Shown piece by piece: positions 1 to 64,000 of a DNA stretch of 64,000 nt (position 1 is its first letter; each line of letters begins with the position of its first letter). The notes under the pieces were generated by a model. It was given only the letters and a program-made list of their open reading frames with translations, had not been told where the DNA came from and searched no databases. Source of the stretch: Anaerolineae bacterium (lineage in GTDB: Bacteria > Chloroflexota > Anaerolineae > Promineifilales > Promineifilaceae); contig JAMLHW010000003.1 of assembly GCA_023954475.1 (NCBI GenBank), positions 310,001 through 374,000 on the forward strand, read 5' to 3'. A program made the position numbers and the translations under genes.

Positions 1-840
1 GGATATCTGTGAAATTTGCGAATTTGAGGGTAATTGGTCCTCTACAAGAGGTAAGGATATCAAATTGCTTTCCGGAATTGCCGCTTTCGATATGGTTAAC
101 GGTGTTGGCGTAGCGGTATGTCTTGCTATGGCAACTTGAGTCGGTACCGTTTCCGGTGTTTGAAGAGAAAATTGAACTACGTTTACACAGTCAAGCGTAC
201 CGTCCTCAGCTTTCAATAACTCGGCCCAGATCCACCCCACTTGTTTATCGTCTGGCAGAAGAACATGAAACCACAATTGACTTTCAAGTGTTCCCAACAA
301 AATGACAGGATCACCTGAGTTCAGTTTGGCAACAATATTGCCTTCGTCAACAATGGGTTCTTCACGAACATTGGCGCGGTTATTGATAGAAGTGTCAACT
401 GTTGCAATGAGGAGTTTGTCCGTAAGCATTTGAGGACATGTCTGTGCTAGCGTAGTTGCATCCACAGTTGCTGTTGAAATGTTGGGAGTAGGAGTATTTG
501 TCAGTACTGGTACTTCATCTTTGTCCGGTTTGTCAACCATATTTTCAAACAGTGATGATACATGCTCATCAACAGATGATAGCTGCATATCAAGCCAAAT
601 AACAGCTTGTTCATACGTGTAAGGTAAATCGAGACGCCGGAGAACAACGCCTCCGATGAGAGCTAAAGCTGCATGAAAAACTGCTACTTTAAGACGATCA
701 AGAGCGTCCTCCCATACCTGTTGTATTCTGTTTCTAAGTTCAGTAGGATCCCTACTAACAGCATTGTTCTCTGCTGAATTATTCGTAACAATACCCAATC
801 TGAATCTGTCATCTAGACCGGTAACTTGTTCTGTATCCAT
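1..840 (-). CDS. SH3b-domain protein, 3' end beyond the window
   Basis: An open frame of 280 codons begins at the ATG whose complement is CAT at 838-840 and runs off the left edge with no stop. Residues 1-60 are soluble and charged. A Thr/Pro stretch (TNTPTPN) near residue 115 precedes a segment with the features of a bacterial SH3 (SH3b) domain at about residues 145-205, including the NRANVREEP and VGWIWAEL motifs. A second Thr/Pro-rich linker follows. SH3b domains commonly bind cell-wall peptides, so a cell-surface role is plausible, but no signal peptide is visible. The DNA is clearly more AT-rich than the rest of the window and contains no copy of the TCGGCCGA palindrome, which suggests a different origin. 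Function unknown. Confidence 0.72.
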   Translation of the reverse strand, partial: MDTEQVTGLDDRFRLGIVTNNSAENNAVSRDPTELRNRIQQVWEDALDRLKVAVFHAALALIGGVVLRRLDLPYTYEQAVIWLDMQLSSVDEHVSSLFENMVDKPDKDEVPVLTNTPTPNISTATVDATTLAQTCPQMLTDKLLIATVDTSINNRANVREEPIVDEGNIVAKLNSGDPVILLGTLESQLWFHVLLPDDKQVGWIWAELLKAEDGTLDCVNVVQFSLQTPETVPTQVAIARHTATPTPLTISKAAIPESNLISLPLVEDQLPSNSQISQIS

Positions 841-1240
841 GAGGCAACCAACTGAAAATAGTCAACTGGAAATTGCAGTCAATACACGACATAAGGTTTT
901 TGCTTTCACGGAATGCTATCTTGATTGAAGATTGCCAAACCTGTAACAACTATACGCCATTTTGAGCCAAAAAGTTGCTCAATTTCAGAGAGAACAGTTG
1001 TGATAATGATAGAGTACACTCTTAATACATATGTTGAATGTGCAGTGTCACACCAAAAAGAATATATGTTCTAATTTTAGCACATAGTTGTATCCTTAGC
1101 AAATGTCAGAATTGCCCTAATATAGTTTTTCCAAAGTCAAAGGCGAACAAAGTAGCAGTTGGGATTGAACCTTGTCACTACATAGAAGATCTTGTATAGC
1201 TTCAGCACAATACCTTTTCTGACGACGTGTTACAATTCTC
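841..1240. other. AT-rich intergenic region
   Basis: About 400 bases without a convincing gene lie between the start of the SH3b gene and the end of yjbQ. The region must hold the promoter of the leftward SH3b gene, but I see no near-consensus -35/-10 pair with good spacing. No repeat, palindrome copy or terminator-like hairpin was recognised. Confidence 0.5.
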
Positions 1241-1660
1241 TCACTCCCCGATCAATTGTACGACCAACTGCCGCCGCCGTGCGCGATTGTCAAAGTCGAC
1301 AAACACGATTTGCTGCCATGTACCCAGTGTCAAACGTCCATTGATAAATGGTACCGTCAACGACGGCCCCAACAGCGCCGCCCGCACATGGCTATGTCCG
1401 TTCCCATCACCCCAGCGCGCGTTGTGGGCATAATGGCGGTCGGGACTGGCGATCTCGTCAAAGAGCCGCTGCAAATCGGCAATGCAGCCCGACTCATACT
1501 CGATCGTCGTTAGCCCGCTGGTTGCTGAAGGCGAAAACAACGCCACAATACCGTGGCGCAATGGCGACTGTGCCACGCTCTGCGCCACCGCATTGGTTAC
1601 ATCGACAATGTGTCCAATGCCCTGTGTCTCAAATTCGATTTGGCTATTGATAACTGTCAT
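1241..1660 (-). CDS. yjbQ: YjbQ family protein (UPF0047)
   Basis: The 139-residue protein has the usual length of the YjbQ/UPF0047 family and carries its C-terminal signature WGDGNGHSHVRAALLGPS, followed by LTLGTWQQIVFVDFDNR. Some members have weak thiamine-phosphate synthase activity, but the physiological role is unsettled. I chose the ATG at 1658-1660, giving MTVINSQIEFET. The frame extends 42 codons further upstream, but that part is Cys/Arg-rich and not family-like. The gene is divergent from the efflux operon that starts at 1868, and the 207-base spacer between them probably holds both promoters. Confidence 0.85.
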   Translation of the reverse strand: MTVINSQIEFETQGIGHIVDVTNAVAQSVAQSPLRHGIVALFSPSATSGLTTIEYESGCIADLQRLFDEIASPDRHYAHNARWGDGNGHSHVRAALLGPSLTVPFINGRLTLGTWQQIVFVDFDNRARRRQLVVQLIGE

Positions 1661-1867
1661 GAAGCAATCCCTGCCTGTGTTCCGATAGATGGTTCGCTGG
1701 TGGCCTATTATCGTCACGAACAAACCAACTATCAAACCACAACGATTATTTGCACAACGTCTACGCTTTCTGCACAACTTCTCCATATTTGCCGATTAAA
1801 ATCCATTATGAGCACTGCCGGACAGGTTTCGGTTGTGCTGTCAGGCATTCTTCACAGGGAGCAAGCG

Positions 1868-3445
1868 GTGAACGACAAAAGTGTGAAAAAAAGGAAAAAC
1901 AGATGGATTTGGGTCGGCATTGGTGTTGCCGTCGTAGTTGGTATACTGTTGGTCGTTTTTGCACGGCAATCGGCGGCAGATGACGAAACGCCGATGATGG
2001 AGACGGTGACCGCCTTTGTCGGCGATCTGTCAGCCAGTGCCAGTGCCAGCGGTCATGTCGCTGCCCGCAGAAACGCCGAACTCTCTGTAGAGCAACCCGG
2101 TATTGTTACAAACGTGCCGGTGCGCGTCGGTGATGTCGTGCAGGCCGGCGCTGTACTCGTTGAACTGGATACAACTGATCTGGCATTCAACCTGGCGTCT
2201 ATGGAGCAGGCATTGCGAGTCCAGGAAGCTAACCTGGCGACACTGCTCAAGTCGGCGTCAGAAACAGATCTGGCAGCAGCGCGTGCCAATGTCGCGGCAG
2301 CGCAAGCCAATCTCGACGATGTGCTCGACGGACCGTCGGATCTCGAACTGGCAGTGCAAGAGGCCAATGTGCGTTCGGCCGAAGCCAATGTCACCAGTTC
2401 GTACGGCAATTTGCAATCGGCGCGGGACGCAATCAGTGATGCGCAAATCGCAGCGGCCGCAGCGCAACTGGCGGCGGCCAAACTGGCACAAACGCAGGCG
2501 CGTCTGGCGAACGAGGACAATCCTACGTACGAAACCGATCAGGCGCTGCGTGATGCCGATGAACAAGTCGCCATTGCCCAGTCGCAACTCAATGAATTGT
2601 TGGACGGCCCGGCTGTCGGTTCGGCACAGGCCGGTGTAACCGCGTCAGCCGCACAGCGCGATGCGGCACAAGCTAATTTTGAGGCGTTTGCTGACGGTGC
2701 GACGGCGACGGCGATTGCGGCTGCCGAAGCGCAGTTGGCGCAGGCGGAAGCAGCGCTAAATGCATTGGTCGACGGTCCTACTGCTGCCGATATCCGTTCG
2801 GCCGAAGCGCAAGTCGAGCAGGCCCGTCTCAACGTCGAAGCGGCACAGGAAGCGCTCGACAAAGCGACGCTGCATGCTCCTTTCGATGGCGTTATCACCG
2901 CAGTCAACATCGCACCGGGTGAATTTGCGTCCGGTGTCGTCGTAGCGTTGACCGACAGCAACAGTCTGGAACTGGTGCTCGACGTTGACGAAGTCGATAT
3001 CGGTGCCTTGGCAGTCGGTCAGCCAGCAGTTATCGCGTTGGAAGCGTGGCCGACTGTTGAAATCGAGAGCGCCATCAACAACATTGCACCCAGTACACAG
3101 AATAACAGCAGCGGTCTTGTCACTTATCAAGTCTATCTCGACCTGGGTGCTACCGATCTGCCGGTGCGTGTCGGTATGACAGCCAACGCGAATCTGATTA
3201 CGGCCAATCGACAGGATGTGCTGCTGGTTGAGAGCCGGGCGATCCAGGCCAATCGCCAGAACGGCACGTTCTCTGTCATGGTGCTTGATGCAGACGGCAC
3301 AACGCGTGAAGTACCTGTCACCATCGGTTTGCGCGACGGCGTTTACACACAAATCACAAGCGGTTTGCAGGCTGGTGACGAAGTCTTAGTAGGCGATTTG
3401 CCGACGTTTGACTTTGACGCCGAGAGTGGACCATTTGGCGGCTAG
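1868..3445 (+). CDS. HlyD-type membrane fusion (adaptor) protein, first copy
   Basis: A periplasmic-adaptor-like subunit of a MacB-type efflux system, 525 residues. I chose the GTG at 1868 because AGGGAG lies 7 bases upstream. The frame extends further upstream, but that part overlaps yjbQ on the other strand. Residues 1-10 are basic, then a single membrane anchor (about 14-30), a lipoyl/barrel half (VEQPGIVTNVPVRVGDVV), and a very long Ala/Gln-rich coiled coil built from repeated units ending in LLDGP or LVDGP. The second lipoyl half (ATLHAPFDGVITAVNIAPGE) and a beta-barrel domain follow. Two TCGGCCGA copies sit in the coiled-coil repeats, read as RSAEA. It is first in an operon with a second adaptor, an ATPase and a permease. 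Confidence 0.85.
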   Translation: MNDKSVKKRKNRWIWVGIGVAVVVGILLVVFARQSAADDETPMMETVTAFVGDLSASASASGHVAARRNAELSVEQPGIVTNVPVRVGDVVQAGAVLVELDTTDLAFNLASMEQALRVQEANLATLLKSASETDLAAARANVAAAQANLDDVLDGPSDLELAVQEANVRSAEANVTSSYGNLQSARDAISDAQIAAAAAQLAAAKLAQTQARLANEDNPTYETDQALRDADEQVAIAQSQLNELLDGPAVGSAQAGVTASAAQRDAAQANFEAFADGATATAIAAAEAQLAQAEAALNALVDGPTAADIRSAEAQVEQARLNVEAAQEALDKATLHAPFDGVITAVNIAPGEFASGVVVALTDSNSLELVLDVDEVDIGALAVGQPAVIALEAWPTVEIESAINNIAPSTQNNSSGLVTYQVYLDLGATDLPVRVGMTANANLITANRQDVLLVESRAIQANRQNGTFSVMVLDADGTTREVPVTIGLRDGVYTQITSGLQAGDEVLVGDLPTFDFDAESGPFGG

Positions 3446-3454
3446 CAGCGTGTT

Positions 3455-3488
3455 AGAAACCGGGTTTTTTCGGAAAAACCCGGTTTCT
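3455..3488. terminator. Perfect 15-bp hairpin with TCGG tetraloop
   Basis: Arms 3455-3469 and 3474-3488 are perfectly complementary (AGAAACCGGGTTTTT and its complement) around a 4-base loop. The hairpin lies between the two adaptor genes, 10 bases after the first stop codon. No U-run follows, so it may be an mRNA-stabilising or partial-termination element rather than a strong terminator. The core AAACCGGG..CCCGGTTT recurs at 41672-41699 and 47683-47709, always at a gene end. Confidence 0.6.
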
Positions 3489-3510
3489 CAGGTCATGAAA
3501 GGAATTAGAC

Positions 3511-5205
3511 ATGAGTAAATCAACTAACAGAAAACGCAGGCGCTGGCCGTGGATTGTCGGCATCATCGCCGCTGTTATCATTTTGGGAGGCGTTTTTGTC
3601 GGTGGACGTATACGGGATGCGCGTGCGCAGCTCACCGAGTTTCAAACAGGTGAAAAAGTGGTCGCGTTTGTCGGTGATCTCGCGTCGACGGCGACAGCCA
3701 GCGGACGTGTTGTGCCGCAGCGCGATGCGACGTTGGCTATGGCGACCAGTGGTCGTGTTGCGGATGTATTGGTCGAGGTCGGCGATGTGGTGCAGCAAGG
3801 CGATATCCTCGTACAACTGGAAACGACGGCGCTACGGCGGACGGTTGACACAGCGGCGCAAAATCTGGTGATTGCCGAGGCTGCGCTGGAAAAATTGCTC
3901 GATGGGGCGACGGCGGCTGACATTGCCTCAGCGCAAGCGGCGGTCAACAGTGCGCAGGCAGCTCTCGACAGTGCAATGAATGGCGCGACACCGCAACAAA
4001 TTGCTGCTTCGGAAGCGAATGTGCGTGCGGCGCAGGCCAATCTGAATGCCGCATATGCCAATTATCAGTCGGCGACTGAGGGGCCGTCTGACGCTGACTT
4101 GATCTCGGCCGAATCCAATCTGCAAGCGGCTGCTGACCGTCAACTCGCTGCCCGGCGCGCTCACGAAGCGGTGCTAACTTGTACCGTCATCGATTTGCCG
4201 GGCGGCGGGACACGTGAATTTTGCGCCGAAGACGAACAGATCGAATTGGCTGAAGCCAACGCCATCGCCGCCAACGCTGAATTGGCAGCGGCTCAGGCGC
4301 AGTACGATGCGGTCGTTTCCGGTGCTGCGCAGGGCGCAATCAATGCGGCGTCGGGCAGTATCGCGGCGGCGCAGGCTAATTTGGAAGCGGCTCAAGCCAA
4401 TCACGAACTATTGCTGCAGGGATCGACGCCTCCTCAAATCGCATCGGCCGAAGCGCAACTGGCACAGGCACAGGCGACGCTCGAAAATGTATTGAATGGC
4501 GTTTCGGCCGAACAGATCACCATCGCCGAAGCGCAAGTTGAACAAGCCCGCATCGCCTTGCAGAGCGCAGAAAACAATCTCGCCAAAGCGACGTTGGCAG
4601 CGCCATTTGACGGCATCGTGACCGCCGTTTATGTGACCGAGGGCGAAGCAGCCGCCGGCCCTGTCATAGCGCTGATTGACCGCGACAGCATGGAGGTCGT
4701 GCTCAGCGTCGACGAGGTTGATCTGGCGACATTGGAGCTGGGCCAGGAAGCTATCGTCACGCTGGAAGCCTTTCCCGACGTGGAAATCGACAGTGCCGTT
4801 ATCGCCATTGCGCCTGTCAGCCAACCGGGCGAGAGTGGACTGGTCAGCTACGACGTCAATCTCACTCTGATCGAAACGGATTTGCCGTTGCGTGTCAACA
4901 TGACAGCCAATGCGCAGTTGATCACGTCTGATCGCGAAAATGTTTTGCTCGTGCCCAACGCAGCCATCACCGCTGACCGCACGACCGGGAAATATTACGT
5001 CAACCGCGTTGCTGAAGATGAACGGCTGGGCTTTGAACAGGTCGAAGTCACGGTCGGATTGCGCGACAATCGCAACACGGAAATCACCAGTGGTCTCAGC
5101 GCCGGGGATGAATTGATTGTCGGCACATTGGATTTGACCGGCCCATTCGGCGGCCCCGGACCTGGCGGCGGGCCTGGTGGCCGCGGCCCGTTTGGAGGTG
5201 GTTAA
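3511..5205 (+). CDS. HlyD-type membrane fusion (adaptor) protein, second copy
   Basis: A paralogue of the preceding adaptor, 564 residues. The N-terminus is basic with a membrane anchor at about residues 13-32, followed by the first lipoyl half ([16 protein letters not shown]). The expanded coiled coil has at least five repeats of the form (L/M)(L/N)(D/N/Q)G(A/S)T..QIA.AEA..AQA. The second lipoyl half is [20 protein letters not shown], then a barrel, and a Gly/Pro-rich tail at about 545-564. AAAGGAATTAGAC precedes the ATG. GGAGGTGG at its 3' end serves the next gene, whose ATG lies 2 bases after this stop, indicating one transcript. Three palindrome copies fall in the repeats. Why the operon needs two adaptors is unclear; they may form mixed hexamers. 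Confidence 0.87.
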
Positions 5206-5207
5206 TC

Positions 5208-5954
5208 ATGGTAGCACAAACGATACCTGCAACGATGCAGGCACGGTCACACAACGGACGCATGATCGAGTTGACCAATATCACGAAAGCGTATGCGATG
5301 GGAACGCAGACGGTGCATGCATTGCGCGGTGTCAACGGCACGATTGATCGCGGCGAGTTCATCGCCATCATGGGACCATCCGGCTCAGGTAAAAGCACAT
5401 TGATGAATATCATTGGCTGTCTCGACACGCCCACAGCAGGCACGTATATTCTCGACGGTGTCGATGTCAGTGACATGACCGATGATGAGCAGGCGCGGAT
5501 TCGCAATCGCATGGTCGGCTTTGTTTTTCAGCAGTTCAATCTGTTGCCGCGTACGACTGCGCTCAAGCAGGTTGCATTGCCGTTGATGTATGCCGGTTTC
5601 GGCCGAAGTGAGCGATTGGAGCGGGCAAAAGCCGCACTGGAACAGGTGGGTCTCGGTGACCGCATCGATCACAAGCCGGATGAGTTGTCCGGTGGTCAGC
5701 AGCAGCGCGTGGCCATTGCGCGAGCATTGGCGACTGAGCCAAGCATCATTCTGGCCGATGAGCCGACCGGAGCGCTTGATACGCAAACAGGTGAAGATAT
5801 TATGGCGCTCTTTCAGGAGTTGAACGATCAGGGCATCACCATTGTCATGGTCACACACGATCCGGAAGTAGCACAATGCGCCCAGCGCACGATTCAGATT
5901 CGCGACGGCTTGATTGTCGATGATGGACGTGGACAGGCGGAAGGTGACGCATGA
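5208..5954 (+). CDS. ABC transporter ATP-binding protein, MacB/LolD type
   Basis: The cytoplasmic ATPase of a tripartite-like exporter, 248 residues. It shows Walker A (GPSGSGKST), the Q-loop in [14 protein letters not shown], the signature LSGGQQQR, Walker B with catalytic Glu ([11 protein letters not shown]), and the H-loop (VTHD). The FQQFNLLPR segment is typical of the MacB/LolD/FtsE subgroup. GGAGGTGG just upstream of the ATG supports the start at 5208; the conserved domain begins at [11 protein letters not shown], about residue 19. It overlaps the permease by 4 bases (ATGA). The substrate cannot be read from the sequence. Related systems export macrolides, peptides or lipids. Confidence 0.93.
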
Positions 5955-7171
5955 ATCTCTCAGAGAGCTTTTTGACGGCGCTCGACGCCTTGCTGGCTAA
6001 TAAATTGCGTGCCGTGTTGACGATGTTGGGCGTGATTATCGGTGTCGCTGCCGTCATTGCGCTTGTATCCATCGGCAACGGCCTTGACGCGTTCATCACG
6101 GGTGAAATTCAGTCGATTGGATCCAATCTGTTGTTTGTAACGACTGATAGCGAGAATAGCGGCGGTTATCCGGCACTCAGTCTGGACGATGTTGAAGCGT
6201 TGTCCGATCCGTTTAATGCGCCGGCGCTGGCTGCGGTTTCGGCCGAAATCGGCGGTCAGCAGGAAGTGATCGCCTATGGCATCAACGAACGCACTGCCGT
6301 TAATGGCGTCACGTACAACTATTTCGATGTCAACAACTACGTCGTTGAACTGGGCAACGGCTTTTTGCAAAGCGACCTGGACACACGTGCCCGCGTCGCC
6401 GTCATCGGCCCGGAAATCGCCGAGACCCTGTTCGGCGACACCTTTCCCATCGGGGAGTCGGTTAAAATTGGCGGTGTCTCCTATGAAGTGATCGGCGTTA
6501 CGGAAGCGAAAGGCGAATCTGTCGGCAGCAATCCCGATACGACGATTTTCGTCCCGTTGTCAACGGCGCAATCGCGTCTCTATCCGCGACGTACCCGTAC
6601 CGGCGAACGCGCCATCAACCTGATTACGGCGCAGGCGGTCAGTGAAAACCAGACCGATGCGGCCATCGAGCAGATCACAGAAACGTTGCGTGACCAGCAC
6701 GGTATCATCTACGCTTCTGATGATGATTTTACTATTATTAGCCAGACAGCGTTGCTCGAAAGCTTCAGCGCTATCACCGCGACGTTGACGTTGTTTCTCG
6801 GCGCCGTTGCCGGTATCTCACTCGTCGTCGGCGGCATCGGCATTATGAACATCATGCTGGTCAGCGTCACGGAGCGAACGCGTGAGATCGGTATTCGCAA
6901 GGCAATTGGTGCGCTGCGCCGCGATATTTTGCTGCAATTCCTGATCGAATCGGTACTCCTGAGTTTAATCGGCGGCATTATCGGCATCGTTCTCGGTGCG
7001 AGCGCGGCGTTTGCCTTGAGTAATTTTCTCGGTGAGTTGGTGCCGACGGTTGACCTGGGCACAATTGTGATGGCGACGTCGTTTGCGACGGCTGTGGGTG
7101 TCATCTTTGGCTTGTATCCGGCGTGGCGGGCATCCAATCTTCGGCCGATTGAAGCGCTGCGTTATGAATAA
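5951..7171 (+). CDS. MacB-like ABC permease (FtsX family)
   Basis: A 406-residue permease with the MacB plan: an N-terminal membrane helix at about 18-40 ([22 protein letters not shown]), an extracytoplasmic MacB_PCD domain of about 200 residues, and three C-terminal helices. The last three carry the family motif [28 protein letters not shown] and end with [17 protein letters not shown]. Its start codon overlaps the stop of the ATPase gene, so the two are translationally coupled. It should form a dimer with the ATPase and work with the two HlyD adaptors encoded upstream. Palindrome copies lie at 6239 and 7141. Confidence 0.92.
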
Positions 7172-7230
7172 CCACATTGTTGCCGTAATTTACCGATGCC
7201 CAGCCAAATTCCGGTACAATCAACGGCAGA

Positions 7231-7701
7231 ATGTGTGCGCAAGAGCAGTCTGAACGGGTTTTCGCATACGGTTCTAATCTGTCCACAGAGCAGATGACGC
7301 GCCGTTGTCCTGGTGCCGTCTTTATAGCACGCGCTAAACTGCCTGGTTTTGCGTTGGCGTTTGTGCAATGGCATACGGGTTGGGGTGGTGGTGTAGCCAG
7401 TATCGTGCCGGATGATGCCGGTGTTGTTGAAGGTGTTGTGTATGCGCTTTCGGCCGAAAACCTGCACGCGCTCGATGGCTATGAACCAACCCGTGACGGC
7501 AGCTACTGGCGCGAACAGGTCACGGTAATGACCGTTTCCGGTGATGAACTGGAGGTCTGGGTATATCGTGGACACGTGGCGGCAGAGGCACCTTTTGCCC
7601 CATCTGCCGGTTATTTAGCGACTATTGTAGACGGCGCACGCGGACATGGATTGCCGGAATCGTATATCGCCGAACTGATCCAATCGGCCGATGGACAATG
7701 A
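7231..7701 (+). CDS. Gamma-glutamylcyclotransferase-like (AIG2/GGCT) protein
   Basis: A 156-residue protein of the GGCT fold. The N-terminal glycine-loop motif FAYGSNLS at about residues 11-18 and the DGYEP motif near residue 87 are typical. Family members release 5-oxoproline from gamma-glutamyl compounds, but many bacterial members have no known substrate. The ATG at 7231 leaves only a short leader before the first strand. It stands 59 bases after the efflux operon and about 90 bases before the amidase, in the same direction. Palindromes at 7450 and 7684 are read as LSAEN and QSADG. Confidence 0.8.
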   Translation: MCAQEQSERVFAYGSNLSTEQMTRRCPGAVFIARAKLPGFALAFVQWHTGWGGGVASIVPDDAGVVEGVVYALSAENLHALDGYEPTRDGSYWREQVTVMTVSGDELEVWVYRGHVAAEAPFAPSAGYLATIVDGARGHGLPESYIAELIQSADGQ

Positions 7702-7791
7702 CACAAACAACATTAGTCGGCGGCGTTTTTGAGCGCCGGCTTCCAACTCGGCATAGCTGCGCTCGTGGCAGCGTGTCGTCAAGGGACAACG

Positions 7792-9327
7792 ATGACGCAA
7801 ACAACGCTTCCTTTTGCGGTAGAAGAGGCAACTGTAGCTGATTTGCAAGCCGCGATGTCTAGTGGCGCATTGACGGCTGTGCAATTGGTCGAGGCGTTGT
7901 TGCAACGCATTGACGCGCTGGATCGCCATGGCCCGACGCTCAATTCCGTCATCGAACTAAATCCCGATGCAATGGCGATTGCAACGGCGCTGGATGTAGA
8001 GCGCAGGGCAGGGCGCGTGCGTGGCCCGCTGCACGGCATTCCGTTTATGGTGAAGGACAATATCGATTCGGCCGATAAGATGCTCACAACCGCCGGTTCG
8101 CTGGCGATGACCACTTCCATGCCTGCGCAAGATGCCACCGTCGTGCGCCAACTGCGCGAGGTCGGCGCGATTTTGCTCGGCAAAACCAACCTCAGCGAAT
8201 GGGCCAACATCCGTTCCACGCAGTCAGTGAGCGGTTGGAGCGGTCGCGGCGGACAAACGCGCAATCCGTACAAACTCGATCACAATCCGTGCGGCTCCAG
8301 TTCCGGTTCTGGTGTTGCCGTTTCCGCTGGATTTGTGCCGGTGGCATTGGGCACGGAAACGGATGGCTCAATCGTGTGTCCGGCGCACATCAACGGCATT
8401 GTCGGCATCAAGCCAACCGTCGGTCTGACAAGCCGCGCCGGCGTAATACCGATTTCGCATAGCCAAGATACGGTTGGGCCGATGGCGCGCACAGTAGCCG
8501 ATGCTGCTGCTTTCCTCGGCGTGCTGACCGGCGTCGATCCGCGTGATGCGGCGACCGGGGCGAGTGCAGGCTGGTCAGCGGCAGATTACACACAATTTCT
8601 CGACCCTGACGCGCTGCGTGGCGCACGAATCGGTGTGCCACGTACCGTTTATTTTGGCTATGATGAGGACGCTGACGCCATCGCCGAAGCAGCCTTGGCT
8701 GTCCTGCGTGCTGCCGGTGCGGAAATCGTCGATCCGGTGACGTTGCCATCGGCCGAAGAGATACGCGAGAACAAAGCCGAGTTGCAGGTATTGCTCTACG
8801 AATTGAAAACTGACTTGGCGGCGTATCTGGCGACCCGTGTTCCGCATCCTGATCACCTTGATGCAGTCATTCCCCGGTCGTTGGCTGACTTGATCGCCTA
8901 CAATATTGCGCATGCAGATCGTGAAATGCCACATTTTGGGCAGGAATTGTTTGAGCAGGCGGTCGTGAAGGGGCCATTGCCTGATCCGGCCTATTTGAAA
9001 GCATCGGCCGATGCGCGGCGCATGGGTCGAGAAGAAGGTGTTGACGCGGTGCTGGACGCATACAAGCTTGACGCCCTGGTAGCGCCTACCGGTGGCCCGG
9101 CGTGGCGTACCGACTACGAAGCGGGTGATGCCTATGGTGGCGGCAGTTCAACCCATGCGGCCATTGCCGGGTATCCGCTGATAACCGTTCCGGCTGGTTT
9201 TGCCGATGGACTGCCGGTGGGTCTAACCTTTATGGGTCGTGCTTACAGCGAGCCGACATTGATCGGCCTGGCCTACGCGTTCGAGCAGCTCACACAGGCA
9301 CGTCGCAAACCCGAATTCTATTTGTAG
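7792..9327 (+). CDS. Amidase signature family enzyme
   Basis: A 511-residue amidase signature hydrolase. The Ser-cisSer-Lys triad region is visible: Lys in MVKDNIDSADKM, the Gly/Ser-rich segment PCGSSSGSGVAVSAG, and the nucleophile region ALGTETDGSI. I chose the ATG at 7792 because AAGGGA lies 5 bases upstream and the protein then begins MTQTTLPF. An upstream in-frame start at 7729 would add 21 unlike residues. The family hydrolyses diverse amides; similarity to the GatA type is limited to the core and no gatB or gatC is nearby. Specificity unknown. Three palindromes are read as Ser-Ala-Asp/Glu. Confidence 0.88.
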   Translation: MTQTTLPFAVEEATVADLQAAMSSGALTAVQLVEALLQRIDALDRHGPTLNSVIELNPDAMAIATALDVERRAGRVRGPLHGIPFMVKDNIDSADKMLTTAGSLAMTTSMPAQDATVVRQLREVGAILLGKTNLSEWANIRSTQSVSGWSGRGGQTRNPYKLDHNPCGSSSGSGVAVSAGFVPVALGTETDGSIVCPAHINGIVGIKPTVGLTSRAGVIPISHSQDTVGPMARTVADAAAFLGVLTGVDPRDAATGASAGWSAADYTQFLDPDALRGARIGVPRTVYFGYDEDADAIAEAALAVLRAAGAEIVDPVTLPSAEEIRENKAELQVLLYELKTDLAAYLATRVPHPDHLDAVIPRSLADLIAYNIAHADREMPHFGQELFEQAVVKGPLPDPAYLKASADARRMGREEGVDAVLDAYKLDALVAPTGGPAWRTDYEAGDAYGGGSSTHAAIAGYPLITVPAGFADGLPVGLTFMGRAYSEPTLIGLAYAFEQLTQARRKPEFYL

Positions 9328-9357
9328 AGCAGATTGTCAATCTGCCTAGCGGTCAAA

Positions 9358-10068
9358 ATGAGCAAAGAACGTGTGCTGGTCGTTGATGACGACAAAGAAA
9401 TTGTGCGCCTGGTGCGGGGCTATCTCGAAAAAGACAGCTATGAGGTACTCGTCGCTTACAACGGCGAGGCGGCCCTGCATGCCATTCGTCGCGAACGGCC
9501 GGATTGCGTTATCCTCGACCTGATGTTACCTGATCGCGATGGCTACGAAGTGACTCGTCTCGTGCGGGCTGACAGACAACTAGCCGCCACGCCCATCATC
9601 ATGCTCACGGCCCGTGTCGAAGACACCGACAAAATCGTCGGTCTTGAAATGGGCGCAGATGATTATGTGACCAAACCGTTTAATCCACGCGAGGTGGTGG
9701 CACGAGTGCGAGCGCTGTTGCGCCGCAGCCAACTGGAAGCGGCAGCAGCGACCGCGCCAATCCTGGCAAGCGGCACCGTACGCATGGATACGGGCAGCCG
9801 CATTGTAACCGTCAACGAGGAACCCGTTGACTTAACGCCGACCGAGTTCGATATATTGCGCGTACTGCTGGAGAATCCCGGCTATGCGTTTACGCGTGAC
9901 GAGTTGATCGAGCGCGGTTTGGGATACAGTTACGCCGGGATGGGGCGCACATTGGACAGTCACATCAAGAATTTGCGGCGCAAGATCGAACGAGATCACA
10001 AGAATCCAACTTTGATTCAAACGGTCTACGGCGTTGGCTATCGTCTGGCAGAGGACGGGAAGACGTGA
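9358..10068 (+). CDS. Response regulator, OmpR/PhoB family
   Basis: A 236-residue regulator. The receiver domain (about 1-120) has the acidic pair DDD near residue 10, the phosphoacceptor Asp in VILDLMLPDRDG and the switch Lys in VTKPFNP. The C-terminal winged helix (about 140-232) contains LTPTEFDILRVLLENPG and GRTLDSHIKNLRRKIE. I chose the ATG at 9358 rather than the TTG 24 bases upstream, because the receiver begins directly at SKERVLVVDDD. The last base of its stop codon is the first base of the kinase gene start, so the pair is co-translated. The target genes are unknown; the efflux operon upstream is one candidate. Confidence 0.92.
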   Translation: MSKERVLVVDDDKEIVRLVRGYLEKDSYEVLVAYNGEAALHAIRRERPDCVILDLMLPDRDGYEVTRLVRADRQLAATPIIMLTARVEDTDKIVGLEMGADDYVTKPFNPREVVARVRALLRRSQLEAAAATAPILASGTVRMDTGSRIVTVNEEPVDLTPTEFDILRVLLENPGYAFTRDELIERGLGYSYAGMGRTLDSHIKNLRRKIERDHKNPTLIQTVYGVGYRLAEDGKT

Positions 10069-11183
10069 TGAATCGTCTCTGGGTACGACTCAGTTTTGCG
10101 TTTGGTATGGTAGTCATTGCTGTGCTTTTGATCATTGGTATTTCGTCCGATCAGGCGCAAAATCAGCGCTTGTTTGATGTCGCGATCAGTGAGCTGGATT
10201 TGAGCGCCCAGGAAGAAGAAGCGGTGCAATTGTTGCGTGAAACCGGCGTGTTTGAGCACCTGCGGCGCAATGCAACCGGTGCGTTGCCGGCCGTCGTGCT
10301 GTACGTCGCGGTCGTGACCGGATTCGCTGCAATTATTGCCGGTGTGTTGATGAGTCGCGTTCTGACACGTCCGTTGACAGAGTTGCAGGAGATGGCACGG
10401 GCCATCGGCACCAACGATTTGAGCGTGCGGGCTGAAGTGCACGGCTCGGAGGAAATGGTCGAGTTGGCGCGAGCGATGAATCAAATGGCGACTGATCTGG
10501 GTTCGGCCGAATCCCTGCGTCAGAATCTGTTGGCTGACGTTGCTCACGAACTGCGCACGCCGCTCACCGTTATTCAGGGAAACCTGCGCGCCATCCTCGA
10601 TGATGTCTACCCATTGGAAAAAGAAGAGATCGCTCAACTTTACGACCAAACGCGTCATTTGAATCGGTTGATTGACGATTTGCGCGACCTGGCGCATGCG
10701 GAAGCCCGTCGCCTGCCCCTCAACCGAGTGGAAGTCGATGTCGCTTTTTTGGTCAATGAACTGGAAGGGATGTTTCGGCCGATAGCTGTCTCGCGGCAGA
10801 TTGCGTTTCGCGCTGAATTATTAGGTGCGTTGCCGCTTATTTCGGCCGACCGCGACCGACTCAAGCAAGCTGTCAGCAATCTGGTGGCCAATGCACTGCA
10901 GCACACGCCTGCCGGTGGCACCATCACGCTACAGGCAGAAGCCGTTGGCGCAACATTGGAAATTCGCGTTCACGACACTGGCACGGGCATTGAACCGCAA
11001 TATATCGACCACGTTTTCGACCGTTTTTATCGCATCGATGATGCACGCAGCCGCGATGCGGGCGGTACCGGCCTGGGCCTGGCGATTGCCAAGGCAATTG
11101 TCGAAGCCCATGACGGCACCGTGGTTGTCAGCAGCCCCGGATTGGATCGCGGCAGCACCTTTGTCATCCGCCTGCCTGTTTGA
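10068..11183 (+). CDS. Sensor histidine kinase, HAMP-HisKA-HATPase
   Basis: A membrane kinase of about 371 residues, partner of the preceding regulator. Membrane helices lie at about 8-28 and 75-98 and flank a short extracytoplasmic segment of about 45 residues. HAMP follows ([18 protein letters not shown]), then the H-box [10 protein letters not shown] with the phosphorylated His, the N-box [10 protein letters not shown], the G1 box VHDTGTGIE, the F-box RFYRID and G2 [11 protein letters not shown]. The sensor segment is too short for a PAS domain. I use the ATG at 10068 (TGATG overlap). A GTG three bases earlier is also possible. It converges on fumC with a 23-base gap. Confidence 0.92.
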
Positions 11184-11206
11184 ATCACGCAACCGGGTGC
11201 AGCTTC

Positions 11207-12598
11207 TTAATCGAGTCTGCCCACCATTTTGGCCGGTACGACAACTTCATCAAATTCTTCGGCCGATAAATAGCCCAGTTTAAGCGTCGCTTCCTTGAGC
11301 GTGGTCCCTTCAGCATGTGCTGTTTGGGCGATTTCGGCCGCTTTGTAATAGCCGATCTTCGTATTGAGCGCCGTCACCAGCATTAGGCTGCGGTTGACAA
11401 GTTCGTCAATGCGGGCATGATTTGGCTCGATGCCAACGGCACAATTGTCGTTGAAGCTCTGGCACGCATCGCCGATCAATTGGGCGCTCATCAGGACGTT
11501 GTACGCCATGACCGGTTTGAAAACGTTCAATTGAAAATGCCCCTGCATGCCGCCGACGGAAACGGCGATATCATTGCCGATGACTTGCGCACAGACCATG
11601 GTCACTGCTTCGGCCTGAGTCGGGTTGACCTTGCCGGGCATGATGGAACTGCCAGGTTCATTAGCGGGCAGGACGATTTCGCCGATGCCGGTGCGCGGGC
11701 CGCTGGCGAGCAGGCGGATGTTGTTGGCGATGTGCATCAGGCTGACGGCAACGCGTTTGAGGCTGCCGCTGATTTCGACCATGGCGTCGTGGGCGCTGAG
11801 TGCCTCGAACTTGTTTTCGGCCGAAACAAATGGATGGCCTGTCAGTTCGGCGATTTTGGCCGCGACGTGGTCAGCGTAGCCCGGCGGTGTGTTCAGCCCC
11901 GTGCCCACCGCTGTGCCGCCCAGCGCCAGCTCGCGCACCCGCACGAGGCTGTCTTGCAACGCTTCCATACCGCGCTGTAGCTGCATGGCATAGCCGCTGA
12001 ACTCCTGTCCCAGCGTGAGCGGGGTGGCGTCCATCAAATGGGTGCGGCCCGTTTTGACGATGGACATAAATTCGGCCGATTTGGCCGCCAGTGTGTCGTG
12101 CAGTAACTGAATCCTGGGCAATGTGTGTTCAACCACCTTGATGTAGGTGGCGATGTGCATCGCCGTCGGGTAGGTGTCGTTGGAACTCTGGCTCTTGTTG
12201 ACGTCGTCGTTGGCCTTGACCAATTTTTCCACGCGGAAATCGGTGCCTAAAATCTCGGTGGCGCGGTTGGCGATGACTTCGTTGACGTTCATGTTGCTTT
12301 GTGTACCGGAGCCGGTTTGCCAGACGACGAGTGGAAATTGGTCGTCGAGTTTGCCTGCCAGCACTTCGTCGCATGCCTGGGCGATGGCAGTTGTTTTTTC
12401 GGCCGAAAATCCCGCCAACTCCCGATTGGTCAACGCCGCCGCCTTCTTGAGAATAGCGAAGGCGTAGACGATTTCGCGCGGCATGGTCTGGCCACCGATT
12501 TTGAAATTCTCCAGGCTGCGCTGGGTTTGCGCGCCCCAATATTTATCGTCGGGCACTTGAATCTCGCCCATCGTATCTTTTTCAATGCGGTATTTCAT
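11207..12598 (-). CDS. fumC: Fumarate hydratase class II
   Basis: Converts fumarate to L-malate in the citric acid cycle; oxygen-stable, iron-free homotetramer. The 463 residues match the usual length. The superfamily signature [11 protein letters not shown] lies near residue 315. The N-terminus [28 protein letters not shown], the [10 protein letters not shown] segment and [16 protein letters not shown] are all class II features. GGGAG upstream of the ATG supports the start. Four palindrome copies are present, all read as Ser-Ala-Glu on this strand. The gene is divergent from the toxin-antitoxin pair, with a 167-base spacer before the antitoxin start. Confidence 0.96.
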
Positions 12599-12702
12599 GG
12601 AAAACTCCCATAGTTGTGCAGTTCAGATTTCAACCCCTAATTGTACCTCAGGAGGTTGAATGAAACCGACAGGAATTCGCGGAATTTTCCACGCAGAATG
12701 CG

Positions 12703-12748
12703 TTGACACAATATATGATGTTGATTACAATGTGGATAATATTACACA
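12703..12748 (+). promoter_or_regulatory. Promoter and candidate operator of the toxin-antitoxin pair
   Basis: TTGACA at 12703-12708 and TACAAT at 12726-12731 are separated by exactly 17 bases. This is a near-consensus sigma-70 promoter 35 bases upstream of the antitoxin ATG. Directly over the expected start point lies an imperfect palindrome, TGTGGATAATATTACACA (12731-12748), centred on TAATATTA. A ribbon-helix-helix antitoxin could bind it for autoregulation. That last point is inferred from how such modules usually work. Confidence 0.7.
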
Positions 12749-12765
12749 TTCGATTGGGGATAGTT

Positions 12766-12999
12766 ATGAAAACAATCCAAATGACTATTGACGATGAATT
12801 GCTCGTTGCAGTAGATGATGCTGTGGCAACCATCGAGACAACCCGCTCCGCATTCATCCGCGACGCCTTGCGTGCAGCGTTGTTGCGGTTCGAGATTCAG
12901 CAATTGGAACATCAGCACGCTGCCGGGTATGCACACAAGCCAGTTGAGGCGGGTGAATTTGACATCTGGGAAGCAGAACAAGCCTGGAGTGAATCGTGA
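12766..12999 (+). CDS. Ribbon-helix-helix antitoxin (CopG/MazE-like)
   Basis: A 77-residue protein. The N-terminal half has the ribbon-helix-helix pattern: a beta strand KTIQMTIDDELL, a helix, then TTRSAFIRDALRAALLRFE. The C-terminal tail is acidic (EFDIWEAEQAWSES), as expected for a segment that wraps the toxin. I chose the ATG at 12766, preceded by GGGGA; an earlier start at 12703 lies inside the promoter. It overlaps the toxin gene by 4 bases (GTGA). It should neutralise the toxin and repress the operon. Confidence 0.87.
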   Translation: MKTIQMTIDDELLVAVDDAVATIETTRSAFIRDALRAALLRFEIQQLEHQHAAGYAHKPVEAGEFDIWEAEQAWSES

Positions 13000-13322
13000 A
13001 ACGTGGCGAAATTCGTTGGTATACGTTTCGCGTACCCGACAAACGTCGCCCTGTGCTCATTCTGACACGTCAATCGGCAATACCTTATCTGACCAGTGTG
13101 ACCATCGCCCCATTGACCACCACGATTCGTGATATTCCTTCGGAAGTATATCTGACGCCAGACGATGACGGCGTCTTTCAACAATGCGCAGTCAATTTTG
13201 ACAATATCCAAACAGTTACAAAATCAAGGATCGGCAATCTGATTGCAACGCTGTCCAATGAACGGTTGCAAGATGTCGAGAAGGCAGCCAGTTTTGCGCT
13301 GGGTCTCGACTCATTGATCTGA
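12996..13322 (+). CDS. MazF/PemK-type mRNA interferase toxin
   Basis: A 108-residue toxin of the MazF/PemK/CcdB fold. The motifs KRGEIRWYTF at the N-terminus, RPVLILTR near residue 20, VTIAPLTTTIRDIPSEV and AVNFDNIQTVTKSRI match the family. MazF toxins cleave single-stranded RNA at short sequence motifs; the specificity here is unknown. It starts with GTG inside the end of the antitoxin gene, so translation is coupled. Neither gene of the pair contains a TCGGCCGA copy, which fits recent acquisition but is weak evidence at this length. Confidence 0.9.
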   Translation: MKRGEIRWYTFRVPDKRRPVLILTRQSAIPYLTSVTIAPLTTTIRDIPSEVYLTPDDDGVFQQCAVNFDNIQTVTKSRIGNLIATLSNERLQDVEKAASFALGLDSLI

Positions 13323-13352
13323 TCCCGTCAACACACGCCCGCATCCATTATT

Positions 13353-15521
13353 ATGATCAAACGGTTACTCATCTGGACTTTAGCCACTCTCGGAGTATTG
13401 CTCTTAGCCTTCGCTATTTGGGTATTCTGGCCTGAACAAGACAATCTCGATCAGTTGCTCGACTCTGGGGATCTGTACGACGCTGAAATCGTGCGCGACG
13501 AATGGGGTGTGCCGCATATTTTCGGCCGAACCGATGCCGACGCCGCCTATGGCCTCGCCTATGCCCACGCCGAAGACGATTTTGAGCTGATTCAGCAGGC
13601 GTTGCTGGCTGCCCGTGGTGATTTGGCAACCGTGTACGGGCAGGAGGCCGCGCCTAATGATTATCTGGTTGGACTGCTGCGCATCTGGGATGACATCGAT
13701 GCCCAATATGAGAGTGAGATTTCGGCCGAAACACGCGCCGTTCTCACCGGCTATGCGGCCGGCATGAACCAGTACGCCGCGCTGCATCCGGACGAAGTGA
13801 TACCCGGCATTTTCCCGGTCAACGGCAAAGATGTGGTCGCAGGCTTTGTCCACAAAACGCCGTTTTTCTACGGTCTCGATGGGGTGGTGGGCAGCTTGTT
13901 TGGCCCGGAACGGCCTCAGCCGGTAGCGACAAAATCGGCCGAATTACCCCAGACCGTCCGCTACGGCTCCAATACGTTTGCCGTCAGTCCGACCCGTTCG
14001 GCCGATGGTGAGACATTCCTGGCGATCAACTCCCATCAACCGTGGACCGGCCTCGTGGCGTGGTATGAAGCCCATGTCACCAGTGAAGAAGGCTGGAACA
14101 CCACCGGAGCCCTGTTCCCCGGTGCGCCCGTTCTGCTCGTCGGCCACAACGAAAATCTGGGTTGGGCGTTTACCGTCAATTCGCCCGATCTCATCGATGT
14201 GTTTGTACTCGACATCAATCCTGACAATCCCAATCAATACCGATTCGACGGCGAATGGCGCGATCTGGAAGTGCGGCAGGTTCCCATCGAGGTCAAATTG
14301 ATGGGACGATTGCGCATTACGGTCAATCAGGAAGCGTTGTGGTCGGTTTACGGTCCCACCGTACGACAGGATCACGGCGTCTACGCCATCCGCTACGCCG
14401 GCATGGGACGCGTTGATTTGATCGAGCAATGGTATCGTATGAACAAAGCCCAGTCGTTTGCGGAGTGGCACGACGCAATGGCGGCAGGGCCGCTGCCGAT
14501 GTTTAACGCCGGTTACGCCGACCGCGAAGGCAACATTTACTACGTCTATAACGGGCGCATTCCGGTGCGGGCTAAAGGGTACGACTGGGAACTGTTCCTG
14601 CCCGGCGACACATCGGAGACGCTGTGGACGGATTACTTGCCCTATGATGAGTTACCGCAGGTGCTCAATCCAGCCTCTGGCTTCGTACAAAATGCCAACA
14701 GCACACCGTTCCAGACGACGATTGGGCCGGACAACCCTGATCCGGCGCTGTTCTCGCCGACATTGGGTATTGAAACCTACATGACCAATCGGGCGCTGCG
14801 GGCGCTGGAACTGTTCGGCGCGGATGATTCAATTACGTTTGACGAATTTGAGGCGTATAAATGGGATATGGCGTATTCGGCCGAATCGGACATCCCTGAA
14901 CTGATCGCCGCCTTGCAAGCCGCGCCGCTACCTGACGACCCGGATGTGCGTGCCGCCATCGAACTGCTGGGTGAATGGGATTTGACCGCCGACCCGGATG
15001 ACACCGCCACAGCGCTGATGATTCTGACGCTCAATTATCTCAACGAGCAGGACGACGTGCCGTTTAACGCGACGAGACTCGTGGGCAACGATGCCGTACC
15101 TGTGGATGTGCTGCTGGCCGGATTGACGGAAGCGGTGGCGACTTTGCAAGCGCATTTCGGCCGAATCGACCCGCCGTGGAGCGCAGTCAACCGACTCGTG
15201 CGTGGCGACGTCAACATCGGTCTCGGTGGCGGCCCTGACGTGTTGCATGCCATTTACGGCGACTTTCAGGACGAGGACGGCACATTCCACGGCATTGCCG
15301 GCGACAGCTACGTCGCGTTAGTGACATGGGATGCAGACGGCACGGTGTCGTCACAAAGCATTCACCAGTTTGGCAGCGCCACCGCTCGCCCCGATTCACC
15401 CCATTTTGCCGATCAGACACCCCTCTTCGCCGCCCGCACGCTCAAACCGGTCTGGTTCACAGAAGCGGATGTTCGTGCCAATGCTGAGCGCACGTATCGG
15501 CCAGGAGAAGAAGTGGAATAG
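13353..15521 (+). CDS. Penicillin acylase family (Ntn) hydrolase
   Basis: A 722-residue N-terminal-nucleophile hydrolase. A membrane segment at residues 5-26 suggests export or anchoring. The alpha-part motif RDEWGVPHIFGRTDADAAYGLAYAHAEDD is typical. The expected autocleavage point is YG/SNTFAV at residues 205-206, so Ser206 would become the free N-terminus of the beta chain. LINSHQPW-type sequence follows (FLAINSHQPWTG), and GHNENLGWAFTVN matches the substrate-pocket region. Family members cleave beta-lactam side chains, acyl-homoserine lactones or other amides; the natural substrate cannot be told. Seven palindrome-rich sites make it one of the densest genes. Confidence 0.9.
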   Translation: MIKRLLIWTLATLGVLLLAFAIWVFWPEQDNLDQLLDSGDLYDAEIVRDEWGVPHIFGRTDADAAYGLAYAHAEDDFELIQQALLAARGDLATVYGQEAAPNDYLVGLLRIWDDIDAQYESEISAETRAVLTGYAAGMNQYAALHPDEVIPGIFPVNGKDVVAGFVHKTPFFYGLDGVVGSLFGPERPQPVATKSAELPQTVRYGSNTFAVSPTRSADGETFLAINSHQPWTGLVAWYEAHVTSEEGWNTTGALFPGAPVLLVGHNENLGWAFTVNSPDLIDVFVLDINPDNPNQYRFDGEWRDLEVRQVPIEVKLMGRLRITVNQEALWSVYGPTVRQDHGVYAIRYAGMGRVDLIEQWYRMNKAQSFAEWHDAMAAGPLPMFNAGYADREGNIYYVYNGRIPVRAKGYDWELFLPGDTSETLWTDYLPYDELPQVLNPASGFVQNANSTPFQTTIGPDNPDPALFSPTLGIETYMTNRALRALELFGADDSITFDEFEAYKWDMAYSAESDIPELIAALQAAPLPDDPDVRAAIELLGEWDLTADPDDTATALMILTLNYLNEQDDVPFNATRLVGNDAVPVDVLLAGLTEAVATLQAHFGRIDPPWSAVNRLVRGDVNIGLGGGPDVLHAIYGDFQDEDGTFHGIAGDSYVALVTWDADGTVSSQSIHQFGSATARPDSPHFADQTPLFAARTLKPVWFTEADVRANAERTYRPGEEVE

Positions 15522-15618
15522 CTTATAGCGTTCAGCCCTCATTTGTTACCCGATACGTTTTCGATACGGTCACCTGATATCGTTTCTCCCATAAGCAACT
15601 GCAAGGGAGATAACGAAC

Positions 15619-16080
15619 ATGACCGTTTACACCAACTACACCACTTCTGCTCAAACGACCGATTACGCGACACAAAATGCGCTGCAACTGTACGCCAATG
15701 CGACCTATCAAAGTGCTATAGACAAAGTTTTGAGCTTGGTTGGACGCGGGCGACGCGCACTAGCGACGATGAGCAAGGCACACACGGTGGTTAACAACGG
15801 TGCTCGTGAAGCAGTACGGGTTCCGTTGCAGGCGATTTGCGGCAGCGCCAATGGTGGCCGGACGCACGATTTCGACACCCAATTTCGGCCGATGCAGACA
15901 CGCACGCAGGATCGCTGGTTGTCCGTAGCCATCGCCCGGCAGCGCGGACGCCAATTGCCGCCGGTTGAACTGGTACAAGTCAACGACAGCTACTACATCG
16001 TCGATGGCCACCATCGCGTTTCCGTCGCCGCCGCCATGCAAGATTCACATATCGACGCAGTTGTCGTCGTTGCGCACTGA
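15619..16080 (+). CDS. ParB-N/sulfiredoxin-like domain protein
   Basis: A 153-residue soluble protein. The C-terminal half resembles the ParB N-terminal nuclease-like fold: RQRGRQLPPVELVQVNDSYYIVDGHHRVSVAAAM contains the characteristic VDGHHRV motif near residue 134. The N-terminal half is a helical segment with no recognised domain. AGGGAGA is well placed upstream of the ATG. It is not near parA or an origin, so a partition role is unlikely. A regulatory or adaptor role is equally possible. Function unknown. Confidence 0.7.
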   Translation: MTVYTNYTTSAQTTDYATQNALQLYANATYQSAIDKVLSLVGRGRRALATMSKAHTVVNNGAREAVRVPLQAICGSANGGRTHDFDTQFRPMQTRTQDRWLSVAIARQRGRQLPPVELVQVNDSYYIVDGHHRVSVAAAMQDSHIDAVVVVAH

Positions 16081-16114
16081 TTCGGGAACAAAAATCGGGC
16101 GAATCACATCAAAT

Positions 16115-17092
16115 TCAGTCGCCATAGCCGTCAGGATGGCGGCGATGCCAATCCCAGGCCGACTGAATAATATGGTGCAGGTCAGAGTATTGCGGTTCCC
16201 AGCCCAATTCTCGGCCGATGCGATCAGAGCCTGCGATGAGAATGGCTGGGTCGCCGGGTCGCCGATCACCCACGATGGCCGGAATTGGATGGCCGGTCAC
16301 AGCGCGGGCGACATCCAGGATTTCGCGGATACTGTACCCGTTGCCCGTTCCCAGATTGTATGTACGACTCCCCTGATCAAGGGCACGCAATGCCAGAATA
16401 TGGGCTGATGCCAAATCGCGGACGTGAATGTAGTCGCGGATGCAGGTTCCGTCCGGTGTCGGGTAATCGTCGCCAAAAATCACCAGATGGTCGCGCTGCC
16501 CCAGCGCAACTTGCAGTATGATGGGAATCAGGTGTGTTTCCGGGGCATGGTCTTCACCCAGCGGCGGCACGCAGCCGCACGCGTTAAAATAACGCAGAGC
16601 GGCATATTTCATGCCATAGACGCGATCCATCCAGAGCAGCAGACGTTCAAGCAGGTTTTTGCTCTCACCGTACGGGCTGCCCGGTACAATGCGCTCTGTT
16701 TCATCGATGGGCATGCGCTCCGGATTGTCGAACAGATTGGCTGTTGATGACAGGACAAACCGTTTGACGCCGTACTTGACAGCCGTTTCCATCAAATTAA
16801 GGCCGTTGACGACATTGTCACGCAAATAGAGAAACGGTTTTTCCCACGATTCGCCGACCAGTGTATAGGAAGCGAAATGCATAACGGCGTCGATGTCATG
16901 CGTTTCAAAAACGGCACGTAGTGCAGCCCGATCAGCCAAATCGCCTTGCACAAATATGGCCTGGGGATCGACGGCGGCTGCGTGGCCTTGATAGAGATTG
17001 TCGTAGACGATGACGTCGTCGCCTTGGCGAATGAGTTCGGCCGAAACGTGAGAGCCGATATAACCTGCACCGCCTGTTACTAATACTCGCAT
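16115..17092 (-). CDS. galE: UDP-glucose 4-epimerase
   Basis: An extended short-chain dehydrogenase/reductase of 325 residues that interconverts UDP-glucose and UDP-galactose using bound NAD. The NAD-binding motif GGAGYIGS is at residues 7-14, and the catalytic Tyr141/Lys145 pair lies in SPYGESK. The Ser/Thr of the triad is in [11 protein letters not shown]; this TANLF variant replaces the common AAVYG. FNACG and the [11 protein letters not shown] region are as in GalE. GGAGAGGT lies upstream of the ATG. The neighbouring MscS gene is upstream in the same direction. Confidence 0.92.
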
Positions 17093-17144
17093 TGATTACC
17101 TCTCCATCCTGATTGAGTATCTTCTTTGGAAATGAATTGCTCGA

Positions 17145-17963
17145 TTAAGTAGTTTCTGTCTCGTTGCTGCGGACACGTACTTTGCTGTCGGTTAAGAATG
17201 TGTTGGGAACGAGCACACGCTCACCGTCGCGGTAAATCTCGGCATTGATCGTGCCGATTGCCTCAAGCGTGCCCTCGGCTTCATCAATCGCGATCGTGTC
17301 GCCCAATGCATACATTTCGCGTGCATAGAATCCGGCTAGTACATTGCGGACAACGCCGCGTCCACCGAGACCAAATGCCAATGCCAGTCCGGCAAGGAGA
17401 ATGGCGACAACATAGACGAAAATGTCTGTCAGGATTTGGGACTCGATACCCATTTGCTGCAAGACGACGATGACGACGATGCCGAGCAGTATGATGCGCA
17501 CACCATTGGCTATTGCTTTGCCGAATTCGATGCCCATGTTATTGACCGCTGCCTCGACCATGTCAGCTATGGCTTTGGCAAGCAATGCGCCAATGATGAG
17601 GAGAATAAATCCGACAATAAGGGTAGGCAGGAAAGCGATCAAGGCGCGTAGTGGCTCAACGGCCTGGCTCAGACCGAGTTGATCGAAGGCAGTCAGCAGG
17701 AAGTTGAGAAAAATGATCCAGAACACCAACATGCCGAAGATCTCGGTCGGCGTACGTTTACTGGTCATGCTGTTGAACAATTCGGCGCGGGCAACGATGT
17801 CGTCGAAGCGGATCAATTTCAATAAACGTTCGACAATGTAGCGCAGAATTCGGCCGATTACCCAGCCGACAACCAAAATAACGACAGCGATCAAGAGATT
17901 CGGCAGATACGAAATGATGCCATCGATCATCTCTGTGAAAATGTTTTGCAATGTTTCCAGCAT
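17145..17963 (-). CDS. Small-conductance mechanosensitive channel, MscS family
   Basis: A 272-residue membrane protein. Helices lie at about 20-42, 80-98, 108-135 and 155-195. The pore-lining segment LLAGLALAFGLGGRGVVRNVLAGFYAREMYALGDTI matches MscS TM3 and the start of the beta domain. The C-terminus (EGTLEAIGTINAEIYRDGERVLVPNTFL) matches the vestibule beta domain, but the usual alpha/beta tail is missing, so this is a short form. Such channels release solutes during osmotic downshock. GGAGAAGT precedes the ATG. The N-terminal segment resembles the conserved TM-helix repeat found in many environmental MscS proteins. Confidence 0.87.
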   Translation of the reverse strand: MLETLQNIFTEMIDGIISYLPNLLIAVVILVVGWVIGRILRYIVERLLKLIRFDDIVARAELFNSMTSKRTPTEIFGMLVFWIIFLNFLLTAFDQLGLSQAVEPLRALIAFLPTLIVGFILLIIGALLAKAIADMVEAAVNNMGIEFGKAIANGVRIILLGIVVIVVLQQMGIESQILTDIFVYVVAILLAGLALAFGLGGRGVVRNVLAGFYAREMYALGDTIAIDEAEGTLEAIGTINAEIYRDGERVLVPNTFLTDSKVRVRSNETETT

Positions 17964-18003
17964 GTTACTTCTCCTACGTTTCAGAGGCTATTGCCGACAT
18001 TGA

Positions 18004-18396
18004 TTATTGCTGCTCGTCGCTATGATGCCGCATAGTGTCCCACTTTTCGATTTCATCGTTTGTGCCCGCAATACGTGTGACAAACGGGCGCAACAATGCC
18101 CAATAGACGGTACTCGCTGCTTGCGTGCCCAGACGCAGTACATCACCTGTCAAGTCAGTGCGGTGTATACGGTCGAAGAGCTGTTGCTCGACTTTTGCCG
18201 CTGTTGCATCGTCCAGTTCGGGCACCTCGCTATCGCCTCCCGGCGGTGTCAAGTTGATTTCATGCCACAATGTGTCGACCGTTTCCAATGCGTCATCATT
18301 CTCGGACAGATACGTCAGGATGCGCTCGGTAGCGTCGGTGTCGAGGTCACCGGCAACAAAGCGTTTCAGTTCTTCGGAGGTTGGCTGCCTGATCAT
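18004..18396 (-). CDS. Small protein coupled to the ECF sigma factor, candidate anti-sigma factor
   Basis: A 130-residue soluble protein whose start overlaps the sigma gene stop by 4 bases (ATGA). The N-terminus PTSEELKRFVAGDLDTDATERILTYLSENDDALETVDTLWHEI resembles the N-terminal helices of anti-sigma factors. It has no zinc-binding HxxxCxxC motif and no clear membrane segment. It is therefore either a soluble, non-zinc anti-sigma factor or another regulator of sigma activity. The assignment rests mainly on the translational coupling. Confidence 0.55.
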   Translation of the reverse strand: MIRQPTSEELKRFVAGDLDTDATERILTYLSENDDALETVDTLWHEINLTPPGGDSEVPELDDATAAKVEQQLFDRIHRTDLTGDVLRLGTQAASTVYWALLRPFVTRIAGTNDEIEKWDTMRHHSDEQQ

Positions 18397-19004
18397 GTGT
18401 GACTTTCAGTAGCGTCGGAACGCAGTTTGTATTCTCGTTGCAAAGCCAGTCGTGCCCGCTGCACGCGCATTTTGGCCGCGCTGAGACTGATGTTCATGAT
18501 GTCCGCAATATCCGCGTAAGGACGTTCCTCTACGTCTTTGAGGATGATGATTTCTCTTTCTGAAGGACGCAGTGCATTGAGGGCATCTGCCAGCAATTCG
18601 CTCAATGCCAATTGGTCATACGTCTGGTCCACTGTTTCGGCCGAAGGAATGAATTCAGTTGCAACTTCTAACTCGGTCTGGCTTTCCTGTGGGCGGCGCG
18701 ACCGGCGGCGCAGTTCATTTTGACACGTGTTGACGGCAATCCGGTAGATCCACGTCTTGAATAGTGATCTCCCTTCAAATTTCTCCAGATTGCGATACGC
18801 CTTGAAAAACACTTCCTGTGTCATGTCTTCTGCGTCGCTCCCGTTGCCCAGAAAACGGTAACAGATGTGCCAGACCATCTTGTTGTGGCGTCGGAACAGT
18901 TCCTGATACGGTCGATCATTGCGTTGACCACGGTTCAGGCACAAAAGAACCAGTTGGTCGTCGTCTAGATCGGTCAGGGTCGGTTGGATCAGTAAGGTTG
19001 CCAC
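18393..19004 (-). CDS. RNA polymerase sigma factor, ECF subfamily
   Basis: A 203-residue sigma-70 family protein. Region 2 (about 25-95) contains YQELFRRHNKMVWHICYRFLGNGSDAEDMTQEVFFKAYRNL and the -10 recognition segment FKTWIYRIAVNTCQNELRRR. Region 4 (about 140-192) has LRPSEREIIILKDVEERPYADIADIMNISLSAAKMRVQRAR. The start is probably the GTG at 19004, although GAGG lies too close to it to be an ideal ribosome site. Coupled to the downstream small gene. The 177-base spacer to pyrE contains an inverted repeat GACACT-N11-AGTGTC at 19082-19104 that may be an operator; this is speculative. Confidence 0.9.
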   Translation of the reverse strand: MATLLIQPTLTDLDDDQLVLLCLNRGQRNDRPYQELFRRHNKMVWHICYRFLGNGSDAEDMTQEVFFKAYRNLEKFEGRSLFKTWIYRIAVNTCQNELRRRSRRPQESQTELEVATEFIPSAETVDQTYDQLALSELLADALNALRPSEREIIILKDVEERPYADIADIMNISLSAAKMRVQRARLALQREYKLRSDATESHT

Positions 19005-19181
19005 GCCTCAATTCTACTTGCGAACTGAGTTCTTGTCGTGTAAAAGGTCCGCTTAAACCAACTTCAACCATGTTATAGATAGACACTGGTTATTGCAGAG
19101 TGTCACAACCTGCTCGTAACAAAGCAGTTAGCATTGTCGCTTGCCAGCCGACATGCTTTGTGTCATCATTGATTTGTGCAA

Positions 19182-19778
19182 ATGAATGAGCAGATGGCGT
19201 TGACTTTATTTGATATTGGCTGTATTCAATTCGGCCGATTTCCGTTGCATAGTGGTGTTGTATCGCCGATCTACATCGATCTGCGACTGTTGGTATCCTT
19301 TCCCGATGCACTGCGCGAAGCTGCCCGCGCCTATGCCGCTGTCCTTGACACGCTGCAATTTGACCTTATCGCCGGTATTCCGTATGCAGCACTACCGATT
19401 GGAACCGCCATTTCGCTGGAAATGAATCGTCCGCTGATTTTTCCACGCAAGACCGCCAAGAGTTACGGTACAGGCAAGACGATTGAAGGCAAATGGCAGG
19501 TTGGTCAGCGTGTTGTGATTGTTGAAGACCTGATCACGTCAGGTGACAGCATTTTACAGGGCATCGCCGCATTAAAAGCGAAAGGATTGCAGATTGCAGA
19601 CGCAGTCGTACTCATCGATCGTCAGCAGGGTGGACGTGAGTATCTGGCAGAGCAGGGATACACGCTCCATTCGGTCATGACGCTGACCTATATTTTGACC
19701 AGACTTTACAGTTACGGGCGGATCACTTCCAGTCAGCGCAACAAAGTGCTCAATTTTCTCAATCTGGCGGCCGATTAG
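19182..19778 (+). CDS. pyrE: Orotate phosphoribosyltransferase
   Basis: Transfers the phosphoribosyl group of PRPP to orotate, giving OMP. The 198-residue protein has the type I PRTase motif VVIVEDLITSGDSI (PRPP-binding loop) near residue 108 and FPRKTAKSYGTGKTIEG as the flexible catalytic loop. The N-terminal hood LHSGVVSPIYIDLRLL matches the family. I use the ATG at 19182; a GTG two codons earlier is in frame. No strong ribosome site is visible, so initiation may be leaderless. It heads the pyrimidine neighbourhood, but pyrB and pyrC are on the other strand. A palindrome copy lies at 19231 (QFGRFPL). Confidence 0.93.
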   Translation: MNEQMALTLFDIGCIQFGRFPLHSGVVSPIYIDLRLLVSFPDALREAARAYAAVLDTLQFDLIAGIPYAALPIGTAISLEMNRPLIFPRKTAKSYGTGKTIEGKWQVGQRVVIVEDLITSGDSILQGIAALKAKGLQIADAVVLIDRQQGGREYLAEQGYTLHSVMTLTYILTRLYSYGRITSSQRNKVLNFLNLAAD

Positions 19779-19979
19779 CGTTTCGGCCGAACCACTCGAT
19801 TTTTCTATCTCGCGATAAATGACAAAGATCACCTCAGTAAGGTGCGGAAAGCATCTGGTGCTGTGGTACGTCTAGGTGATAGAGTGTAGGTAACTGACAC
19901 GACTCTTTCACTTGCTCGACTTGTCGGCAATGTTGATGCGTTTTGCACAACTATCATCGATAAGGACGAAGGACACCTC

Positions 19980-21233
19980 ATGAGCACAGATTGGAAAACC
20001 CTTCATCAACGCGCTACTGTTATCGATTTGCACGCTCACATGGCACTTAAGGCAGCGCTGTTCCACGACGGTCTGTTGCGCCATCGCCGTATCCTCAGCA
20101 CCATTTCATGGCCGTTTCATGTGCGCATGACCTTCGATCTCTTGAATTTGGGACAAGTTGACGCCGTGATGTCCGCAACTTACACGTTGGAGGAACCGTT
20201 GTTGCGCCATGCGCCGCTTCTGCATTTGTTGCGCGTCTTCATGCCACGCACGTGGCGACACAATGTGACACCCGATTACTTCTCCGGAACCCTGTATCAA
20301 CTCGATGCACTCGAGAAACAAACGACCATTTACAATGACAACCGATCATCGGCACAGCGCCCTGCACGCGTTGTCAAGAGCGTTGCACAGCTGAATGCCG
20401 CATTGAATGACGGTGCAATCGCTGTAGTCCACACAGTAGAAGGGGCGCACAGTTTGCAAGGTGAGCAATCGGGTAAAACAGTAGCATTTCCGCCTTCGGC
20501 CGATGCACCGGCTGTCGCAGCGGAACTACTGCGCAATCTCGAAATTCTGTTTGAGCGCGGTGTCGCGTCGCTGACGCTGGCGCATTTTTATCCTAACTGG
20601 ATCGTTGCGCCTTGTTTCCAATTCCCTGAAGCAGCTTTTCCACTGACACGCTGGCGCAAAGCGTTGGCCGAACATGATTGGACTCTGGGCTTGTCCCGGA
20701 TCGGTGAGCAGGTCGTCCAGCGCATGTTTGAACTGGGGATGTTGGTGGATTTGACGCATTGTACACCGGCGGCTCGGGTGCGTATCTATGAGCTGGCCGA
20801 CCAGCACAATGCAGGCCATTTGCTGTTGGCAACCCATGTCGGCGTTACTGCGATCAACCCGTCACCCTATAATCTGGCCGATTGGGAAGTGCGCTGGCTG
20901 GCTGATCACGGCGGCTTGATTGGTGTCATTTTCATGAATTACTGGCTCGCACCGCAGGCGAAAAAGCTGGGGCTGGATTTCATAGTCCGTACGATCGCGC
21001 ATCTGATCGATGTGGGCGGCGCAGATCATGTTGCTATTGGCACAGACTTTGACGGCATGACGGATCCGCCGGATGATTTGATCGATTCAGGGCAATGGCC
21101 GCGCCTGACGCAGCGTTTGGTTGCGGAGAGGGGGCATGATCTGGGCCGAAAATACAGCGACGATACGATTGAAAAAATCCTGGGAGGTAATGCACTCCGC
21201 TTTTTGCGTAGCGGCTGGGGCAAGCGAACTTAA
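19980..21233 (+). CDS. Membrane-dipeptidase-type metallopeptidase (M19)
   Basis: A 417-residue binuclear zinc peptidase of the M19 (renal dipeptidase) family within the amidohydrolase superfamily. Metal-site motifs are visible: VIDLHAHM near residue 17 (HxH where M19 often has HxD), VVHTVEGAHSL with the bridging Glu, MLVDLTHCTPA and LLATHVGV for the His ligands, and VAIGTDFDGM with the catalytic Asp. GGNALRFL at the C-terminus is the usual ending. AAGGACGAAGGA precedes the ATG. No signal peptide is seen, so it is probably cytoplasmic. Members cleave dipeptides, often with D-residues. It is not obviously linked to pyrimidine synthesis. Confidence 0.9.
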   Translation: MSTDWKTLHQRATVIDLHAHMALKAALFHDGLLRHRRILSTISWPFHVRMTFDLLNLGQVDAVMSATYTLEEPLLRHAPLLHLLRVFMPRTWRHNVTPDYFSGTLYQLDALEKQTTIYNDNRSSAQRPARVVKSVAQLNAALNDGAIAVVHTVEGAHSLQGEQSGKTVAFPPSADAPAVAAELLRNLEILFERGVASLTLAHFYPNWIVAPCFQFPEAAFPLTRWRKALAEHDWTLGLSRIGEQVVQRMFELGMLVDLTHCTPAARVRIYELADQHNAGHLLLATHVGVTAINPSPYNLADWEVRWLADHGGLIGVIFMNYWLAPQAKKLGLDFIVRTIAHLIDVGGADHVAIGTDFDGMTDPPDDLIDSGQWPRLTQRLVAERGHDLGRKYSDDTIEKILGGNALRFLRSGWGKRT

Positions 21234-21252
21234 TCACTATATGGGGGTAGTC

Positions 21253-22467
21253 ATGGTTAACAACACTGTCGATCCGACTGTCAATGGTTCTTTTGCCGAA
21301 CATGGGCGCAGTGATGCCGCTGGTGACACTGATTCGGCCGAATTTAGCGATTTGTTCCATATTGGCATCAACGCACTCAGGATCAGGCCGCCACGCTATG
21401 CCAAGAGCATATTAGGCGCGCCCGGCACCTGGGTGCCGCCTTACCGACGCTATTCTGAATTCAGCATCCTCAACCTGTGGCGTCCCATGCGGACAGCCAA
21501 CTTCCTCTTCAACATCACCGTACCTGCGTTACCGATCAAACCGCCGCCATTCGGCCCGCCTGTCCTCAACAATTTGTTCTGGAAGCCGACTGTAATTCTG
21601 CATCGACCGGATCACAATGGCGATACGACGACATTTCCTGACGAAGCCTGGTTTTTCATCAACGGCATGATGACAGATGACCATGTAGCTCAGATCAATG
21701 CGGCGTATCTGTCGTACTTATTCCACCGGCCGATCACGATTATTCAGAATTCAACCGATTCCGGCCTGGTCGATTTTTTGCAATGCATGGTCGGTAAGGA
21801 ATGGCAGCGCATGACTGAGCCGGCTATTGTCGCTTTCCCGCCGATCTATGACGCGCTCAAGAGCCGACACAAGCAGCGTGTGGTGGTGATTGCGCATTCG
21901 CAAGGCACGATCATCCTCGCCAATGTGCTGCGTATGTTGTATTCATTGACGCCTTTGCCGCGAACTGGTGGGGAGGTTGGCTTCGAATCATTGCTGGGAT
22001 TCGCCGGGTCGGAATTTGTCTGGCCGGATCAGAGCGAAATTCGGCCGAAAGATTTCGATCCGCTCACCGTTGACGAATTAGCGCGGCTGGAAGTCTACTC
22101 ATTTGCGACATGCGCCAACAACATGCCTTATCATACATGGCTGGACGAGCGTTCACCCGTTCCGTGGATAGAGCATTTTGGCAACGAATACGACATTGTT
22201 GCGCGTCTCGGAATGCTGGCACCCGATGACAAGCAGTGGGACATCAAAATTGAAGGGCTACGCTATGTGCACCGCAGCAAATGGGGACACTTACTTAACG
22301 AACACTACCTGTTCCCGATTGCCGATTACCAGAAGGACGGTCGCAAACGCGAAGGTATTGGGTGTGCCACGCCGTTTACATTGGTCAACGCAGAGGCGCC
22401 ATACGGCGAAGCCATGCCACGTTTATTCAGCTACATCAATGGTGGCCCTAAAAACTCAGTGCATTGA
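21253..22467 (+). CDS. Alpha/beta-hydrolase-like protein with AHSQG motif
   Basis: A 404-residue protein. The segment KQRVVVIAHSQGTIILANVLRMLY near the middle contains a GxSxG-like nucleophile elbow (AHSQG) as in lipases that act on large or intracellular substrates. Before it is FFINGMMTDDHVAQINAAYLSYLFHRPITIIQN, compatible with an oxyanion-loop region. The ATG at 21253 has GGGGG 5 bases upstream; an ATG at 21241 is also possible. The gene begins 19 bases after the dipeptidase stop and may be co-transcribed with it. Substrate unknown. The N-terminal 130 residues are Pro-rich and not recognised. Confidence 0.65.
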   Translation: MVNNTVDPTVNGSFAEHGRSDAAGDTDSAEFSDLFHIGINALRIRPPRYAKSILGAPGTWVPPYRRYSEFSILNLWRPMRTANFLFNITVPALPIKPPPFGPPVLNNLFWKPTVILHRPDHNGDTTTFPDEAWFFINGMMTDDHVAQINAAYLSYLFHRPITIIQNSTDSGLVDFLQCMVGKEWQRMTEPAIVAFPPIYDALKSRHKQRVVVIAHSQGTIILANVLRMLYSLTPLPRTGGEVGFESLLGFAGSEFVWPDQSEIRPKDFDPLTVDELARLEVYSFATCANNMPYHTWLDERSPVPWIEHFGNEYDIVARLGMLAPDDKQWDIKIEGLRYVHRSKWGHLLNEHYLFPIADYQKDGRKREGIGCATPFTLVNAEAPYGEAMPRLFSYINGGPKNSVH

Positions 22468-22476
22468 AAATGAATG

Positions 22477-22518
22477 ATGGTGAATTGTGATGACGGCACA
22501 TCTTTCACAATTCACCAT
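22477..22518. terminator. Bidirectional 14-bp hairpin between convergent genes
   Basis: Arms 22477-22490 (ATGGTGAATTGTGA) and 22505-22518 are perfect complements with a 14-base loop, placed between the stops of the hydrolase and pyrB. U-runs are weak on both sides. The sequence resembles the small GAATTGTGA/TCACAATTC repeats scattered through many bacterial genomes, so it could also be a dispersed repeat used as a terminator. Confidence 0.6.
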
Positions 22519-22542
22519 TGGCCATTCAAATTTCCCAAAAAA

Positions 22543-23556
22543 TCAGGCTCTTCCCAGCACACCCGCTAACAGCGCCATGCGAATGTACATGCCGTTGCGT
22601 ACCTGGCGGAAGTAGGCGGCACGCGGATCGCGGTCTACGTCGTAATGAATTTCGCCGACGCGCGGCAGTGGATGCATGATGACCATTTTCTCTTTGGCGT
22701 GAGTCATCAGCTCAGTCGTAATCTCGTATTGATTTTTGACTTGCTCGTATTCGCTCAAATCGCTAAAACGCTCTTTTTGGACTCGTGTGACGTAGAGGAC
22801 GTCTGTGTCAGCGATGATGTCGGCGACATCGTGGGTTTCCCGTACGTCGATGCCGGCGTCGCGCACCTGATTCATCGTAGTCAGCGGCAACCGCAATATC
22901 TCCGGTGAGACGAGATTGAGCTTGACATTGTACATGGAGAGTAATTTGGAGAGCGAGTGCACCGTTCGGCCGAAACGCAAATCGCCCACCATCGACACGG
23001 TTAACCCGTCCAATGTCCCCAATTCCTCCTGAATGGTGAACAAGTCGAGCAGCGCTTGCGTCGGATGTTCACCGGCACCGTCACCGGCGTTGATGACCGG
23101 CACGGTGGCTGCTTCTGCCGCGGCGATTGCTGCGCCGATTTGAGGGTGACGCAAGACGATTACGTCGGCGTATTGCTCCAGTGTGCGCATCGTATCTTGC
23201 AGCGTTTCTCCTTTGCTGACCGAACTGAATTGCACACCACCGGTAATCGGAATGACAGAACCCCCCAGACGTTCCATGGCGGCGATGAACGATGAACTGG
23301 TGCGTGTGCTTGGTTCATAGAAAATGCAGGCAAGGACATTGCCTTTGACGAGATCGGCGGCTCCGACTATTTCGACCATCTCACGCATTTCGCGTGCACG
23401 GGCAAAAATGTAGTCGATTTTTGCCTTGTCAAATTGGTCGACTGACAAAATATCCATGCCGGTCAATCCGTTGCCAACCAGCGCAGGTTGTCCGCCCATC
23501 ACATCGTAATCAAATAATGGTTCCATCATTCTATGTTTCTCCTGTTCCATCAACAT
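22543..23556 (-). CDS. pyrB: Aspartate carbamoyltransferase catalytic chain
   Basis: Condenses carbamoyl phosphate and aspartate, the committed step of pyrimidine synthesis. The 337 residues contain the carbamoyl-phosphate loop [12 protein letters not shown], the substrate loop [27 protein letters not shown], the [14 protein letters not shown] signature and the HPLPRVGEI motif. GGAGGAATT lies upstream of the ATG at 23556. The initial 12 residues are an extra extension. It lies 28 bases downstream of pyrC on the same strand, so the two form a pyrC-pyrB transcript under the leader described at 24650-24837. No regulatory chain (pyrI) is present in the window. Confidence 0.95.
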
Positions 23557-23584
23557 GATTCAATTCCTCCAAAAAATGGGGTAG

Positions 23585-24649
23585 TTAACTCGATGTCGGT
23601 ATGAGGTGGCCGGAGCCGGGTTCGGCCGAAACGATGCCGTTCTCATACACCGTTGTGCCGCGCAAAATGACGCGACTCACATAGCCCGCAACTTCACGAC
23701 CGGCGAAAGGTGTCCAGCCGCATTTGCTGAACATCGTCTCATTGCGAATTGTCGTCGGTTGCAGCGTGAACTCGACCCGTGTGTCGGGCTGTTCCGGCAG
23801 ATTGAAGATGCGACGCGGATTGGTGTGCATGAGTTCGATCACTCGGTCGAGGCTGAGTTTTTCCTCAGCCACAGCAGTGAGCATGAGCGGTAGCGCCGTT
23901 TCCAATCCGGCGACGCCTGGAGGTGGCGTGGCAGAGCGCTTTTCGGCCGAAGTGTGTGGCGCATGGTCGGTGGCAACGCAATCAACCGTGCTGTTGAGAT
24001 GTTCCCACAGCGCAGCGACGTCATCCGGCGTGCCCAGCACCGGGCGCATGTCAGCCCAGACCCCCATGCGTTCGTAATCGGACACGTCCATAAGCAGATG
24101 GTGCGGTGTCACCTCACACGTCACCGGCAAGCCGCGCTCTTTAGCTTTGGCAATCAGCTCGATCTCTTCCCGGCGACTGATATGGCAAAAGTGGACATGG
24201 CGATCATAAGCTGCTGCCAGCCCGATACCGACGGCAACGCTCTGCTTTTCGGCGTGCATGGCTATCAATTTATGGCGCGGCCATGTCTCGAAACAGGCGG
24301 CCAATGTGGGTACATCGTCGACGCGCAATTTGCCGAATGTGTCGTTGAGGTAGATTTTGAGTGCCACCGCGTTGGCGGCGATTTGGGGAAGCAGGTAACT
24401 ATCGGCCGAACTGGCCCCCGCATACAAGCCGACATCGCAACGGCTATCACGGCGGGCTGCGTCGAGCGCCGTCTGCATGGCCTGCGGCGTTGTCAATGGC
24501 GGATTGGTGTTGGGCATGCCCAGCACCATCGTCACGCCACCGGCCAATGCAGCCGCTGTGCCGGTGGCAAAATCTTCCTTGTGTTCACCGCCGGGCACGC
24601 GTAAATGGGTGTGAACGTCGATTAAGCCCGGTAAAATCAAGTCAGTCAT
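23585..24649 (-). CDS. pyrC: Dihydroorotase
   Basis: Zinc amidohydrolase of 354 residues that cyclises carbamoyl-aspartate to dihydroorotate. The metal motif GLIDVHTHLRVPGGEHKEDFATGT is at residues 8-32, and VAMH/HFCHISRREE and CVATDHAPHTSAEKR supply later ligands. It is shorter than typical type I enzymes (about 420) and has no Lys-carboxylation segment that I can place with confidence. I chose the ATG at 24647-24649 because AGGAAAG lies upstream. The frame extends another 22 codons, but that segment covers the terminator hairpin. Three palindromes are present. Confidence 0.9.
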   Translation of the reverse strand: MTDLILPGLIDVHTHLRVPGGEHKEDFATGTAAALAGGVTMVLGMPNTNPPLTTPQAMQTALDAARRDSRCDVGLYAGASSADSYLLPQIAANAVALKIYLNDTFGKLRVDDVPTLAACFETWPRHKLIAMHAEKQSVAVGIGLAAAYDRHVHFCHISRREEIELIAKAKERGLPVTCEVTPHHLLMDVSDYERMGVWADMRPVLGTPDDVAALWEHLNSTVDCVATDHAPHTSAEKRSATPPPGVAGLETALPLMLTAVAEEKLSLDRVIELMHTNPRRIFNLPEQPDTRVEFTLQPTTIRNETMFSKCGWTPFAGREVAGYVSRVILRGTTVYENGIVSAEPGSGHLIPTSS

Positions 24650-24676
24650 ACGGCTTTCCTGTAGTCGGCTGCATGC

Positions 24677-24713
24677 AAAAAAAAAGCCCGATCCCCCACA
24701 AAAGGGATCAGGC
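24677..24713 (-). terminator. Intrinsic terminator in the pyrC leader (attenuator candidate)
   Basis: On the minus strand a 10-bp stem (24704-24713 paired with 24686-24695, one G-U pair) with an 8-base loop is followed directly by nine U residues (24677-24685). It lies 27 bases upstream of the pyrC start codon. There is no gene upstream on this strand, since pyrF is divergent. A terminator here can only act on transcripts from the pyrC promoter, so it is probably an attenuator. I found no clear PyrR-binding consensus in the leader. Confidence 0.78.
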
Positions 24714-24777
24714 ATCGGTTTCTCGCTTATGTCGATTAGGTAGCTTTCGCTCAGTGATCGGCCGAATCATTTTTCAT

Positions 24778-24837
24778 TTCTCCACGTGCGGCCACGCACT
24801 GAGAAGCAACTATAACAAGATTCAGTTGGCTTTGCAA
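24778..24837 (-). promoter_or_regulatory. pyrC-pyrB promoter and 5' leader hairpin
   Basis: Reading leftwards, a -35 element TTGCAA (24832-24837) and a -10 element TATAGT (24809-24814) are separated by exactly 17 bases, which puts the start point near 24802. The first transcribed bases form a hairpin (TTCTC with GAGAA and GTGCG with CGCAC, 24778-24805). The leader then contains a TCGGCCGA copy at 24758 and the terminator at 24677-24713. The total leader is about 150 bases. Confidence 0.72.
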
Positions 24838-24944
24838 CTAAAATTCCGGGACAATAGAGGAATGAACGCTTTGCTAACGCGCCTGTGACTGCTAAACTGA
24901 TAAGCTGACCAACTAACAAACCAACCAAAGAACCAGCTCAAAAT

Positions 24945-25769
24945 ATGACTTACCTCGAAAAACTACTTGCCGCACAACAACGCAATAATTCCTGGCTTTG
25001 CATCGGTCTTGATCCGTCTCCGGACAAGATGCCGATCATGGGTGTCTGGAAATGGGATGAACCGATTTTGCCGTTCAACAAAGCGATTATCGACGCGACG
25101 GCCGATCTCGTCTGTGCCTACAAGCCCAATTTGGGCTTCTACATGCAGTGGGGCGCATACGGCGTCGTGGCACTGGAGCGTACCATCGCTTATATTCCCG
25201 ATGACATTCCGATTATTCTCGACTGCAAAACAGGCGACATCGGCCATACGCAAGCAGCGTGGGCCAAAGGACTGCTTGACCAATGGCAGGTGGATGCAGT
25301 TACCGTCAATCCCTATGTGGGAGAAGACGCAGTTCGGCCGATGATTGGCACGCGTTCTGACAAAGCAGTTTATGTATTGGCACGCACGTCCAGCCCCAGC
25401 GCCCCCCAGTTTCAGGGCGACTTGCGTGCGGGCAGTGGACTGGCTGCGGATGTTATTCGTGGGAGTCAGTCGTGGCCCGTAGCCGGCGCGTTGGGCTACG
25501 TCATCGGTGCGACGTACCCTGAGGAACTGTGCGTGGCTCGTGAGATGGCGCCGACGGCTAACTTTTTGATTCCGGGCATTGGTGCACAGGGCGGCGATTT
25601 GGAGGCAGCCGTTCGTTACGGGGCCGATGCGCTGTGTGGGCCGGTGATTAATTCCAGCCGCAGCATTATCTATGCCTCAGCCAGGCTCGATTTTGCCGAT
25701 GCGGCACGCGAAGCGGCCATGAAAGTGCGCGACCGTATCAACGCGCTGCGGGTGCATTCGGCCGTATGA
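24945..25769 (+). CDS. pyrF: Orotidine 5'-phosphate decarboxylase, type 2
   Basis: Converts OMP to UMP, the last step of the pathway. The 274-residue protein is of the longer type 2 subfamily. Motifs are CIGLDPSPDKMP at the N-terminus, the catalytic LDCKTGDIGHTQ near residue 90, AVTVNPYVGEDAVRPM, and FLIPGIGAQGGDLEAAVRYG for phosphate binding. The ATG at 24945 lies in a spacer of about 295 bases shared with the divergent pyrC promoter. It overlaps the start of the following lipoprotein gene by 4 bases. Confidence 0.94.
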   Translation: MTYLEKLLAAQQRNNSWLCIGLDPSPDKMPIMGVWKWDEPILPFNKAIIDATADLVCAYKPNLGFYMQWGAYGVVALERTIAYIPDDIPIILDCKTGDIGHTQAAWAKGLLDQWQVDAVTVNPYVGEDAVRPMIGTRSDKAVYVLARTSSPSAPQFQGDLRAGSGLAADVIRGSQSWPVAGALGYVIGATYPEELCVAREMAPTANFLIPGIGAQGGDLEAAVRYGADALCGPVINSSRSIIYASARLDFADAAREAAMKVRDRINALRVHSAV

Positions 25770-26767
25770 GACAGGTCATCGTCATATTGTTACTGCTGGT
25801 AGTATTGCTATTGGCGGCGTGTGCGTCAGATTCGGCCGAAGTAGTGCCTGACAATCAGACGCCGTCTATTGCCCAACCAACGCAAACGGTGACTTCAGTG
25901 CCGACGGCAACGGCGACGCAAGAGCCTATGCCGACAGCGACATCGACTGTGACAGCGACGGTGGTACCACAGCCCGTTGCTCCGACAAGTGAAGCGACGT
26001 TGACGCCAACGCCGGCAGCGCAAGAAGTGATAGCCGAATACAAAATTGTGGGATTTTCGGCCGAAACCCATCCCATCGAAGCGTGGCAGTTTGGCAGCGG
26101 CCCCAACCACCTCATCTTCGTCGGCGGTATCCACGGTGGTTACGAATGGAACACGGTGTTGCTCGGCTACGAGTTGATCGACTATCTCAGCGCCAATCCG
26201 CAGCTCATACCCCCTTCGGTGACCCTGACCATCATCCCCGCAGCCAATCCCGATGGCGTTGCCCTCGTCACCGGCACGCGTGGCCGCTTCACGCCCGATC
26301 AGGTCGCCGATGAAACCGAACGCGGGCGCTTCAATGCGGACAACGTCGATATCAACCGCAACTGGGATTGTGACTGGCAGCCGACCGGACAATGGGGTGG
26401 AAATATCGTTAGCGGTGGTAGTGAACCGTTTTCTGAGGCAGAGAGTTACTATCTCAAAGAGTATTTTCTGGCGGAACAGCCGCGTTTGGTCACTTTCTGG
26501 CACAGCAAGATACCGGGCGTCTTTCTGGGGCAGTGCGATGGCGTTGTAATACCCGATACGCGCCTGTTTGCTGAGCAATACGCTACGGCGTCCGGCTATC
26601 CGCTCGTTGAAGACGGCTTCACCGCGTATCCCGTGACAGGGGACGCATCCGATTATCTGAACAAGGTGGGCATCCCGTCATTTACTGTGGAACTGGAGAC
26701 GCGCAACAGCCCGGAAACAGATCGCAATCTGTCCGGGCTGCTGGCAATTTTAGACAATTTCCGTTAA
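25766..26767 (+). CDS. Lipoprotein with M14 zinc-carboxypeptidase-like domain
   Basis: A 333-residue exported lipoprotein. The signal peptide ends at a lipobox LLAAC with Cys19. A Thr/Pro-rich linker (residues 30-85) follows, then an M14-type domain: FVGGIHGGYEWNT (His123 and Glu127), NPDGVALVTGTRGR, VDINRNWD, a HSK segment and the likely catalytic Glu in TVELETR near residue 310. The zinc-ligand spacing here is HxxxE, one residue longer than the classical HxxE. It would cleave C-terminal residues from peptides or cell-wall fragments outside the membrane. It overlaps pyrF by 4 bases, although the link to pyrimidine metabolism is probably only positional. Confidence 0.82.
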   Translation: MRQVIVILLLLVVLLLAACASDSAEVVPDNQTPSIAQPTQTVTSVPTATATQEPMPTATSTVTATVVPQPVAPTSEATLTPTPAAQEVIAEYKIVGFSAETHPIEAWQFGSGPNHLIFVGGIHGGYEWNTVLLGYELIDYLSANPQLIPPSVTLTIIPAANPDGVALVTGTRGRFTPDQVADETERGRFNADNVDINRNWDCDWQPTGQWGGNIVSGGSEPFSEAESYYLKEYFLAEQPRLVTFWHSKIPGVFLGQCDGVVIPDTRLFAEQYATASGYPLVEDGFTAYPVTGDASDYLNKVGIPSFTVELETRNSPETDRNLSGLLAILDNFR

Positions 26768-27305
26768 CTCTCCAACGTTGCTTTGTACGTAGGGTCGTGC
26801 CGAATTAACCAGCTAAACGGGACGTCACACAGTCATCTTATGCTGTGACCGGACGTTGATCCGCTTTCGGCCGAATCCAGTACATGATGCTATAGACCAG
26901 ATAGCCGACGACGATTAATGTAGCGATAACCGTTGCCGGGAAAATGACCGGCACGTCGGAAAATTTGACGGCAATACCGACGAAAGCCCAGATGATTACA
27001 CCCAGATACGCAATATCCTTGCGGGCAAATGTCATCAAGCCAACGATGATGACGGCGACGGTCAGAACAATGACAAACCAGAATTGCTCACTCAGACCAA
27101 AGCGCGTCCAGCCGAGATAATCGAGCAATGATGTCGCATTGGCAATGGTAGCCACCGTGATCCAGCCCAGGTAGATGCTGAACGGAACCTGGACAAGCCA
27201 GCGTTCAGCGGTGGGAACAAGTGATCGGCCGATGTCCAGCTTGATATAAATGCCGATTAAGCTTGCCAGCAGACCCAACATCAATAACATCGACAATGCG
27301 AATTG

Positions 27306-29075
27306 GGCTCTCCCAACTTAAACGTGATCATGGCGGCTGATAAAGCACGCGCAGGCGGAGAAGATCAAAGTTGGCGCGACCGTACATTTGGCGCTTAATC
27401 AATTTGAGGCGATTGACCTGACCTTCCACTTGACCTTGACTCCACGATAGCGAAAGTCCATTCGAGACAGCCGCATAATCATTTCTCAAACCGTTGGCGA
27501 ACCCGATTAGCGGTCCGAAGTTGGCGATGTCGACATCGTTAAGCCATGGGTCAAGTAGGGACGCTGTGCGTTGCTTTGTCATCTGAAGAAAGCGCTTGAC
27601 AAGCGAGTCAAGAGTAACGAGCTTTGGGGCGGCCGCTAACAGACGATCACGCATCGCGATCTCATCCGCTTGTAGATGAACTTGCTCCCTGAACAGCAAC
27701 CACGATGCTTTCACAGCAGAAACCGGTTTTGGCTTGCGTTGTCGGGCAAGAAACGGTTTCATATCGGCCGTTTGGCGTCGAGCAAGACGAACGGCAGGTG
27801 GCAACTGCTGCCGCTTCTTAACTGCCCAATCGGAAACCAATCCACGAGAGCCTGAGAAGCCAAGCGTTTGAATATCACGGAACAGTTGACTCGCATTGGT
27901 ACAACCGGCCAGCCATTGCTCCTCAAGATAAGGAATATACGGTTTGAGTTTGCGATAGTAACTTTCTGGCGACCGATCGTACTGTGGGCAGGTATCCACT
28001 GCCAAGTAACGTTGCACGGTTCGATAGGTGAGGTGTGTCCGACGCTCAATTTCGCTAATTGTATACCCCTGCTGCCGCAATGCATGCACTTCATCGAAAC
28101 GTGCCCGTCGACGTGCCTGCCGCTCGACTTTCTGCTGTTCGACCTTTGTCAGCGGAATAGTGGGTGGTTCGGGAACGGATGGTAGTGCATCGGTACTTTG
28201 TGTCGGTGTTGGCTCTGGTAGCGGTGGTGTCGCGGCTGCCAACCGTGCGGCCGGATATGCATCGAGCACCATTTCCACTGCTTCGCGCAAATTCTTGAGC
28301 AAATGCCAGCGGTCGGCAACAATCGTTGCTTCCGGTAACGCATCAACAATCGCCTTGATATATTCACGACCGCGGTCACGACTGATAATCTCAATACCGG
28401 GATGACTCTTCAACCATGCTGCGACGGTCTCGCTATCCCGTGTTGGCAGCAAGTCAACCGGCTGATGGGTTTCGAGGTCAACCAAAATCGTGCCGTAGTG
28501 ATGGCCCTTGCGTTTGGCCCAGTCGTCAATTCCCAACACGGTCGGCACGCCAATCGTTTCTGGCGACCAGTGACGAACTCCTTTGATGAGCGTGGTGGCG
28601 CTCACTCCCATTCCTTGACGCGTCAATGTCCGCCTGGCCGCCTCGCCTCCAATCTCAAGTGTTGTGGCCGTTTGAATCTCGACTAAGCGGTCGGTCCGTC
28701 GCATTCTCGGCCGCAGCAACTCCCTAAATTGCTCGGCGAAGGTCACTTTGCCACATGTTTGATTGTCGCAGAAATAGCGTCTCACTCGGAGCAAAAGGCG
28801 AACCTTTCGACCCAAACAAGGTAAGTCACCTGGATGGCGTGTGTAGCTTGAGTGCTGTCGCTGACTTTCTACGCCACAATTTGGACATATTCCACTGGTG
28901 GCAATCCCATATAATGAAAAGTGGACCGATTCTTCGTCCACAATTATCTGCCGTATGCCGATCCGTCGTTCGGCTGAAAACAACAATTCCATCAACGGCC
29001 TGCTCCTTCTCAAAGCCGTTGATTATTGTCGTTTTCTTGTCATTCCGCTCCTTTCACGTTTAAGTTGGGAGAGCC
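27306..29075 (-). mobile_element. Complete ISL3-family insertion sequence, 1770 bp
   Basis: The terminal inverted repeats are 22 bp and perfect: 27306-27327 and the complement of 29054-29075, beginning GGCTCTCCCAACTT. The flanks carry an exact 8-bp target duplication GCGAATTG (27298-27305 and 29076-29083), the size usual for ISL3 elements. The element holds one transposase gene on the minus strand and contains no TCGGCCGA (only the variants TCGGCCGT and TCGGCCGC), unlike the host DNA around it. It should be mobile. Confidence 0.95.
27328..28992 (-). CDS. ISL3-family DDE transposase
   Basis: A 554-residue transposase. The N-terminal zinc-finger-like region has Cys pairs in CPNCG and FCDNQTCGKVTFAE. 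The DDE domain shows the first Asp in GIDDWAKRKGH, the second in ISRDRGREYI, and the Glu in SQGQVEGQVNRLKLIKRQMYGRANFDLLRLRVL near the C-terminus. An internal helix-turn-helix (GYTISEIERRTHLTYRTVQRYL) lies near residue 335. I chose the ATG at 28992, with AAGGAG 10 bases upstream; a TTG at 29013 is an alternative. It fills almost the whole element and appears intact. Confidence 0.95.
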   Translation of the reverse strand: MELLFSAERRIGIRQIIVDEESVHFSLYGIATSGICPNCGVESQRQHSSYTRHPGDLPCLGRKVRLLLRVRRYFCDNQTCGKVTFAEQFRELLRPRMRRTDRLVEIQTATTLEIGGEAARRTLTRQGMGVSATTLIKGVRHWSPETIGVPTVLGIDDWAKRKGHHYGTILVDLETHQPVDLLPTRDSETVAAWLKSHPGIEIISRDRGREYIKAIVDALPEATIVADRWHLLKNLREAVEMVLDAYPAARLAAATPPLPEPTPTQSTDALPSVPEPPTIPLTKVEQQKVERQARRRARFDEVHALRQQGYTISEIERRTHLTYRTVQRYLAVDTCPQYDRSPESYYRKLKPYIPYLEEQWLAGCTNASQLFRDIQTLGFSGSRGLVSDWAVKKRQQLPPAVRLARRQTADMKPFLARQRKPKPVSAVKASWLLFREQVHLQADEIAMRDRLLAAAPKLVTLDSLVKRFLQMTKQRTASLLDPWLNDVDIANFGPLIGFANGLRNDYAAVSNGLSLSWSQGQVEGQVNRLKLIKRQMYGRANFDLLRLRVLYQPP

Positions 29076-29442
29076 GCGAATTGTTGGTAGTGCCAGGCAA
29101 AAATCCAGGCACTGTTAAAAAAGCTGCTCGCAATAAACAGACCATCAATGCTGCGCAGCCGTTCGTTGTTGCGTTGGGCCGGCAGCGCCTGGTAAATGGC
29201 ATAGCCGGCCAGCGCTAAATAGATCAATCCCCAAATGGAGAAAACATAGCCTGCCGGTACGAAATACACGTCGAAACTGTCGGAAATCTGGCCCGTATTA
29301 AGCCCGTTGATCGGTACGATATTGGCCAGTGCATTAATTGTGATTGTTGCGCCTAGTGCAATGATGACCAAGGCTTGGCGCAGTGCATTGTTTTTCATGT
29401 TGCCCTCTCTCCTTGTCTTTTGTCCACAAATTGAACAGAATA

Positions 29443-29537
29443 TGTCTGATATTGTACAGGGAAAATCAAGATTGTCAAGTGTTTGTCCAGATTTGAAAGC
29501 GTCAATCTGATATGTTTTAGACAGAAGTTGTCTGATA
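29443..29537 (-). promoter_or_regulatory. Promoter of the split TspO-like gene with repeated TATCAGACA boxes
   Basis: Reading leftwards, TTGACA (29473-29478) and TACAAT (29451-29456) are 16 bases apart, a strong sigma-70-type promoter about 50 bases before the ATG at 29398. Two exact copies of TATCAGACA lie at 29443-29451, next to the -10, and at 29529-29537, upstream of the -35. The upstream copy is part of an inverted repeat AGACA-N5-TGTCT (29519-29533). A regulator may bind these boxes; none can be named. Confidence 0.6.
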
Positions 29538-29563
29538 AATGTCAGGTTGACACATTGAGCAGA

Positions 29564-31021
29564 TCAATTGTTTAGCCCACCCAGACAGAGATACTTGATT
29601 TCGAGGTATTCTTCAATGCCGTAACGCGATCCTTCTCGGCCGATTCCCGATTCTTTGATGCCCCCAAATGGCGCCACCGGTGTCGAAATCATGCCGGTGT
29701 TGATGCCGACCATGCCGTATTCCAGCGCTTCAGCCACACGCCAAATTCGGCCGATGTCCCGCGCATAAAAATAAGACGCCAGCCCAAACGGCGTGTCGTT
29801 GGCCATCGCAATGACATCATCATCTGTCGCAAACCGATATAAGGGTGAAACCGGCCCAAAAATCTCCTCATTGGTCAAAGCCATAGCAGTTGTCACATCA
29901 GTCAACACTGTCGGCTGGTAAAATGTGCCGCCCAGTGCGTGGCGTCCGCCCCCTATGGCCACGGTTGCGCCGTGATCGACTGCATCGGCGACCAACATTT
30001 CTACCTTATCCAATGCAGCTCGATTGATGAGCGGTCCTATATCTGCACCCGTTAGTCCTGCACCGACCGACAATGCGCCGACCGCCTGTGCATAGCGCGT
30101 GGCAAATTCATCGTACACGCCGTCTTGCACGAAAATGCGGTTGGCGCATACACATGTTTGTCCGGCATTGCGGTATTTGCTGGCGATAGCGCCTTGCACT
30201 GCGGCATCAATATCGGCGTCGTCGAAGACGATAAACGGCGCATTACCACCCAATTCCAGCGATATTTTTTTGACCGTTGCTGCACTTTGGCGCATCAACA
30301 GCTTGCCGACCTCAGTTGAGCCGGTAAATGACAACTTGCGCACGATGGGATTGCGCGTTAGCTCTTCGCCAATGGGCACCGGGTTTTTCCCGGTAACAAT
30401 ATTGAGGACGCCGGATGGAAAACCGGCACGCATAGCCAGTTCGGCTAATGCCAGTGCGGAAAGCGGCGTGTCTTCCGGCGGTTTGATGACAACGGTACAA
30501 CCGGCAGCCAGCGCAGGGGCGACTTTGCGCGTGATCATGGCATTGGGGAAGTTCCACGGCGTAATCGCCGCAATAACGCCTACGGCCTGTTTGATAGCAA
30601 TCAGTCGCATGCCATGCCCGTGTGTGGGTATGACGTCCCCATAGACGCGTTTCGCTTCCTCAGCAAACCATTCGACAAAGCTCGCCCCATAACGGATTTC
30701 GCCCCGCGCTTCCTGTATCGGTTTGCCCATCTCGCTGGTCAATAAAACAGCTAAATCTTCGAGATTTTCGAGCATCAACTTGTGCCAGCGCAGCAGGATG
30801 TCGTGACGTTCGGATGCCAGTTTGTTGCGCCAGTCTGGAAGGGCTGTTTGCGCGGCTTCTATGGCGCGGCGTGTTTCAGCCGAACCCATGTCGGCAACAG
30901 CTGTGATGGGCGATCCGTCGGCCGGATTGATGATCGGATACGTCGCACCGTTATCGGCCGAAACCCACCTGCCGTCAATGAATCCGTCCGTTCGTACCAG
31001 AAGTTCATCCTGCAAATCCAT
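29564..31021 (-). CDS. gabD: NAD(P)-dependent succinate-semialdehyde dehydrogenase
   Basis: A 485-residue aldehyde dehydrogenase that oxidises succinate semialdehyde to succinate. The cofactor and active-site motifs are ITPWNFPNAMITRKVAPALAAGCTVVIKP, LSFTGSTEVGKLLM, the general-base Glu in LELGGNAPFIVFDDAD and the catalytic Cys in NAGQTCVCANR. The C-terminal GGIKESGIGREGSRYGIEEYLEIKYLCLG is typical of the GabD/SSADH group. GGGAGATAG precedes the ATG. It follows the hydrolase gene by 5 bases on the same strand, so the two are probably co-transcribed. The assignment to succinate semialdehyde is by family likeness; other small aldehydes are possible. Confidence 0.9.
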   Translation of the reverse strand: MDLQDELLVRTDGFIDGRWVSADNGATYPIINPADGSPITAVADMGSAETRRAIEAAQTALPDWRNKLASERHDILLRWHKLMLENLEDLAVLLTSEMGKPIQEARGEIRYGASFVEWFAEEAKRVYGDVIPTHGHGMRLIAIKQAVGVIAAITPWNFPNAMITRKVAPALAAGCTVVIKPPEDTPLSALALAELAMRAGFPSGVLNIVTGKNPVPIGEELTRNPIVRKLSFTGSTEVGKLLMRQSAATVKKISLELGGNAPFIVFDDADIDAAVQGAIASKYRNAGQTCVCANRIFVQDGVYDEFATRYAQAVGALSVGAGLTGADIGPLINRAALDKVEMLVADAVDHGATVAIGGGRHALGGTFYQPTVLTDVTTAMALTNEEIFGPVSPLYRFATDDDVIAMANDTPFGLASYFYARDIGRIWRVAEALEYGMVGINTGMISTPVAPFGGIKESGIGREGSRYGIEEYLEIKYLCLGGLNN

Positions 31022-31026
31022 TGTCT

Positions 31027-31986
31027 CTATCTCCCGCTTGTTTCCTGCCCAAATTCGATGCCATATGTTTGCATAAAGTTGTCGAAAAGCGCTTTGTACG
31101 CTTCCGGATCATCGACAATCATGGCAGCATGGGGTGATCCCCAGTCGAGCAACTGCAATTGCGTCGTCGTTTTGTCAGCATTGTCATAAATCGCTTGCGA
31201 TTGAACGGCAGGTGTGAATTCGTCTTGCAACGAATGTACCAGCAGCACCGGTACGTCGTTGGTCGTTTCCCTAACCGCTTCTTCCGGTGCAACATCTCCC
31301 ATCTGAAAAGCAGCCCGCAAATTCATCACAACACCACCTGCCGGTACAAATGCCTTGGCCCAATCGCCAAATTGCTCGCCAGCCTGATACACCAGAATGT
31401 CATTCATTGTGCTATAAGGAGAATCGGCTACTACAAATGCGACATCAGGTAAGAGTGGCAACATCTGCAATGCCGTCGCCGCGCCGTAGGAAACACCGAT
31501 GACACCCATGGCAGACGAATCGAGCCCGGTCTCCTCTACCAACCAGTTGTAAGCTGCCATACCATCCTGCTTTTCAAAATAGCCGTAGGAATGGTAGGCA
31601 TCACTGCTGTCTCCGTGTCCGCGTGCATCATAAGCCAGCAAATCACAGCCGCGTTCCCAAAACAATGGCGTGTACGAAACCGCGTGTATCCTCGTTCCGG
31701 TATAGCCGTGGAGAAACAGGACAGCGCAATCGGCGTCGGCTTCGTTTTCAAAATACCAGCCGGCAAGCGTGACATCGCCTGCGTCAATCGACACATCTTG
31801 TGGCTCTGGCAACCCGAAATCAGTCAGCAGCGCCGCCTCCGATCCCCAATCCGACTCACTCAGCGCTTCGTCAAGCGACCGCGTCGGCGTATTGATGACA
31901 ATGTTGGCAAAGTAAGCGCCAACGGCGAAGTAAATGACGACCACCACGACTACAACAGTTAGCAATATCCACCATCTTTTGCGCAT
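31027..31986 (-). CDS. Membrane-anchored alpha/beta hydrolase
   Basis: A 319-residue hydrolase. An N-terminal membrane helix (about residues 5-26, Val-rich) would anchor it with the enzyme outside. The fold motifs are FLHGYTGTR for the oxyanion loop, YDARGHGDSS, the nucleophile elbow GVSYGAA, VVADSPYSTM and the acid/base region LLVHSLQDEFTP and DWGSPHAAM. GGAGGAGATTG precedes the ATG at 31986. The gene carries no TCGGCCGA copy, as is also true of ettA upstream. Related proteins (YqkD/FrsA-like) have no settled substrate. Confidence 0.85.
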   Translation of the reverse strand: MRKRWWILLTVVVVVVVIYFAVGAYFANIVINTPTRSLDEALSESDWGSEAALLTDFGLPEPQDVSIDAGDVTLAGWYFENEADADCAVLFLHGYTGTRIHAVSYTPLFWERGCDLLAYDARGHGDSSDAYHSYGYFEKQDGMAAYNWLVEETGLDSSAMGVIGVSYGAATALQMLPLLPDVAFVVADSPYSTMNDILVYQAGEQFGDWAKAFVPAGGVVMNLRAAFQMGDVAPEEAVRETTNDVPVLLVHSLQDEFTPAVQSQAIYDNADKTTTQLQLLDWGSPHAAMIVDDPEAYKALFDNFMQTYGIEFGQETSGR

Positions 31987-32074
31987 CAATCTCCTCCATT
32001 CCTGTTTGGTAACACGAAGAGTCTGGTATGAGCCATCTCCGCATTACCCAATTTTCCTGTCTCGTTAACCTTTC

Positions 32075-33763
32075 TCAATCCCGCCGCAATTTGCGGTATG
32101 TAATCCGATGGGGTCTATCAGCCGCCGTGCCAAGCCGCTTGCGTCGATCTTCTTCGTATTCACTGTAGTTGCCGGGATAGAAAAACGCGGTGCTGTCCCC
32201 CTCAAAGGCCAGCGTATGTGTCGTAATGCGGTCGAGGAACCAGCGATCGTGGGAAATGACGATTACCGATCCGCCGTAATTGTTGATCGCTTCTTCCAGA
32301 GCGCGTAAGGTCGCAACGTCAAGATCGTTCGTCGGTTCGTCGAGCAGAATGACGTTTGCGCCTGATTTGAGCACTTTGGCCAGATGGACACGATTGCGTT
32401 CGCCACCGGAGAGAACGCCTACTTTCTTTTGTTGATCGCTGCCGCTAAAGCCAAATCGCGACACGTAAGCACGGGAGTTCATCTCGTAATTGCCGAGCTG
32501 CAACTGTTCGTTGCCGCCGGAAATCTCTTGCCAGACCGAATTCTCCGAATTGAGTGTATCGCGGCTCTGATCGACATAGCCTAATTCTACGGTTTGGCCG
32601 ACTTCGAGCGTGCCTGCATCTGGTGTTTCCGTGCCGACGATCATGCGAAACAGGGTCGTTTTGCCTGCGCCGTTCGGTCCAATAATGCCCAATACGGCAC
32701 CCGGCGGCAGCTCAAACGTCAAGTGGTCGTAGAGCAGGTTGTTGCCATACGCCTTTGCCAGATCGTGGGCGCGGATGACAAAGTTGCCGAGCCGTGGCCC
32801 CGGTGGAATGTAGATTTCGAGATCACGCGGTGAGGCTTCGCCGCCTGATTCCAGCAAGCGATTGTATGCTTCAATCCGCGCCTTACTTTTGGCTTGACGC
32901 GCTCGCGGACTCATGTTGACCCATTCCAGCTCGCGTTTGAGCATTTTTTGACGCTGTGATTCGCTCTTTTCTTCGCTGGCGAGGCGTGCCTGACGCTGTT
33001 CAAGCCAGGAGGTGTAGTTGCCTTTCCACGGGATGCCGCGTCCACGATCGAGTTCGAGAATCCAGCCGGCAATGTTGTCCTGGAAGTAACGGTCATGGGT
33101 GATAGCGATGACAGTGCCTTTGTACTGCTGCAGATGTTGCTCCAACCAGGCAACTGTTTCCGCGTCGAGATGGTTGGTCGGTTCGTCGAGCAGGAGGATG
33201 TCCGGTTCTTTGAGCAGCAGGCGACAGAGGGCGACGCGACGGCGCTCGCCGCCCGATAGCACGCTGATCGAGGTGTCGCCCGGCGGACAGCGCAGAGCAT
33301 CCATCGCCAGTTCAAGGCGGCTGTCGAGGTTCCACGCATCGATGCGGTCGAGTTCGTCTTGCACTCGTCCCTGGCGGTCGATGAGCGCCATCATTTTGTC
33401 GTCTGTCATCGGTTCGGCGAATTTCATGTTGATTTCGTCGTATTCGCGCAGGAGATCGACGGTGGTTTGAACGGCTTCTTCGACGATGGCGCGGACGGTT
33501 TTGCTATCGTCGAGGTGCGGTTCTTGCGGCAGGTAGCCGACGGTGAAGCCGGGCGACTGGCTGATTTCGCCGATGTATTCCTGATCGACGCCGGCCATGA
33601 TGCGTAGCAAGGTGCTTTTGCCGGAGCCGTTGGGACCGATGACGCCGATTTTTGCGCCGTAGAAGAACGAAAGGGAAATGTCTTGGAGGACTTGTTTGTT
33701 TGGCGGGTGGATTTTGCCGACCCGGTACATGGAGTAGATGATTTTTTTGTCGTCGGTTGTCAT
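32075..33763 (-). CDS. ettA: Energy-dependent translational throttle protein EttA (ABC-F)
   Basis: A 562-residue ABC-F ATPase with two nucleotide-binding domains and no membrane part. Domain 1 has GPNGSGKST, LSGGERRRVALC and LLLDEPTNHLD. The P-site linker PtIM (about residues 240-320) contains ILELDRGRGIPWKGNYTSWLEQRQARLASEEKSE. Domain 2 has GPNGAGKTT, LSGGERNRVHLA and ILLDEPTNDLDV. The length and the RARQAKSKARIEAYN arm region fit EttA. EttA binds the ribosomal E site and regulates the first elongation steps in response to energy state. It has no palindrome copies in 1.7 kb, unusual for a gene of this length here. Confidence 0.95.
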   Translation of the reverse strand: MTTDDKKIIYSMYRVGKIHPPNKQVLQDISLSFFYGAKIGVIGPNGSGKSTLLRIMAGVDQEYIGEISQSPGFTVGYLPQEPHLDDSKTVRAIVEEAVQTTVDLLREYDEINMKFAEPMTDDKMMALIDRQGRVQDELDRIDAWNLDSRLELAMDALRCPPGDTSISVLSGGERRRVALCRLLLKEPDILLLDEPTNHLDAETVAWLEQHLQQYKGTVIAITHDRYFQDNIAGWILELDRGRGIPWKGNYTSWLEQRQARLASEEKSESQRQKMLKRELEWVNMSPRARQAKSKARIEAYNRLLESGGEASPRDLEIYIPPGPRLGNFVIRAHDLAKAYGNNLLYDHLTFELPPGAVLGIIGPNGAGKTTLFRMIVGTETPDAGTLEVGQTVELGYVDQSRDTLNSENSVWQEISGGNEQLQLGNYEMNSRAYVSRFGFSGSDQQKKVGVLSGGERNRVHLAKVLKSGANVILLDEPTNDLDVATLRALEEAINNYGGSVIVISHDRWFLDRITTHTLAFEGDSTAFFYPGNYSEYEEDRRKRLGTAADRPHRITYRKLRRD

Positions 33764-34282
33764 TATGCCGCTCCGCAGGGATTGTGATGATTCTTATAGT
33801 GTAGCATGAAAGGTGACATACTTCACTGTGGACTGAGACGTTGTACTCGACTGATTTCCCAAAGAATCGGCCGATTTCTGCAATTTTGCCCTAATGATTG
33901 CCTATGGTTTTAGATTGCAGTATGATGCCCGACCGGTCGTTATTCGGCCGAACAAGTCCTCCAGCTTTTAGTGATTTACTTTTGCAGTACCATATCTAGA
34001 TTCGGTGCGACAGGCGAACAACTTCTTTAACGAAAGAACGTTTTCATGCAAACAGCACATCAATGAATTCGCACAGCTTCAACTGGCTGACATAGCTAAT
34101 TCTGTTGATAGAACGCATTCAGTTTTGCTTTACTATCAATTGTGGAGGTAAACATTATGATCAGGGCATAAGCCCATTACACCATTTAGCATGAATCTTA
34201 TGGAAAATGTTGGAGCACATGGTCAAGTTGCTTCGACAACGCGCTTGAACTGTTGACGAGATAAATGTATACGAGGGAAAAA
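33764..34282. other. Intergenic region with two palindrome copies and a minicistron
   Basis: About 520 bases between ettA (leftward) and the secreted protein (rightward). TCGGCCGA copies lie at 33867 and 33944, only 77 bases apart. At 34144-34171 a strong GGAGG is followed 8 bases later by a four-codon reading frame (Met-Ile-Arg-Ala-stop). No clean -35/-10 pair with 16-18 base spacing was found for the rightward gene. Confidence 0.45.
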
Positions 34283-36382
34283 ATGAACTATTCGAAATTG
34301 ATACGGGCTGGATTGCTGTTGGCTATTGTTGCGGCAGGCATATGGTTACTCTCCACGGCAGTCTCACCCGCCGTTGAACTGGCTTCGCGCGAGTCTGCAG
34401 TGCAGGCTTTTGCGCCTGGTATTACGGGCAGTCTATCTGATCAGGAACTGTCGGCCGATCAGGTAGCTTATTCTGTTTCATCACCGATTGTTGTCAATAT
34501 GTCAGATATTCCAACTGGTGTCTATGATCCGGACAACCAATTGGCCCGTTGGCAACGTGGCGATCTGGACATGATGGAAAATGAAGGGATTCGCAATTCG
34601 GCCGAAATGGCAGCGATGCGTGCTGCCTCTGAAAAACTCGAACCGAGCACCGTTTTGCAACGTCAGGCTTTGAGCGTTGTTCCTCAAGCCGCAACAGCCG
34701 GTGTTGCCTTCGACAGCCTTGATTACAATGATTGTTGTGGTGGTGGTGGCAACGTGCCGCCCGATCCGGAACTCGCTGTCGGCCCCAACCACATCATTGC
34801 GGCTGTCAATGTTGCTTTTGAAATCTACAACACCAATGGCAACCTGCTCGTTGGCCCAATAACGTTTGCCAGTTTCATGGCTGGCGATTCCAACTGCACG
34901 GGCGTCTTTGACCCGAACGCCAACTACGACGAAAAGGCAGATCGCTTCGTCCTGGGTATTGACGCTGACGGTACCCATTTTTGTATTGCCGTTTCGCAAA
35001 CAGGTGATCCGACCGGTGCTTGGAATATCTACTCTTTTGACACATCTCCCAGTCGGCGTGATTTCTTTGACTATCCGCACACCGGAATCGGTGACGATGC
35101 CATTTACATGGGAGCCAACATATTTTCCGGCAATCGCTTTGGCCACGCACGAGTTTGGGCGTTTGACAAGGCTGCCATGTATGCCGGCCAATCAGCTGCT
35201 GCCGTTTCCGTCAGTCTGGGCTCCAATGACGATACGCCACAACCTTTGAACTTGCACGGGTATGCGCAGGGTACATGGCCGAGCGGTGGTCCGCACTATA
35301 TTTTGACGGAAAAAGGGTACAACGGTGCAGATTACACCGTTTATGCGTGGGATGATCCATTTGGGGCTAATAACTTCAGTACCGTTGGTACCGTTGATCT
35401 GGTCGCTGTTACTGGTGTAGCCGCAGGTATGCCTGTCGATACCCCGCAGCTTGGTGGACAGACTATACAAGCCAACGACTTCAGACCACAAGATTTCGAA
35501 TACCGCAACGGATATGCCTGGACGGCGAATACGATTGCTTGTAATCCCGGTGGCGGTACCGTGAATTGTGTGCGCTGGGCCAAAATCAATCCCGCAACTG
35601 CCACAGTGGTCGATGCCGGTGTTTTTGGTACAAACGGCGAGTATCGCACGTTTGCTGACCTGGCGGTCAATCACTGTGATGACATGCAAGTCGGTTACTC
35701 GAAGTCGAGCAGCAGCATGTATCCAGCCGTATTTGTGACCGGTCGCCAAAGCACTGATCCGGCAGGTACGTTGCAGAGCGAAGTGCAGATGAAAGCGGGT
35801 GAGATCACCTATACGTCGTTTGAATCAAGCGCGCCACGTCGCTGGGGTGACTATACTGAGATGACAATTGCGCCTAATGGCACAACATTCTGGTATCTTG
35901 GTGAATACAGTAAAAACACGGGAACAAGCAATGGACGCTGGGGAACCTACATTGGCTCTTACAGCTATAATTGCTCCGGTGGTCCAGCACCTACGCCAAC
36001 CCCTGGTCCGACAGCGACACCTGTACCGACACCTGCGCCGACGGCGACACCGGCTCCAGGTGGTACAATGCATGTCGAAGCGCTGTCCGGTGCGACATCC
36101 AGCTCTAATGGTGGTAAGTGGAACGCGATCATTACTGTCACGATCGGTGATGCCGGCCACGGTGCGGTTGCCAATGCGACCGTTACCGGTGTTTGGAGTT
36201 CGGGTGCAAACGGCAGTGGCTCGTGTGTCACGAATGCCAGTGGGCAGTGCGATATTGTAAAGAACAATATCAACAAGAATTCTTCATCAGCCACGTTCAC
36301 CGTTACCGATGTGACCCATGCGTCTAATTCATATGATTCGGGCGCTAATCATATAAATTCGATCACGGTGACGAAGCCGTAG
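34283..36382 (+). CDS. Large secreted protein with C-terminal Ig-like domain
   Basis: A 699-residue exported protein of unknown function. An N-terminal hydrophobic segment (about residues 6-25) acts as signal peptide or anchor. The central part (about 130-560) begins PPDPELAVGPNHIIAAVNVAFEIYNTNGNLL, a pattern seen in many secreted bacterial proteins with a beta-propeller-like fold. A Pro/Thr linker (about 570-592) is followed by an Ig-like or bacterial invasin-type domain (about 595-699). GAGGG before the ATG at 34283 supports the start; the longer frame begins at 34265. A strong terminator follows at 36430. The pentaheme cytochrome gene is next in the same direction. Confidence 0.7.
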   Translation: MNYSKLIRAGLLLAIVAAGIWLLSTAVSPAVELASRESAVQAFAPGITGSLSDQELSADQVAYSVSSPIVVNMSDIPTGVYDPDNQLARWQRGDLDMMENEGIRNSAEMAAMRAASEKLEPSTVLQRQALSVVPQAATAGVAFDSLDYNDCCGGGGNVPPDPELAVGPNHIIAAVNVAFEIYNTNGNLLVGPITFASFMAGDSNCTGVFDPNANYDEKADRFVLGIDADGTHFCIAVSQTGDPTGAWNIYSFDTSPSRRDFFDYPHTGIGDDAIYMGANIFSGNRFGHARVWAFDKAAMYAGQSAAAVSVSLGSNDDTPQPLNLHGYAQGTWPSGGPHYILTEKGYNGADYTVYAWDDPFGANNFSTVGTVDLVAVTGVAAGMPVDTPQLGGQTIQANDFRPQDFEYRNGYAWTANTIACNPGGGTVNCVRWAKINPATATVVDAGVFGTNGEYRTFADLAVNHCDDMQVGYSKSSSSMYPAVFVTGRQSTDPAGTLQSEVQMKAGEITYTSFESSAPRRWGDYTEMTIAPNGTTFWYLGEYSKNTGTSNGRWGTYIGSYSYNCSGGPAPTPTPGPTATPVPTPAPTATPAPGGTMHVEALSGATSSSNGGKWNAIITVTIGDAGHGAVANATVTGVWSSGANGSGSCVTNASGQCDIVKNNINKNSSSATFTVTDVTHASNSYDSGANHINSITVTKP

Positions 36383-36429
36383 ATTGACGTAAAGATGGTC
36401 GAGTAGCTCGATCGTCGACTAGCCTGAAA

Positions 36430-36462
36430 AGAGAGGATTCCGTTTGTGCGGAATCCTCTTTT
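36430..36462 (+). terminator. Strong intrinsic terminator
   Basis: A 12-bp stem (GAGAGGATTCCG, 36431-36442, paired with 36449-36460) with a 6-base loop TTTGTG ends in TTTT. It lies about 50 bases after the stop of the secreted-protein gene and therefore separates it from the cytochrome gene. The rest of the 302-base spacer (36383-36684) contains one TCGGCCGA copy at 36521 and otherwise nothing I recognise. Confidence 0.9.
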
Positions 36463-36684
36463 GCATTTCTATGCCGAATTGAGTTCATATCAGTCTTATT
36501 GGTAGCAGCAATCAGTCGATTCGGCCGAAACGTGTCATTTGTCACTGCAAAAAGATGACAAGTAAGGTGCAGAAGTACAACATGATTCTTTTATCATGAA
36601 GACATCAGACTGGTATGCAGCGCATTAACCCGTCTCACCGGTTAACTAGCCACATCGTTTTGTCTTTTTTGTGAGGAAAACGTC

Positions 36685-38922
36685 ATGATCATCAAGGTAC
36701 GCTATCTCATTCTTATGCTGATTGTGTTAATTGGCATTCTGACAACAGTTGCCACGGCAGCACCGACGTGGACACCACTTCCCGTAGATGAAGATCCTTT
36801 GCTCCGTCAGCCAGGCACTCAGCCGACACATGGGGTTGATCTGGATGGGCCTGATCAATGCCACAATTGCCACGCCGATTACGATCCGGACACTGAACCG
36901 TTTGAGAATTGGCAGGGTTCGATGATGTCACAAGCTATGCGCGACTTCCTTTTCTGGCCGACAGTGGCAGTCGCGGCGCAGGATTCGATTTGGGCGTTGG
37001 ACAATCCCAATGCGACAGATTTGTGTATGCGCTGCCATTCGCCTGCAGGCTGGCTGCGCGGTCACTCCGACCCGACGAACGGTGCGCATATGGCCGGCGA
37101 TGATTTCGACGGTGTGCAATGCACGACATGTCATTACATGTACGATCCGTTCTTTGAAACGACTTTTGCCGGCACTAGAGAGGGCGATGATTGGACAGGT
37201 TATTGGGATGAAACGGATGCCAGCAATACGCCTTCCTCTGCAGCCGCATTGACAACATACAACGCTGATGCTGTTGAGTCTTCAGGCATAACGATGTTCA
37301 ATGATGATTCGTTTTACACCGGCAATGTACCACCTATAGATTACACGGAGAATGGAGGCGGACAGTATTTCATCAGTACAGACTTGAGCCAGCGACGGGC
37401 TTCCTTCGCTGATGCCAATGCCAACCACGGCATGCTGTACAGTCGCTACCACAAGAGCAAATACTTCTGCTCCACTTGCCACGACGTGTCGAATCCGGTT
37501 CTTCAAAATCTCGGTGCCGATCCGACCCAGCCATTGCCCTCGGAAACTGACCCCGCATACAGTTATTATCATGTCGAGCGTACGTTTTCCGAGTTCATGT
37601 TATCCGATTTTGGGTTGCAGGGAGGTGCACCAGGTAGCGGCACTTTCGCACCTGATGTCTTTGATACGTCACAACCGAACAACTACATAGCCAGTTGTCA
37701 AGATTGCCACATGCGCGATGTTCCCGGCAAGGGCGCTGATAAAAATCAGGCTTTGCTCCGTCCAACCGAGAGCGATGAACATCCAGGCAGTGGTGTTCCG
37801 CAACATGATTTAACTGGTGGTAATGTTTGGGTGACGACGGTGTTGGCGAGTACAGTGAGTGGATCACCTATTTACGATGCGTTTAATGCGGCGACTTTAC
37901 GGCAGGGGCCAGCTACCTTGACATTGGATCTCGACGCTGGCGAAGGTCTCAATCCGGACGCGTTACTGGCTGGTGCAGCACGGGCGCAAATGATGCTACA
38001 AGCTGCAGGAACGATTACTGATGTCGTATATAGCGGAACGACTGGTGTGCTCAACTTCACGGTACAAAATCATACCGGCCACAAGTTGATTTCTGGTTTT
38101 CCAGAAGGGCGGCGCATGTTTGTCAACGTACGCTACTATGGGGCCAATGATGAATTGCTGTACGAAGTGAACCCATACGATGCGGCTGCAGGAACGTTGA
38201 AAGGATTAACCGGATACATTTATGATGATCCGACCGGGCAGTTGCCCGACCCGGTAGCCTTATCGGCCGATGAGAGCTACGTCGATTCGCTTGTTTACGA
38301 GATGAAGCCGGCCAGCAGCATCACTGGTGAAACGACTACCTTTCACTTTGTATTGGGTACGGAAAGGTACAAGGATAATCGCATTCCGCCACGCGGTTTC
38401 AGGATTGGTGAAGCGATCGGGCGCATCTCTGAGCCGGTTTGGGCTGGTAGCCCGGACATTGGTTATTATGATTCGGCCGAGTATGCCGGTGGATATGATG
38501 CAGTAACGTTAACGGATGATCTGGCCGTTCCCAACGCGATAAAGATTGAGATTACCGTTTACTATCAAACAACCAGTCGTGAATATGTTGAATTTTTACG
38601 CAACGAAATCAATGAGACGCCGCCCCTCACGTTGCCGGACACGGCATACTTGATTCAAAGCGATCCGTTTTTCGACGGGTTACGTGCCTGGGGCGACACC
38701 ATTTGGGACGTTTGGGTGCATAATAAGGACAGCGCCGGTGCTGCACCGATAGAGATGATGCAGGCGGCATGGGAGGCTGATCCGACAAGCCTGACAACAC
38801 GTAGTTTTGAGGTGGGGTCGCCTGTATCTGGCTGGTCGTATGGCATTCCTGCAATGCTATTATTGGCATTGACCGTATTATTGCTAACTTACCGCAAAGC
38901 TCGTAGCGTCGCGCAGGTTTGA
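36685..38922 (+). CDS. Membrane-anchored multiheme (pentaheme) c-type cytochrome
   Basis: A 745-residue exported electron carrier. The N-terminal signal peptide ends near ATAAPTW (about residue 26). Five CxxCH haem-binding motifs are visible: C59-H63, C114-H118, C146-H150, C262-H266 and C338-H342. Additional His residues (for example HMAGDD, HGMLYSRYHKS, HPGSGVPQHD) could be the distal ligands. The C-terminal half (about 430-700) has no haem sites and looks like a beta-rich domain. A membrane helix (about 722-738) followed by YRKAR anchors the protein at the outer face. GAGGAAAAC precedes the ATG. The redox partner is unknown and no oxidoreductase gene is adjacent. Confidence 0.87.
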   Translation: MIIKVRYLILMLIVLIGILTTVATAAPTWTPLPVDEDPLLRQPGTQPTHGVDLDGPDQCHNCHADYDPDTEPFENWQGSMMSQAMRDFLFWPTVAVAAQDSIWALDNPNATDLCMRCHSPAGWLRGHSDPTNGAHMAGDDFDGVQCTTCHYMYDPFFETTFAGTREGDDWTGYWDETDASNTPSSAAALTTYNADAVESSGITMFNDDSFYTGNVPPIDYTENGGGQYFISTDLSQRRASFADANANHGMLYSRYHKSKYFCSTCHDVSNPVLQNLGADPTQPLPSETDPAYSYYHVERTFSEFMLSDFGLQGGAPGSGTFAPDVFDTSQPNNYIASCQDCHMRDVPGKGADKNQALLRPTESDEHPGSGVPQHDLTGGNVWVTTVLASTVSGSPIYDAFNAATLRQGPATLTLDLDAGEGLNPDALLAGAARAQMMLQAAGTITDVVYSGTTGVLNFTVQNHTGHKLISGFPEGRRMFVNVRYYGANDELLYEVNPYDAAAGTLKGLTGYIYDDPTGQLPDPVALSADESYVDSLVYEMKPASSITGETTTFHFVLGTERYKDNRIPPRGFRIGEAIGRISEPVWAGSPDIGYYDSAEYAGGYDAVTLTDDLAVPNAIKIEITVYYQTTSREYVEFLRNEINETPPLTLPDTAYLIQSDPFFDGLRAWGDTIWDVWVHNKDSAGAAPIEMMQAAWEADPTSLTTRSFEVGSPVSGWSYGIPAMLLLALTVLLLTYRKARSVAQV

Positions 38923-38987
38923 TTACGTGTTATTTGATGCAGATGTTGACAACGGACTGCCTGTCCTGAACTGGCATCCTGTTTTGA

Positions 38988-39755
38988 CTAGTTGATGGTT
39001 TTTTGCAGGAATGTTTGAACCTGTTCGCTGATAAATTGCGGCTGTTCGAGTTGCATGTAGTGGCCGGCACCGGGAACTTCGACGTAGATCGCATTGGGAA
39101 TACCGTCAGCGAGAGTTCGGCCGAATTTGGCCGGCATCATCTTGTCTTTTTCGGCGCTGATCACTAATGCCGGAACGTCGATTTCTGCCAATCTGTCACG
39201 CACATCAAACCGGCTGCAAGCGACAAAATCACCGTACACGATGGCAGGTGGCACGGTGAGCAGTCGCTCGCGCGAACGCTGCACGACGGCCGGTTCCGTG
39301 TTGCGTGCCCAGCCGTATTGGGCAATAAACGCCGTTACCTGTTCGAATTGTTCCAGCGTTTGGTTGAGAATCAAATCGGAAACGAGCAGACGTGCGCCGG
39401 TGCCGATCAACACGAGTCCGCGCAACCAGGTCGGGTGTGTCAGCGCGACGGTCTGGGCAATGGCACCGCCCATCGAATGGCCGATCAAAAAGACGTTGTG
39501 CAGGTCGAGGGTGGTGATGAAGTCGATGACGACGGTGGCGTACTGGTCGACTGACTGGAATCCCGGTTCGGCCGATTTGCCATGTCCCGGTAAATCGAGC
39601 GCGTATACGGTTGCACCTGGCAGAAGGCGCAATTCGCCCGGCCAGTCCAGATGACTGCCTCCTGCGCCGTGAAGCAGCACGACAGATGCGGATGCGTTTT
39701 GCACAGGACGAACGGCGTAAAAAAGCGATTGCTCAGCGAGTGTGACAGTGGGCAT
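38988..39755 (-). CDS. Alpha/beta hydrolase
   Basis: A 255-residue hydrolase of the classical alpha/beta fold. The oxyanion region is VVLLHGAGGSHLDWPGE, then LDLPGHGKS, the nucleophile elbow GHSMGG, the acid in LVISAEKDKMMP and the catalytic His in VPGAGHYMQLEQP. The start at 39755 (MPTVTLAEQ) is better placed than the frame start at 39848, which lies over the divergent gene's promoter region. No signal peptide, so cytoplasmic. Such enzymes include esterases and C-C hydrolases; the substrate is unknown. Confidence 0.87.
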   Translation of the reverse strand: MPTVTLAEQSLFYAVRPVQNASASVVLLHGAGGSHLDWPGELRLLPGATVYALDLPGHGKSAEPGFQSVDQYATVVIDFITTLDLHNVFLIGHSMGGAIAQTVALTHPTWLRGLVLIGTGARLLVSDLILNQTLEQFEQVTAFIAQYGWARNTEPAVVQRSRERLLTVPPAIVYGDFVACSRFDVRDRLAEIDVPALVISAEKDKMMPAKFGRTLADGIPNAIYVEVPGAGHYMQLEQPQFISEQVQTFLQKTIN

Positions 39756-39863
39756 ACCTGATAGTGTACCTTGCTGATCGTCCACGGGCCAACCGTTAAC
39801 AATGCCGACTTGTTGATAGACGAATTGCCCGGTTGGTTTATAATACAAGTGAGGTTAATTATC

Positions 39864-41003
39864 ATGATAGACGACAGGCAGGAAATGGACGCCCCAGAGA
39901 TGCAACAGACCGTCAACGGGCACAGCGCGTATGAAGCGGAAGCTGTTTCGGCCGAATCCGAGCCGGCGTACGTGCCGGTCGATGATCCGGAACCGGCAGC
40001 GCCGCTCATGTCGCTAGCCGACATGCCCGATCAACGGGCTGCATTCGATGCGCCGGGCGCCATCGCGCGGCTCGTCGCCGGTCTCGTCATCGAAGGCGTC
40101 TCTGAATTGAACGGCATATTGCAGGCGTGGGAAGTGGACAACCCGCCGGGCCAACGCGTGGCGCGGTTGATGGACGAGATGAGTTCGGCCGAACGCATTC
40201 GCTATGCGTCATTGGGCTTGACGGTTGAAGCGACGCAGCGCACACGTTCCGTGCTGGATCGATTGGGACAGCGGGCATTGAAAACGGGAGAGAGATGGCA
40301 ACGTGTCATTCGGCCGATTGCCGACAATCCGATCATGCGTCCCGCCAGACAGCGCTACGAAGACCTGGTGGCACGAGGCGAAGAAACTGTTCAACGCTGG
40401 ATAGAAACAGGCCGCTTTGAAGAAGCGCATGGCCGCGCCATGGCCCGTTCCACTACCAGCGAGATCATCGACCGCGTCATCGGTCATCTCGAATACAACG
40501 AGACCACGCAGGGATTGATTCGCGCACAGGCAGATGCCTATCTCGCGTTTCTGGTAGAGAACCCTGAGCCCGTACGCGAACTGATCAACAACGAAGTCGG
40601 CGCATTTCTCGGTGAACTGGAAGGCGATCCGGAGCAGCTTGACGGTCTCGTGCAGGAAGTTGCCGACCGCTATATCAATTATATTCGCGCCAACCCGGCG
40701 CTGATCCAGGCGTTGATCGAGGAACAGGCGGATGTCTATCTCGATCATTTGCAGGAAAATCCGGAGCACGTGCAAGCTCTGATTCAGGATCAAAGTATCG
40801 GCATGGCCGGTGAAATGATGGACGAGGTACGTGTGCGAACGGTGACAGTCGATACGCTGATGGAGCGGCTGGCGCGTGGCGTTTTGCGTCGCCAACCGGT
40901 TAGCACTTCGGCGCCGCCCCAAGTGCGCGAACTGGCTGATTACAAACCAATCGATGAGCCGGTATCTCGCGCATCGGCTCATAACGGGGAGAATGTGACG
41001 TGA
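39864..41003 (+). CDS. Acidic helical protein with tandem 22-residue repeats
   Basis: A 379-residue soluble protein of unknown function. After an acidic N-terminus (about 1-45) comes a helical region, then five consecutive 22-residue units at about residues 198-307, with a decayed sixth. The unit pattern is xxxADxYLxxLxxNPExVxxLI, clearest in units 2, 4 and 5. Amphipathic 22-residue periodicity suggests a membrane-surface-binding or coiled arrangement, similar in principle to apolipoprotein-type repeats. GAGGT lies 8 bases before the ATG at 39864. It overlaps the RDD gene by 4 bases, which suggests that the two proteins act together at the membrane. Three palindromes are present. Confidence 0.75.
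   Translation: MIDDRQEMDAPEMQQTVNGHSAYEAEAVSAESEPAYVPVDDPEPAAPLMSLADMPDQRAAFDAPGAIARLVAGLVIEGVSELNGILQAWEVDNPPGQRVARLMDEMSSAERIRYASLGLTVEATQRTRSVLDRLGQRALKTGERWQRVIRPIADNPIMRPARQRYEDLVARGEETVQRWIETGRFEEAHGRAMARSTTSEIIDRVIGHLEYNETTQGLIRAQADAYLAFLVENPEPVRELINNEVGAFLGELEGDPEQLDGLVQEVADRYINYIRANPALIQALIEEQADVYLDHLQENPEHVQALIQDQSIGMAGEMMDEVRVRTVTVDTLMERLARGVLRRQPVSTSAPPQVRELADYKPIDEPVSRASAHNGENVT
40455..40784 (+). repeat. Five tandem 66-bp units encoding a 22-residue repeat
   Basis: The units begin at about 40455, 40521, 40587, 40653 and 40719. They are conserved at the protein level (an aromatic or hydrophobic pair at positions 6-8, Asn/Asp-Pro at 14-15, Leu-Ile at 21-22) but not at the DNA level, so the duplication is old. 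Confidence 0.72.
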
Positions 41004-41632
41004 CGATTCGCACGATCCACCAGCAGTCGATGAAAGGAGAGTTTGCCGGATTTGCCAGTCGGTTTGTGGCATTTGCAATCGATTTGGCGATCGTGCTCTT
41101 ATTGGCCGGCATCATCAATTGGGTGATTATTGCGGCATTGGGGCTGGTCGGTATCAATCCCCTGGCGCCTGTAGACACCAGGGCAAGTGATTTTAACCAA
41201 CTGGTCACGGTCATCAGTAAAATTGTGCTGGCCGTGATGCCTTTTGCTCTTTTGGTTTCCTATTGGTTGATTTTCTGGACAGTGACCGGTCAGACAGTGG
41301 GCAAGCGCATCATGGGTGTGCGGGTTGTGCGCATGGATGGACAGCGCATGAAAACCGGTAACAGTGTGCGTCGCATCATCATGTATTTCGTTTGCATGAT
41401 TCCGTTCTTTCTAGGCTTCTTGTGGATTTTGATCGATGATGAACGGCGTGGTTGGCATGACAAAGTTGCCAATACCTGTGTTATTTATGCCTGGAATGCA
41501 CGCGAAGTAGAAGGGTTCATGAAAGGTTCGCAGCGCCGTGTGCGACTGGTGGAAGAGCGGATGGGCGCTCACACCGCAACGGAACCAACTGTACAGGCTG
41601 AAGGGCAAGAAATCTCATCGGCCGAAATGTGA
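41000..41632 (+). CDS. RDD family membrane protein
   Basis: A 210-residue membrane protein. The RDD domain begins at GFASRFVAFAIDLAIVLLLAGIINW (first helix, with the characteristic Arg and Asp), a second helix lies at about 75-98 and a third at about 130-150. The conserved WTVTGQTVGKRIMGVRVV and DDERRGWHDKVANT segments are clear family marks. The C-terminal 40 residues are polar and cytoplasmic. It starts with GTG inside the end of the repeat-protein gene. The role of RDD proteins is mostly unknown; some act in ion or sodium transport. Confidence 0.87.
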   Translation: MTIRTIHQQSMKGEFAGFASRFVAFAIDLAIVLLLAGIINWVIIAALGLVGINPLAPVDTRASDFNQLVTVISKIVLAVMPFALLVSYWLIFWTVTGQTVGKRIMGVRVVRMDGQRMKTGNSVRRIIMYFVCMIPFFLGFLWILIDDERRGWHDKVANTCVIYAWNAREVEGFMKGSQRRVRLVEERMGAHTATEPTVQAEGQEISSAEM

Positions 41633-41671
41633 TGTCGCCGCTTCAGCACCACCATTAACAGCGAGTTTTAG

Positions 41672-41702
41672 AAACCGGGTTTATTGCAAAACCCGGTTTT
41701 TT
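41672..41702. terminator. Hairpin terminator between convergent genes
   Basis: Arms AAACCGGGTTT (41672-41682) and AAACCCGGTTT (41689-41699) with a 6-base loop are followed by further T residues on the plus strand. It is placed between the stops of the RDD gene and the leftward endonuclease-fusion gene, so it can serve both. Same sequence family as the hairpins at 3455 and 47683. Confidence 0.85.
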
Positions 41703-41716
41703 GATCCGGCAGTCTG

Positions 41717-43609
41717 CTAACGATTTGTTTCCACAACTACCGGAAAATGGTCGGACGCGACGCTCTCGATGTTAACGGCATCCGTCGCCGTGATGTCGGG
41801 TGTATGGAATACCCAGTCAATGCGGTGTTGTGGATCACGCGCATTAGCCGTATAGCCCGGTCCGTTGCCAGCCTCAGCCCACGAATCGACAAAGCCTGAA
41901 TCCAGAACGAGTTCCATTTGAGGCCAATCCGGTTCCGCGTTGAAATCACCGACGAGAATTGTATGCGGCCGATTGTTCCAATGATCGAGAATCACCTCCA
42001 GTTGCGCGAAGTGAATCTCTTCTTTTGTGTAGTCATCGTTGCCTTTGTGCTGTAAATGGGTGCTGTAAAAGAGAACGGGTTCGCCGGAGCCGGTGTCGAT
42101 TTCGGCCGAAACAAATCCCCGACCGATCAGCGTGCCTAACGACGGCAATAATCCTGTTTCGACGTTATCCAATGGATATTTGCTCAAAATCGCATTGCCC
42201 CACAGCGGATCATCGACAGTCGGTACAAATGCCATGTAGGGCATATCGAGTCTGTGGCTCATCCAACCGAGCATTTCCACCGATCCGTCCAGTATCCAAC
42301 CACGTGATAGTTCCTGAAAGCCGACGACATCGGCACCGGACGCTTCTATGTTGTCGGCAATCCGTTCGAGTCCGTTGGCCCCGTCAATGCCCATGCCGGA
42401 ATGGATGTTGTAAGTCATGACTGTGAGTGGTTTATCGGCCGAAGGCGGCTCGGGCTGCGGTGAAACAAGGTCGATGACGAGTAACAAGATGGGAATGATA
42501 AGCAACACTGTGGCCGCTGCAAGTGGGAAGGTGTAGTCAGATACTGTTGCATCGAGGCGATAGACGCCAATCACGGCGCAAATTGCCAAAATGATTGCTG
42601 CCACGACAGGTAAATCGCTCATAGCCAGCGGCAGCGCCAATTCGAGCGCCATGTAATACATGAGTGCCAGTCCGGCAAACAGCAGCCAACTGATGCCAAG
42701 CACAATGCCGGCTGCCCAGATGTTGCGATCAGTTTCGGCCGAATCCCCATCGTCAACCAGTACAGCCAAGACGAGGCCGGCCGCTATGGTTCCCAATACA
42801 ATAACAAAGGATAACAATTGACTGCTTTGCCATATCACTAAAACGGCAAGCAGAACCACAATAGCCCGCAACCAGAAAGGCTTCGTGCTGAGCCATACCG
42901 GCCCGTAGGCTGCCAGCCAGATAGCGGCGATGTTGCTAATAACGAGAAAAAGTAGGGTCAGTGAAAGTGACCAGCCGTTGACCGTTGCTTGCCACCCCTG
43001 ATTATTCAAAATCAGCCATTCGAAAAAGAAAAACGTGCCGATTGCCAGCAACGGCAAGGCCGAGCGCAGTGTCAGATGATGCAATGTTGTCGTGCTGCGC
43101 GCGGTAACGATCAGCATGTAAACGAACCAGACGAGCAGCAGCAGGACGACAATGGTACCCCACGGCGATTGCATCCAACTGAATTCGAGGGTGCGTGCCG
43201 CGCCTTTGAGCGCTGTATCCAGCGCGAAACCGAGCAGCACGCCGAAAACAAATGCGTTGCGGTCGCGGGTGAGCATAATGGTCAGCAACCACAAAAAGCA
43301 GATCACGCCAACCATTGACGTCCACAGATCGATGTTGGGTTCGAGCGTGATTTGTTCGAGCAGGCGTGCAGCGAACAGGCCTATTCCGGCGATGTAGAGA
43401 GCGATTTTCGGCCGAAAAAGCCACACCAGCACCGGTGCAAGCAAGCTCAACGCAAACGGAGCCAGGGCATACGGAATCAAATCAGTCACGCCGAGCTGTT
43501 CTGTATCGCGCAGATACCAGCCAATTGACGGAAACAACACGCGGATTTGCTGTGCTCCGAGGACAACGGCGAGGGTGACAGTCAAAAGCGGGGCGTGTTT
43601 GCGCAACAT
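41717..43609 (-). CDS. Polytopic membrane protein fused to an endonuclease/exonuclease/phosphatase domain
   Basis: A 630-residue two-part protein. Residues 1-385 hold about twelve hydrophobic helices. Residues 390-630 form an EEP-type metallohydrolase: TVMTYNIHSG, DVVGFQELSRG (metal-binding Glu), LIGRGFVSAEI, STHLQHKGNDDYTKEE, LVGDFNAEP (Asp/Asn), the RIDWVF motif and SDHFPVV with the catalytic His. The plan resembles eukaryotic Cwh43/PGAP2-interacting proteins, which remodel lipids, but this is only a comparison of layout. GGAGGAAAAG precedes the ATG at 43609. It may act on a lipid-linked or phosphodiester substrate at the membrane surface. Confidence 0.82.
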   Translation of the reverse strand: MLRKHAPLLTVTLAVVLGAQQIRVLFPSIGWYLRDTEQLGVTDLIPYALAPFALSLLAPVLVWLFRPKIALYIAGIGLFAARLLEQITLEPNIDLWTSMVGVICFLWLLTIMLTRDRNAFVFGVLLGFALDTALKGAARTLEFSWMQSPWGTIVVLLLLVWFVYMLIVTARSTTTLHHLTLRSALPLLAIGTFFFFEWLILNNQGWQATVNGWSLSLTLLFLVISNIAAIWLAAYGPVWLSTKPFWLRAIVVLLAVLVIWQSSQLLSFVIVLGTIAAGLVLAVLVDDGDSAETDRNIWAAGIVLGISWLLFAGLALMYYMALELALPLAMSDLPVVAAIILAICAVIGVYRLDATVSDYTFPLAAATVLLIIPILLLVIDLVSPQPEPPSADKPLTVMTYNIHSGMGIDGANGLERIADNIEASGADVVGFQELSRGWILDGSVEMLGWMSHRLDMPYMAFVPTVDDPLWGNAILSKYPLDNVETGLLPSLGTLIGRGFVSAEIDTGSGEPVLFYSTHLQHKGNDDYTKEEIHFAQLEVILDHWNNRPHTILVGDFNAEPDWPQMELVLDSGFVDSWAEAGNGPGYTANARDPQHRIDWVFHTPDITATDAVNIESVASDHFPVVVETNR

Positions 43610-43653
43610 GATCTTTTCCTCCAACTGGTGCATCAAGTCCGGGCGTCAAACCC

Positions 43654-44469
43654 CTACGAGTCCGGGATCGCAACCGTCGCCAATGTCGTTTGTATTGCGT
43701 CGTGAATGCGCTTGTTGCTAGCAATCAGTGCCAGTCGCGGCGCGATTTGATAGGGCGTACCATCGACATGCGTGACCAGCCCGCCCGCTTCCTGAACGAG
43801 TAAGACCCCGGCGGCCACATCCCAACTGTGCAGCTTGAACTCCCAATAGCCGTCGTGACGCCCGGCAGCGACGTAGGCCAGATCGAGTGCCGCCGAACCG
43901 GCCCGGCGAATGCCTTGCACCTGGCGCAACATCGCGCCCAGTTGCGCTACATTATTATGTGCGCTCGTCTGGTGATCGTACGGGAATCCGGTGGCGATCA
44001 GGCTTTGGGTCAAGCTGGCTGTTGTCGAAACGGCCAGACGTGTCCGCTTTCCGCCTCGCTCCAGATAAGCACCCTGTCCGGTGATGGCAGTAAAACATTC
44101 GTCGAGCACCGGCTGATAAATGATACCGATTTGAGGCTGATTGTTCTTGTAAAGGGCCAGGGAAACGCAGAAAACAGGCAAGCCGTGTGCAAAGTTGTTG
44201 GTTCCATCGAGCGGGTCGATGTACCAGCAATAATCGCTGTCGCCGTTTTTGGATGCACCTTCTTCGCCGACGAGGTTGTGGGCTGGAAAAGCGGATGTCA
44301 GGCGTTTGGTGATCAGTTTTTCGGCCGATTTATCGTATTCTGTCACAAAATCGACGGCTGAGCTTTTGGTTTCGAAGCTGATCGTTCGGCCGAAGCCATC
44401 CATCAGTAAAGCGCCGGCTTCACGCGCGATGGCTACAGCGGTATTGAGAGTCACGGTATAATCTTGCAT
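43654..44469 (-). CDS. Inositol-monophosphatase family protein
   Basis: A 271-residue Mg-dependent, Li-sensitive-type phosphatase. Metal-binding motifs are GEEGASKNG (Glu), the signature WYIDPLDGTNNFAHG and SWDVAAGVLLVQEAGG near the C-terminus. The length and motifs fit the SuhB/IMPase group; FBPase-like or PAP-phosphatase activity cannot be excluded. It lies 44 bases upstream of the endonuclease-fusion gene on the same strand and is divergent from the metallophosphoesterase gene. Palindromes at 44321 and 44386. Confidence 0.9.
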   Translation of the reverse strand: MQDYTVTLNTAVAIAREAGALLMDGFGRTISFETKSSAVDFVTEYDKSAEKLITKRLTSAFPAHNLVGEEGASKNGDSDYCWYIDPLDGTNNFAHGLPVFCVSLALYKNNQPQIGIIYQPVLDECFTAITGQGAYLERGGKRTRLAVSTTASLTQSLIATGFPYDHQTSAHNNVAQLGAMLRQVQGIRRAGSAALDLAYVAAGRHDGYWEFKLHSWDVAAGVLLVQEAGGLVTHVDGTPYQIAPRLALIASNKRIHDAIQTTLATVAIPDS

Positions 44470-44538
44470 ACACTGATTTTACGTCGTTATAAGCATTTGA
44501 CGAATTTTGAACTGCGGCTTGTCCAGAGAGGTAACTTT

Positions 44539-45459
44539 GTGCGTCGCTATGTTGGAATAGGATTAATTATCGCGCTGCTGATCATGGGTTTTGCCGCGTT
44601 GGCAGTGTGGCTGACAGGTAGAAACGTCTATTTTGTGGCTGCCGGCGAAGAGTTGGTGCAGGAAACCTGTTTAGGTAACGTCCGGTTTGCTGTCATCGGT
44701 GACTTTGGCAGCCCAGGCGAACCATTAGCCGATGTCGCTACGCTGGTTTCAAGTTGGGAACCGGACCTTGTCATTACGGTCGGTGATAACAATTATCCCG
44801 ATGGTGAAGCGGCAACGATTGATGCCAATATCGGCCGCTTTTATGCCGATTTCATCTCTCCCTACATGGGTGCATACGGCAGCGGCGCAACTGAAAACCG
44901 GTTCTGGCCAGTGCCAGGCAATCACGACTGGCGTGCGCCCGATTTACAGCCGTATCTCAACTATTTTACTTTGCCGGGTAACGAACGCTATTATGATTTG
45001 GTACGCGGTCCAATCCACTTTTTCATGCTAGACAGCAATGCGCAGGAACCGGATGGCAATTCGGCCGAATCGATACAAGCGCAATGGCTGCAAGACCAGC
45101 TTGCAGCGTCAAACGCGCCATGGAACATCGTCGTTCTGCATCATCCACCGTATAGCTCAGGCCGTCACGGCAACAATGCAACCCTGCAATGGCCGTTCGC
45201 CGAATGGGGAGCCGACATCGTGATTGGTGGCCATGATCATGATTACGAACGTCTGCATCGAGATGGCATTGTATATATTGTGAACGGTCTTGGCGGTCGC
45301 GAGATCTATGGATTTCGGTCGGCAAATGAGGGAAGCGTAGTGCGCTACAACCAGGAACACGGCGCTATGCTTATCACCGCAGGCGCTGAATGCATCAATA
45401 TGCAGTTCATCGACCGTCAACAACAATTAATCGATAACAAAACGCTGCAGAAAAATTGA
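44539..45459 (+). CDS. Membrane-anchored metallophosphoesterase
   Basis: A 306-residue calcineurin-like phosphoesterase. An N-terminal helix (about 5-28) directs it outside the membrane. The metal motifs appear in order: FAVIGDFGSPG (D-x-H replaced by DFG), VITVGDNNYPDG, VPGNHDWR, VVLHHPPYSSG and GHDHDYER. This set is typical of purple-acid-phosphatase-like esterases. The GTG at 44539 has AGAGAGGT 6 bases upstream; the longer frame from 44464 overlaps the divergent gene's start. The substrate is unknown. Confidence 0.85.
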   Translation: MRRYVGIGLIIALLIMGFAALAVWLTGRNVYFVAAGEELVQETCLGNVRFAVIGDFGSPGEPLADVATLVSSWEPDLVITVGDNNYPDGEAATIDANIGRFYADFISPYMGAYGSGATENRFWPVPGNHDWRAPDLQPYLNYFTLPGNERYYDLVRGPIHFFMLDSNAQEPDGNSAESIQAQWLQDQLAASNAPWNIVVLHHPPYSSGRHGNNATLQWPFAEWGADIVIGGHDHDYERLHRDGIVYIVNGLGGREIYGFRSANEGSVVRYNQEHGAMLITAGAECINMQFIDRQQQLIDNKTLQKN

Positions 45460-45526
45460 GAAGAGAAATTGCTGGGCTGAAGTGCACACTGTCCGCTTGC
45501 GTGCCAAATCAGATCCGTGCGCATTG

Positions 45527-46657
45527 CTAGACGCGCCGATCTTTCCATTTAATGCCGCGGCCTAATAATCGCTGCGCAAAACCCCAAAACGCTGCAGCTT
45601 GCACGAGAACCGCGCCAATCGGTGCATAGCAGGCCAGCGTAACCGATCCAAAACGCCTGCCCCATTCCAGAAACGGCAGAAAAACCAGCGCCCACGATAG
45701 AAAAAACCAGCGCCAACGCGCTCGCCCGGTCGCTGTCATTGCCAACACGACAAAAGGACTGGCGGCTCCGGTGATGAACAGTGCGGTTAAAATGGAGCCG
45801 GAACCTGCCCAGCGCATCGATCCGGCCGATAAGCGCGTCATGCCCCGCCATAAATGGATCAAGTCAGGATACATAGCAACGGAACCGGCTTCGTCACCGT
45901 GCAGAATAGGCACGCGGTAGCCCAATTTGGTCAGGTAATGACCCATAGCCACATCTTCCAGCATTTCACCGCGCACGGTAGCAAAACCGCCGCTATTCTC
46001 ATAGACATCGCGGCGTAGCAGAATATATTGCCCGTTGAGTACAGGCTGGCCGGTTTTCCAACCGGTGAACAGACCAGCAAATGCGGTCTCGAGTGCGGCG
46101 GCATCGAGTTTGCCGCGGGTCTCTTGTTTCAGGAACAGGCTCAAGCCGTCAAGCTGTTGTTCGAGTGCGTAGCAAACGGCGCTGGCAACGCTGTCTGGGT
46201 CGTGCCAGGTGTCGGCATCGGTGAAGAGCAACCAATCACCACTGGCGGCGGCTGCACCGTGATGGCAGGCATTGGGCTTGCCTTTCCAGCCGTTGGACAG
46301 GTTGCCATTGAGTTTGATAACAGTCGCGCCGTGTGCTGTGGCGATGGAAGCGGTGTTATCGGCCGAATGGTCATCTACAACAATTACCTCGACAGCACCC
46401 GGATAGCGCAACGCGTTCAATGACGGCAGCAATCGGCTCAAATTGTGTTCTTCGTTGCGGGCCGGCACGATGATTGAGAGTGACGGCAGGGAGATGCCAC
46501 TGTGATCGCGCACATCCAATCGTGGCAACGACCGATAAGCGCGATTGGCACGCATTGCCAGCGGCGGTACGAGCAGCAACATCAATGCCGTTCGCTGTTT
46601 GTGATCAAGTACGCGGCTCGAAATTCTTTTGGTGTGCTGCCCGGATTCAATCTTCAT
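45527..46657 (-). CDS. Family 2 glycosyltransferase with C-terminal membrane helices
   Basis: A 376-residue GT-A enzyme. The nucleotide-sugar binding half has SLSIIVPARNEEHNLSRLLPSL, EVIVVDDHSADNTASIA and the metal-binding DxD variant LFTDADTWHDP. The acceptor half includes GGFATVRGEMLEDVAMGHYLTKLGYRV (ED motif). Hydrophobic segments lie at about 290-345. Proteins of this layout occur in hopanoid and carotenoid glycosylation clusters, but no such genes are nearby. The gene starts 9 bases after the stop of the acetyl-xylan-esterase-like gene. Confidence 0.87.
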   Translation of the reverse strand: MKIESGQHTKRISSRVLDHKQRTALMLLLVPPLAMRANRAYRSLPRLDVRDHSGISLPSLSIIVPARNEEHNLSRLLPSLNALRYPGAVEVIVVDDHSADNTASIATAHGATVIKLNGNLSNGWKGKPNACHHGAAAASGDWLLFTDADTWHDPDSVASAVCYALEQQLDGLSLFLKQETRGKLDAAALETAFAGLFTGWKTGQPVLNGQYILLRRDVYENSGGFATVRGEMLEDVAMGHYLTKLGYRVPILHGDEAGSVAMYPDLIHLWRGMTRLSAGSMRWAGSGSILTALFITGAASPFVVLAMTATGRARWRWFFLSWALVFLPFLEWGRRFGSVTLACYAPIGAVLVQAAAFWGFAQRLLGRGIKWKDRRV

Positions 46658-46666
46658 TTTTCGGCT

Positions 46667-47632
46667 TCACATCAATTGACTCATGAATTGAAAGACCCTA
46701 TCGCCGTGACCGGGCAACTCTTCGTGACCATGATCGTGGTAGAGTGCCAGCGATTTTGGCGAGCGCAACTGATTATACACGGCAAATTGCGTGGATGGTG
46801 GACAGATTTCATCCATTAGTGTCAGTGCGAAGAGGACATTGGCGTTAACGCGTGGCGCGAGATTGTGGACATCGATGTAACCCAATTTCTCGAATAGGGC
46901 TTGCTCTCTTGTATGCAGCGGGTCAAACCGGCGGAAATAGTCGCGTAATTCGGCATAGGCATCGATGTCGAGGTTGAGTTCCCAGACGCGCTTGAAATCA
47001 CTGAGAAACGGGTAGGTCGGCGCCGCCAATCGTATACGCGGCTCGAGCGCAGCGCAGGCAATGGTCAATGCGCCACCTTGACTGCCACCCATTGCACCGA
47101 CGCGGGTCGTAGCGACGCCGGGCAACGCCATCACGATCTGAGCCAATCGTACCGTGTCGAGATAGACGTGGCGGAAGAACAGTTTTTCGGCCGAATCGTC
47201 GAGACCACGCACAAACTGCCCTGAAAAGGTCCAGCCGGTCGTGCCGCCGGGGTCTTGCGACAAGCCGCCTTGTCCGCGTACATCGAGCGCTGCAACGGTG
47301 AAGCCGGCGGCGACATAGCCGAGTTTGTCGCTCCACTCACCGGAGTTGCTGCTGTAGCCGTGAAACATGAGCAACGCTGGGCCGGGCTGTGTTTGGTTCA
47401 ACGGGCGCAGCAGCTTGGCGTGAATGCGTGCGCCGCCCGTTCCGGTGAAATAGAGATGTTCGCAGCGGGCGAAAGGTGTTTGAAATTCGGCCGAAACCAG
47501 TGCAACATCAGGATCAACGCCTGCCAATTCCGCCAGAGCAGCATCCCAATACGCGTCAAAGTCGGCAGGACGCGGGTTTGTCCCCATGTAGTGTTGCATT
47601 TCTGCAACGGAAAGTGTGTCTACCGATCGCAT
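46667..47632 (-). CDS. Acetyl xylan esterase / cephalosporin-C deacetylase family hydrolase
   Basis: A 321-residue alpha/beta hydrolase of the AXE1 group. FDAYWDAALAEL at the N-terminus and GARIHAKLLRP are group marks. The oxyanion region is LMFHGYSSNSGEWSDKLGY, then LDVRGQGG; the nucleophile Ser is in GGSQGG and the His in DHGHEELPG. Family members deacetylate sugars and antibiotics. Its start codon overlaps a palindrome copy (47633-47640), with AAGGAG 12 bases upstream, a long spacing. No signal peptide. It forms a two-gene unit with the glycosyltransferase. Confidence 0.88.
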   Translation of the reverse strand: MRSVDTLSVAEMQHYMGTNPRPADFDAYWDAALAELAGVDPDVALVSAEFQTPFARCEHLYFTGTGGARIHAKLLRPLNQTQPGPALLMFHGYSSNSGEWSDKLGYVAAGFTVAALDVRGQGGLSQDPGGTTGWTFSGQFVRGLDDSAEKLFFRHVYLDTVRLAQIVMALPGVATTRVGAMGGSQGGALTIACAALEPRIRLAAPTYPFLSDFKRVWELNLDIDAYAELRDYFRRFDPLHTREQALFEKLGYIDVHNLAPRVNANVLFALTLMDEICPPSTQFAVYNQLRSPKSLALYHDHGHEELPGHGDRVFQFMSQLM

Positions 47633-47682
47633 TCGGCCGAATCGCTCCTTTCGCGTCAGGTTCTCAACTTGTTGACGAAAAA

Positions 47683-47709
47683 CAAACCGGGTAGATAAAA
47701 CCCGGTTTG
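47683..47709. terminator. Hairpin at the end of the leftward exporter operon
   Basis: Arms CAAACCGGGT (47683-47692) and ACCCGGTTTG (47700-47709) are perfect, with a 7-base loop. The U-run is weak. It separates the exporter permease gene from the esterase gene on the minus strand and has the same core as the hairpins at 3455 and 41672. Confidence 0.7.
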
Positions 47710-47768
47710 CGACAGCTTATTCGATTGTAAGCGCAATGGCGCAACAGCGCAATTGACGGTATGCGGTT

Positions 47769-48611
47769 TTACGCCTTTGCATCCGCCGGTAGCTTACCGC
47801 GTTGCCAGGGCCACGCACCGACGGTCAGGTTGCGCCGTTGGAAGAAGAAGATCGCCAACAGGAAGGCAAACAAACTGACAGCAAGTAAAACCGCCGTATT
47901 GACCGGGTCTTGCCCGTCAATCAGACCGGATGCAGTCGCGTCGTAGTAATAGAACGGAAATAAGCCTTGAATGCTTTCCAGCGACGTGATCATGCCGGTC
48001 AAATTACTGCCGATGTAGCTAATCAGCACAACAGCGGTGGCAATCGTTGCTGCAGCGCGACGGCTGGCACTAAATGCGCCCAGAAAAAGGCTGATCATGC
48101 CGAATGCCATGACGAGCGGCCATGCCGTCAGTATGCTGAGAAACAAATCCCAGGCTGATACAGTCGTCTCGACTTGATCGAGGATAGCCGACATGGTCAA
48201 TGCACCCCCGGCTGCGACGATAGCCAGTATGAGGAAGAGCGCGATACCCAGTGCGATGGCCTTCACAGCCACGATTTGCCAGCGCGGTATCGGTAGCGCG
48301 GCAATCAGTTCGAGACGTCCGTTGTCTTCTTCGCCCGCCAGTGTGCCGGTGCCGTTGATCACGGCATAAATTGCGACAATGACAGGTACGAGGTTGGTGA
48401 CGGTAGAAGCGACGTACTCTTCAAACCCGCCCATGCTGATGCCCATCGCCTGATAGATCGCGAGATCCATCAAGTCTTCGAACCCTGCCATTTGGTCGGC
48501 GAATTCAGGATAAATGCCGACGTAGATAATGGGCAGGAAGCAGAGACCGATGCCCCAGCCGATGATCGCATTGCGGCGAAAGCGCAGCTCGCGCAGCAGT
48601 AAATTAAACAT
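47769..48611 (-). CDS. ABC-2-type permease, leftward exporter operon
   Basis: A 280-residue permease with about six helices (around 17-38, 60-85, 110-140, 150-175, 185-205 and 238-262). The segment GTLAGEEDNGRLELIAALPIPRWQIVAVKAIALG is the conserved coupling region of ABC-2 permeases. The ATG at 48611 has GGAGG upstream and lies inside the last codons of the ATPase gene, so the two are coupled. It probably exports a drug, lipid or peptide under control of the adjacent TetR protein. Confidence 0.85.
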   Translation of the reverse strand: MFNLLLRELRFRRNAIIGWGIGLCFLPIIYVGIYPEFADQMAGFEDLMDLAIYQAMGISMGGFEEYVASTVTNLVPVIVAIYAVINGTGTLAGEEDNGRLELIAALPIPRWQIVAVKAIALGIALFLILAIVAAGGALTMSAILDQVETTVSAWDLFLSILTAWPLVMAFGMISLFLGAFSASRRAAATIATAVVLISYIGSNLTGMITSLESIQGLFPFYYYDATASGLIDGQDPVNTAVLLAVSLFAFLLAIFFFQRRNLTVGAWPWQRGKLPADAKA

Positions 48612-49512
48612 GGTTGCCTCCATTTCCTTTGCCGTAGTAGGCAAGGAAGATTTCTTCCAATGTCACCGTTTCGGTTTCAATGTTGATGATGGTGTGGTTG
48701 ACGCCGGTAGCCATGACGGCATTCAGGTTGTCGCGTATTTCCAGCAAGACGCTTTGGTCATCGCGTTCGATTTCGGTGACGCCGTCGATGGCAAATGCAT
48801 CGGCCGAAGGCATTTCTGCAAACGTAAGACGCAGCCGTTTCAGTTGTTGCGCGACCAAATCTTCGACGCGTTCGGTCGCAACCAGTTGACCGTCACGAAT
48901 GATGCCGACACGGTCACAAACTGCTTGCACTTCCGGCAGTATGTGCGATGAAAAGAAAACGGTTGCGCCTGCTTTGTTGGCTTCGCGCACCATTTCCATG
49001 ACTGTTTGCTGCACCAATGGGTCGAGTCCGCCGGTCGGCTCGTCTAGAATGAGCAGATCGGGCTTGTTCATGAATGCCGCCACGATGCCGACTTTTTGTT
49101 TATTGCCGCGTGAATATTCGCGCATACGGCGGCCGGTATCGAGATCGAGTCGTTCAGCCAGTTTTTTCCAGTAGGTCGGATCGGAATTGCCTTTTTGCAG
49201 CGAGTAGTACATTTGAAAGAATTGCCGGGCACGCATGTTGTCATAGAGACTCAGTTCGCCGGGCAAATAGCCAACGCGGTCGCGTACGGCTATCCCATCT
49301 TTGCGACAATCTTTGCCGAAAATGCGAGCTTCGCCGGCAGTCGGCCGAATAATGTCCAGCAACACGCGTTCAGTCGTCGTTTTACCTGCGCCATTAGGCC
49401 CGAGAAAGCCGAACACCTCTCCTTTTTCGACTTGCAAATTGACATTGAGAATCCCCCGGTGTTTACCGTAGTAGACGCTCAAGTTGTGGGTTTCGATTAC
49501 GTAGTCTGTCAT
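48604..49512 (-). CDS. ABC transporter ATP-binding protein, leftward exporter operon
   Basis: A 302-residue ATPase of the drug-exporter/ABC-2 type. Walker A GPNGAGKTT, the signature YSRGNKQK (variant of LSGGQ), Walker B LLILDEPTGGLDP and the H-loop SSHI are all present. The C-terminal 80 residues are an accessory domain. It is clearly paralogous to the ATPase encoded at 51237 (shared GIRxxF/IFGKDC, VGYLPGELSLYD versus IGYLPSEVFYYD). Middle gene of the tetR-ATPase-permease unit. Confidence 0.92.
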   Translation of the reverse strand: MTDYVIETHNLSVYYGKHRGILNVNLQVEKGEVFGFLGPNGAGKTTTERVLLDIIRPTAGEARIFGKDCRKDGIAVRDRVGYLPGELSLYDNMRARQFFQMYYSLQKGNSDPTYWKKLAERLDLDTGRRMREYSRGNKQKVGIVAAFMNKPDLLILDEPTGGLDPLVQQTVMEMVREANKAGATVFFSSHILPEVQAVCDRVGIIRDGQLVATERVEDLVAQQLKRLRLTFAEMPSADAFAIDGVTEIERDDQSVLLEIRDNLNAVMATGVNHTIINIETETVTLEEIFLAYYGKGNGGNHV

Positions 49513-49577
49513 GATAACCTCAATTCACTGTGCAACGGGTTTGGTTGACCAAACCCTGCTCACTGCAACTCTTCCAA

Positions 49578-50246
49578 TTACTGTTGACCACCAGCCTGCA
49601 ATTGGCGGATGACTTCTTTCCCTGCTTCAGGATTGCCTCCGTCTTTCGGCGTCAGAGCGCGATCCAACATATCGGCAATGCCGTCGAAAACGTCCTCTAA
49701 CGGTGGAATAAAGCGCGGCTCCAGGATATCGCCAATGACGATCAGACTGTACGATAACATAGTCATAATGTGCGCGACGACGGCAGGATCGAGTTCGGGG
49801 CGAATGGCGCCTGCTTCCTGCATCATCATGACAAAGCGGTAACGTGGTTGTTCCGTCTGTGCTGACCGCATTTTTTGAAAGATGTTGTCTGGTTTGCGCA
49901 GATAGGTTCCGAAGACCCGGTTGTCCTGACTGAATATGGCTGACATGAATGGGCTGTCCATGAGCGCGATGAGAATGTTCTTGTACATTGGGCCGATGCG
50001 TCCGCCGTCAGGATCAGCCTCGAGCAGTTCACCCCATTTTTGTGTATATCGCTGTGTTTCGCGCAGGAACAGCGCTTCGAGCAGGGCGTCTTTGCTGTCG
50101 AAGTGCAGGTAAATGGCTCCTTTGCTGACGCCTGCCCGACGGGCGATGTCGCTAACCGTGGTTTTGTCGTAGCCGTATTGGACGAACAAGGCGGCGGCGG
50201 CATCGAGAATTCTTTGTTTGCGCAATTCGTTTTCTGATGTCGTCAT
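49578..50246 (-). CDS. TetR-family repressor of the leftward exporter operon
   Basis: A 222-residue regulator. The N-terminal helix-turn-helix is ILDAAAALFVQYGYDKTTVSDIARRAGVSKGAIYLHFDSKDALLEA, a textbook TetR motif. The C-terminal ligand-binding domain is divergent. I chose the ATG at 50246, because the frame start 24 bases earlier lies inside the operator. The perfect inverted repeat that covers its own start codon and -10 indicates autorepression. The ABC exporter downstream is the likely target; the inducing ligand is probably an exported compound. Confidence 0.92.
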   Translation of the reverse strand: MTTSENELRKQRILDAAAALFVQYGYDKTTVSDIARRAGVSKGAIYLHFDSKDALLEALFLRETQRYTQKWGELLEADPDGGRIGPMYKNILIALMDSPFMSAIFSQDNRVFGTYLRKPDNIFQKMRSAQTEQPRYRFVMMMQEAGAIRPELDPAVVAHIMTMLSYSLIVIGDILEPRFIPPLEDVFDGIADMLDRALTPKDGGNPEAGKEVIRQLQAGGQQ

Positions 50247-50309
50247 TTGACTATTTGACCAATAATGCAAATATAGTCAAATGGTATCGAGTATTACACT
50301 GATTGTCAA
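50245..50309 (-). promoter_or_regulatory. Promoter and 10-bp inverted-repeat operator of the leftward tetR
   Basis: Reading leftwards, TTGACA (50304-50309) and TACCAT (50281-50286) are separated by exactly 17 bases. The perfect repeat ATTTGACTAT (50245-50254) and ATAGTCAAAT (50273-50282) spans the start region and overlaps the -10 box, so bound repressor would block RNA polymerase. Confidence 0.82.
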
Positions 50310-50407
50310 GGAATTGGCCAGTGGAGGCATTTCGATCGGTAATAATTCGGCCGAATTTCCCGTCGATCACCCCTCACAATTGAATCCGAATTAGACGTTT
50401 TTCCATA

Positions 50408-50463
50408 TTGACAGCTCATCCGAAAAGGAATATCATGTTACTGACTGATTATCAGTCAGTAAC
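50408..50463 (+). promoter_or_regulatory. Promoter and 27-bp palindromic operator of the rightward tetR
   Basis: TTGACA (50408-50413) and TATCAT (50431-50436) are separated by exactly 17 bases. Directly after the -10 lies a perfect palindrome with 13-bp arms around one base (50437-50463, GTTACTGACTGAT and its complement), covering the start point near 50443. TGACTGA..TCAGTCA cores are common in TetR operators. The two operators of the divergent region differ completely, so the two regulators should not cross-talk. Confidence 0.85.
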
Positions 50464-50487
50464 AAGCATCTGCCCATAGTGAGCCAC

Positions 50488-51168
50488 ATGGCACGTACTG
50501 TCAAATCACCGGACGAACGGCGCAATGAACTAATCGATGCCGCGCAACAACTCTTCTACACAAAGGGTTATGAAAGCACATCGGTCAGCGATATTGTCAA
50601 AGCGGTGGGCGTGGCGCATGGCACGTTTTATTACTACTTCGATTCCAAGCTGGCGGTTGTCGAAGCCATTGTTGAGCAGGCGGTAATACAAAGCCAGGCT
50701 GTCCTCCACACCATTGTCGCAGACGAGACGTTATCTGCTATTGCCAAATGGCAAAAGGCGATGCAGGCAACCGGCAACTGGAAAGTTGCGCGCAAAGCAG
50801 AGTTGCTCGAGGTTGGGCGCATGATAATGAGTGACGAGAATGTTCTCCTGCAGTATAAGCTGCGCAACAAAGTGCTGGAGATGACGGCGACTGAGTTGGC
50901 CGGAATCATTGACCAGGGTGTTGCCGAAGGGGTGTTTACGACGCAGTGGGTTGAAGAATCGGCCGAGATCATCACCATGGTAATGGCATCGTTGAGCGAT
51001 ACTGTCGGCGAGTTGCTGTACCATCCCGATGCCTACGACAACCCAACCCTGATTGTAGAACGCAAGCACGCAGCAGTGCAAACAGCTATCGAGCGCATTT
51101 TGGGTGCGCCAACCGGCACATTGCCCATCATTGACTCACAAACAATCAATGCCTGGTTCACAGAATAA
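50488..51168 (+). CDS. TetR-family repressor of the rightward exporter operon
   Basis: A 226-residue regulator with the helix-turn-helix ELIDAAQQLFYTKGYESTSVSDIVKAVGVAHGTFYYYFDSKLAVVEA. The ligand domain is unlike that of the leftward regulator. I use the ATG at 50488 (MARTVKSPDE); a GTG at 50479 is in frame, and neither has a clear ribosome site. Transcription from the promoter at 50408 would give a leader of about 45 bases. One palindrome copy (50959) is present, while the exporter genes downstream have none. Confidence 0.9.
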   Translation: MARTVKSPDERRNELIDAAQQLFYTKGYESTSVSDIVKAVGVAHGTFYYYFDSKLAVVEAIVEQAVIQSQAVLHTIVADETLSAIAKWQKAMQATGNWKVARKAELLEVGRMIMSDENVLLQYKLRNKVLEMTATELAGIIDQGVAEGVFTTQWVEESAEIITMVMASLSDTVGELLYHPDAYDNPTLIVERKHAAVQTAIERILGAPTGTLPIIDSQTINAWFTE

Positions 51169-51236
51169 CATCGTTTCAGACTAAACATGTAGTCACACAA
51201 AACAGACAATCAAGTTCAGAATTAAGGAAGGGCGTT

Positions 51237-52109
51237 ATGAGTATCATCGAAGTGACAAACCTGTCCAAATATTACGGCAAAGCCAGAGGGATTGAAGATG
51301 TCTCCTTCAATGTCGAAGAGGGTGAAATCTTTGGCTTCATAGGTCCAAATGGTGCAGGTAAGTCGACGACCATCCGCCTATTCCTGGCCTTGATCTATCC
51401 GACCAGTGGACAAGCCAAAATCTTCGGCAAAGACTGCATCGAATTTGGCCCTGAAATACGCCAGCAAATTGGCTATTTGCCGTCAGAAGTCTTTTACTAT
51501 GACAAGATGAAAGTCATCGATCTGCTCAAATACTCCGCGAGTTTCTATGATCGAGACTGTACACAGCGGATGCACGAACTCGCTGATTACATGGAACTCG
51601 ATGTGAAGCGCAAGATCAACGACCTATCATATGGCAACAAAAAGAAAGTTGGTATTGTGCAAGGTTTATTGCACCAGCCTAAATTGATCGTTTTGGATGA
51701 ACCTACCAGCGGACTCGATCCGCTTATGCAGCAAAAGTTCTTTAGCTTGATCCGCGATGAGAATGAACGCGGTGCGACTGTTTTCTTTTCGTCCCACATT
51801 CTCGATGAGGTGCAAAGATTGTGCAGCCGTGTCGCAATCATTAAAGATGGCGGCATCATTACTATCGAAGACATCAAAACGCTCCAGAAAGACAATTACA
51901 AGAAGGTCAATATCGTGGCAAACGGTCTCGACGCAGCCCATTTTGATGTTGAAGGCGTCACTAATTTGCGACGTGACGATGGAGCGGTGCAGTTCTTCTA
52001 CAAGGGTGATATCAATGTCATCACACGATTGATCAGTGAGCATGACATTGCGGATCTGGACATTGAAGATCCCACACTGGAAGAAATCTTCATCCATTAC
52101 TACCAATAG
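51237..52109 (+). CDS. ABC transporter ATP-binding protein, rightward exporter operon
   Basis: A 290-residue ATPase with Walker A GPNGAGKST, the signature LSYGNKKK (variant), Walker B LIVLDEPTSGLDP and the H-loop SSHI. It is paralogous to the leftward operon ATPase. AAGGAAGGGCGTT precedes the ATG. It is followed 9 bases later by the first permease. The absence of TCGGCCGA from 50967 to 53878 covers this gene and both permeases, which may mean that the block was acquired as a unit. Confidence 0.92.
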   Translation: MSIIEVTNLSKYYGKARGIEDVSFNVEEGEIFGFIGPNGAGKSTTIRLFLALIYPTSGQAKIFGKDCIEFGPEIRQQIGYLPSEVFYYDKMKVIDLLKYSASFYDRDCTQRMHELADYMELDVKRKINDLSYGNKKKVGIVQGLLHQPKLIVLDEPTSGLDPLMQQKFFSLIRDENERGATVFFSSHILDEVQRLCSRVAIIKDGGIITIEDIKTLQKDNYKKVNIVANGLDAAHFDVEGVTNLRRDDGAVQFFYKGDINVITRLISEHDIADLDIEDPTLEEIFIHYYQ

Positions 52110-52118
52110 GTGTCTGGC

Positions 52119-52922
52119 ATGAATATCTACAAGCACGAACTCAAAATGAAGATAGGTTCTGTCATCGGTTGGTCGATTGCCGTATTTGCCATCATTTTCA
52201 TTTTCATGGCGATGTTTAGCGCCATTGCGGAGGATGCGGAACTACTTAACGAAACGCTGGCAAGTATGCCGGAGCAGTTGCTGCAGGCTTTTGGCATGAC
52301 CGGAATTGATATGGCTACGGTTTTGGGCTTTTTCGGTTTTGCGTTTACGTTTTGCCAAATCTGCATCGCCATTCAGGCAGCCAACTACGGTTTTTCGCTC
52401 GTTTCTGTTGAAGAAACAGATATGACGGCCGATTTTCTGTTGCCCAAGCCGGTAAGCCGCTCGAGGATACTGACCAGCAAATTGTTGGCTGCCTTGACTG
52501 CGCTGACCATCACTAATGTCGTTGTTTGGGTGAGTAGTTTCCTGGCAATCAGCATGTTCAGAGACGGCCGACCCTATGATTCGCAGGCATTGATCCTGTT
52601 ATTGGCAGGTGTGTTGTTGTTTCAGCTCGTGTTTTTGACGGTCGGTGTTGTGGTTTCGCTGTTCATGAAGCGTGTACGCAATGTGACGCCCTATACGATG
52701 GCGCTTGTTTTTGGCGCGTACATTTTGAATGCGTTTGGGGGAATGCTCGGTGAAGATACGATTGAATTGATCACACCATTCAAACACTTCGACCCCAATT
52801 ATGTTCTCGGCAATGCCGGATACGATGTCCCGCTGGTGTTAATCAGCGTAGTATTGGTTTTGGTTTCGATTGTGGGCAGCTATCGTCTTTATACCAGGCG
52901 CAATATCCAAACGGCGATGTAG
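52119..52922 (+). CDS. ABC-2-type permease 1, rightward exporter operon
   Basis: A 267-residue permease with about six helices. EETDMTADFLLPKPVSRSRILTSKLLAAL is the conserved ABC-2 coupling region. I chose the ATG at 52119, with AGGTG 6 bases upstream, over the GTG at 52110. It shares its operon with a second, different permease, so the transporter is probably a heterodimer. Confidence 0.83.
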   Translation: MNIYKHELKMKIGSVIGWSIAVFAIIFIFMAMFSAIAEDAELLNETLASMPEQLLQAFGMTGIDMATVLGFFGFAFTFCQICIAIQAANYGFSLVSVEETDMTADFLLPKPVSRSRILTSKLLAALTALTITNVVVWVSSFLAISMFRDGRPYDSQALILLLAGVLLFQLVFLTVGVVVSLFMKRVRNVTPYTMALVFGAYILNAFGGMLGEDTIELITPFKHFDPNYVLGNAGYDVPLVLISVVLVLVSIVGSYRLYTRRNIQTAM

Positions 52923-52998
52923 TTCCATTGAGAAACGGATTGCGAATTTGTGTGAACGATCTCACAAGTCATTGTAGAAAGATTGAAGGAAGGGCAAA

Positions 52999-53796
52999 AT
53001 GAACATATTTTTACGAGAACTCAGAGCCAATCTCAAATCGCTGATTATCTGGGGTGTTATTGTCAGCCTCTTTGTCGCGGTGGGTTTTTCAAAATTTACA
53101 GCCTATGAAGGCAATCCGGAATTGTTGGCGATTTTGGATGAAATGCCACCGGCTATTTTGTCGGCATTCAACTTTGAAGCGTTTAACTTGACAACAATCA
53201 GTGGTTTTTATGGTGTTATGTTCTCTTATTTTGCGCTGATTTTGTCGGTTGCCGCTGTAATGTGGGGCAGTGACATCATTACCAAGGAAGAACGTGATAA
53301 AACGGTTGAATTTTCGCTGACATTGCCGGTGCGACGCGGCAAGGTTGTGACGGCCAAGACGTTGGCGGCTGCCGTCAACTGTATCGGTCTGTTATTGATT
53401 ACCTGGGGCGCGGTTCTGGTAGGAACTTCGTACTTTGAATCGACAAACAGTGACTATTATCAGTTTGTGGCATTGACGATGGTCGCGTTATTCTTGTTAC
53501 AGATGATCTTTCTGGCGATTGGTGTTTTTCTGGGTTGTACGTTGAAACATTATAAGCGCGCTACATCGGTTGCTGTCGCGATTTTGTTAGGAACCTTTTT
53601 CTTATCGATCATATCCGGCATGAATGAAAATCTGGCGTTTCTGCAGTACTTATCGCCGTTCAAGTATTTTGATCCGGCATCGTTGTTGCATGAAGCGACT
53701 TTCGACCCGGTTTTTCTGTTGCTGACGGCTGTGATCGTGATTGCTTGTGTGGCCGGTGCGCATTTCACGTATGCCAGACGCGATCTGTATATTTGA
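52999..53796 (+). CDS. ABC-2-type permease 2, rightward exporter operon
   Basis: A 265-residue permease with about six helices and the coupling region ITKEERDKTVEFSLTLPVRRGKVVTAKTLAA. GAAGGAAGGG precedes the ATG. It resembles permease 1 in plan (NxELKxxLxxLIIWG start, PFKHFDPN versus PFKYFDPAS near the C-terminus), so the two arose by duplication. Confidence 0.85.
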   Translation: MNIFLRELRANLKSLIIWGVIVSLFVAVGFSKFTAYEGNPELLAILDEMPPAILSAFNFEAFNLTTISGFYGVMFSYFALILSVAAVMWGSDIITKEERDKTVEFSLTLPVRRGKVVTAKTLAAAVNCIGLLLITWGAVLVGTSYFESTNSDYYQFVALTMVALFLLQMIFLAIGVFLGCTLKHYKRATSVAVAILLGTFFLSIISGMNENLAFLQYLSPFKYFDPASLLHEATFDPVFLLLTAVIVIACVAGAHFTYARRDLYI

Positions 53797-53860
53797 CCAA
53801 GGTTTAGCCATTTTACGCAGTGACCGGACGGTGTGTCCGGCTTGCAATCAGGAGTAGCAC

Positions 53861-54223
53861 ATGATTGAGTTACAACATTCGGCCGATTCCAATATCATCA
53901 TCGTCACAGCGAAAAGCAAGGTGACAGGCGATGATTACGAAAACGTCTTGATTCCGGCCATCCAATCCACACTGGAACAATACGACAAGCTGCGCTTCCT
54001 ATATGTGCTTGGCGAAGAGTATGATGGGTTTGATCGGCACGCGTTATGGGATGATTCCAAAGTTGGCATGAAGGAACTGACACATTTTGAAAAGATCGGC
54101 GTTGTCACCGATGAGACCTGGATTCGTGGGGCGGTCAAAGCGTTTGGTTTTCTCATTCCCGGGGATGTCAAACTGTTTGACAATGATCAGTTGGCAGAAG
54201 CAGAAGCGTGGATTGCAGCATAG
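53861..54223 (+). CDS. STAS/SpoIIAA-like domain protein
   Basis: A 120-residue protein matching the SpoIIAA-like (STAS/SEC14-type) family: an N-terminal strand, VTGDDYENVLIPAIQSTLEQYDKLRFLYVL, then KVGMKELTHFEKIGVVTDETWIRG. Unlike true SpoIIAA it has no obvious phosphorylated Ser in a DxSG motif. GGAG precedes the ATG, 64 bases after the last permease gene; it may be read on the same transcript. Role unknown. Palindrome at 53879. Confidence 0.78.
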   Translation: MIELQHSADSNIIIVTAKSKVTGDDYENVLIPAIQSTLEQYDKLRFLYVLGEEYDGFDRHALWDDSKVGMKELTHFEKIGVVTDETWIRGAVKAFGFLIPGDVKLFDNDQLAEAEAWIAA

Positions 54224-54299
54224 GCAAGAGATTATTAGTGGGAGGGGTGGTTTTCGGCCGAAAACACGCCCTCTCACTTTCTATGCTTGAGATTGCCGT

Positions 54300-55901
54300 T
54301 CACGGTTGCGGCGGCGGTCCTGCATCGGCCGGAATCGGTATACCATCCGGAATGCTGCGCAATTCGTCGCAAAAAATAAATTCAACATCGCGCCAGACAT
54401 AGCCACGACTATTAAACGTTTCAATCGAGTTGATCCACCGTTTTTCCCCACCGTCAAGTAAATAAATGTGCGGACTCGAACTGCATTTGAGTAATATTGG
54501 CCCCGGTTGTTCGTACACGATTTGCTGAACGCTGACAGGGAGGTTTTCGACCGCTTCAAGATTCGCGCCAAAGAGCCACGGCAACGCGACAATTCCGATG
54601 ACCGTCCAGACCACATAGGCGACTGTGCCGTAGCTGAACGCACGATACATGCCGTCCAGCCAATTTCCTTCCTTGGCACGCAGTTGCAAGAGCAAAATCA
54701 GGCACAGAAGGCCGATATTGATCACATTCCAGCCGATAAACGTCAATCGATTGGGTGTCATCCGGTCGAGTGCAGTGCGATAGATAATGGCCGCCAGCGC
54801 ATACACACTGACGAGCAGTGCCAATGCAGCCACAGCAATTATGCCCCTGCGCACCCAACGCGCTACAGCCGGAGACAAATCAGCTTTGTTCACCGGCGTT
54901 GCGCCTACCAGCAGCACAACGATCGCAAAGAGCATGGCATTGTAAATGATGAGCACATCGCGGTTATCAAACGGTGCACTGAAATTGAACGGAATGAAAA
55001 TGAGATAGACGAGCAGCACAATCAGCGTCAACGGCAGCAAAATGCGCATCAGCAACGCCACCAATTTGCTCAATCCCTCATCAAATGATTGGTCGGCAGG
55101 CGGCACGCGCGGATTGTAAATGATGGCGATGGCGATGACGGCAATCAATCCGATGCCGCCGCCTATAAACAGGCGCTGCATTGATACCGGGAAATCAATA
55201 TCGAGCGCCGCAAACAAGCCCACTGTGATGCCGGTGAACAAAGCCCCGGCGATTATGAACAGCCCACCTGTAACCAGCACTTCCAGCGACTTGATCAAGA
55301 AACTGAAGCGATTGACCGGATCACGGTGTTTGTAAATGACATACACGCCTATCGCGGCCCAGCACAGGAGCGGTAAATGGATCGCCATCAGGTTGAGGTA
55401 TTGCTCCTGAAAAGGGCGGATGCCCAATTGCGGGTAGATCAGGAGCACATATGCGACCGATGCGATCACGGTGATGACCAGTATCACAGCCAGGCGCAGT
55501 TGTTTGCGACTGACCGCAAAGAGATAGGTCAGTATGAAAACAGTACACAACGGTCCGGCCAACAAGACGATGAAAGGAATGTAATCGCTGCTGCGTCCCT
55601 GGAAACGCTGGACGGTGACCATATACTGCTCATCGGAAAGCCACCAAAAGAGCAGGGCATTGAGCAGAGCTAATGGAACGGCCCAGCCCCAGGCGACGGC
55701 GAAGTTTTTGGCGCGTTCGGCCGAAACCTGTAGTCGATAAAACCAGGCGGCATAAAGCAGATTGTCCGGTGCGGTAGCATGGCCGGCATCAATGGCCTGT
55801 CTGAATGCATCGGTTTCGCCGGTTTTTACCGCATTTTGATAGAGTTGTTCCAGTTCTTCGGGTTTTTCGGCGAAGTCGCCAATTGTGTCGTGGTATGACA
55901 T
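54300..55901 (-). CDS. Large polytopic membrane protein with C-terminal recurring motif
   Basis: A 533-residue membrane protein with about twelve helices between residues 60 and 455. It resembles DUF4153-like proteins in plan, but I am not certain of the family. The soluble C-terminus (about 475-533) contains PHIYLLDGGEKRWINSIETFNSRGYVWRDVEFIFCDELRSIPDG. That 40-residue motif recurs in many secreted bacterial proteins, often in tandem, and here would lie outside the membrane. AGGGAG precedes the ATG at 55901. It is divergent from glutaminase and convergent with the STAS gene. Confidence 0.65.
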   Translation of the reverse strand: MSYHDTIGDFAEKPEELEQLYQNAVKTGETDAFRQAIDAGHATAPDNLLYAAWFYRLQVSAERAKNFAVAWGWAVPLALLNALLFWWLSDEQYMVTVQRFQGRSSDYIPFIVLLAGPLCTVFILTYLFAVSRKQLRLAVILVITVIASVAYVLLIYPQLGIRPFQEQYLNLMAIHLPLLCWAAIGVYVIYKHRDPVNRFSFLIKSLEVLVTGGLFIIAGALFTGITVGLFAALDIDFPVSMQRLFIGGGIGLIAVIAIAIIYNPRVPPADQSFDEGLSKLVALLMRILLPLTLIVLLVYLIFIPFNFSAPFDNRDVLIIYNAMLFAIVVLLVGATPVNKADLSPAVARWVRRGIIAVAALALLVSVYALAAIIYRTALDRMTPNRLTFIGWNVINIGLLCLILLLQLRAKEGNWLDGMYRAFSYGTVAYVVWTVIGIVALPWLFGANLEAVENLPVSVQQIVYEQPGPILLKCSSSPHIYLLDGGEKRWINSIETFNSRGYVWRDVEFIFCDELRSIPDGIPIPADAGPPPQP

Positions 55902-55954
55902 GGTATGTGCTCCCTGAAGTGCGTTTCCGGGAAATTGGAAGGCGTTGCCAATCA

Positions 55955-55975
55955 ATACATAACATAATTATGTAT
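55955..55975. promoter_or_regulatory. Inverted repeat in the divergent glsA spacer
   Basis: ATACATAA (55955-55962) and TTATGTAT (55968-55975) form perfect 8-bp arms around 5 bases, between the starts of the membrane-protein gene and glsA. Its size and placement fit a transcription-factor operator. No bound factor can be named. Confidence 0.45.
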
Positions 55976-56082
55976 CAGTTCGCAACAAAAAGCAATGACC
56001 AACTGCTGGAAACAGCTTGGATGCAGTCACTGTTAATAGTAAACTGGAACAGAGTTAAGCAATCCAACTGAGTAACACAGTC

Positions 56083-56997
56083 ATGAATTACACGCCCATT
56101 CTGGAAGAAATATACACTGACATCCAGCCGCTGCTCGGTGAGGGTAAGATCGCCGATTACATTCCCGAATTGGCTCATGTTTCGGCTGATAAATTCGGCA
56201 TGGCTGTACAAACTATCGACGGTGACCTCTATCACATTGGCGATTCGGCCGAAAAATTCTCGATCCAGAGCATTTCCAAAGTATTCACGCTGACTATGGC
56301 TATGCAGCTTGAAGGCGACAAGCTCTGGACACGTATCGGGCGCGAACCATCCGGCACGGCATTCAATTCGCTCGTACAACTCGAATACGAAAACGGCATT
56401 CCACGCAATCCGTTCATCAATGCCGGAGCACTCGTCGTCACCGACATCATCCTGACTCACTACGGCAATGCACACCGCAGCGTCCTCGACTTCATTCACA
56501 TCCTGTGCAGACAGGCCGACATCGACTTTGATCGCGCCGTTGCCCATTCAGAACGTGAGACAGGTTATCGCAACGCGGCACTGGCTTACTTTTTGAAAAG
56601 TTTTGGCAATCTCCACAACGATGCCGTGCAAGTGCTCGATGCGTATTTCCATCATTGTTCACTCGCGATGAGTTGTGTCGAATTGGCGCGTGCAGGCATT
56701 TATCTGGCAAACGGCGGCAAACTGCCGTGGAATGATCAGGTCATTGTCACATCAAATCAGGCGAAATATATCAACTCATTGATGCTGACGTGCGGCACCT
56801 ATGATTCAGTCGGCGATTTTGCGTATCGGGTCGGATTGCCGGGAAAAAGCGGGGTGGGGGGCGGTATTCTAGCCGTGATGCCCAACGAATTTAGCGTTTG
56901 TGTCTGGTCGCCGGGGCTGAACGCGAGCGGCAATTCGTTGGCCGGCACGCGTGCGCTGGAACTGTTTACGACTTTGACAGGTATTTCAATATTCTGA
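56083..56997 (+). CDS. glsA: Glutaminase, beta-lactamase-like fold
   Basis: Hydrolyses glutamine to glutamate and ammonia. The 304 residues are the usual length of the GlsA family. The catalytic SxxK is in FSIQSISKVF near residue 65, and the second motif region follows at EPSGTAFNSLVQLEYENGIPRNPFINAGAL. GLPGKSGVGGGILAVMP near residue 255 carries the KSG triad. No signal peptide. The gene is divergent from the membrane protein at 54300, with a probable operator between. Palindrome at 56245 (DSAEKF). Confidence 0.95.
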   Translation: MNYTPILEEIYTDIQPLLGEGKIADYIPELAHVSADKFGMAVQTIDGDLYHIGDSAEKFSIQSISKVFTLTMAMQLEGDKLWTRIGREPSGTAFNSLVQLEYENGIPRNPFINAGALVVTDIILTHYGNAHRSVLDFIHILCRQADIDFDRAVAHSERETGYRNAALAYFLKSFGNLHNDAVQVLDAYFHHCSLAMSCVELARAGIYLANGGKLPWNDQVIVTSNQAKYINSLMLTCGTYDSVGDFAYRVGLPGKSGVGGGILAVMPNEFSVCVWSPGLNASGNSLAGTRALELFTTLTGISIF

Positions 56998-57250
56998 CTT
57001 GGTGTTAAGCCGCGTCTCACACTCGCATCCCTTCCTGGTGCTGATCATAGAATGCTTCGTGCTACTCAGAAACCATCTTTGTTTTGGGTCTGAGACCGTT
57101 TGTGGCACCCTCATGTGGGATTGCTCTCAACCGATCGGTTGATCACAGAATCCACCGCTAAATCAGCATTTTTCTAGCGGACGGTTGACGACCTGTAACT
57201 GCCATTCCGCTATCATGATGGTATCAAATTCACTTCAAGGAGATAGCGAA

Positions 57251-57715
57251 ATGACTACGAAAACTGAACTCACAAAATCTGTACAAACTGAGCGCAGCCC
57301 GCTGCGCAAACTGCTCTGGGTTACATCGTTAGCAATGGGACTTTCGGCTGCTGCCAATCTCGTTTTGTATGCTATTGCTGGAGCGATTGCACCGGAAGTA
57401 ACGGCGTGGCCCGGTGCCAGTGTTGGCCAGGTCGTCGGAGCAACCATCGTCTACCTGTTGATGGGAACAATTGCACTGGTTCTGGTTGCGCGATTCTCAT
57501 CCCGTCCGGTCCGCACTTACTGGGTTGTGGCGACCATTGGCCTGCTGCTCTCGCTGGTGATGCCTGTTGGGGCGGGAATGGGCTACGGTGCGCCAGGAGC
57601 GCCATCGGCCGAAATGGTTACCGTGATTACGCTGAGCTTGATGCATGTTGTGACGTATGCCATATCGGTACCGATGTACACAAACCTGGTTTTGCAAGAG
57701 AGCCAAGCGATGTAG
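57251..57715 (+). CDS. Small four-helix membrane protein (DUF6069-like)
   Basis: A 154-residue protein with four membrane helices at about 22-45, 58-80, 88-110 and 124-146. It resembles proteins annotated as DUF6069 in its pattern of short loops. AAGGAGAT is well placed before the ATG at 57251. Function unknown. A long hairpin at 57782 probably ends its transcript. A palindrome copy lies at 57605. Confidence 0.6.
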   Translation: MTTKTELTKSVQTERSPLRKLLWVTSLAMGLSAAANLVLYAIAGAIAPEVTAWPGASVGQVVGATIVYLLMGTIALVLVARFSSRPVRTYWVVATIGLLLSLVMPVGAGMGYGAPGAPSAEMVTVITLSLMHVVTYAISVPMYTNLVLQESQAM

Positions 57716-58032
57716 GTATTGATAGGAATTCGGCCGAACACTTTCTATAGCATCAGCGACGCCACCCCAGTCTTTCACTGCTGACAACTTGCCGATTGCG
57801 CTACAGACGTAATCGGCAAGTTGTCATTTAACGTGGCCAGTGGCATGCTCTACCGGACGAATTCCATGATTCGTCAGATCGGATAGCGTATATCGACGTG
57901 AGGTGAAGATGAGGAACAGGCGCTTTGGCTGAATAAACTCTCCAGGTTCGTTGTATGCTCAGAAAGAGATTGTGTTACAACGATACACGAGCGGATAACG
58001 CCTTTAGTCAAACGATTTCCCCAGGAACCACT
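57716..58032. other. Intergenic region before carbonic anhydrase
   Basis: About 317 bases. It holds a TCGGCCGA copy at 57730 and the 16-bp hairpin at 57782-57826. The remainder (57827-58032) must contain the carbonic anhydrase promoter; I see no near-consensus pair there. Confidence 0.5.
57782..57826 (+). terminator. Perfect 16-bp hairpin after the DUF6069-like gene
   Basis: Arms 57782-57797 (TGACAACTTGCCGATT) and 57811-57826 are perfectly complementary with a 13-base loop. Only three T residues follow, so it may stabilise the mRNA end rather than terminate efficiently. Confidence 0.7.
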
Positions 58033-58659
58033 ATGCTTTCACCTACAGATGCCCTTGAACGTCTGCGTACAGGCAATCGCCGGTTTGCTTCAGAAATGCG
58101 CAGCCACGATCCACTCGTTGGACGTGACCGCCGCGCCGAATTGCTCGCCGGTCAAGCGCCGTTCGCCATCATCCTCGGCTGCTCTGATTCGCGTGTTCCG
58201 GCTGAGATCGTCTTTGATCAGGGGTTGGGAGACTTGTTCGTCATCCGCGTGGCAGGCAACATCATCGCGCCGTCGCTGGTCGGCAGCGTCGAGTTTGCGG
58301 CAGAGCAGTTTGGCACGCGCCTTGTCGTGGTTCTCGGCCACACCAATTGCGGCGCGGTGACGGCGACGCTGGATGAATTGGAACGCCCGTCAGGTAGTCG
58401 CTCGCCTAATTTGCGTTCGATTGTCGATCGAATTCGGCCGACTGTTGAAGAACTGCGCCATACTGATCTATGGCACGACCGGCCGACGCTACTCCACTAT
58501 GCAGTTCGCGCCAACATCCGCGCATCGGCCGCTCAACTGCGGCACGGTTCGCAAATTCTGGAACATCTCATTGCGCACGAAGGGCTGCTCATCGTCGGTG
58601 CAGAGTATTCGCTGGAAACGGGACTGGTCGATTTCTTTGACGAAAACGGACGCAGCTAG
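58033..58659 (+). CDS. Beta-carbonic anhydrase
   Basis: A 208-residue zinc enzyme that interconverts CO2 and bicarbonate. The metal and catalytic residues are in ILGCSDSRVPAE (Cys, Asp, Arg) and VLGHTNCGAV (His and Cys). The length and the FVIRVAGNI motif are typical of the bacterial beta class. I chose the ATG at 58033, with CAGGA upstream; the frame extends 26 codons further in unlike sequence. It converges on the ligase gene. A palindrome at 58434 is read as IRPTV. Confidence 0.94.
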   Translation: MLSPTDALERLRTGNRRFASEMRSHDPLVGRDRRAELLAGQAPFAIILGCSDSRVPAEIVFDQGLGDLFVIRVAGNIIAPSLVGSVEFAAEQFGTRLVVVLGHTNCGAVTATLDELERPSGSRSPNLRSIVDRIRPTVEELRHTDLWHDRPTLLHYAVRANIRASAAQLRHGSQILEHLIAHEGLLIVGAEYSLETGLVDFFDENGRS

Positions 58660-58701
58660 AGACAGAACGACACGAACCAATTTGGTGCGATTCGGCCGAA
58701 A

Positions 58702-59895
58702 TCAATCCCAATCGCGTAAATCCAGCATGCCTGGCGCACCCGCTTCGATTTCGTCTACATAGGCAATGGCGTCAACGCCAACGCGACACGCCTGCGCAAT
58801 TGTTGCTTTGAGCACCTCAGTTTTATCCCGGTGCATTGTCACAATCCGCACCACAAACTCGTCCCGCGCCTCCGGACGCGTCACCACGCCCTGTATCGCC
58901 GTAAACGGCACAACTTGACCGGCGGCGAATCGCAGTTGGTTGGGATGCACAAACATGCCGCGCACTTTGACCGCCTCCCCTTTGCGCCCGACCAGCATCA
59001 GCGCCCGCTCCTCTTGCCGGCTCGTACCCGGATTCGGGTCTACATTGACTGCCATATCGCCTGTTCCCAGCCGGATCAATGGATAAGCACGGCTGAAATT
59101 GGTCACGACTACCTCGCCGACCTCGCCCGGCCCTACGCATTGTCCCGTATCAGAATCGACGATCTCGATAACCGGCTCGGGCAACAGGTGCATTGCCATG
59201 CCGCCGTCTGTGTTGAGAGCCAAAAAACCCAATTCGGCCGTTGCGTAGCCGTTGCCGACCGCAATGCCGTACTGTTCGACAAGCCGCTGACGCCAACTGG
59301 CCGCCAGTGGCTCGGCTGTAAACAGCGCCTTGCTCACCTTGTAGGCAGGCTTAAACAGTTCGCCGCTTGCTTCCGCTTTTTCGATGAGCTGCTGTAAAAA
59401 ACTAGGTGTGCCTACATAGCCAGTGACGCCCAACGTGTGCATCATCATCAATTGCAAATCGCTGTTGCCTACGCCGCCGGGCACGACCGTGCAACCCAAT
59501 TGGGTCAGGGCAGCATCAAGTGTCAAACCGGCCGGTACGAGATGGTACGATAATGTATTGAGCACAATATCATTGGCTTCAAAGCCACACTGACGCAGCA
59601 CCTGCACGATAGTATCGAGCGACCCGCTGTCATGTTCCGTTTCCGGCTCGTACAGTGGGCCGGGCGAAAAGAAGATGTGTCTGATTTCATCCGGCGACAC
59701 GGCGAGCAGGCCGCCAAAAGGTGGATCGGCTTGCTGCATCCGGATGACGTCGTCTTTGGGCAGGACAGGTAGTTTTTGCAAATCGGCGACTGTCTGAATA
59801 TCGGCCGAATTGACACCAACTGCATCAAAACGCACCTTCGTTGCCGGACTGTGGGTATACGCATGTTCAATTTGGCGTCGCAAACGTGTGGTCAT
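58702..59895 (-). CDS. Phenylacetate-CoA-ligase-like adenylate-forming enzyme
   Basis: A 397-residue AMP-forming enzyme of the PaaK group. GYVGTPSFLQQLIEKAE, the AMP-site GNGYATAELGFLA, GEVGEVVVTNFSRAYPLIRLGTGDMA and VGRKGEAVKVRGMFVHPNQL are typical. It is somewhat shorter than standard PaaK (about 430). The Ser/Thr/Gly-rich P-loop is weak (FSPGPLYEPE in place of SSGTTG), which may indicate an altered activation step or a changed substrate. AGGAGG precedes the ATG at 59895. It follows the LysM-CAP gene by 28 bases on the same strand. Confidence 0.8.
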   Translation of the reverse strand: MTTRLRRQIEHAYTHSPATKVRFDAVGVNSADIQTVADLQKLPVLPKDDVIRMQQADPPFGGLLAVSPDEIRHIFFSPGPLYEPETEHDSGSLDTIVQVLRQCGFEANDIVLNTLSYHLVPAGLTLDAALTQLGCTVVPGGVGNSDLQLMMMHTLGVTGYVGTPSFLQQLIEKAEASGELFKPAYKVSKALFTAEPLAASWRQRLVEQYGIAVGNGYATAELGFLALNTDGGMAMHLLPEPVIEIVDSDTGQCVGPGEVGEVVVTNFSRAYPLIRLGTGDMAVNVDPNPGTSRQEERALMLVGRKGEAVKVRGMFVHPNQLRFAAGQVVPFTAIQGVVTRPEARDEFVVRIVTMHRDKTEVLKATIAQACRVGVDAIAYVDEIEAGAPGMLDLRDWD

Positions 59896-59923
59896 CGTTT
59901 CCTCCTGGGTTGTGTGACTGGGT

Positions 59924-61231
59924 TTAGCGGGTGCGCACTGCCATGGCGACTGCGCCGCCGGCCAGCAGCACAAAGCCGACAGCCAGGGCGACGATGCCAA
60001 CGCTGATGCCGCCGGTCGGTTCAGCCGCAACCGGTTCCGGTGTCGGCACGGTTGTCGGTACAATGGCAGCGATCACTTGAGTTGGTGCGAGGGTGGGTTG
60101 AGCCGGTTCGGCCGCTATTGTCGATTGCACTGTGGGTATGGGTGTTGTGGTGGCGGTGGGAGCGATGACCGGTTTCGGCCGAATCCACAATTCATCGCCC
60201 ACATGCAGCAAAGCACTCGCCTCCAAATTATTGTACGCCAGCAACTCGTCCAGCGACAGCCCATAATTGATCGCAATCGCCCACAATGTCTCACCCGACG
60301 CGACAAAATGCGTCAATTGCGGCGTCGGAGTTGGCGGTGGTGTTTCACCCGGCAGCAAGCGCACTCTCAATTCGCGACCCGGCTGCAACACCACATCGAG
60401 ATCAATGCCGTTGAGCCAGAGTAACTCCGGCATTTCGAGGTCGTAGAGGTACGCGATGTACCATAGGTTCTCACCTTCCTGCACAATATGTGACGAGGGT
60501 GGCGTCGGAGTCGGTGGCGGCACCCAATCATCGGGTGGCCTGACCAGGATTTCTTGGCCATTGATGACAAAATCACCATCGCTCACATTGTTGATCTGCA
60601 TCAGGAAATCGAGATCGACATCATAATAAGCGGCGACTGTCCACAACGCCTGACCTTGTTGCAGTACATGGACAATCGAGCCGTCTTCACGCGGTTCGGC
60701 CAGTGTGATCGGTGTAACGCGTAACGGAGCAGGCTCATCGGCGGGGACGCTGCCCAGAATCGGTGCCGGTTCGCCGGATTTGTGGCCGATAACGAGGGTA
60801 TAGAAGTTCTGATCGTGCCCCTGTGCGAAGCCGATGCCGCCGTCGACGTGCTGCGTTGCCAACATGTTTTGCAGGTGAACGGCGCTGTTTTCCCACCAGA
60901 GAACACCACCGCGCGGACTGAGTTTGGTGCCGCCAACGACGTTTTCTGAAACGCGGCCGAAGTAACCTTGTGCTTCTGCCCGGCTCAAAGGCGTGGAGCC
61001 ACCGTAGCCGCTATGTGAATAGACGTTGTTTTCGGCCATGTAGTTGGACTGGTTTTGGGCGGCAGCGGCCAGTTGACCATTCCACTGAAACGGCGGCAAG
61101 CCGTTGCGGGCGCGTACTTCGTTGACTAGCCGAAACATCTCGGAGGCAGGATCACCTTGTGCCTGTATCGGCCGAAAAGTTGACGCGATCACTACTCCGA
61201 GCAAGATCAAAATGGCTAACGGACGGCGCAT
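59924..61231 (-). CDS. Secreted or membrane-tethered CAP-domain protein with three LysM repeats
   Basis: A 435-residue protein. After the signal peptide (about 1-25) comes a CAP/SCP-like domain at about 30-150 (EMFRLVNEVRARNGLPPFQWN, AENNVYSHSG, GRVSENVVGG, HLQNMLATQHVDGGIGFAQG). Three LysM repeats follow at about 180-225, 240-285 and 300-348 (for example IVQEGENLWYIAYLYDLEMPELLWLNG), separated by Pro/Thr linkers. A C-terminal Thr/Pro region and a membrane helix (about 408-430) complete it. LysM repeats bind N-acetylglucosamine polymers, so it probably sits on the cell wall. Start chosen at MRRPLAIL (61231), as the upstream 27 residues are not signal-like. Confidence 0.87.
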   Translation of the reverse strand: MRRPLAILILLGVVIASTFRPIQAQGDPASEMFRLVNEVRARNGLPPFQWNGQLAAAAQNQSNYMAENNVYSHSGYGGSTPLSRAEAQGYFGRVSENVVGGTKLSPRGGVLWWENSAVHLQNMLATQHVDGGIGFAQGHDQNFYTLVIGHKSGEPAPILGSVPADEPAPLRVTPITLAEPREDGSIVHVLQQGQALWTVAAYYDVDLDFLMQINNVSDGDFVINGQEILVRPPDDWVPPPTPTPPSSHIVQEGENLWYIAYLYDLEMPELLWLNGIDLDVVLQPGRELRVRLLPGETPPPTPTPQLTHFVASGETLWAIAINYGLSLDELLAYNNLEASALLHVGDELWIRPKPVIAPTATTTPIPTVQSTIAAEPAQPTLAPTQVIAAIVPTTVPTPEPVAAEPTGGISVGIVALAVGFVLLAGGAVAMAVRTR

Positions 61232-61378
61232 AGTGCGCCTACTATAACCCGTCCGCACCTCGTTACAAGGTGCGCACCTTATTTCTCCGCATCTGCTGAG
61301 GAAATTTGTCATAAATGCGCCATGTTATAAACTGCTCAACGTCTGGCATGCTTCCTTTCCATCATGTCCACGACCCCG

Positions 61379-61489
61379 TATAATTACTGATTAGCACATG
61401 GCGATTCATGCGCAAACCAAAATTGACATGCAGATTACAGTATAGTTTCTACCACCGGCAGCACACCATATGCCGGATGCCGAGGCATC
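61379..61489 (+). promoter_or_regulatory. secA upstream region: possible promoter and SD-sequestering hairpin
   Basis: TATAAT at 61379-61384 is a consensus -10; TTCCAT 16 bases upstream is only a weak -35. Just before the start codon, GATGC (61476-61480) and GCATC (61485-61489) pair around CGAG. The stem-loop places the GAGG ribosome site in and beside the loop, ending at the base before the ATG. It could tune translation of secA, as leader structures do in other bacteria by different means. Confidence 0.4.
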
Positions 61490-64000
61490 ATGTTCAAAAA
61501 ACTCGTAACAAAAATTATTGGGGATCCCAACCAGAAGATTCTCAATGAACTGCAAGAGATCGTTGACGAAGTCAATGACCTGGAGTTGCAAATCCAGAAG
61601 ATGAGCGCGGAGCAATTGCGCGACCGCACCTATGCACTGCGCGAAATGGTTCAGGCAGGCACTGACCTTGAAGATGTGCTGCCGGAAGCCTTTGCCATGG
61701 TGCGCGAAGCGTCGGTGCGTACGACCGGGATGCGCCACTACGACGTGCAGATCATGGGTGGTATCCTGTTGCACCGCATGAACGTCATCGAAATGCGCAC
61801 AGGTGAAGGTAAAACGCTGGTCGCCACCTTGCCGTTGTATCTCAATGCGCTGCCCGGCCAGGGTGCGCATCTCGTAACGGTTAACGAATATCTGGCGCGT
61901 CGTGACGGCGGCTGGATGGGTAGCATCTATCATTACTTGGGTTTGTCGACAGCCGTCATTGGACCGCAGCAATTCTCCGCCATTTTTGACCCCGATTATG
62001 TCAATCCCGGCGCTGATCTGGAAGATGAGCGCCTCGTTCATTGGCGGCCCTGCACGCGTACCGAAGCATATCAGGCCGACATCACGTACGGTATCAGTAG
62101 TGAATTCGGGTTCGATTACTTGCGCGACAATATGGTCACCAATGCAGAACAGTTGGTGCAACGCTCACATTATTTTGCCATCATCGATGAGGTTGACAAT
62201 GTGTTAATCGATGAGGCGCGCACCCCGCTGATTATTTCTGGCCCTGCGCCGCGTTCCGGTAAGGATTACGCCCGTTTCGCCGACTATGTGCGCGGTTTGC
62301 GTGAGAACACAGAGCCTGAGGATATGCCGCCCGATGGTGACTATGATATTGACCACAAAAGCCGTTCCATTACGCTGACTGAAATCGGCATCGCCGAAAT
62401 CGAACGCCGTGTTCCGGAAATTGATCATGAAGGTGGCGATAGTCTCTATGATCCGCGTTTCTATCATCTGACCTACTATCTCGACAATGCGCTCAAGGCG
62501 CAATACATGTTCCATCGCGACAAAGAATACGTCGTGAAAGATGGCGAGGTCATCATTGTTGACGACTTTACGGGTCGTTTGATGCCGGGTCGGCGTTATT
62601 CAGACGGTTTGCACGAAGCGATTGAAGCCAAGGAACGGGTTGAAATCAAGCGGGAAACGGTTACGGTCGCGACGATTACACTGCAGAATTACTTCCGCAT
62701 GTACGACCAATTGGCCGGAATGACCGGTACGGCTGTCACTGACGCGGAGGAATTTGATAAATTTTACTCGCTGGGTGTTTTCCCGCTGCCGACTAATGTC
62801 GAGTACATCGTCGAGCGTACCAACCGTGGTCTCGTTGAGCAGCGCATAAAGGAAGACGGTGCTGAAAAAGTGACGTATCTCGATCCGAAGACGCAGGAAC
62901 CTGTATTTTTCAAGCGTGTGGATTATAAGGATCAGGTTTACAGTACGCTGGAAGCGAAAGACAAGGCGATTCTGGAAGAGATCGAGCGGGTTCACACACA
63001 GGGTCGGCCGATTCTGGTTGGTACGACGTCGGTCGAGCATTCCGAACAAATAGCTGAATCACTCAAGCGCCGCAAAATGAAATTTAACGTCCTCAACGCC
63101 AAGATGCATCAATCCGAAGCGTTGACGGTCGCACAGGCGGGACGGCGCGGTGCTGTGACGATCTCAACCAATATGGCTGGTCGTGGTACGGACATTTTGC
63201 TCGGCGGTAACGCCGAAGGTCTGGCGGCGGAAACACTTGAGGCGGAAATGTTTGACCGCAATGCGCTCAAGTTGTTGGCGAAAACCTGGCAAGTGGATGG
63301 TGAGGAAGCGGCCAGAATTTCGGCCGAAAACAATCCCAAACTCAAACCTGAATTGGTCGATGCCCTCATCGCTGTCAAAACCGAGTTTGACGACGCGATG
63401 ATTGCCATTGACGAGCAGACAATGACTGGTTATCTGTCGCGGCGTATGCAAGAAGATTACAATGTCGATTTCAGCCACATTCGCCAGGTCATGCGGCGTG
63501 TACAGGCCAATCAGCTGCAAGAAGCCCGTGAATACCTGGCTGAACTGGATGTCGATATGGCTATGGTAGAAGACATCACGCGCCTGCAAGATATGTACAG
63601 TCGCTACCAGATGGCGCGGCAGCATGAGCTACATATCGCCAATTTCCTCGGCGATATGTTGTTCGAACGCCATTACAATGCGCGTGCAGCGCTGATCCGT
63701 TCAACTTTAGGCGGTGATCTCGACGAAGCTCAACGACTGACCAAGACAATTCCAGCACTTGAAGAAATGTGGATCGACCGCATTCTGCAAATCAAGAAGG
63801 ATACGGAGGAAGAACGGCGCAAAGTATGGGAGTTAGGTGGCTTGCATGTTGTCGGTTCAGAACGGCATGAGTCACGCCGTATTGACAATCAGTTGCGTGG
63901 TCGTGCAGCGCGTCAAGGTGACCCTGGTTCGTCCCGCTTTTTCCTATCCCTGGAAGATGATTTGATGCTCCGTTTCGGTGGTGAGCGACTCAACAACTTC
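61490..64000 (+). CDS. secA: Preprotein translocase ATPase SecA, 3' end beyond the window
   Basis: The motor of Sec-dependent protein export. The 837 codons present are open to the right edge. Walker A MRTGEGKT is at about residues 102-109, the Walker B region is IIDEVDNVLIDEARTPLIISG near 230-250, and the preprotein cross-linking and DEAD motor 2 motifs include GTTSVEHSE, TNMAGRGTDILLGG (about 560-575) and RIDNQLRGRAARQGDPGSSRFFLSLEDDLM (about 800-830). Between LLGGNAEG and ELGGLHVVGSERHESRR there are about 200 extra residues, much longer than the about 35 residues of the E. coli protein. The start at 61490 has GAGG 4 bases upstream. The C-terminal domains lie outside the window. Confidence 0.95.
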   Translation, partial: MFKKLVTKIIGDPNQKILNELQEIVDEVNDLELQIQKMSAEQLRDRTYALREMVQAGTDLEDVLPEAFAMVREASVRTTGMRHYDVQIMGGILLHRMNVIEMRTGEGKTLVATLPLYLNALPGQGAHLVTVNEYLARRDGGWMGSIYHYLGLSTAVIGPQQFSAIFDPDYVNPGADLEDERLVHWRPCTRTEAYQADITYGISSEFGFDYLRDNMVTNAEQLVQRSHYFAIIDEVDNVLIDEARTPLIISGPAPRSGKDYARFADYVRGLRENTEPEDMPPDGDYDIDHKSRSITLTEIGIAEIERRVPEIDHEGGDSLYDPRFYHLTYYLDNALKAQYMFHRDKEYVVKDGEVIIVDDFTGRLMPGRRYSDGLHEAIEAKERVEIKRETVTVATITLQNYFRMYDQLAGMTGTAVTDAEEFDKFYSLGVFPLPTNVEYIVERTNRGLVEQRIKEDGAEKVTYLDPKTQEPVFFKRVDYKDQVYSTLEAKDKAILEEIERVHTQGRPILVGTTSVEHSEQIAESLKRRKMKFNVLNAKMHQSEALTVAQAGRRGAVTISTNMAGRGTDILLGGNAEGLAAETLEAEMFDRNALKLLAKTWQVDGEEAARISAENNPKLKPELVDALIAVKTEFDDAMIAIDEQTMTGYLSRRMQEDYNVDFSHIRQVMRRVQANQLQEAREYLAELDVDMAMVEDITRLQDMYSRYQMARQHELHIANFLGDMLFERHYNARAALIRSTLGGDLDEAQRLTKTIPALEEMWIDRILQIKKDTEEERRKVWELGGLHVVGSERHESRRIDNQLRGRAARQGDPGSSRFFLSLEDDLMLRFGGERLNNF

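Follow-up and report, generated by a model that had tools for sequence, protein, structure and literature searches.

The closest described counterparts of the repeat reported here are the highly iterated palindromes (HIPs) of cyanobacteria and the DNA uptake sequences of Neisseriaceae and Haemophilus. HIP1, whose description dates from 1995, as cited, has the sequence GCGATCGC, and TCGATCGA is also found in a few strains. Such elements are GC-rich palindromes composed of a hexamer core ending in CG and an outer pair, they occur at 500–2500 per Mb, their deviations are concentrated at the outer positions, and they are sporadically replaced by another palindrome; the role of HIP1 was still termed a mystery (Elhai, 2015; PMC4390886). 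Selection on HIP1 is the subject of Xu et al. (2018), as cited in PMC6604393. Because most cyanobacteria share one HIP sequence, it is difficult to tell cause from ancestry. The uptake sequences of Neisseriaceae fall into eight dialects in which the core CTG is conserved, and they reach 943–5918 copies in named genomes, and some members of the family are without any dialect (Frye, 2013; PMC3630211). Haemophilus uptake sequences were studied by Findlay and Redfield (2009) and Maughan (2010), as cited in PMC7811141; according to this source, segments of recent acquisition hold fewer uptake sequences than expected, the distribution of these sequences is rather even and molecular drive alone can account for their accumulation, and a paper cited there has the coevolution of uptake signals with proteomes as its title. 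Chi sites are named in the introduction of PMC4390886.

The window analyzed here is a stretch of 64,000 bases from an Anaerolineae bacterium (Chloroflexota), for which a sequence-only reading had reported about 90 copies of the palindrome TCGGCCGA. Exactly 90 copies were counted, compared to a mean of 1.8 and a maximum of 6 in 100 dinucleotide shuffles, which agrees with the one or two copies assumed to occur by chance. Extension to TTCGGCCGAA was found for 46 copies and a single-base change at the last position for 10 sequences (5 + 2 + 3), again as described before; the window held 35 single-base variants in total, 19 of which deviated at the first or last position. No other 8-mer in the window, palindromic or not, was as frequent as TCGGCCGA; the runner-up among the palindromic octamers had 8 copies, and GCGGCCGC, ACGGCCGT and CCGGCCGG were present 2, 0, and 1 times, respectively. 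The reported occurrence in both genes and spacers was evident from simple gene calls made for this analysis, with 78 coding copies (1.37 per kb) and 12 spacer copies (1.66 per kb). The positions are listed in Table 1.

Table 1. Positions of TCGGCCGA copies and of selected genes within the 64,000-base window.
Feature	Position	Strand	Remarks
TCGGCCGA set	2375–63327	.	90 copies, first to last base of set
TCGGCCGA first bases, start of set	2375, 2798, 4105, 4444, 4504, 5599, 6239, 7141, 7450, 7684, 8068		
TCGGCCGA first bases, next	8749, 9004, 10503, 10775, 10842, 11259, 11817, 12072, 12399, 13522		
TCGGCCGA first bases, last of set	61168, 63004, 63320		
Penicillin-amidase family protein gene, 722 aa	13353–15521	+	PF01804, E 2.7e-120; 6 copies, 2.77 per kb; example host gene
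Two spacer copies, example	33867–33951	.	copies at 33867 and 33944
All 12 spacer copies	19783, 24758, 33867, 33944, 36521, 39117, 39568, 47633, 50347, 54254, 57730, 58692		
ISL3-type transposase gene	27328–28704	-	PF01610; no TCGGCCGA copy, inside 2.4-kb gap between copies

In the whole genome of 5,120,153 bases, TCGGCCGA occurs 7668 times and the same word read backwards 125 times, corresponding to a density of 1498 per Mb and a 78-fold excess over composition. The excess therefore persists outside the window, and the idea that it might be confined to the window fails. An equal excess of the GC-rich palindrome GCGGCCGC was absent, with 75 copies genome-wide vs. 345 of its own control, and ACGGCCGT had 85 copies vs. 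410 of its control. The copies had also been described as evenly distributed at about one per 700 bases. The mean gap in the window was indeed 685 bases, whereas evenness turned out to be only mild: in 2-kb bins along 400 kb of another contig, copy numbers were slightly evener than random (variance/mean 0.73, null 0.81–1.21), which stems from a shortage of pairs less than 100 bases apart (54 of 635 gaps), and the gap variation coefficient of 0.957 was within the null range of 0.927–1.072. Mild evenness was observed in two TCGGCCGA genomes only and not in G024, G047 or G023, and even spacing was thus rejected as a general property.

We read the palindrome as a HIP-class element. Like the cyanobacterial HIPs, it is a GC-rich palindromic octamer with a hexamer core ending in CG and an outer pair, it falls within the density range of 500–2500 per Mb with about 1500 copies per Mb, and it is spread over coding and non-coding DNA and deviates at the outer positions (PMC4390886), so that the parallel to HIP1 drawn in the sequence-only reading holds. 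It differs from HIP1 proper by the core CGGCCG instead of GCGATCGC and by its host, which is a member of the Anaerolineae and thus of another phylum. Further differences to the cyanobacterial elements are an outer pair that is lineage-specific or not dominated by any pair and plays no part in the proposed G-mC signal, the presence in some phage contigs, and the lack of a methyltransferase found to cover the octamer genomes. A word search of the main text of PMC4390886 gave no indication that the filling of permissive sites or phage copies had been analyzed there. Among the matches listed for the openly licensed PubMed Central literature, there was no account of an over-representation of TCGGCCGA, and no paper in this literature was found to link over-represented or iterated palindromes with Chloroflexi or Chloroflexota. 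Chi sites are likewise short over-represented self words, but unlike TCGGCCGA they are not palindromes; they are asymmetric, oriented and sparser.

Whole-genome counts and samples of 52 genomes from 22 genera of the family (Anaerolineae, Chloroflexota) showed that the core CGGCCG is common to the family, while the outer pair (T..A, A..T, G..C, or none dominant) switches between lineages. ACGGCCGT was found in 28 genomes, TCGGCCGA in 2 and GCGGCCGC in 1; no outer pair was dominant in 14 genomes, with genus and octamer counts as the basis for assigning five of them. One genome carried TGCCGGCA instead and three showed nothing. In a class-wide table, CGGCCG was at least 2.5-fold more frequent than its reversed control GCCGGC in 15 of 20 family genomes and in none of the other 276 class genomes, the highest ratio of which was 2.42 (table read by eye). 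On an rpoB tree with 20 genomes, the dialects formed clusters, with 6 changes vs. a shuffled mean of 9.7, and 0 of 200 shuffles were as low as 6. The region from rpoB to fusA alone offered few independent sites for analyzing conservation and was superseded by a comparison of matched peptides. Among ACGGCCGT genomes, 498 of 686 core sites were retained vs. 202 of 1166 for other 6-mers. Across TCGGCCGA and ACGGCCGT genomes, retention of the core barely exceeded that of other words, if at all (7/74 vs. 17/203, and 7/46 vs. 17/231 in the reverse reading). Across its 22 genera, the family combines one core with three outer pairs or with no prevailing pair, and some members have no palindrome; it thus provides natural gain, loss and switch events for testing any candidate gene against the palindrome.

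In this genome, 119 of 150 amino-acid-permissive sites were filled with TCGGCCGA, compared to 7.9 expected from codon use, and the own octamer was similarly frequent at such sites in G031 (94/131), G001 (40/41), G047 (70/74), and G013 (38/44). For the 14 octamer genomes sampled, filling ranged from 67 to 100%, whereas codon use predicts 4–12%. Among 252 palindromic octamers tested in this genome, the next-highest filling was 4 of 9, and no palindromic octamer other than the own dialect came near such filling in G031, G047, G001, G013, and G008. The palindrome also adds amino acids and thereby changes proteins. In a ranking of tripeptides that was blind to the palindrome, SAE (331 vs. 47 expected) and SAD (157 vs. 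49) were the two most over-represented ones in this genome, and TAV was at the top in the two ACGGCCGT genomes G024 (124 vs. 20) and G047 (129 vs. 17). This shift is large enough to recognize octamer dialects from protein sequence. Besides synonymous positions, the force affects some non-synonymous ones, and its strength is measurable, with a ln enrichment of about 4–5 (4.1–4.6 in six genomes that represent three dialects and 4.8–4.9 in two phage contigs).

A codon or composition artefact might be suspected, as one frame (SA[DE]) holds 54 of the 78 coding copies in the window, and contamination or faulty assembly could be considered as well. Such explanations are refuted by a spacer density at least as high as that of coding DNA, by the filling far beyond codon use, by the other palindromic octamers, which show nothing comparable, and by the other outer pairs in separately assembled relatives, including the records JADLAX01 and JACTMP01; we regard their probability as negligible.

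Any explanation must now also cover palindrome-rich phage genomes. Two related phage contigs contain ACGGCCGT at 3.3–3.7 per kb and are denser than their putative hosts, and one phage contig has 71 copies in 21.3 kb, which is 126-fold over composition; the hosts were assigned by dialect. The phage evidence consists of these few contigs, which presumably reside in this family. A viral scan for GCGGCCGC gave at least 80 loci, which were ranked and left out of the phage evidence. The avoidance of sites expected for phages of a host with restriction-modification is contradicted by the ACGGCCGT-rich contig, given the host indicated by its dialect. A rival explanation for the palindrome would be a selected bound site needed by host and phage, i.e., a nucleoid organizer, a segregation mark or a Chi-like self signal sparing DNA from degradation. 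The full ACGGCCGT dialect in some phage contigs, the strong conservation within a dialect, the filling of most permissive sites and the mild evenness in two genomes are consistent with such a site, but each extra copy would need a nearly equal value in coding, spacer and phage DNA and even close to the next one, as in the gaps below 100 bases, and G016 has about 5 bare hexamers per kb. A fitness effect that scales with population size would not be expected to have a similar strength in phages and hosts. We consider a bound site of this kind unlikely.

In the model of Elhai (2015), a core cytosine methyltransferase together with a G-mC-directed mismatch repair makes and keeps HIP sites up to about 1 per 1000 bases. 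At least one putative matching methyltransferase is reported for all cyanobacteria with highly over-represented sequences (PMC4390886), and a GGCC m4C enzyme was described in Synechocystis (PMC6604393). A methylation site was also among the roles suggested in the sequence-only reading, and the genome encodes m5C and m4C/m6A-type enzymes that might recognize part of the palindrome. A survey of methyltransferases gave no support for this role, as no group was found that covers all octamer genomes. A search of 22 family genomes found no PF00145 in 11, among them the palindrome-rich G001, G009, G017, G018, and G040. G005 has 25,568 CGGCCG yet neither PF00145 nor PF01555, which could be explained by recent loss or incompleteness (94%). 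The m4C/m6A comparison comprised proteins from fetched methyltransferase loci rather than every profile match and used single linkage at at least 35% identity. A PF01555 group spanned 10 octamer and hexamer genomes and, among the proteins compared, did not include this genome, G031, G017, G018, G040, or G035. Further groups were a DUF1156-like one in 7 genomes, another in 7 (215–771 aa), and others in fewer. The DUF1156-like gene is a retained lead; its group includes this genome, where the gene is split over two frames, and G031. By match pattern and length alone, it seems to be present in G003, G012, G013, G021, G023, and G047 and partly in G009 and G027, and absent in G005, G016, G025, G008, and G020; its presence in the hexamer genus g4 means that it does not cleanly separate the dialects.

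The m5C methyltransferase gene of this genome is located 36.6 kb beyond the window and appears to be paired with a gene for a GHKL-type ATPase. Relatives occur in Yoonia, Flavobacterium, Ignavibacteria and others, with flanks that show no CGGCCG-octamer excess, and the enzyme was therefore rejected as a shared cause; a 79% relative sits in a ACGGCCGT genome. In three hosts the pair contains no CGGCCG, where composition at 38–41% GC predicts only 0.13–0.20. The pair in this genome has two permissive octamer sites, both unfilled, and no copies compared to about 5 expected at host density, which is modest evidence for a late arrival.

Single-base core variants in this genome were below a Markov expectation that is itself uncertain. 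The least depleted one carried T instead of C at position 2 (41 vs. 49 expected), as decay of methylcytosine would give. A Vsr-like C-to-T repair signature was rejected, as no single variant class was emptied. Although this variant and the enzyme groups above speak for a methyltransferase-linked HIP, the m5C/ATPase pair is also present in hosts without the palindrome, and the hexamer densities of 3–5 per kb exceed the proposed set point. In addition, GGCC already has a G-C step, so that the model offers no reason for an outer pair. We regard this mechanism as improbable.

The strongest rival are DNA uptake dialects, in which the palindrome would mark self DNA for natural transformation and accumulate by molecular drive through biased uptake. 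As in Neisseriaceae, there is a family-wide core, the dialects follow phylogeny, copies number roughly one to a few thousand, and some members are without the motif (PMC3630211). A density of about 1 per 1000 bases, accumulation by drive and fewer copies in newly acquired DNA would be shared with Haemophilus (PMC7811141). The enriched tripeptides, the mobile gene pair without copies and the mild evenness in two genomes also fit. In contrast to Neisseriaceae, where uptake is demonstrated, and Haemophilus, where an uptake bias is known, the element described here is a candidate uptake motif, and some phage contigs carry it, two of them more densely than their putative hosts, although a resident prophage could acquire the motif by transformation. 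To our knowledge, the uptake motifs of both groups are asymmetric, whereas 117 of 150 CGGCCG sites in 84 kb have a palindromic outer pair. On balance, uptake is a serious but rather unlikely possibility.

Our preferred, still tentative explanation is that TCGGCCGA represents the local dialect of a family-wide HIP with the core CGGCCG, kept by drive via a symmetric reader. The whole palindrome would be read as a unit by a putative symmetric and probably dimeric DNA-processing factor coupled to repair, recombination or conversion, so that a perfect site would arise more readily, or be lost less readily, than a near-match. This bias would act at every position of any DNA with a long residence in the cell lineage. 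Chromosomes and some phages would thereby reach an equilibrium at which the octamer is enriched about 60- to 130-fold, most permissive sites are filled and some protein sequence is changed. During its evolution, the factor may have kept the core and changed or lost its outer-pair specificity. Of the roles suggested before, a selfish mutational bias thus fits best, with the reader, its symmetry and drive rather than selection on function being what we infer. Several observations stand against the bias. No reader was found and no gene whose presence tracks the palindrome, and functional selection of similar strength everywhere would yield the same equilibrium. The depletion of core variants is predicted by neither simple gain nor simple protection, and the mild evenness in two TCGGCCGA genomes is not predicted by a purely local bias. 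The core retention between TCGGCCGA and ACGGCCGT genomes is increased little or not at all, and no palindrome-coded tripeptide was in the lead in the hexamer genomes G016, G037, and G023.

A more far-reaching and speculative idea, which we consider doubtful, is that the family enforces a palindromic self-signature on all resident DNA, chromosome and phage, via a putative symmetric reader discriminating perfect sites from near-matches. The signature would fill nearly every coding-permissive site, drag protein sequence along and drift into dialects, and HIP1 would be another dialect group of the same kind of system. If so, dialects could be barriers between lineages.

With respect to the sequence surroundings, no excess arm pairing indicative of a hairpin or larger inverted repeat was found in five sets. 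G-rich flanks extend out to 15 bases and were set aside, by reasoning, as mostly a codon-phase effect. The 2403-base gap around the ISL3-type transposase gene contains no TCGGCCGA and four CGGCCG; it is a weak example, as it was picked for being a gap, and two longer gaps in the window cover ordinary hydrolase and ABC-transporter genes.

The palindrome TCGGCCGA, counted by the sequence-only reading at about 90 copies, was indeed strongly over-represented, with 90 copies in the window compared to 1.8 in shuffled sequences. No other palindromic octamer exceeded 8 copies there. The longer form TTCGGCCGAA accounted for 46 of the 90 copies, and at 135 sites of the own genome the base next outward of the octamer was T (0.67) or A (0.26). 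According to our own gene calls, 78 copies were located in coding regions (1.37 per kb) and 12 in spacers (1.66 per kb). The own genome (5.12 Mb in 26 contigs) contained 7668 copies versus 125 of the word read backwards. We are practically certain that the palindrome is a genuine genome-wide and family-wide element of the highly iterated palindrome (HIP) class; no earlier report of such an element in Chloroflexota was found in the literature searched.

To describe its distribution, we counted the octamers with T..A (TCGGCCGA), A..T (ACGGCCGT) and G..C (GCGGCCGC) around the core CGGCCG in 118 whole genomes (own genome, 51 of the same family, four of the order, 62 of the class), and CGGCCG itself in 296 genomes of the class. 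By eye in the class table, an at least 2.5-fold excess of CGGCCG over GCCGGC was present in 15 of the 20 family genomes and absent from all 276 remaining ones. The family set including the own genome comprised 52 genomes from 22 genera. In 28 of them the dominant octamer was ACGGCCGT, at densities from 437 to about 2100 per Mb. TCGGCCGA prevailed in two, the own genome with 1498 per Mb and its relative G031 with 1207 per Mb, and GCGGCCGC in one, G013 (12,040 copies). CGGCCG excess lacking a dominant outer pair characterized 14 genomes, namely G016, five of genus g6 and eight of the GC-rich genus g4; seven of these were sampled (G003, G005, G016, G023, G025, G037, G046), two counted (G035, G041), and G043, G045, G048, G050 and G051 assigned by genus and octamer counts. 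The excess was weaker in g4, with CGGCCG/GCCGGC ratios of 2.57, 1.52, 1.69 and 1.12 in the four genomes counted. In the three genomes of genus g20, CGGCCG was enriched about 5-fold in samples of 3.4–19 kb, and G008, G027 and G020 showed no CGGCCG excess. G010 has a different palindrome within the same family, TGCCGGCA, with 3665 copies (about 916 per Mb) versus 14 of ACGGCCGT; its 13.8-kb sample contained 15 TGCCGGCA and no excess of CGGCCG.

The outer pair was T..A around 117 of 150 CGGCCG in 84 kb of the own genome, A..T at 45 of 71 in the G001 sample and G..C at 31 of 35 in the G013 sample, and was widely spread in the samples of G016, G037, G046, G025 and G005. In an rpoB tree of 20 genomes, the own genome grouped with G031 and G016 (support 100/100); the genus mates G031 and G016 differ, the former having TCGGCCGA and the latter the bare hexamer. 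All dialect labels together required six changes on this tree, compared to a mean of 9.7 after shuffling. GCCGGC was almost absent in G013 (51 copies) and G016 (132), which suggests strong avoidance of that site. In another Anaerolineae genus (G083, G116 and, from the class table, G143), GCCGGC reached 134–145 per 20 kb versus about 20 expected, a possible sign of a further iterated palindrome, or else of GC-rich codon use.

The degree of saturation was determined from every place in the called genes of sampled genomes where the amino acids permit the octamer in any frame. The own genome used the octamer at 119 of 150 such permissive sites, with codon use predicting 7.9, and in the SA[DE] frame at 75 of 80. 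Filling was similarly counted in G031 (94/131), G013 (38/44), G047 (70/74), G024 (27/32), G040 (20/26), G001 (40/41), G009 (12/12), G021 (14/14), G011 (24/25), G012 (25/28), G015 (9/10), G017 (15/16) and G018 (8/12). For the bare hexamer, filling was 47–79% in seven hexamer genomes (expected 7–27%), 28% in G019 (expected 7.5%), and 11–20%, equal to codon expectation, in G008, G020 and G027. Part of this filling is self-made, as peptides are also generated by the palindrome itself. Even so, just 5 SA[DE] sites were unfilled in the own sample, compared to about 20 such peptides expected from amino-acid composition alone.

This effect on proteins was apparent when tripeptides were ranked by excess. 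In 402 genes of the own genome (145,602 amino acids), SAE ranked first (331 versus 47 expected from amino acids or 80 from dipeptides) and SAD second (157 versus 49 or 72); in G031 SAD was first and SAE second. TAV led in G024 (124 versus 20) and G047 (129 versus 17), where SA[DE] occurred at 0.9 of expectation. In the small G013 sample AAA (28 versus 7) was outranked only by a rare tripeptide with a single occurrence, and no palindrome-coded tripeptide led in the hexamer genomes G016, G037 and G023.

Conservation of sites was assessed at identical permissive peptides in reciprocal best matches. Between ACGGCCGT genomes, the core was kept at 498 of 686 sites versus 202 of 1166 for other 6-mers. 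Between hexamer genomes the values were 208/293 versus 38/229, and hexamer genomes had CGGCCG at 30 of 32 core sites of TCGGCCGA genomes. The pairs are not independent, as they draw on 1117 different core sites within 138 reading frames; these were six-frame frames of at least 150 amino acids, so that some DNA possibly counts in several frames. From ACGGCCGT to TCGGCCGA genomes 7 of 74 cores were kept (other words 17/203), and in the reverse direction 7 of 46 (17/231); these two dialects therefore mostly occupy different places.

Viral collections were scanned for three close copies, which yielded 14 contigs for ACGGCCGT and six for TCGGCCGA. None of the latter had more than 7 copies. Four of the 14 were dense, each with 21–49 copies at 2.5–3.7 per kb, a density biased upwards because these contigs were picked by copy clusters. 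They filled 113 of 122 permissive sites and encoded 42 TAV versus 5.5. One of them, L282, carries portal, terminase, head and protease genes; L276 and L287 possess partition genes and may be plasmid-like. Judged from the dialect, the hosts of the dense contigs probably belong to this family. Irrespective of palindrome content, 85 loci were fetched with the L282 terminase (best 80 of 378 relatives) and head protein (5). The query contig, represented by the overlapping loci L295 and L375, had 71 and 64 ACGGCCGT per roughly 21 kb. L322, its closest relative (253 residues aligned at 74% identity) and not picked by copy clusters, had 22 in 5.9 kb; the remaining 82 of these 85 loci had at most 2 each. 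The terminase relative L298, a GC-rich viral contig, contained 7 copies of the HIP1 octamer GCGATCGC within 6.5 kb, which is roughly 26 times the density expected from composition.

Strength, defined as ln(observed/composition-expected density) with rounded genome sizes for relatives, was 4.36 in the own genome, 4.22 in G031, 4.50 in G001, 4.56 in G047, 4.54 in G024 and 4.13 in G013; the phage contigs L295 and L322 gave 4.84 and 4.90. The likeness of host and phage values favours a bias in a DNA process over selection scaled by population size, by argument rather than proof. Among the core variants, the C-to-T near-match at position 2 (TTGGCCGA, ATGGCCGT) showed the weakest depletion both in the own genome and in G031, and ranked third in the ACGGCCGT set; as a weak lead, this fits decay of a methylated outer cytosine. 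As mechanism, we tentatively consider a recognition-coupled drive.

Modification and restriction loci of the own genome (G000)
Feature	Location	Remark
m5C methyltransferase, then GHKL/HSP90-like ATPase	G000:C20:410541-414000 (L098:16541-20000)	36.6 kb beyond window
EcoO109I-like and EcoRV-like restriction systems	L090 and L097	

The own genome encodes one PF00145 methyltransferase and two PF02086 enzymes, of which one lies next to the EcoRV-like nuclease; its six PF01555 matches fall at five places and include a type III type as well as a split frame. Of 22 family genomes, 11 had no PF00145, and 3 of 21 (G005, G008, G020) had no PF01555. Among the compared proteins, the widest methyltransferase groups covered 10, 7 and 7 genomes, and none covered all octamer genomes; an enzyme from a different methyltransferase family, or one overlooked because genomes are incomplete, may be involved. 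The m5C enzyme/ATPase pair also occurs next to relatives in hosts such as Yoonia, Flavobacterium and Ignavibacteria, and appears to be a mobile defence pair. It contained no CGGCCG in 3460, 2878 and 2787 bases from three hosts, in part because of its low GC content (38–41%), and the adjoining own-genome DNA had 27 TCGGCCGA in 16.5 kb. Other defence loci do carry copies (EcoO109I-like 5, EcoRV-like 2, flanks included). Taken together, these counts hint at, rather than prove, arrival of octamer copies with time. A DUF1156-like methyltransferase (L264 and relatives) is conserved across much of the family; the own copy (L095) lies in two frames, owing perhaps to an error in the sequence or to a genuine interruption of the gene. 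Locus L092, close to the type III methyltransferase (G000:C14 near 29 kb), contains long low-complexity, repeat-like reading frames, which are perhaps phase-variable.
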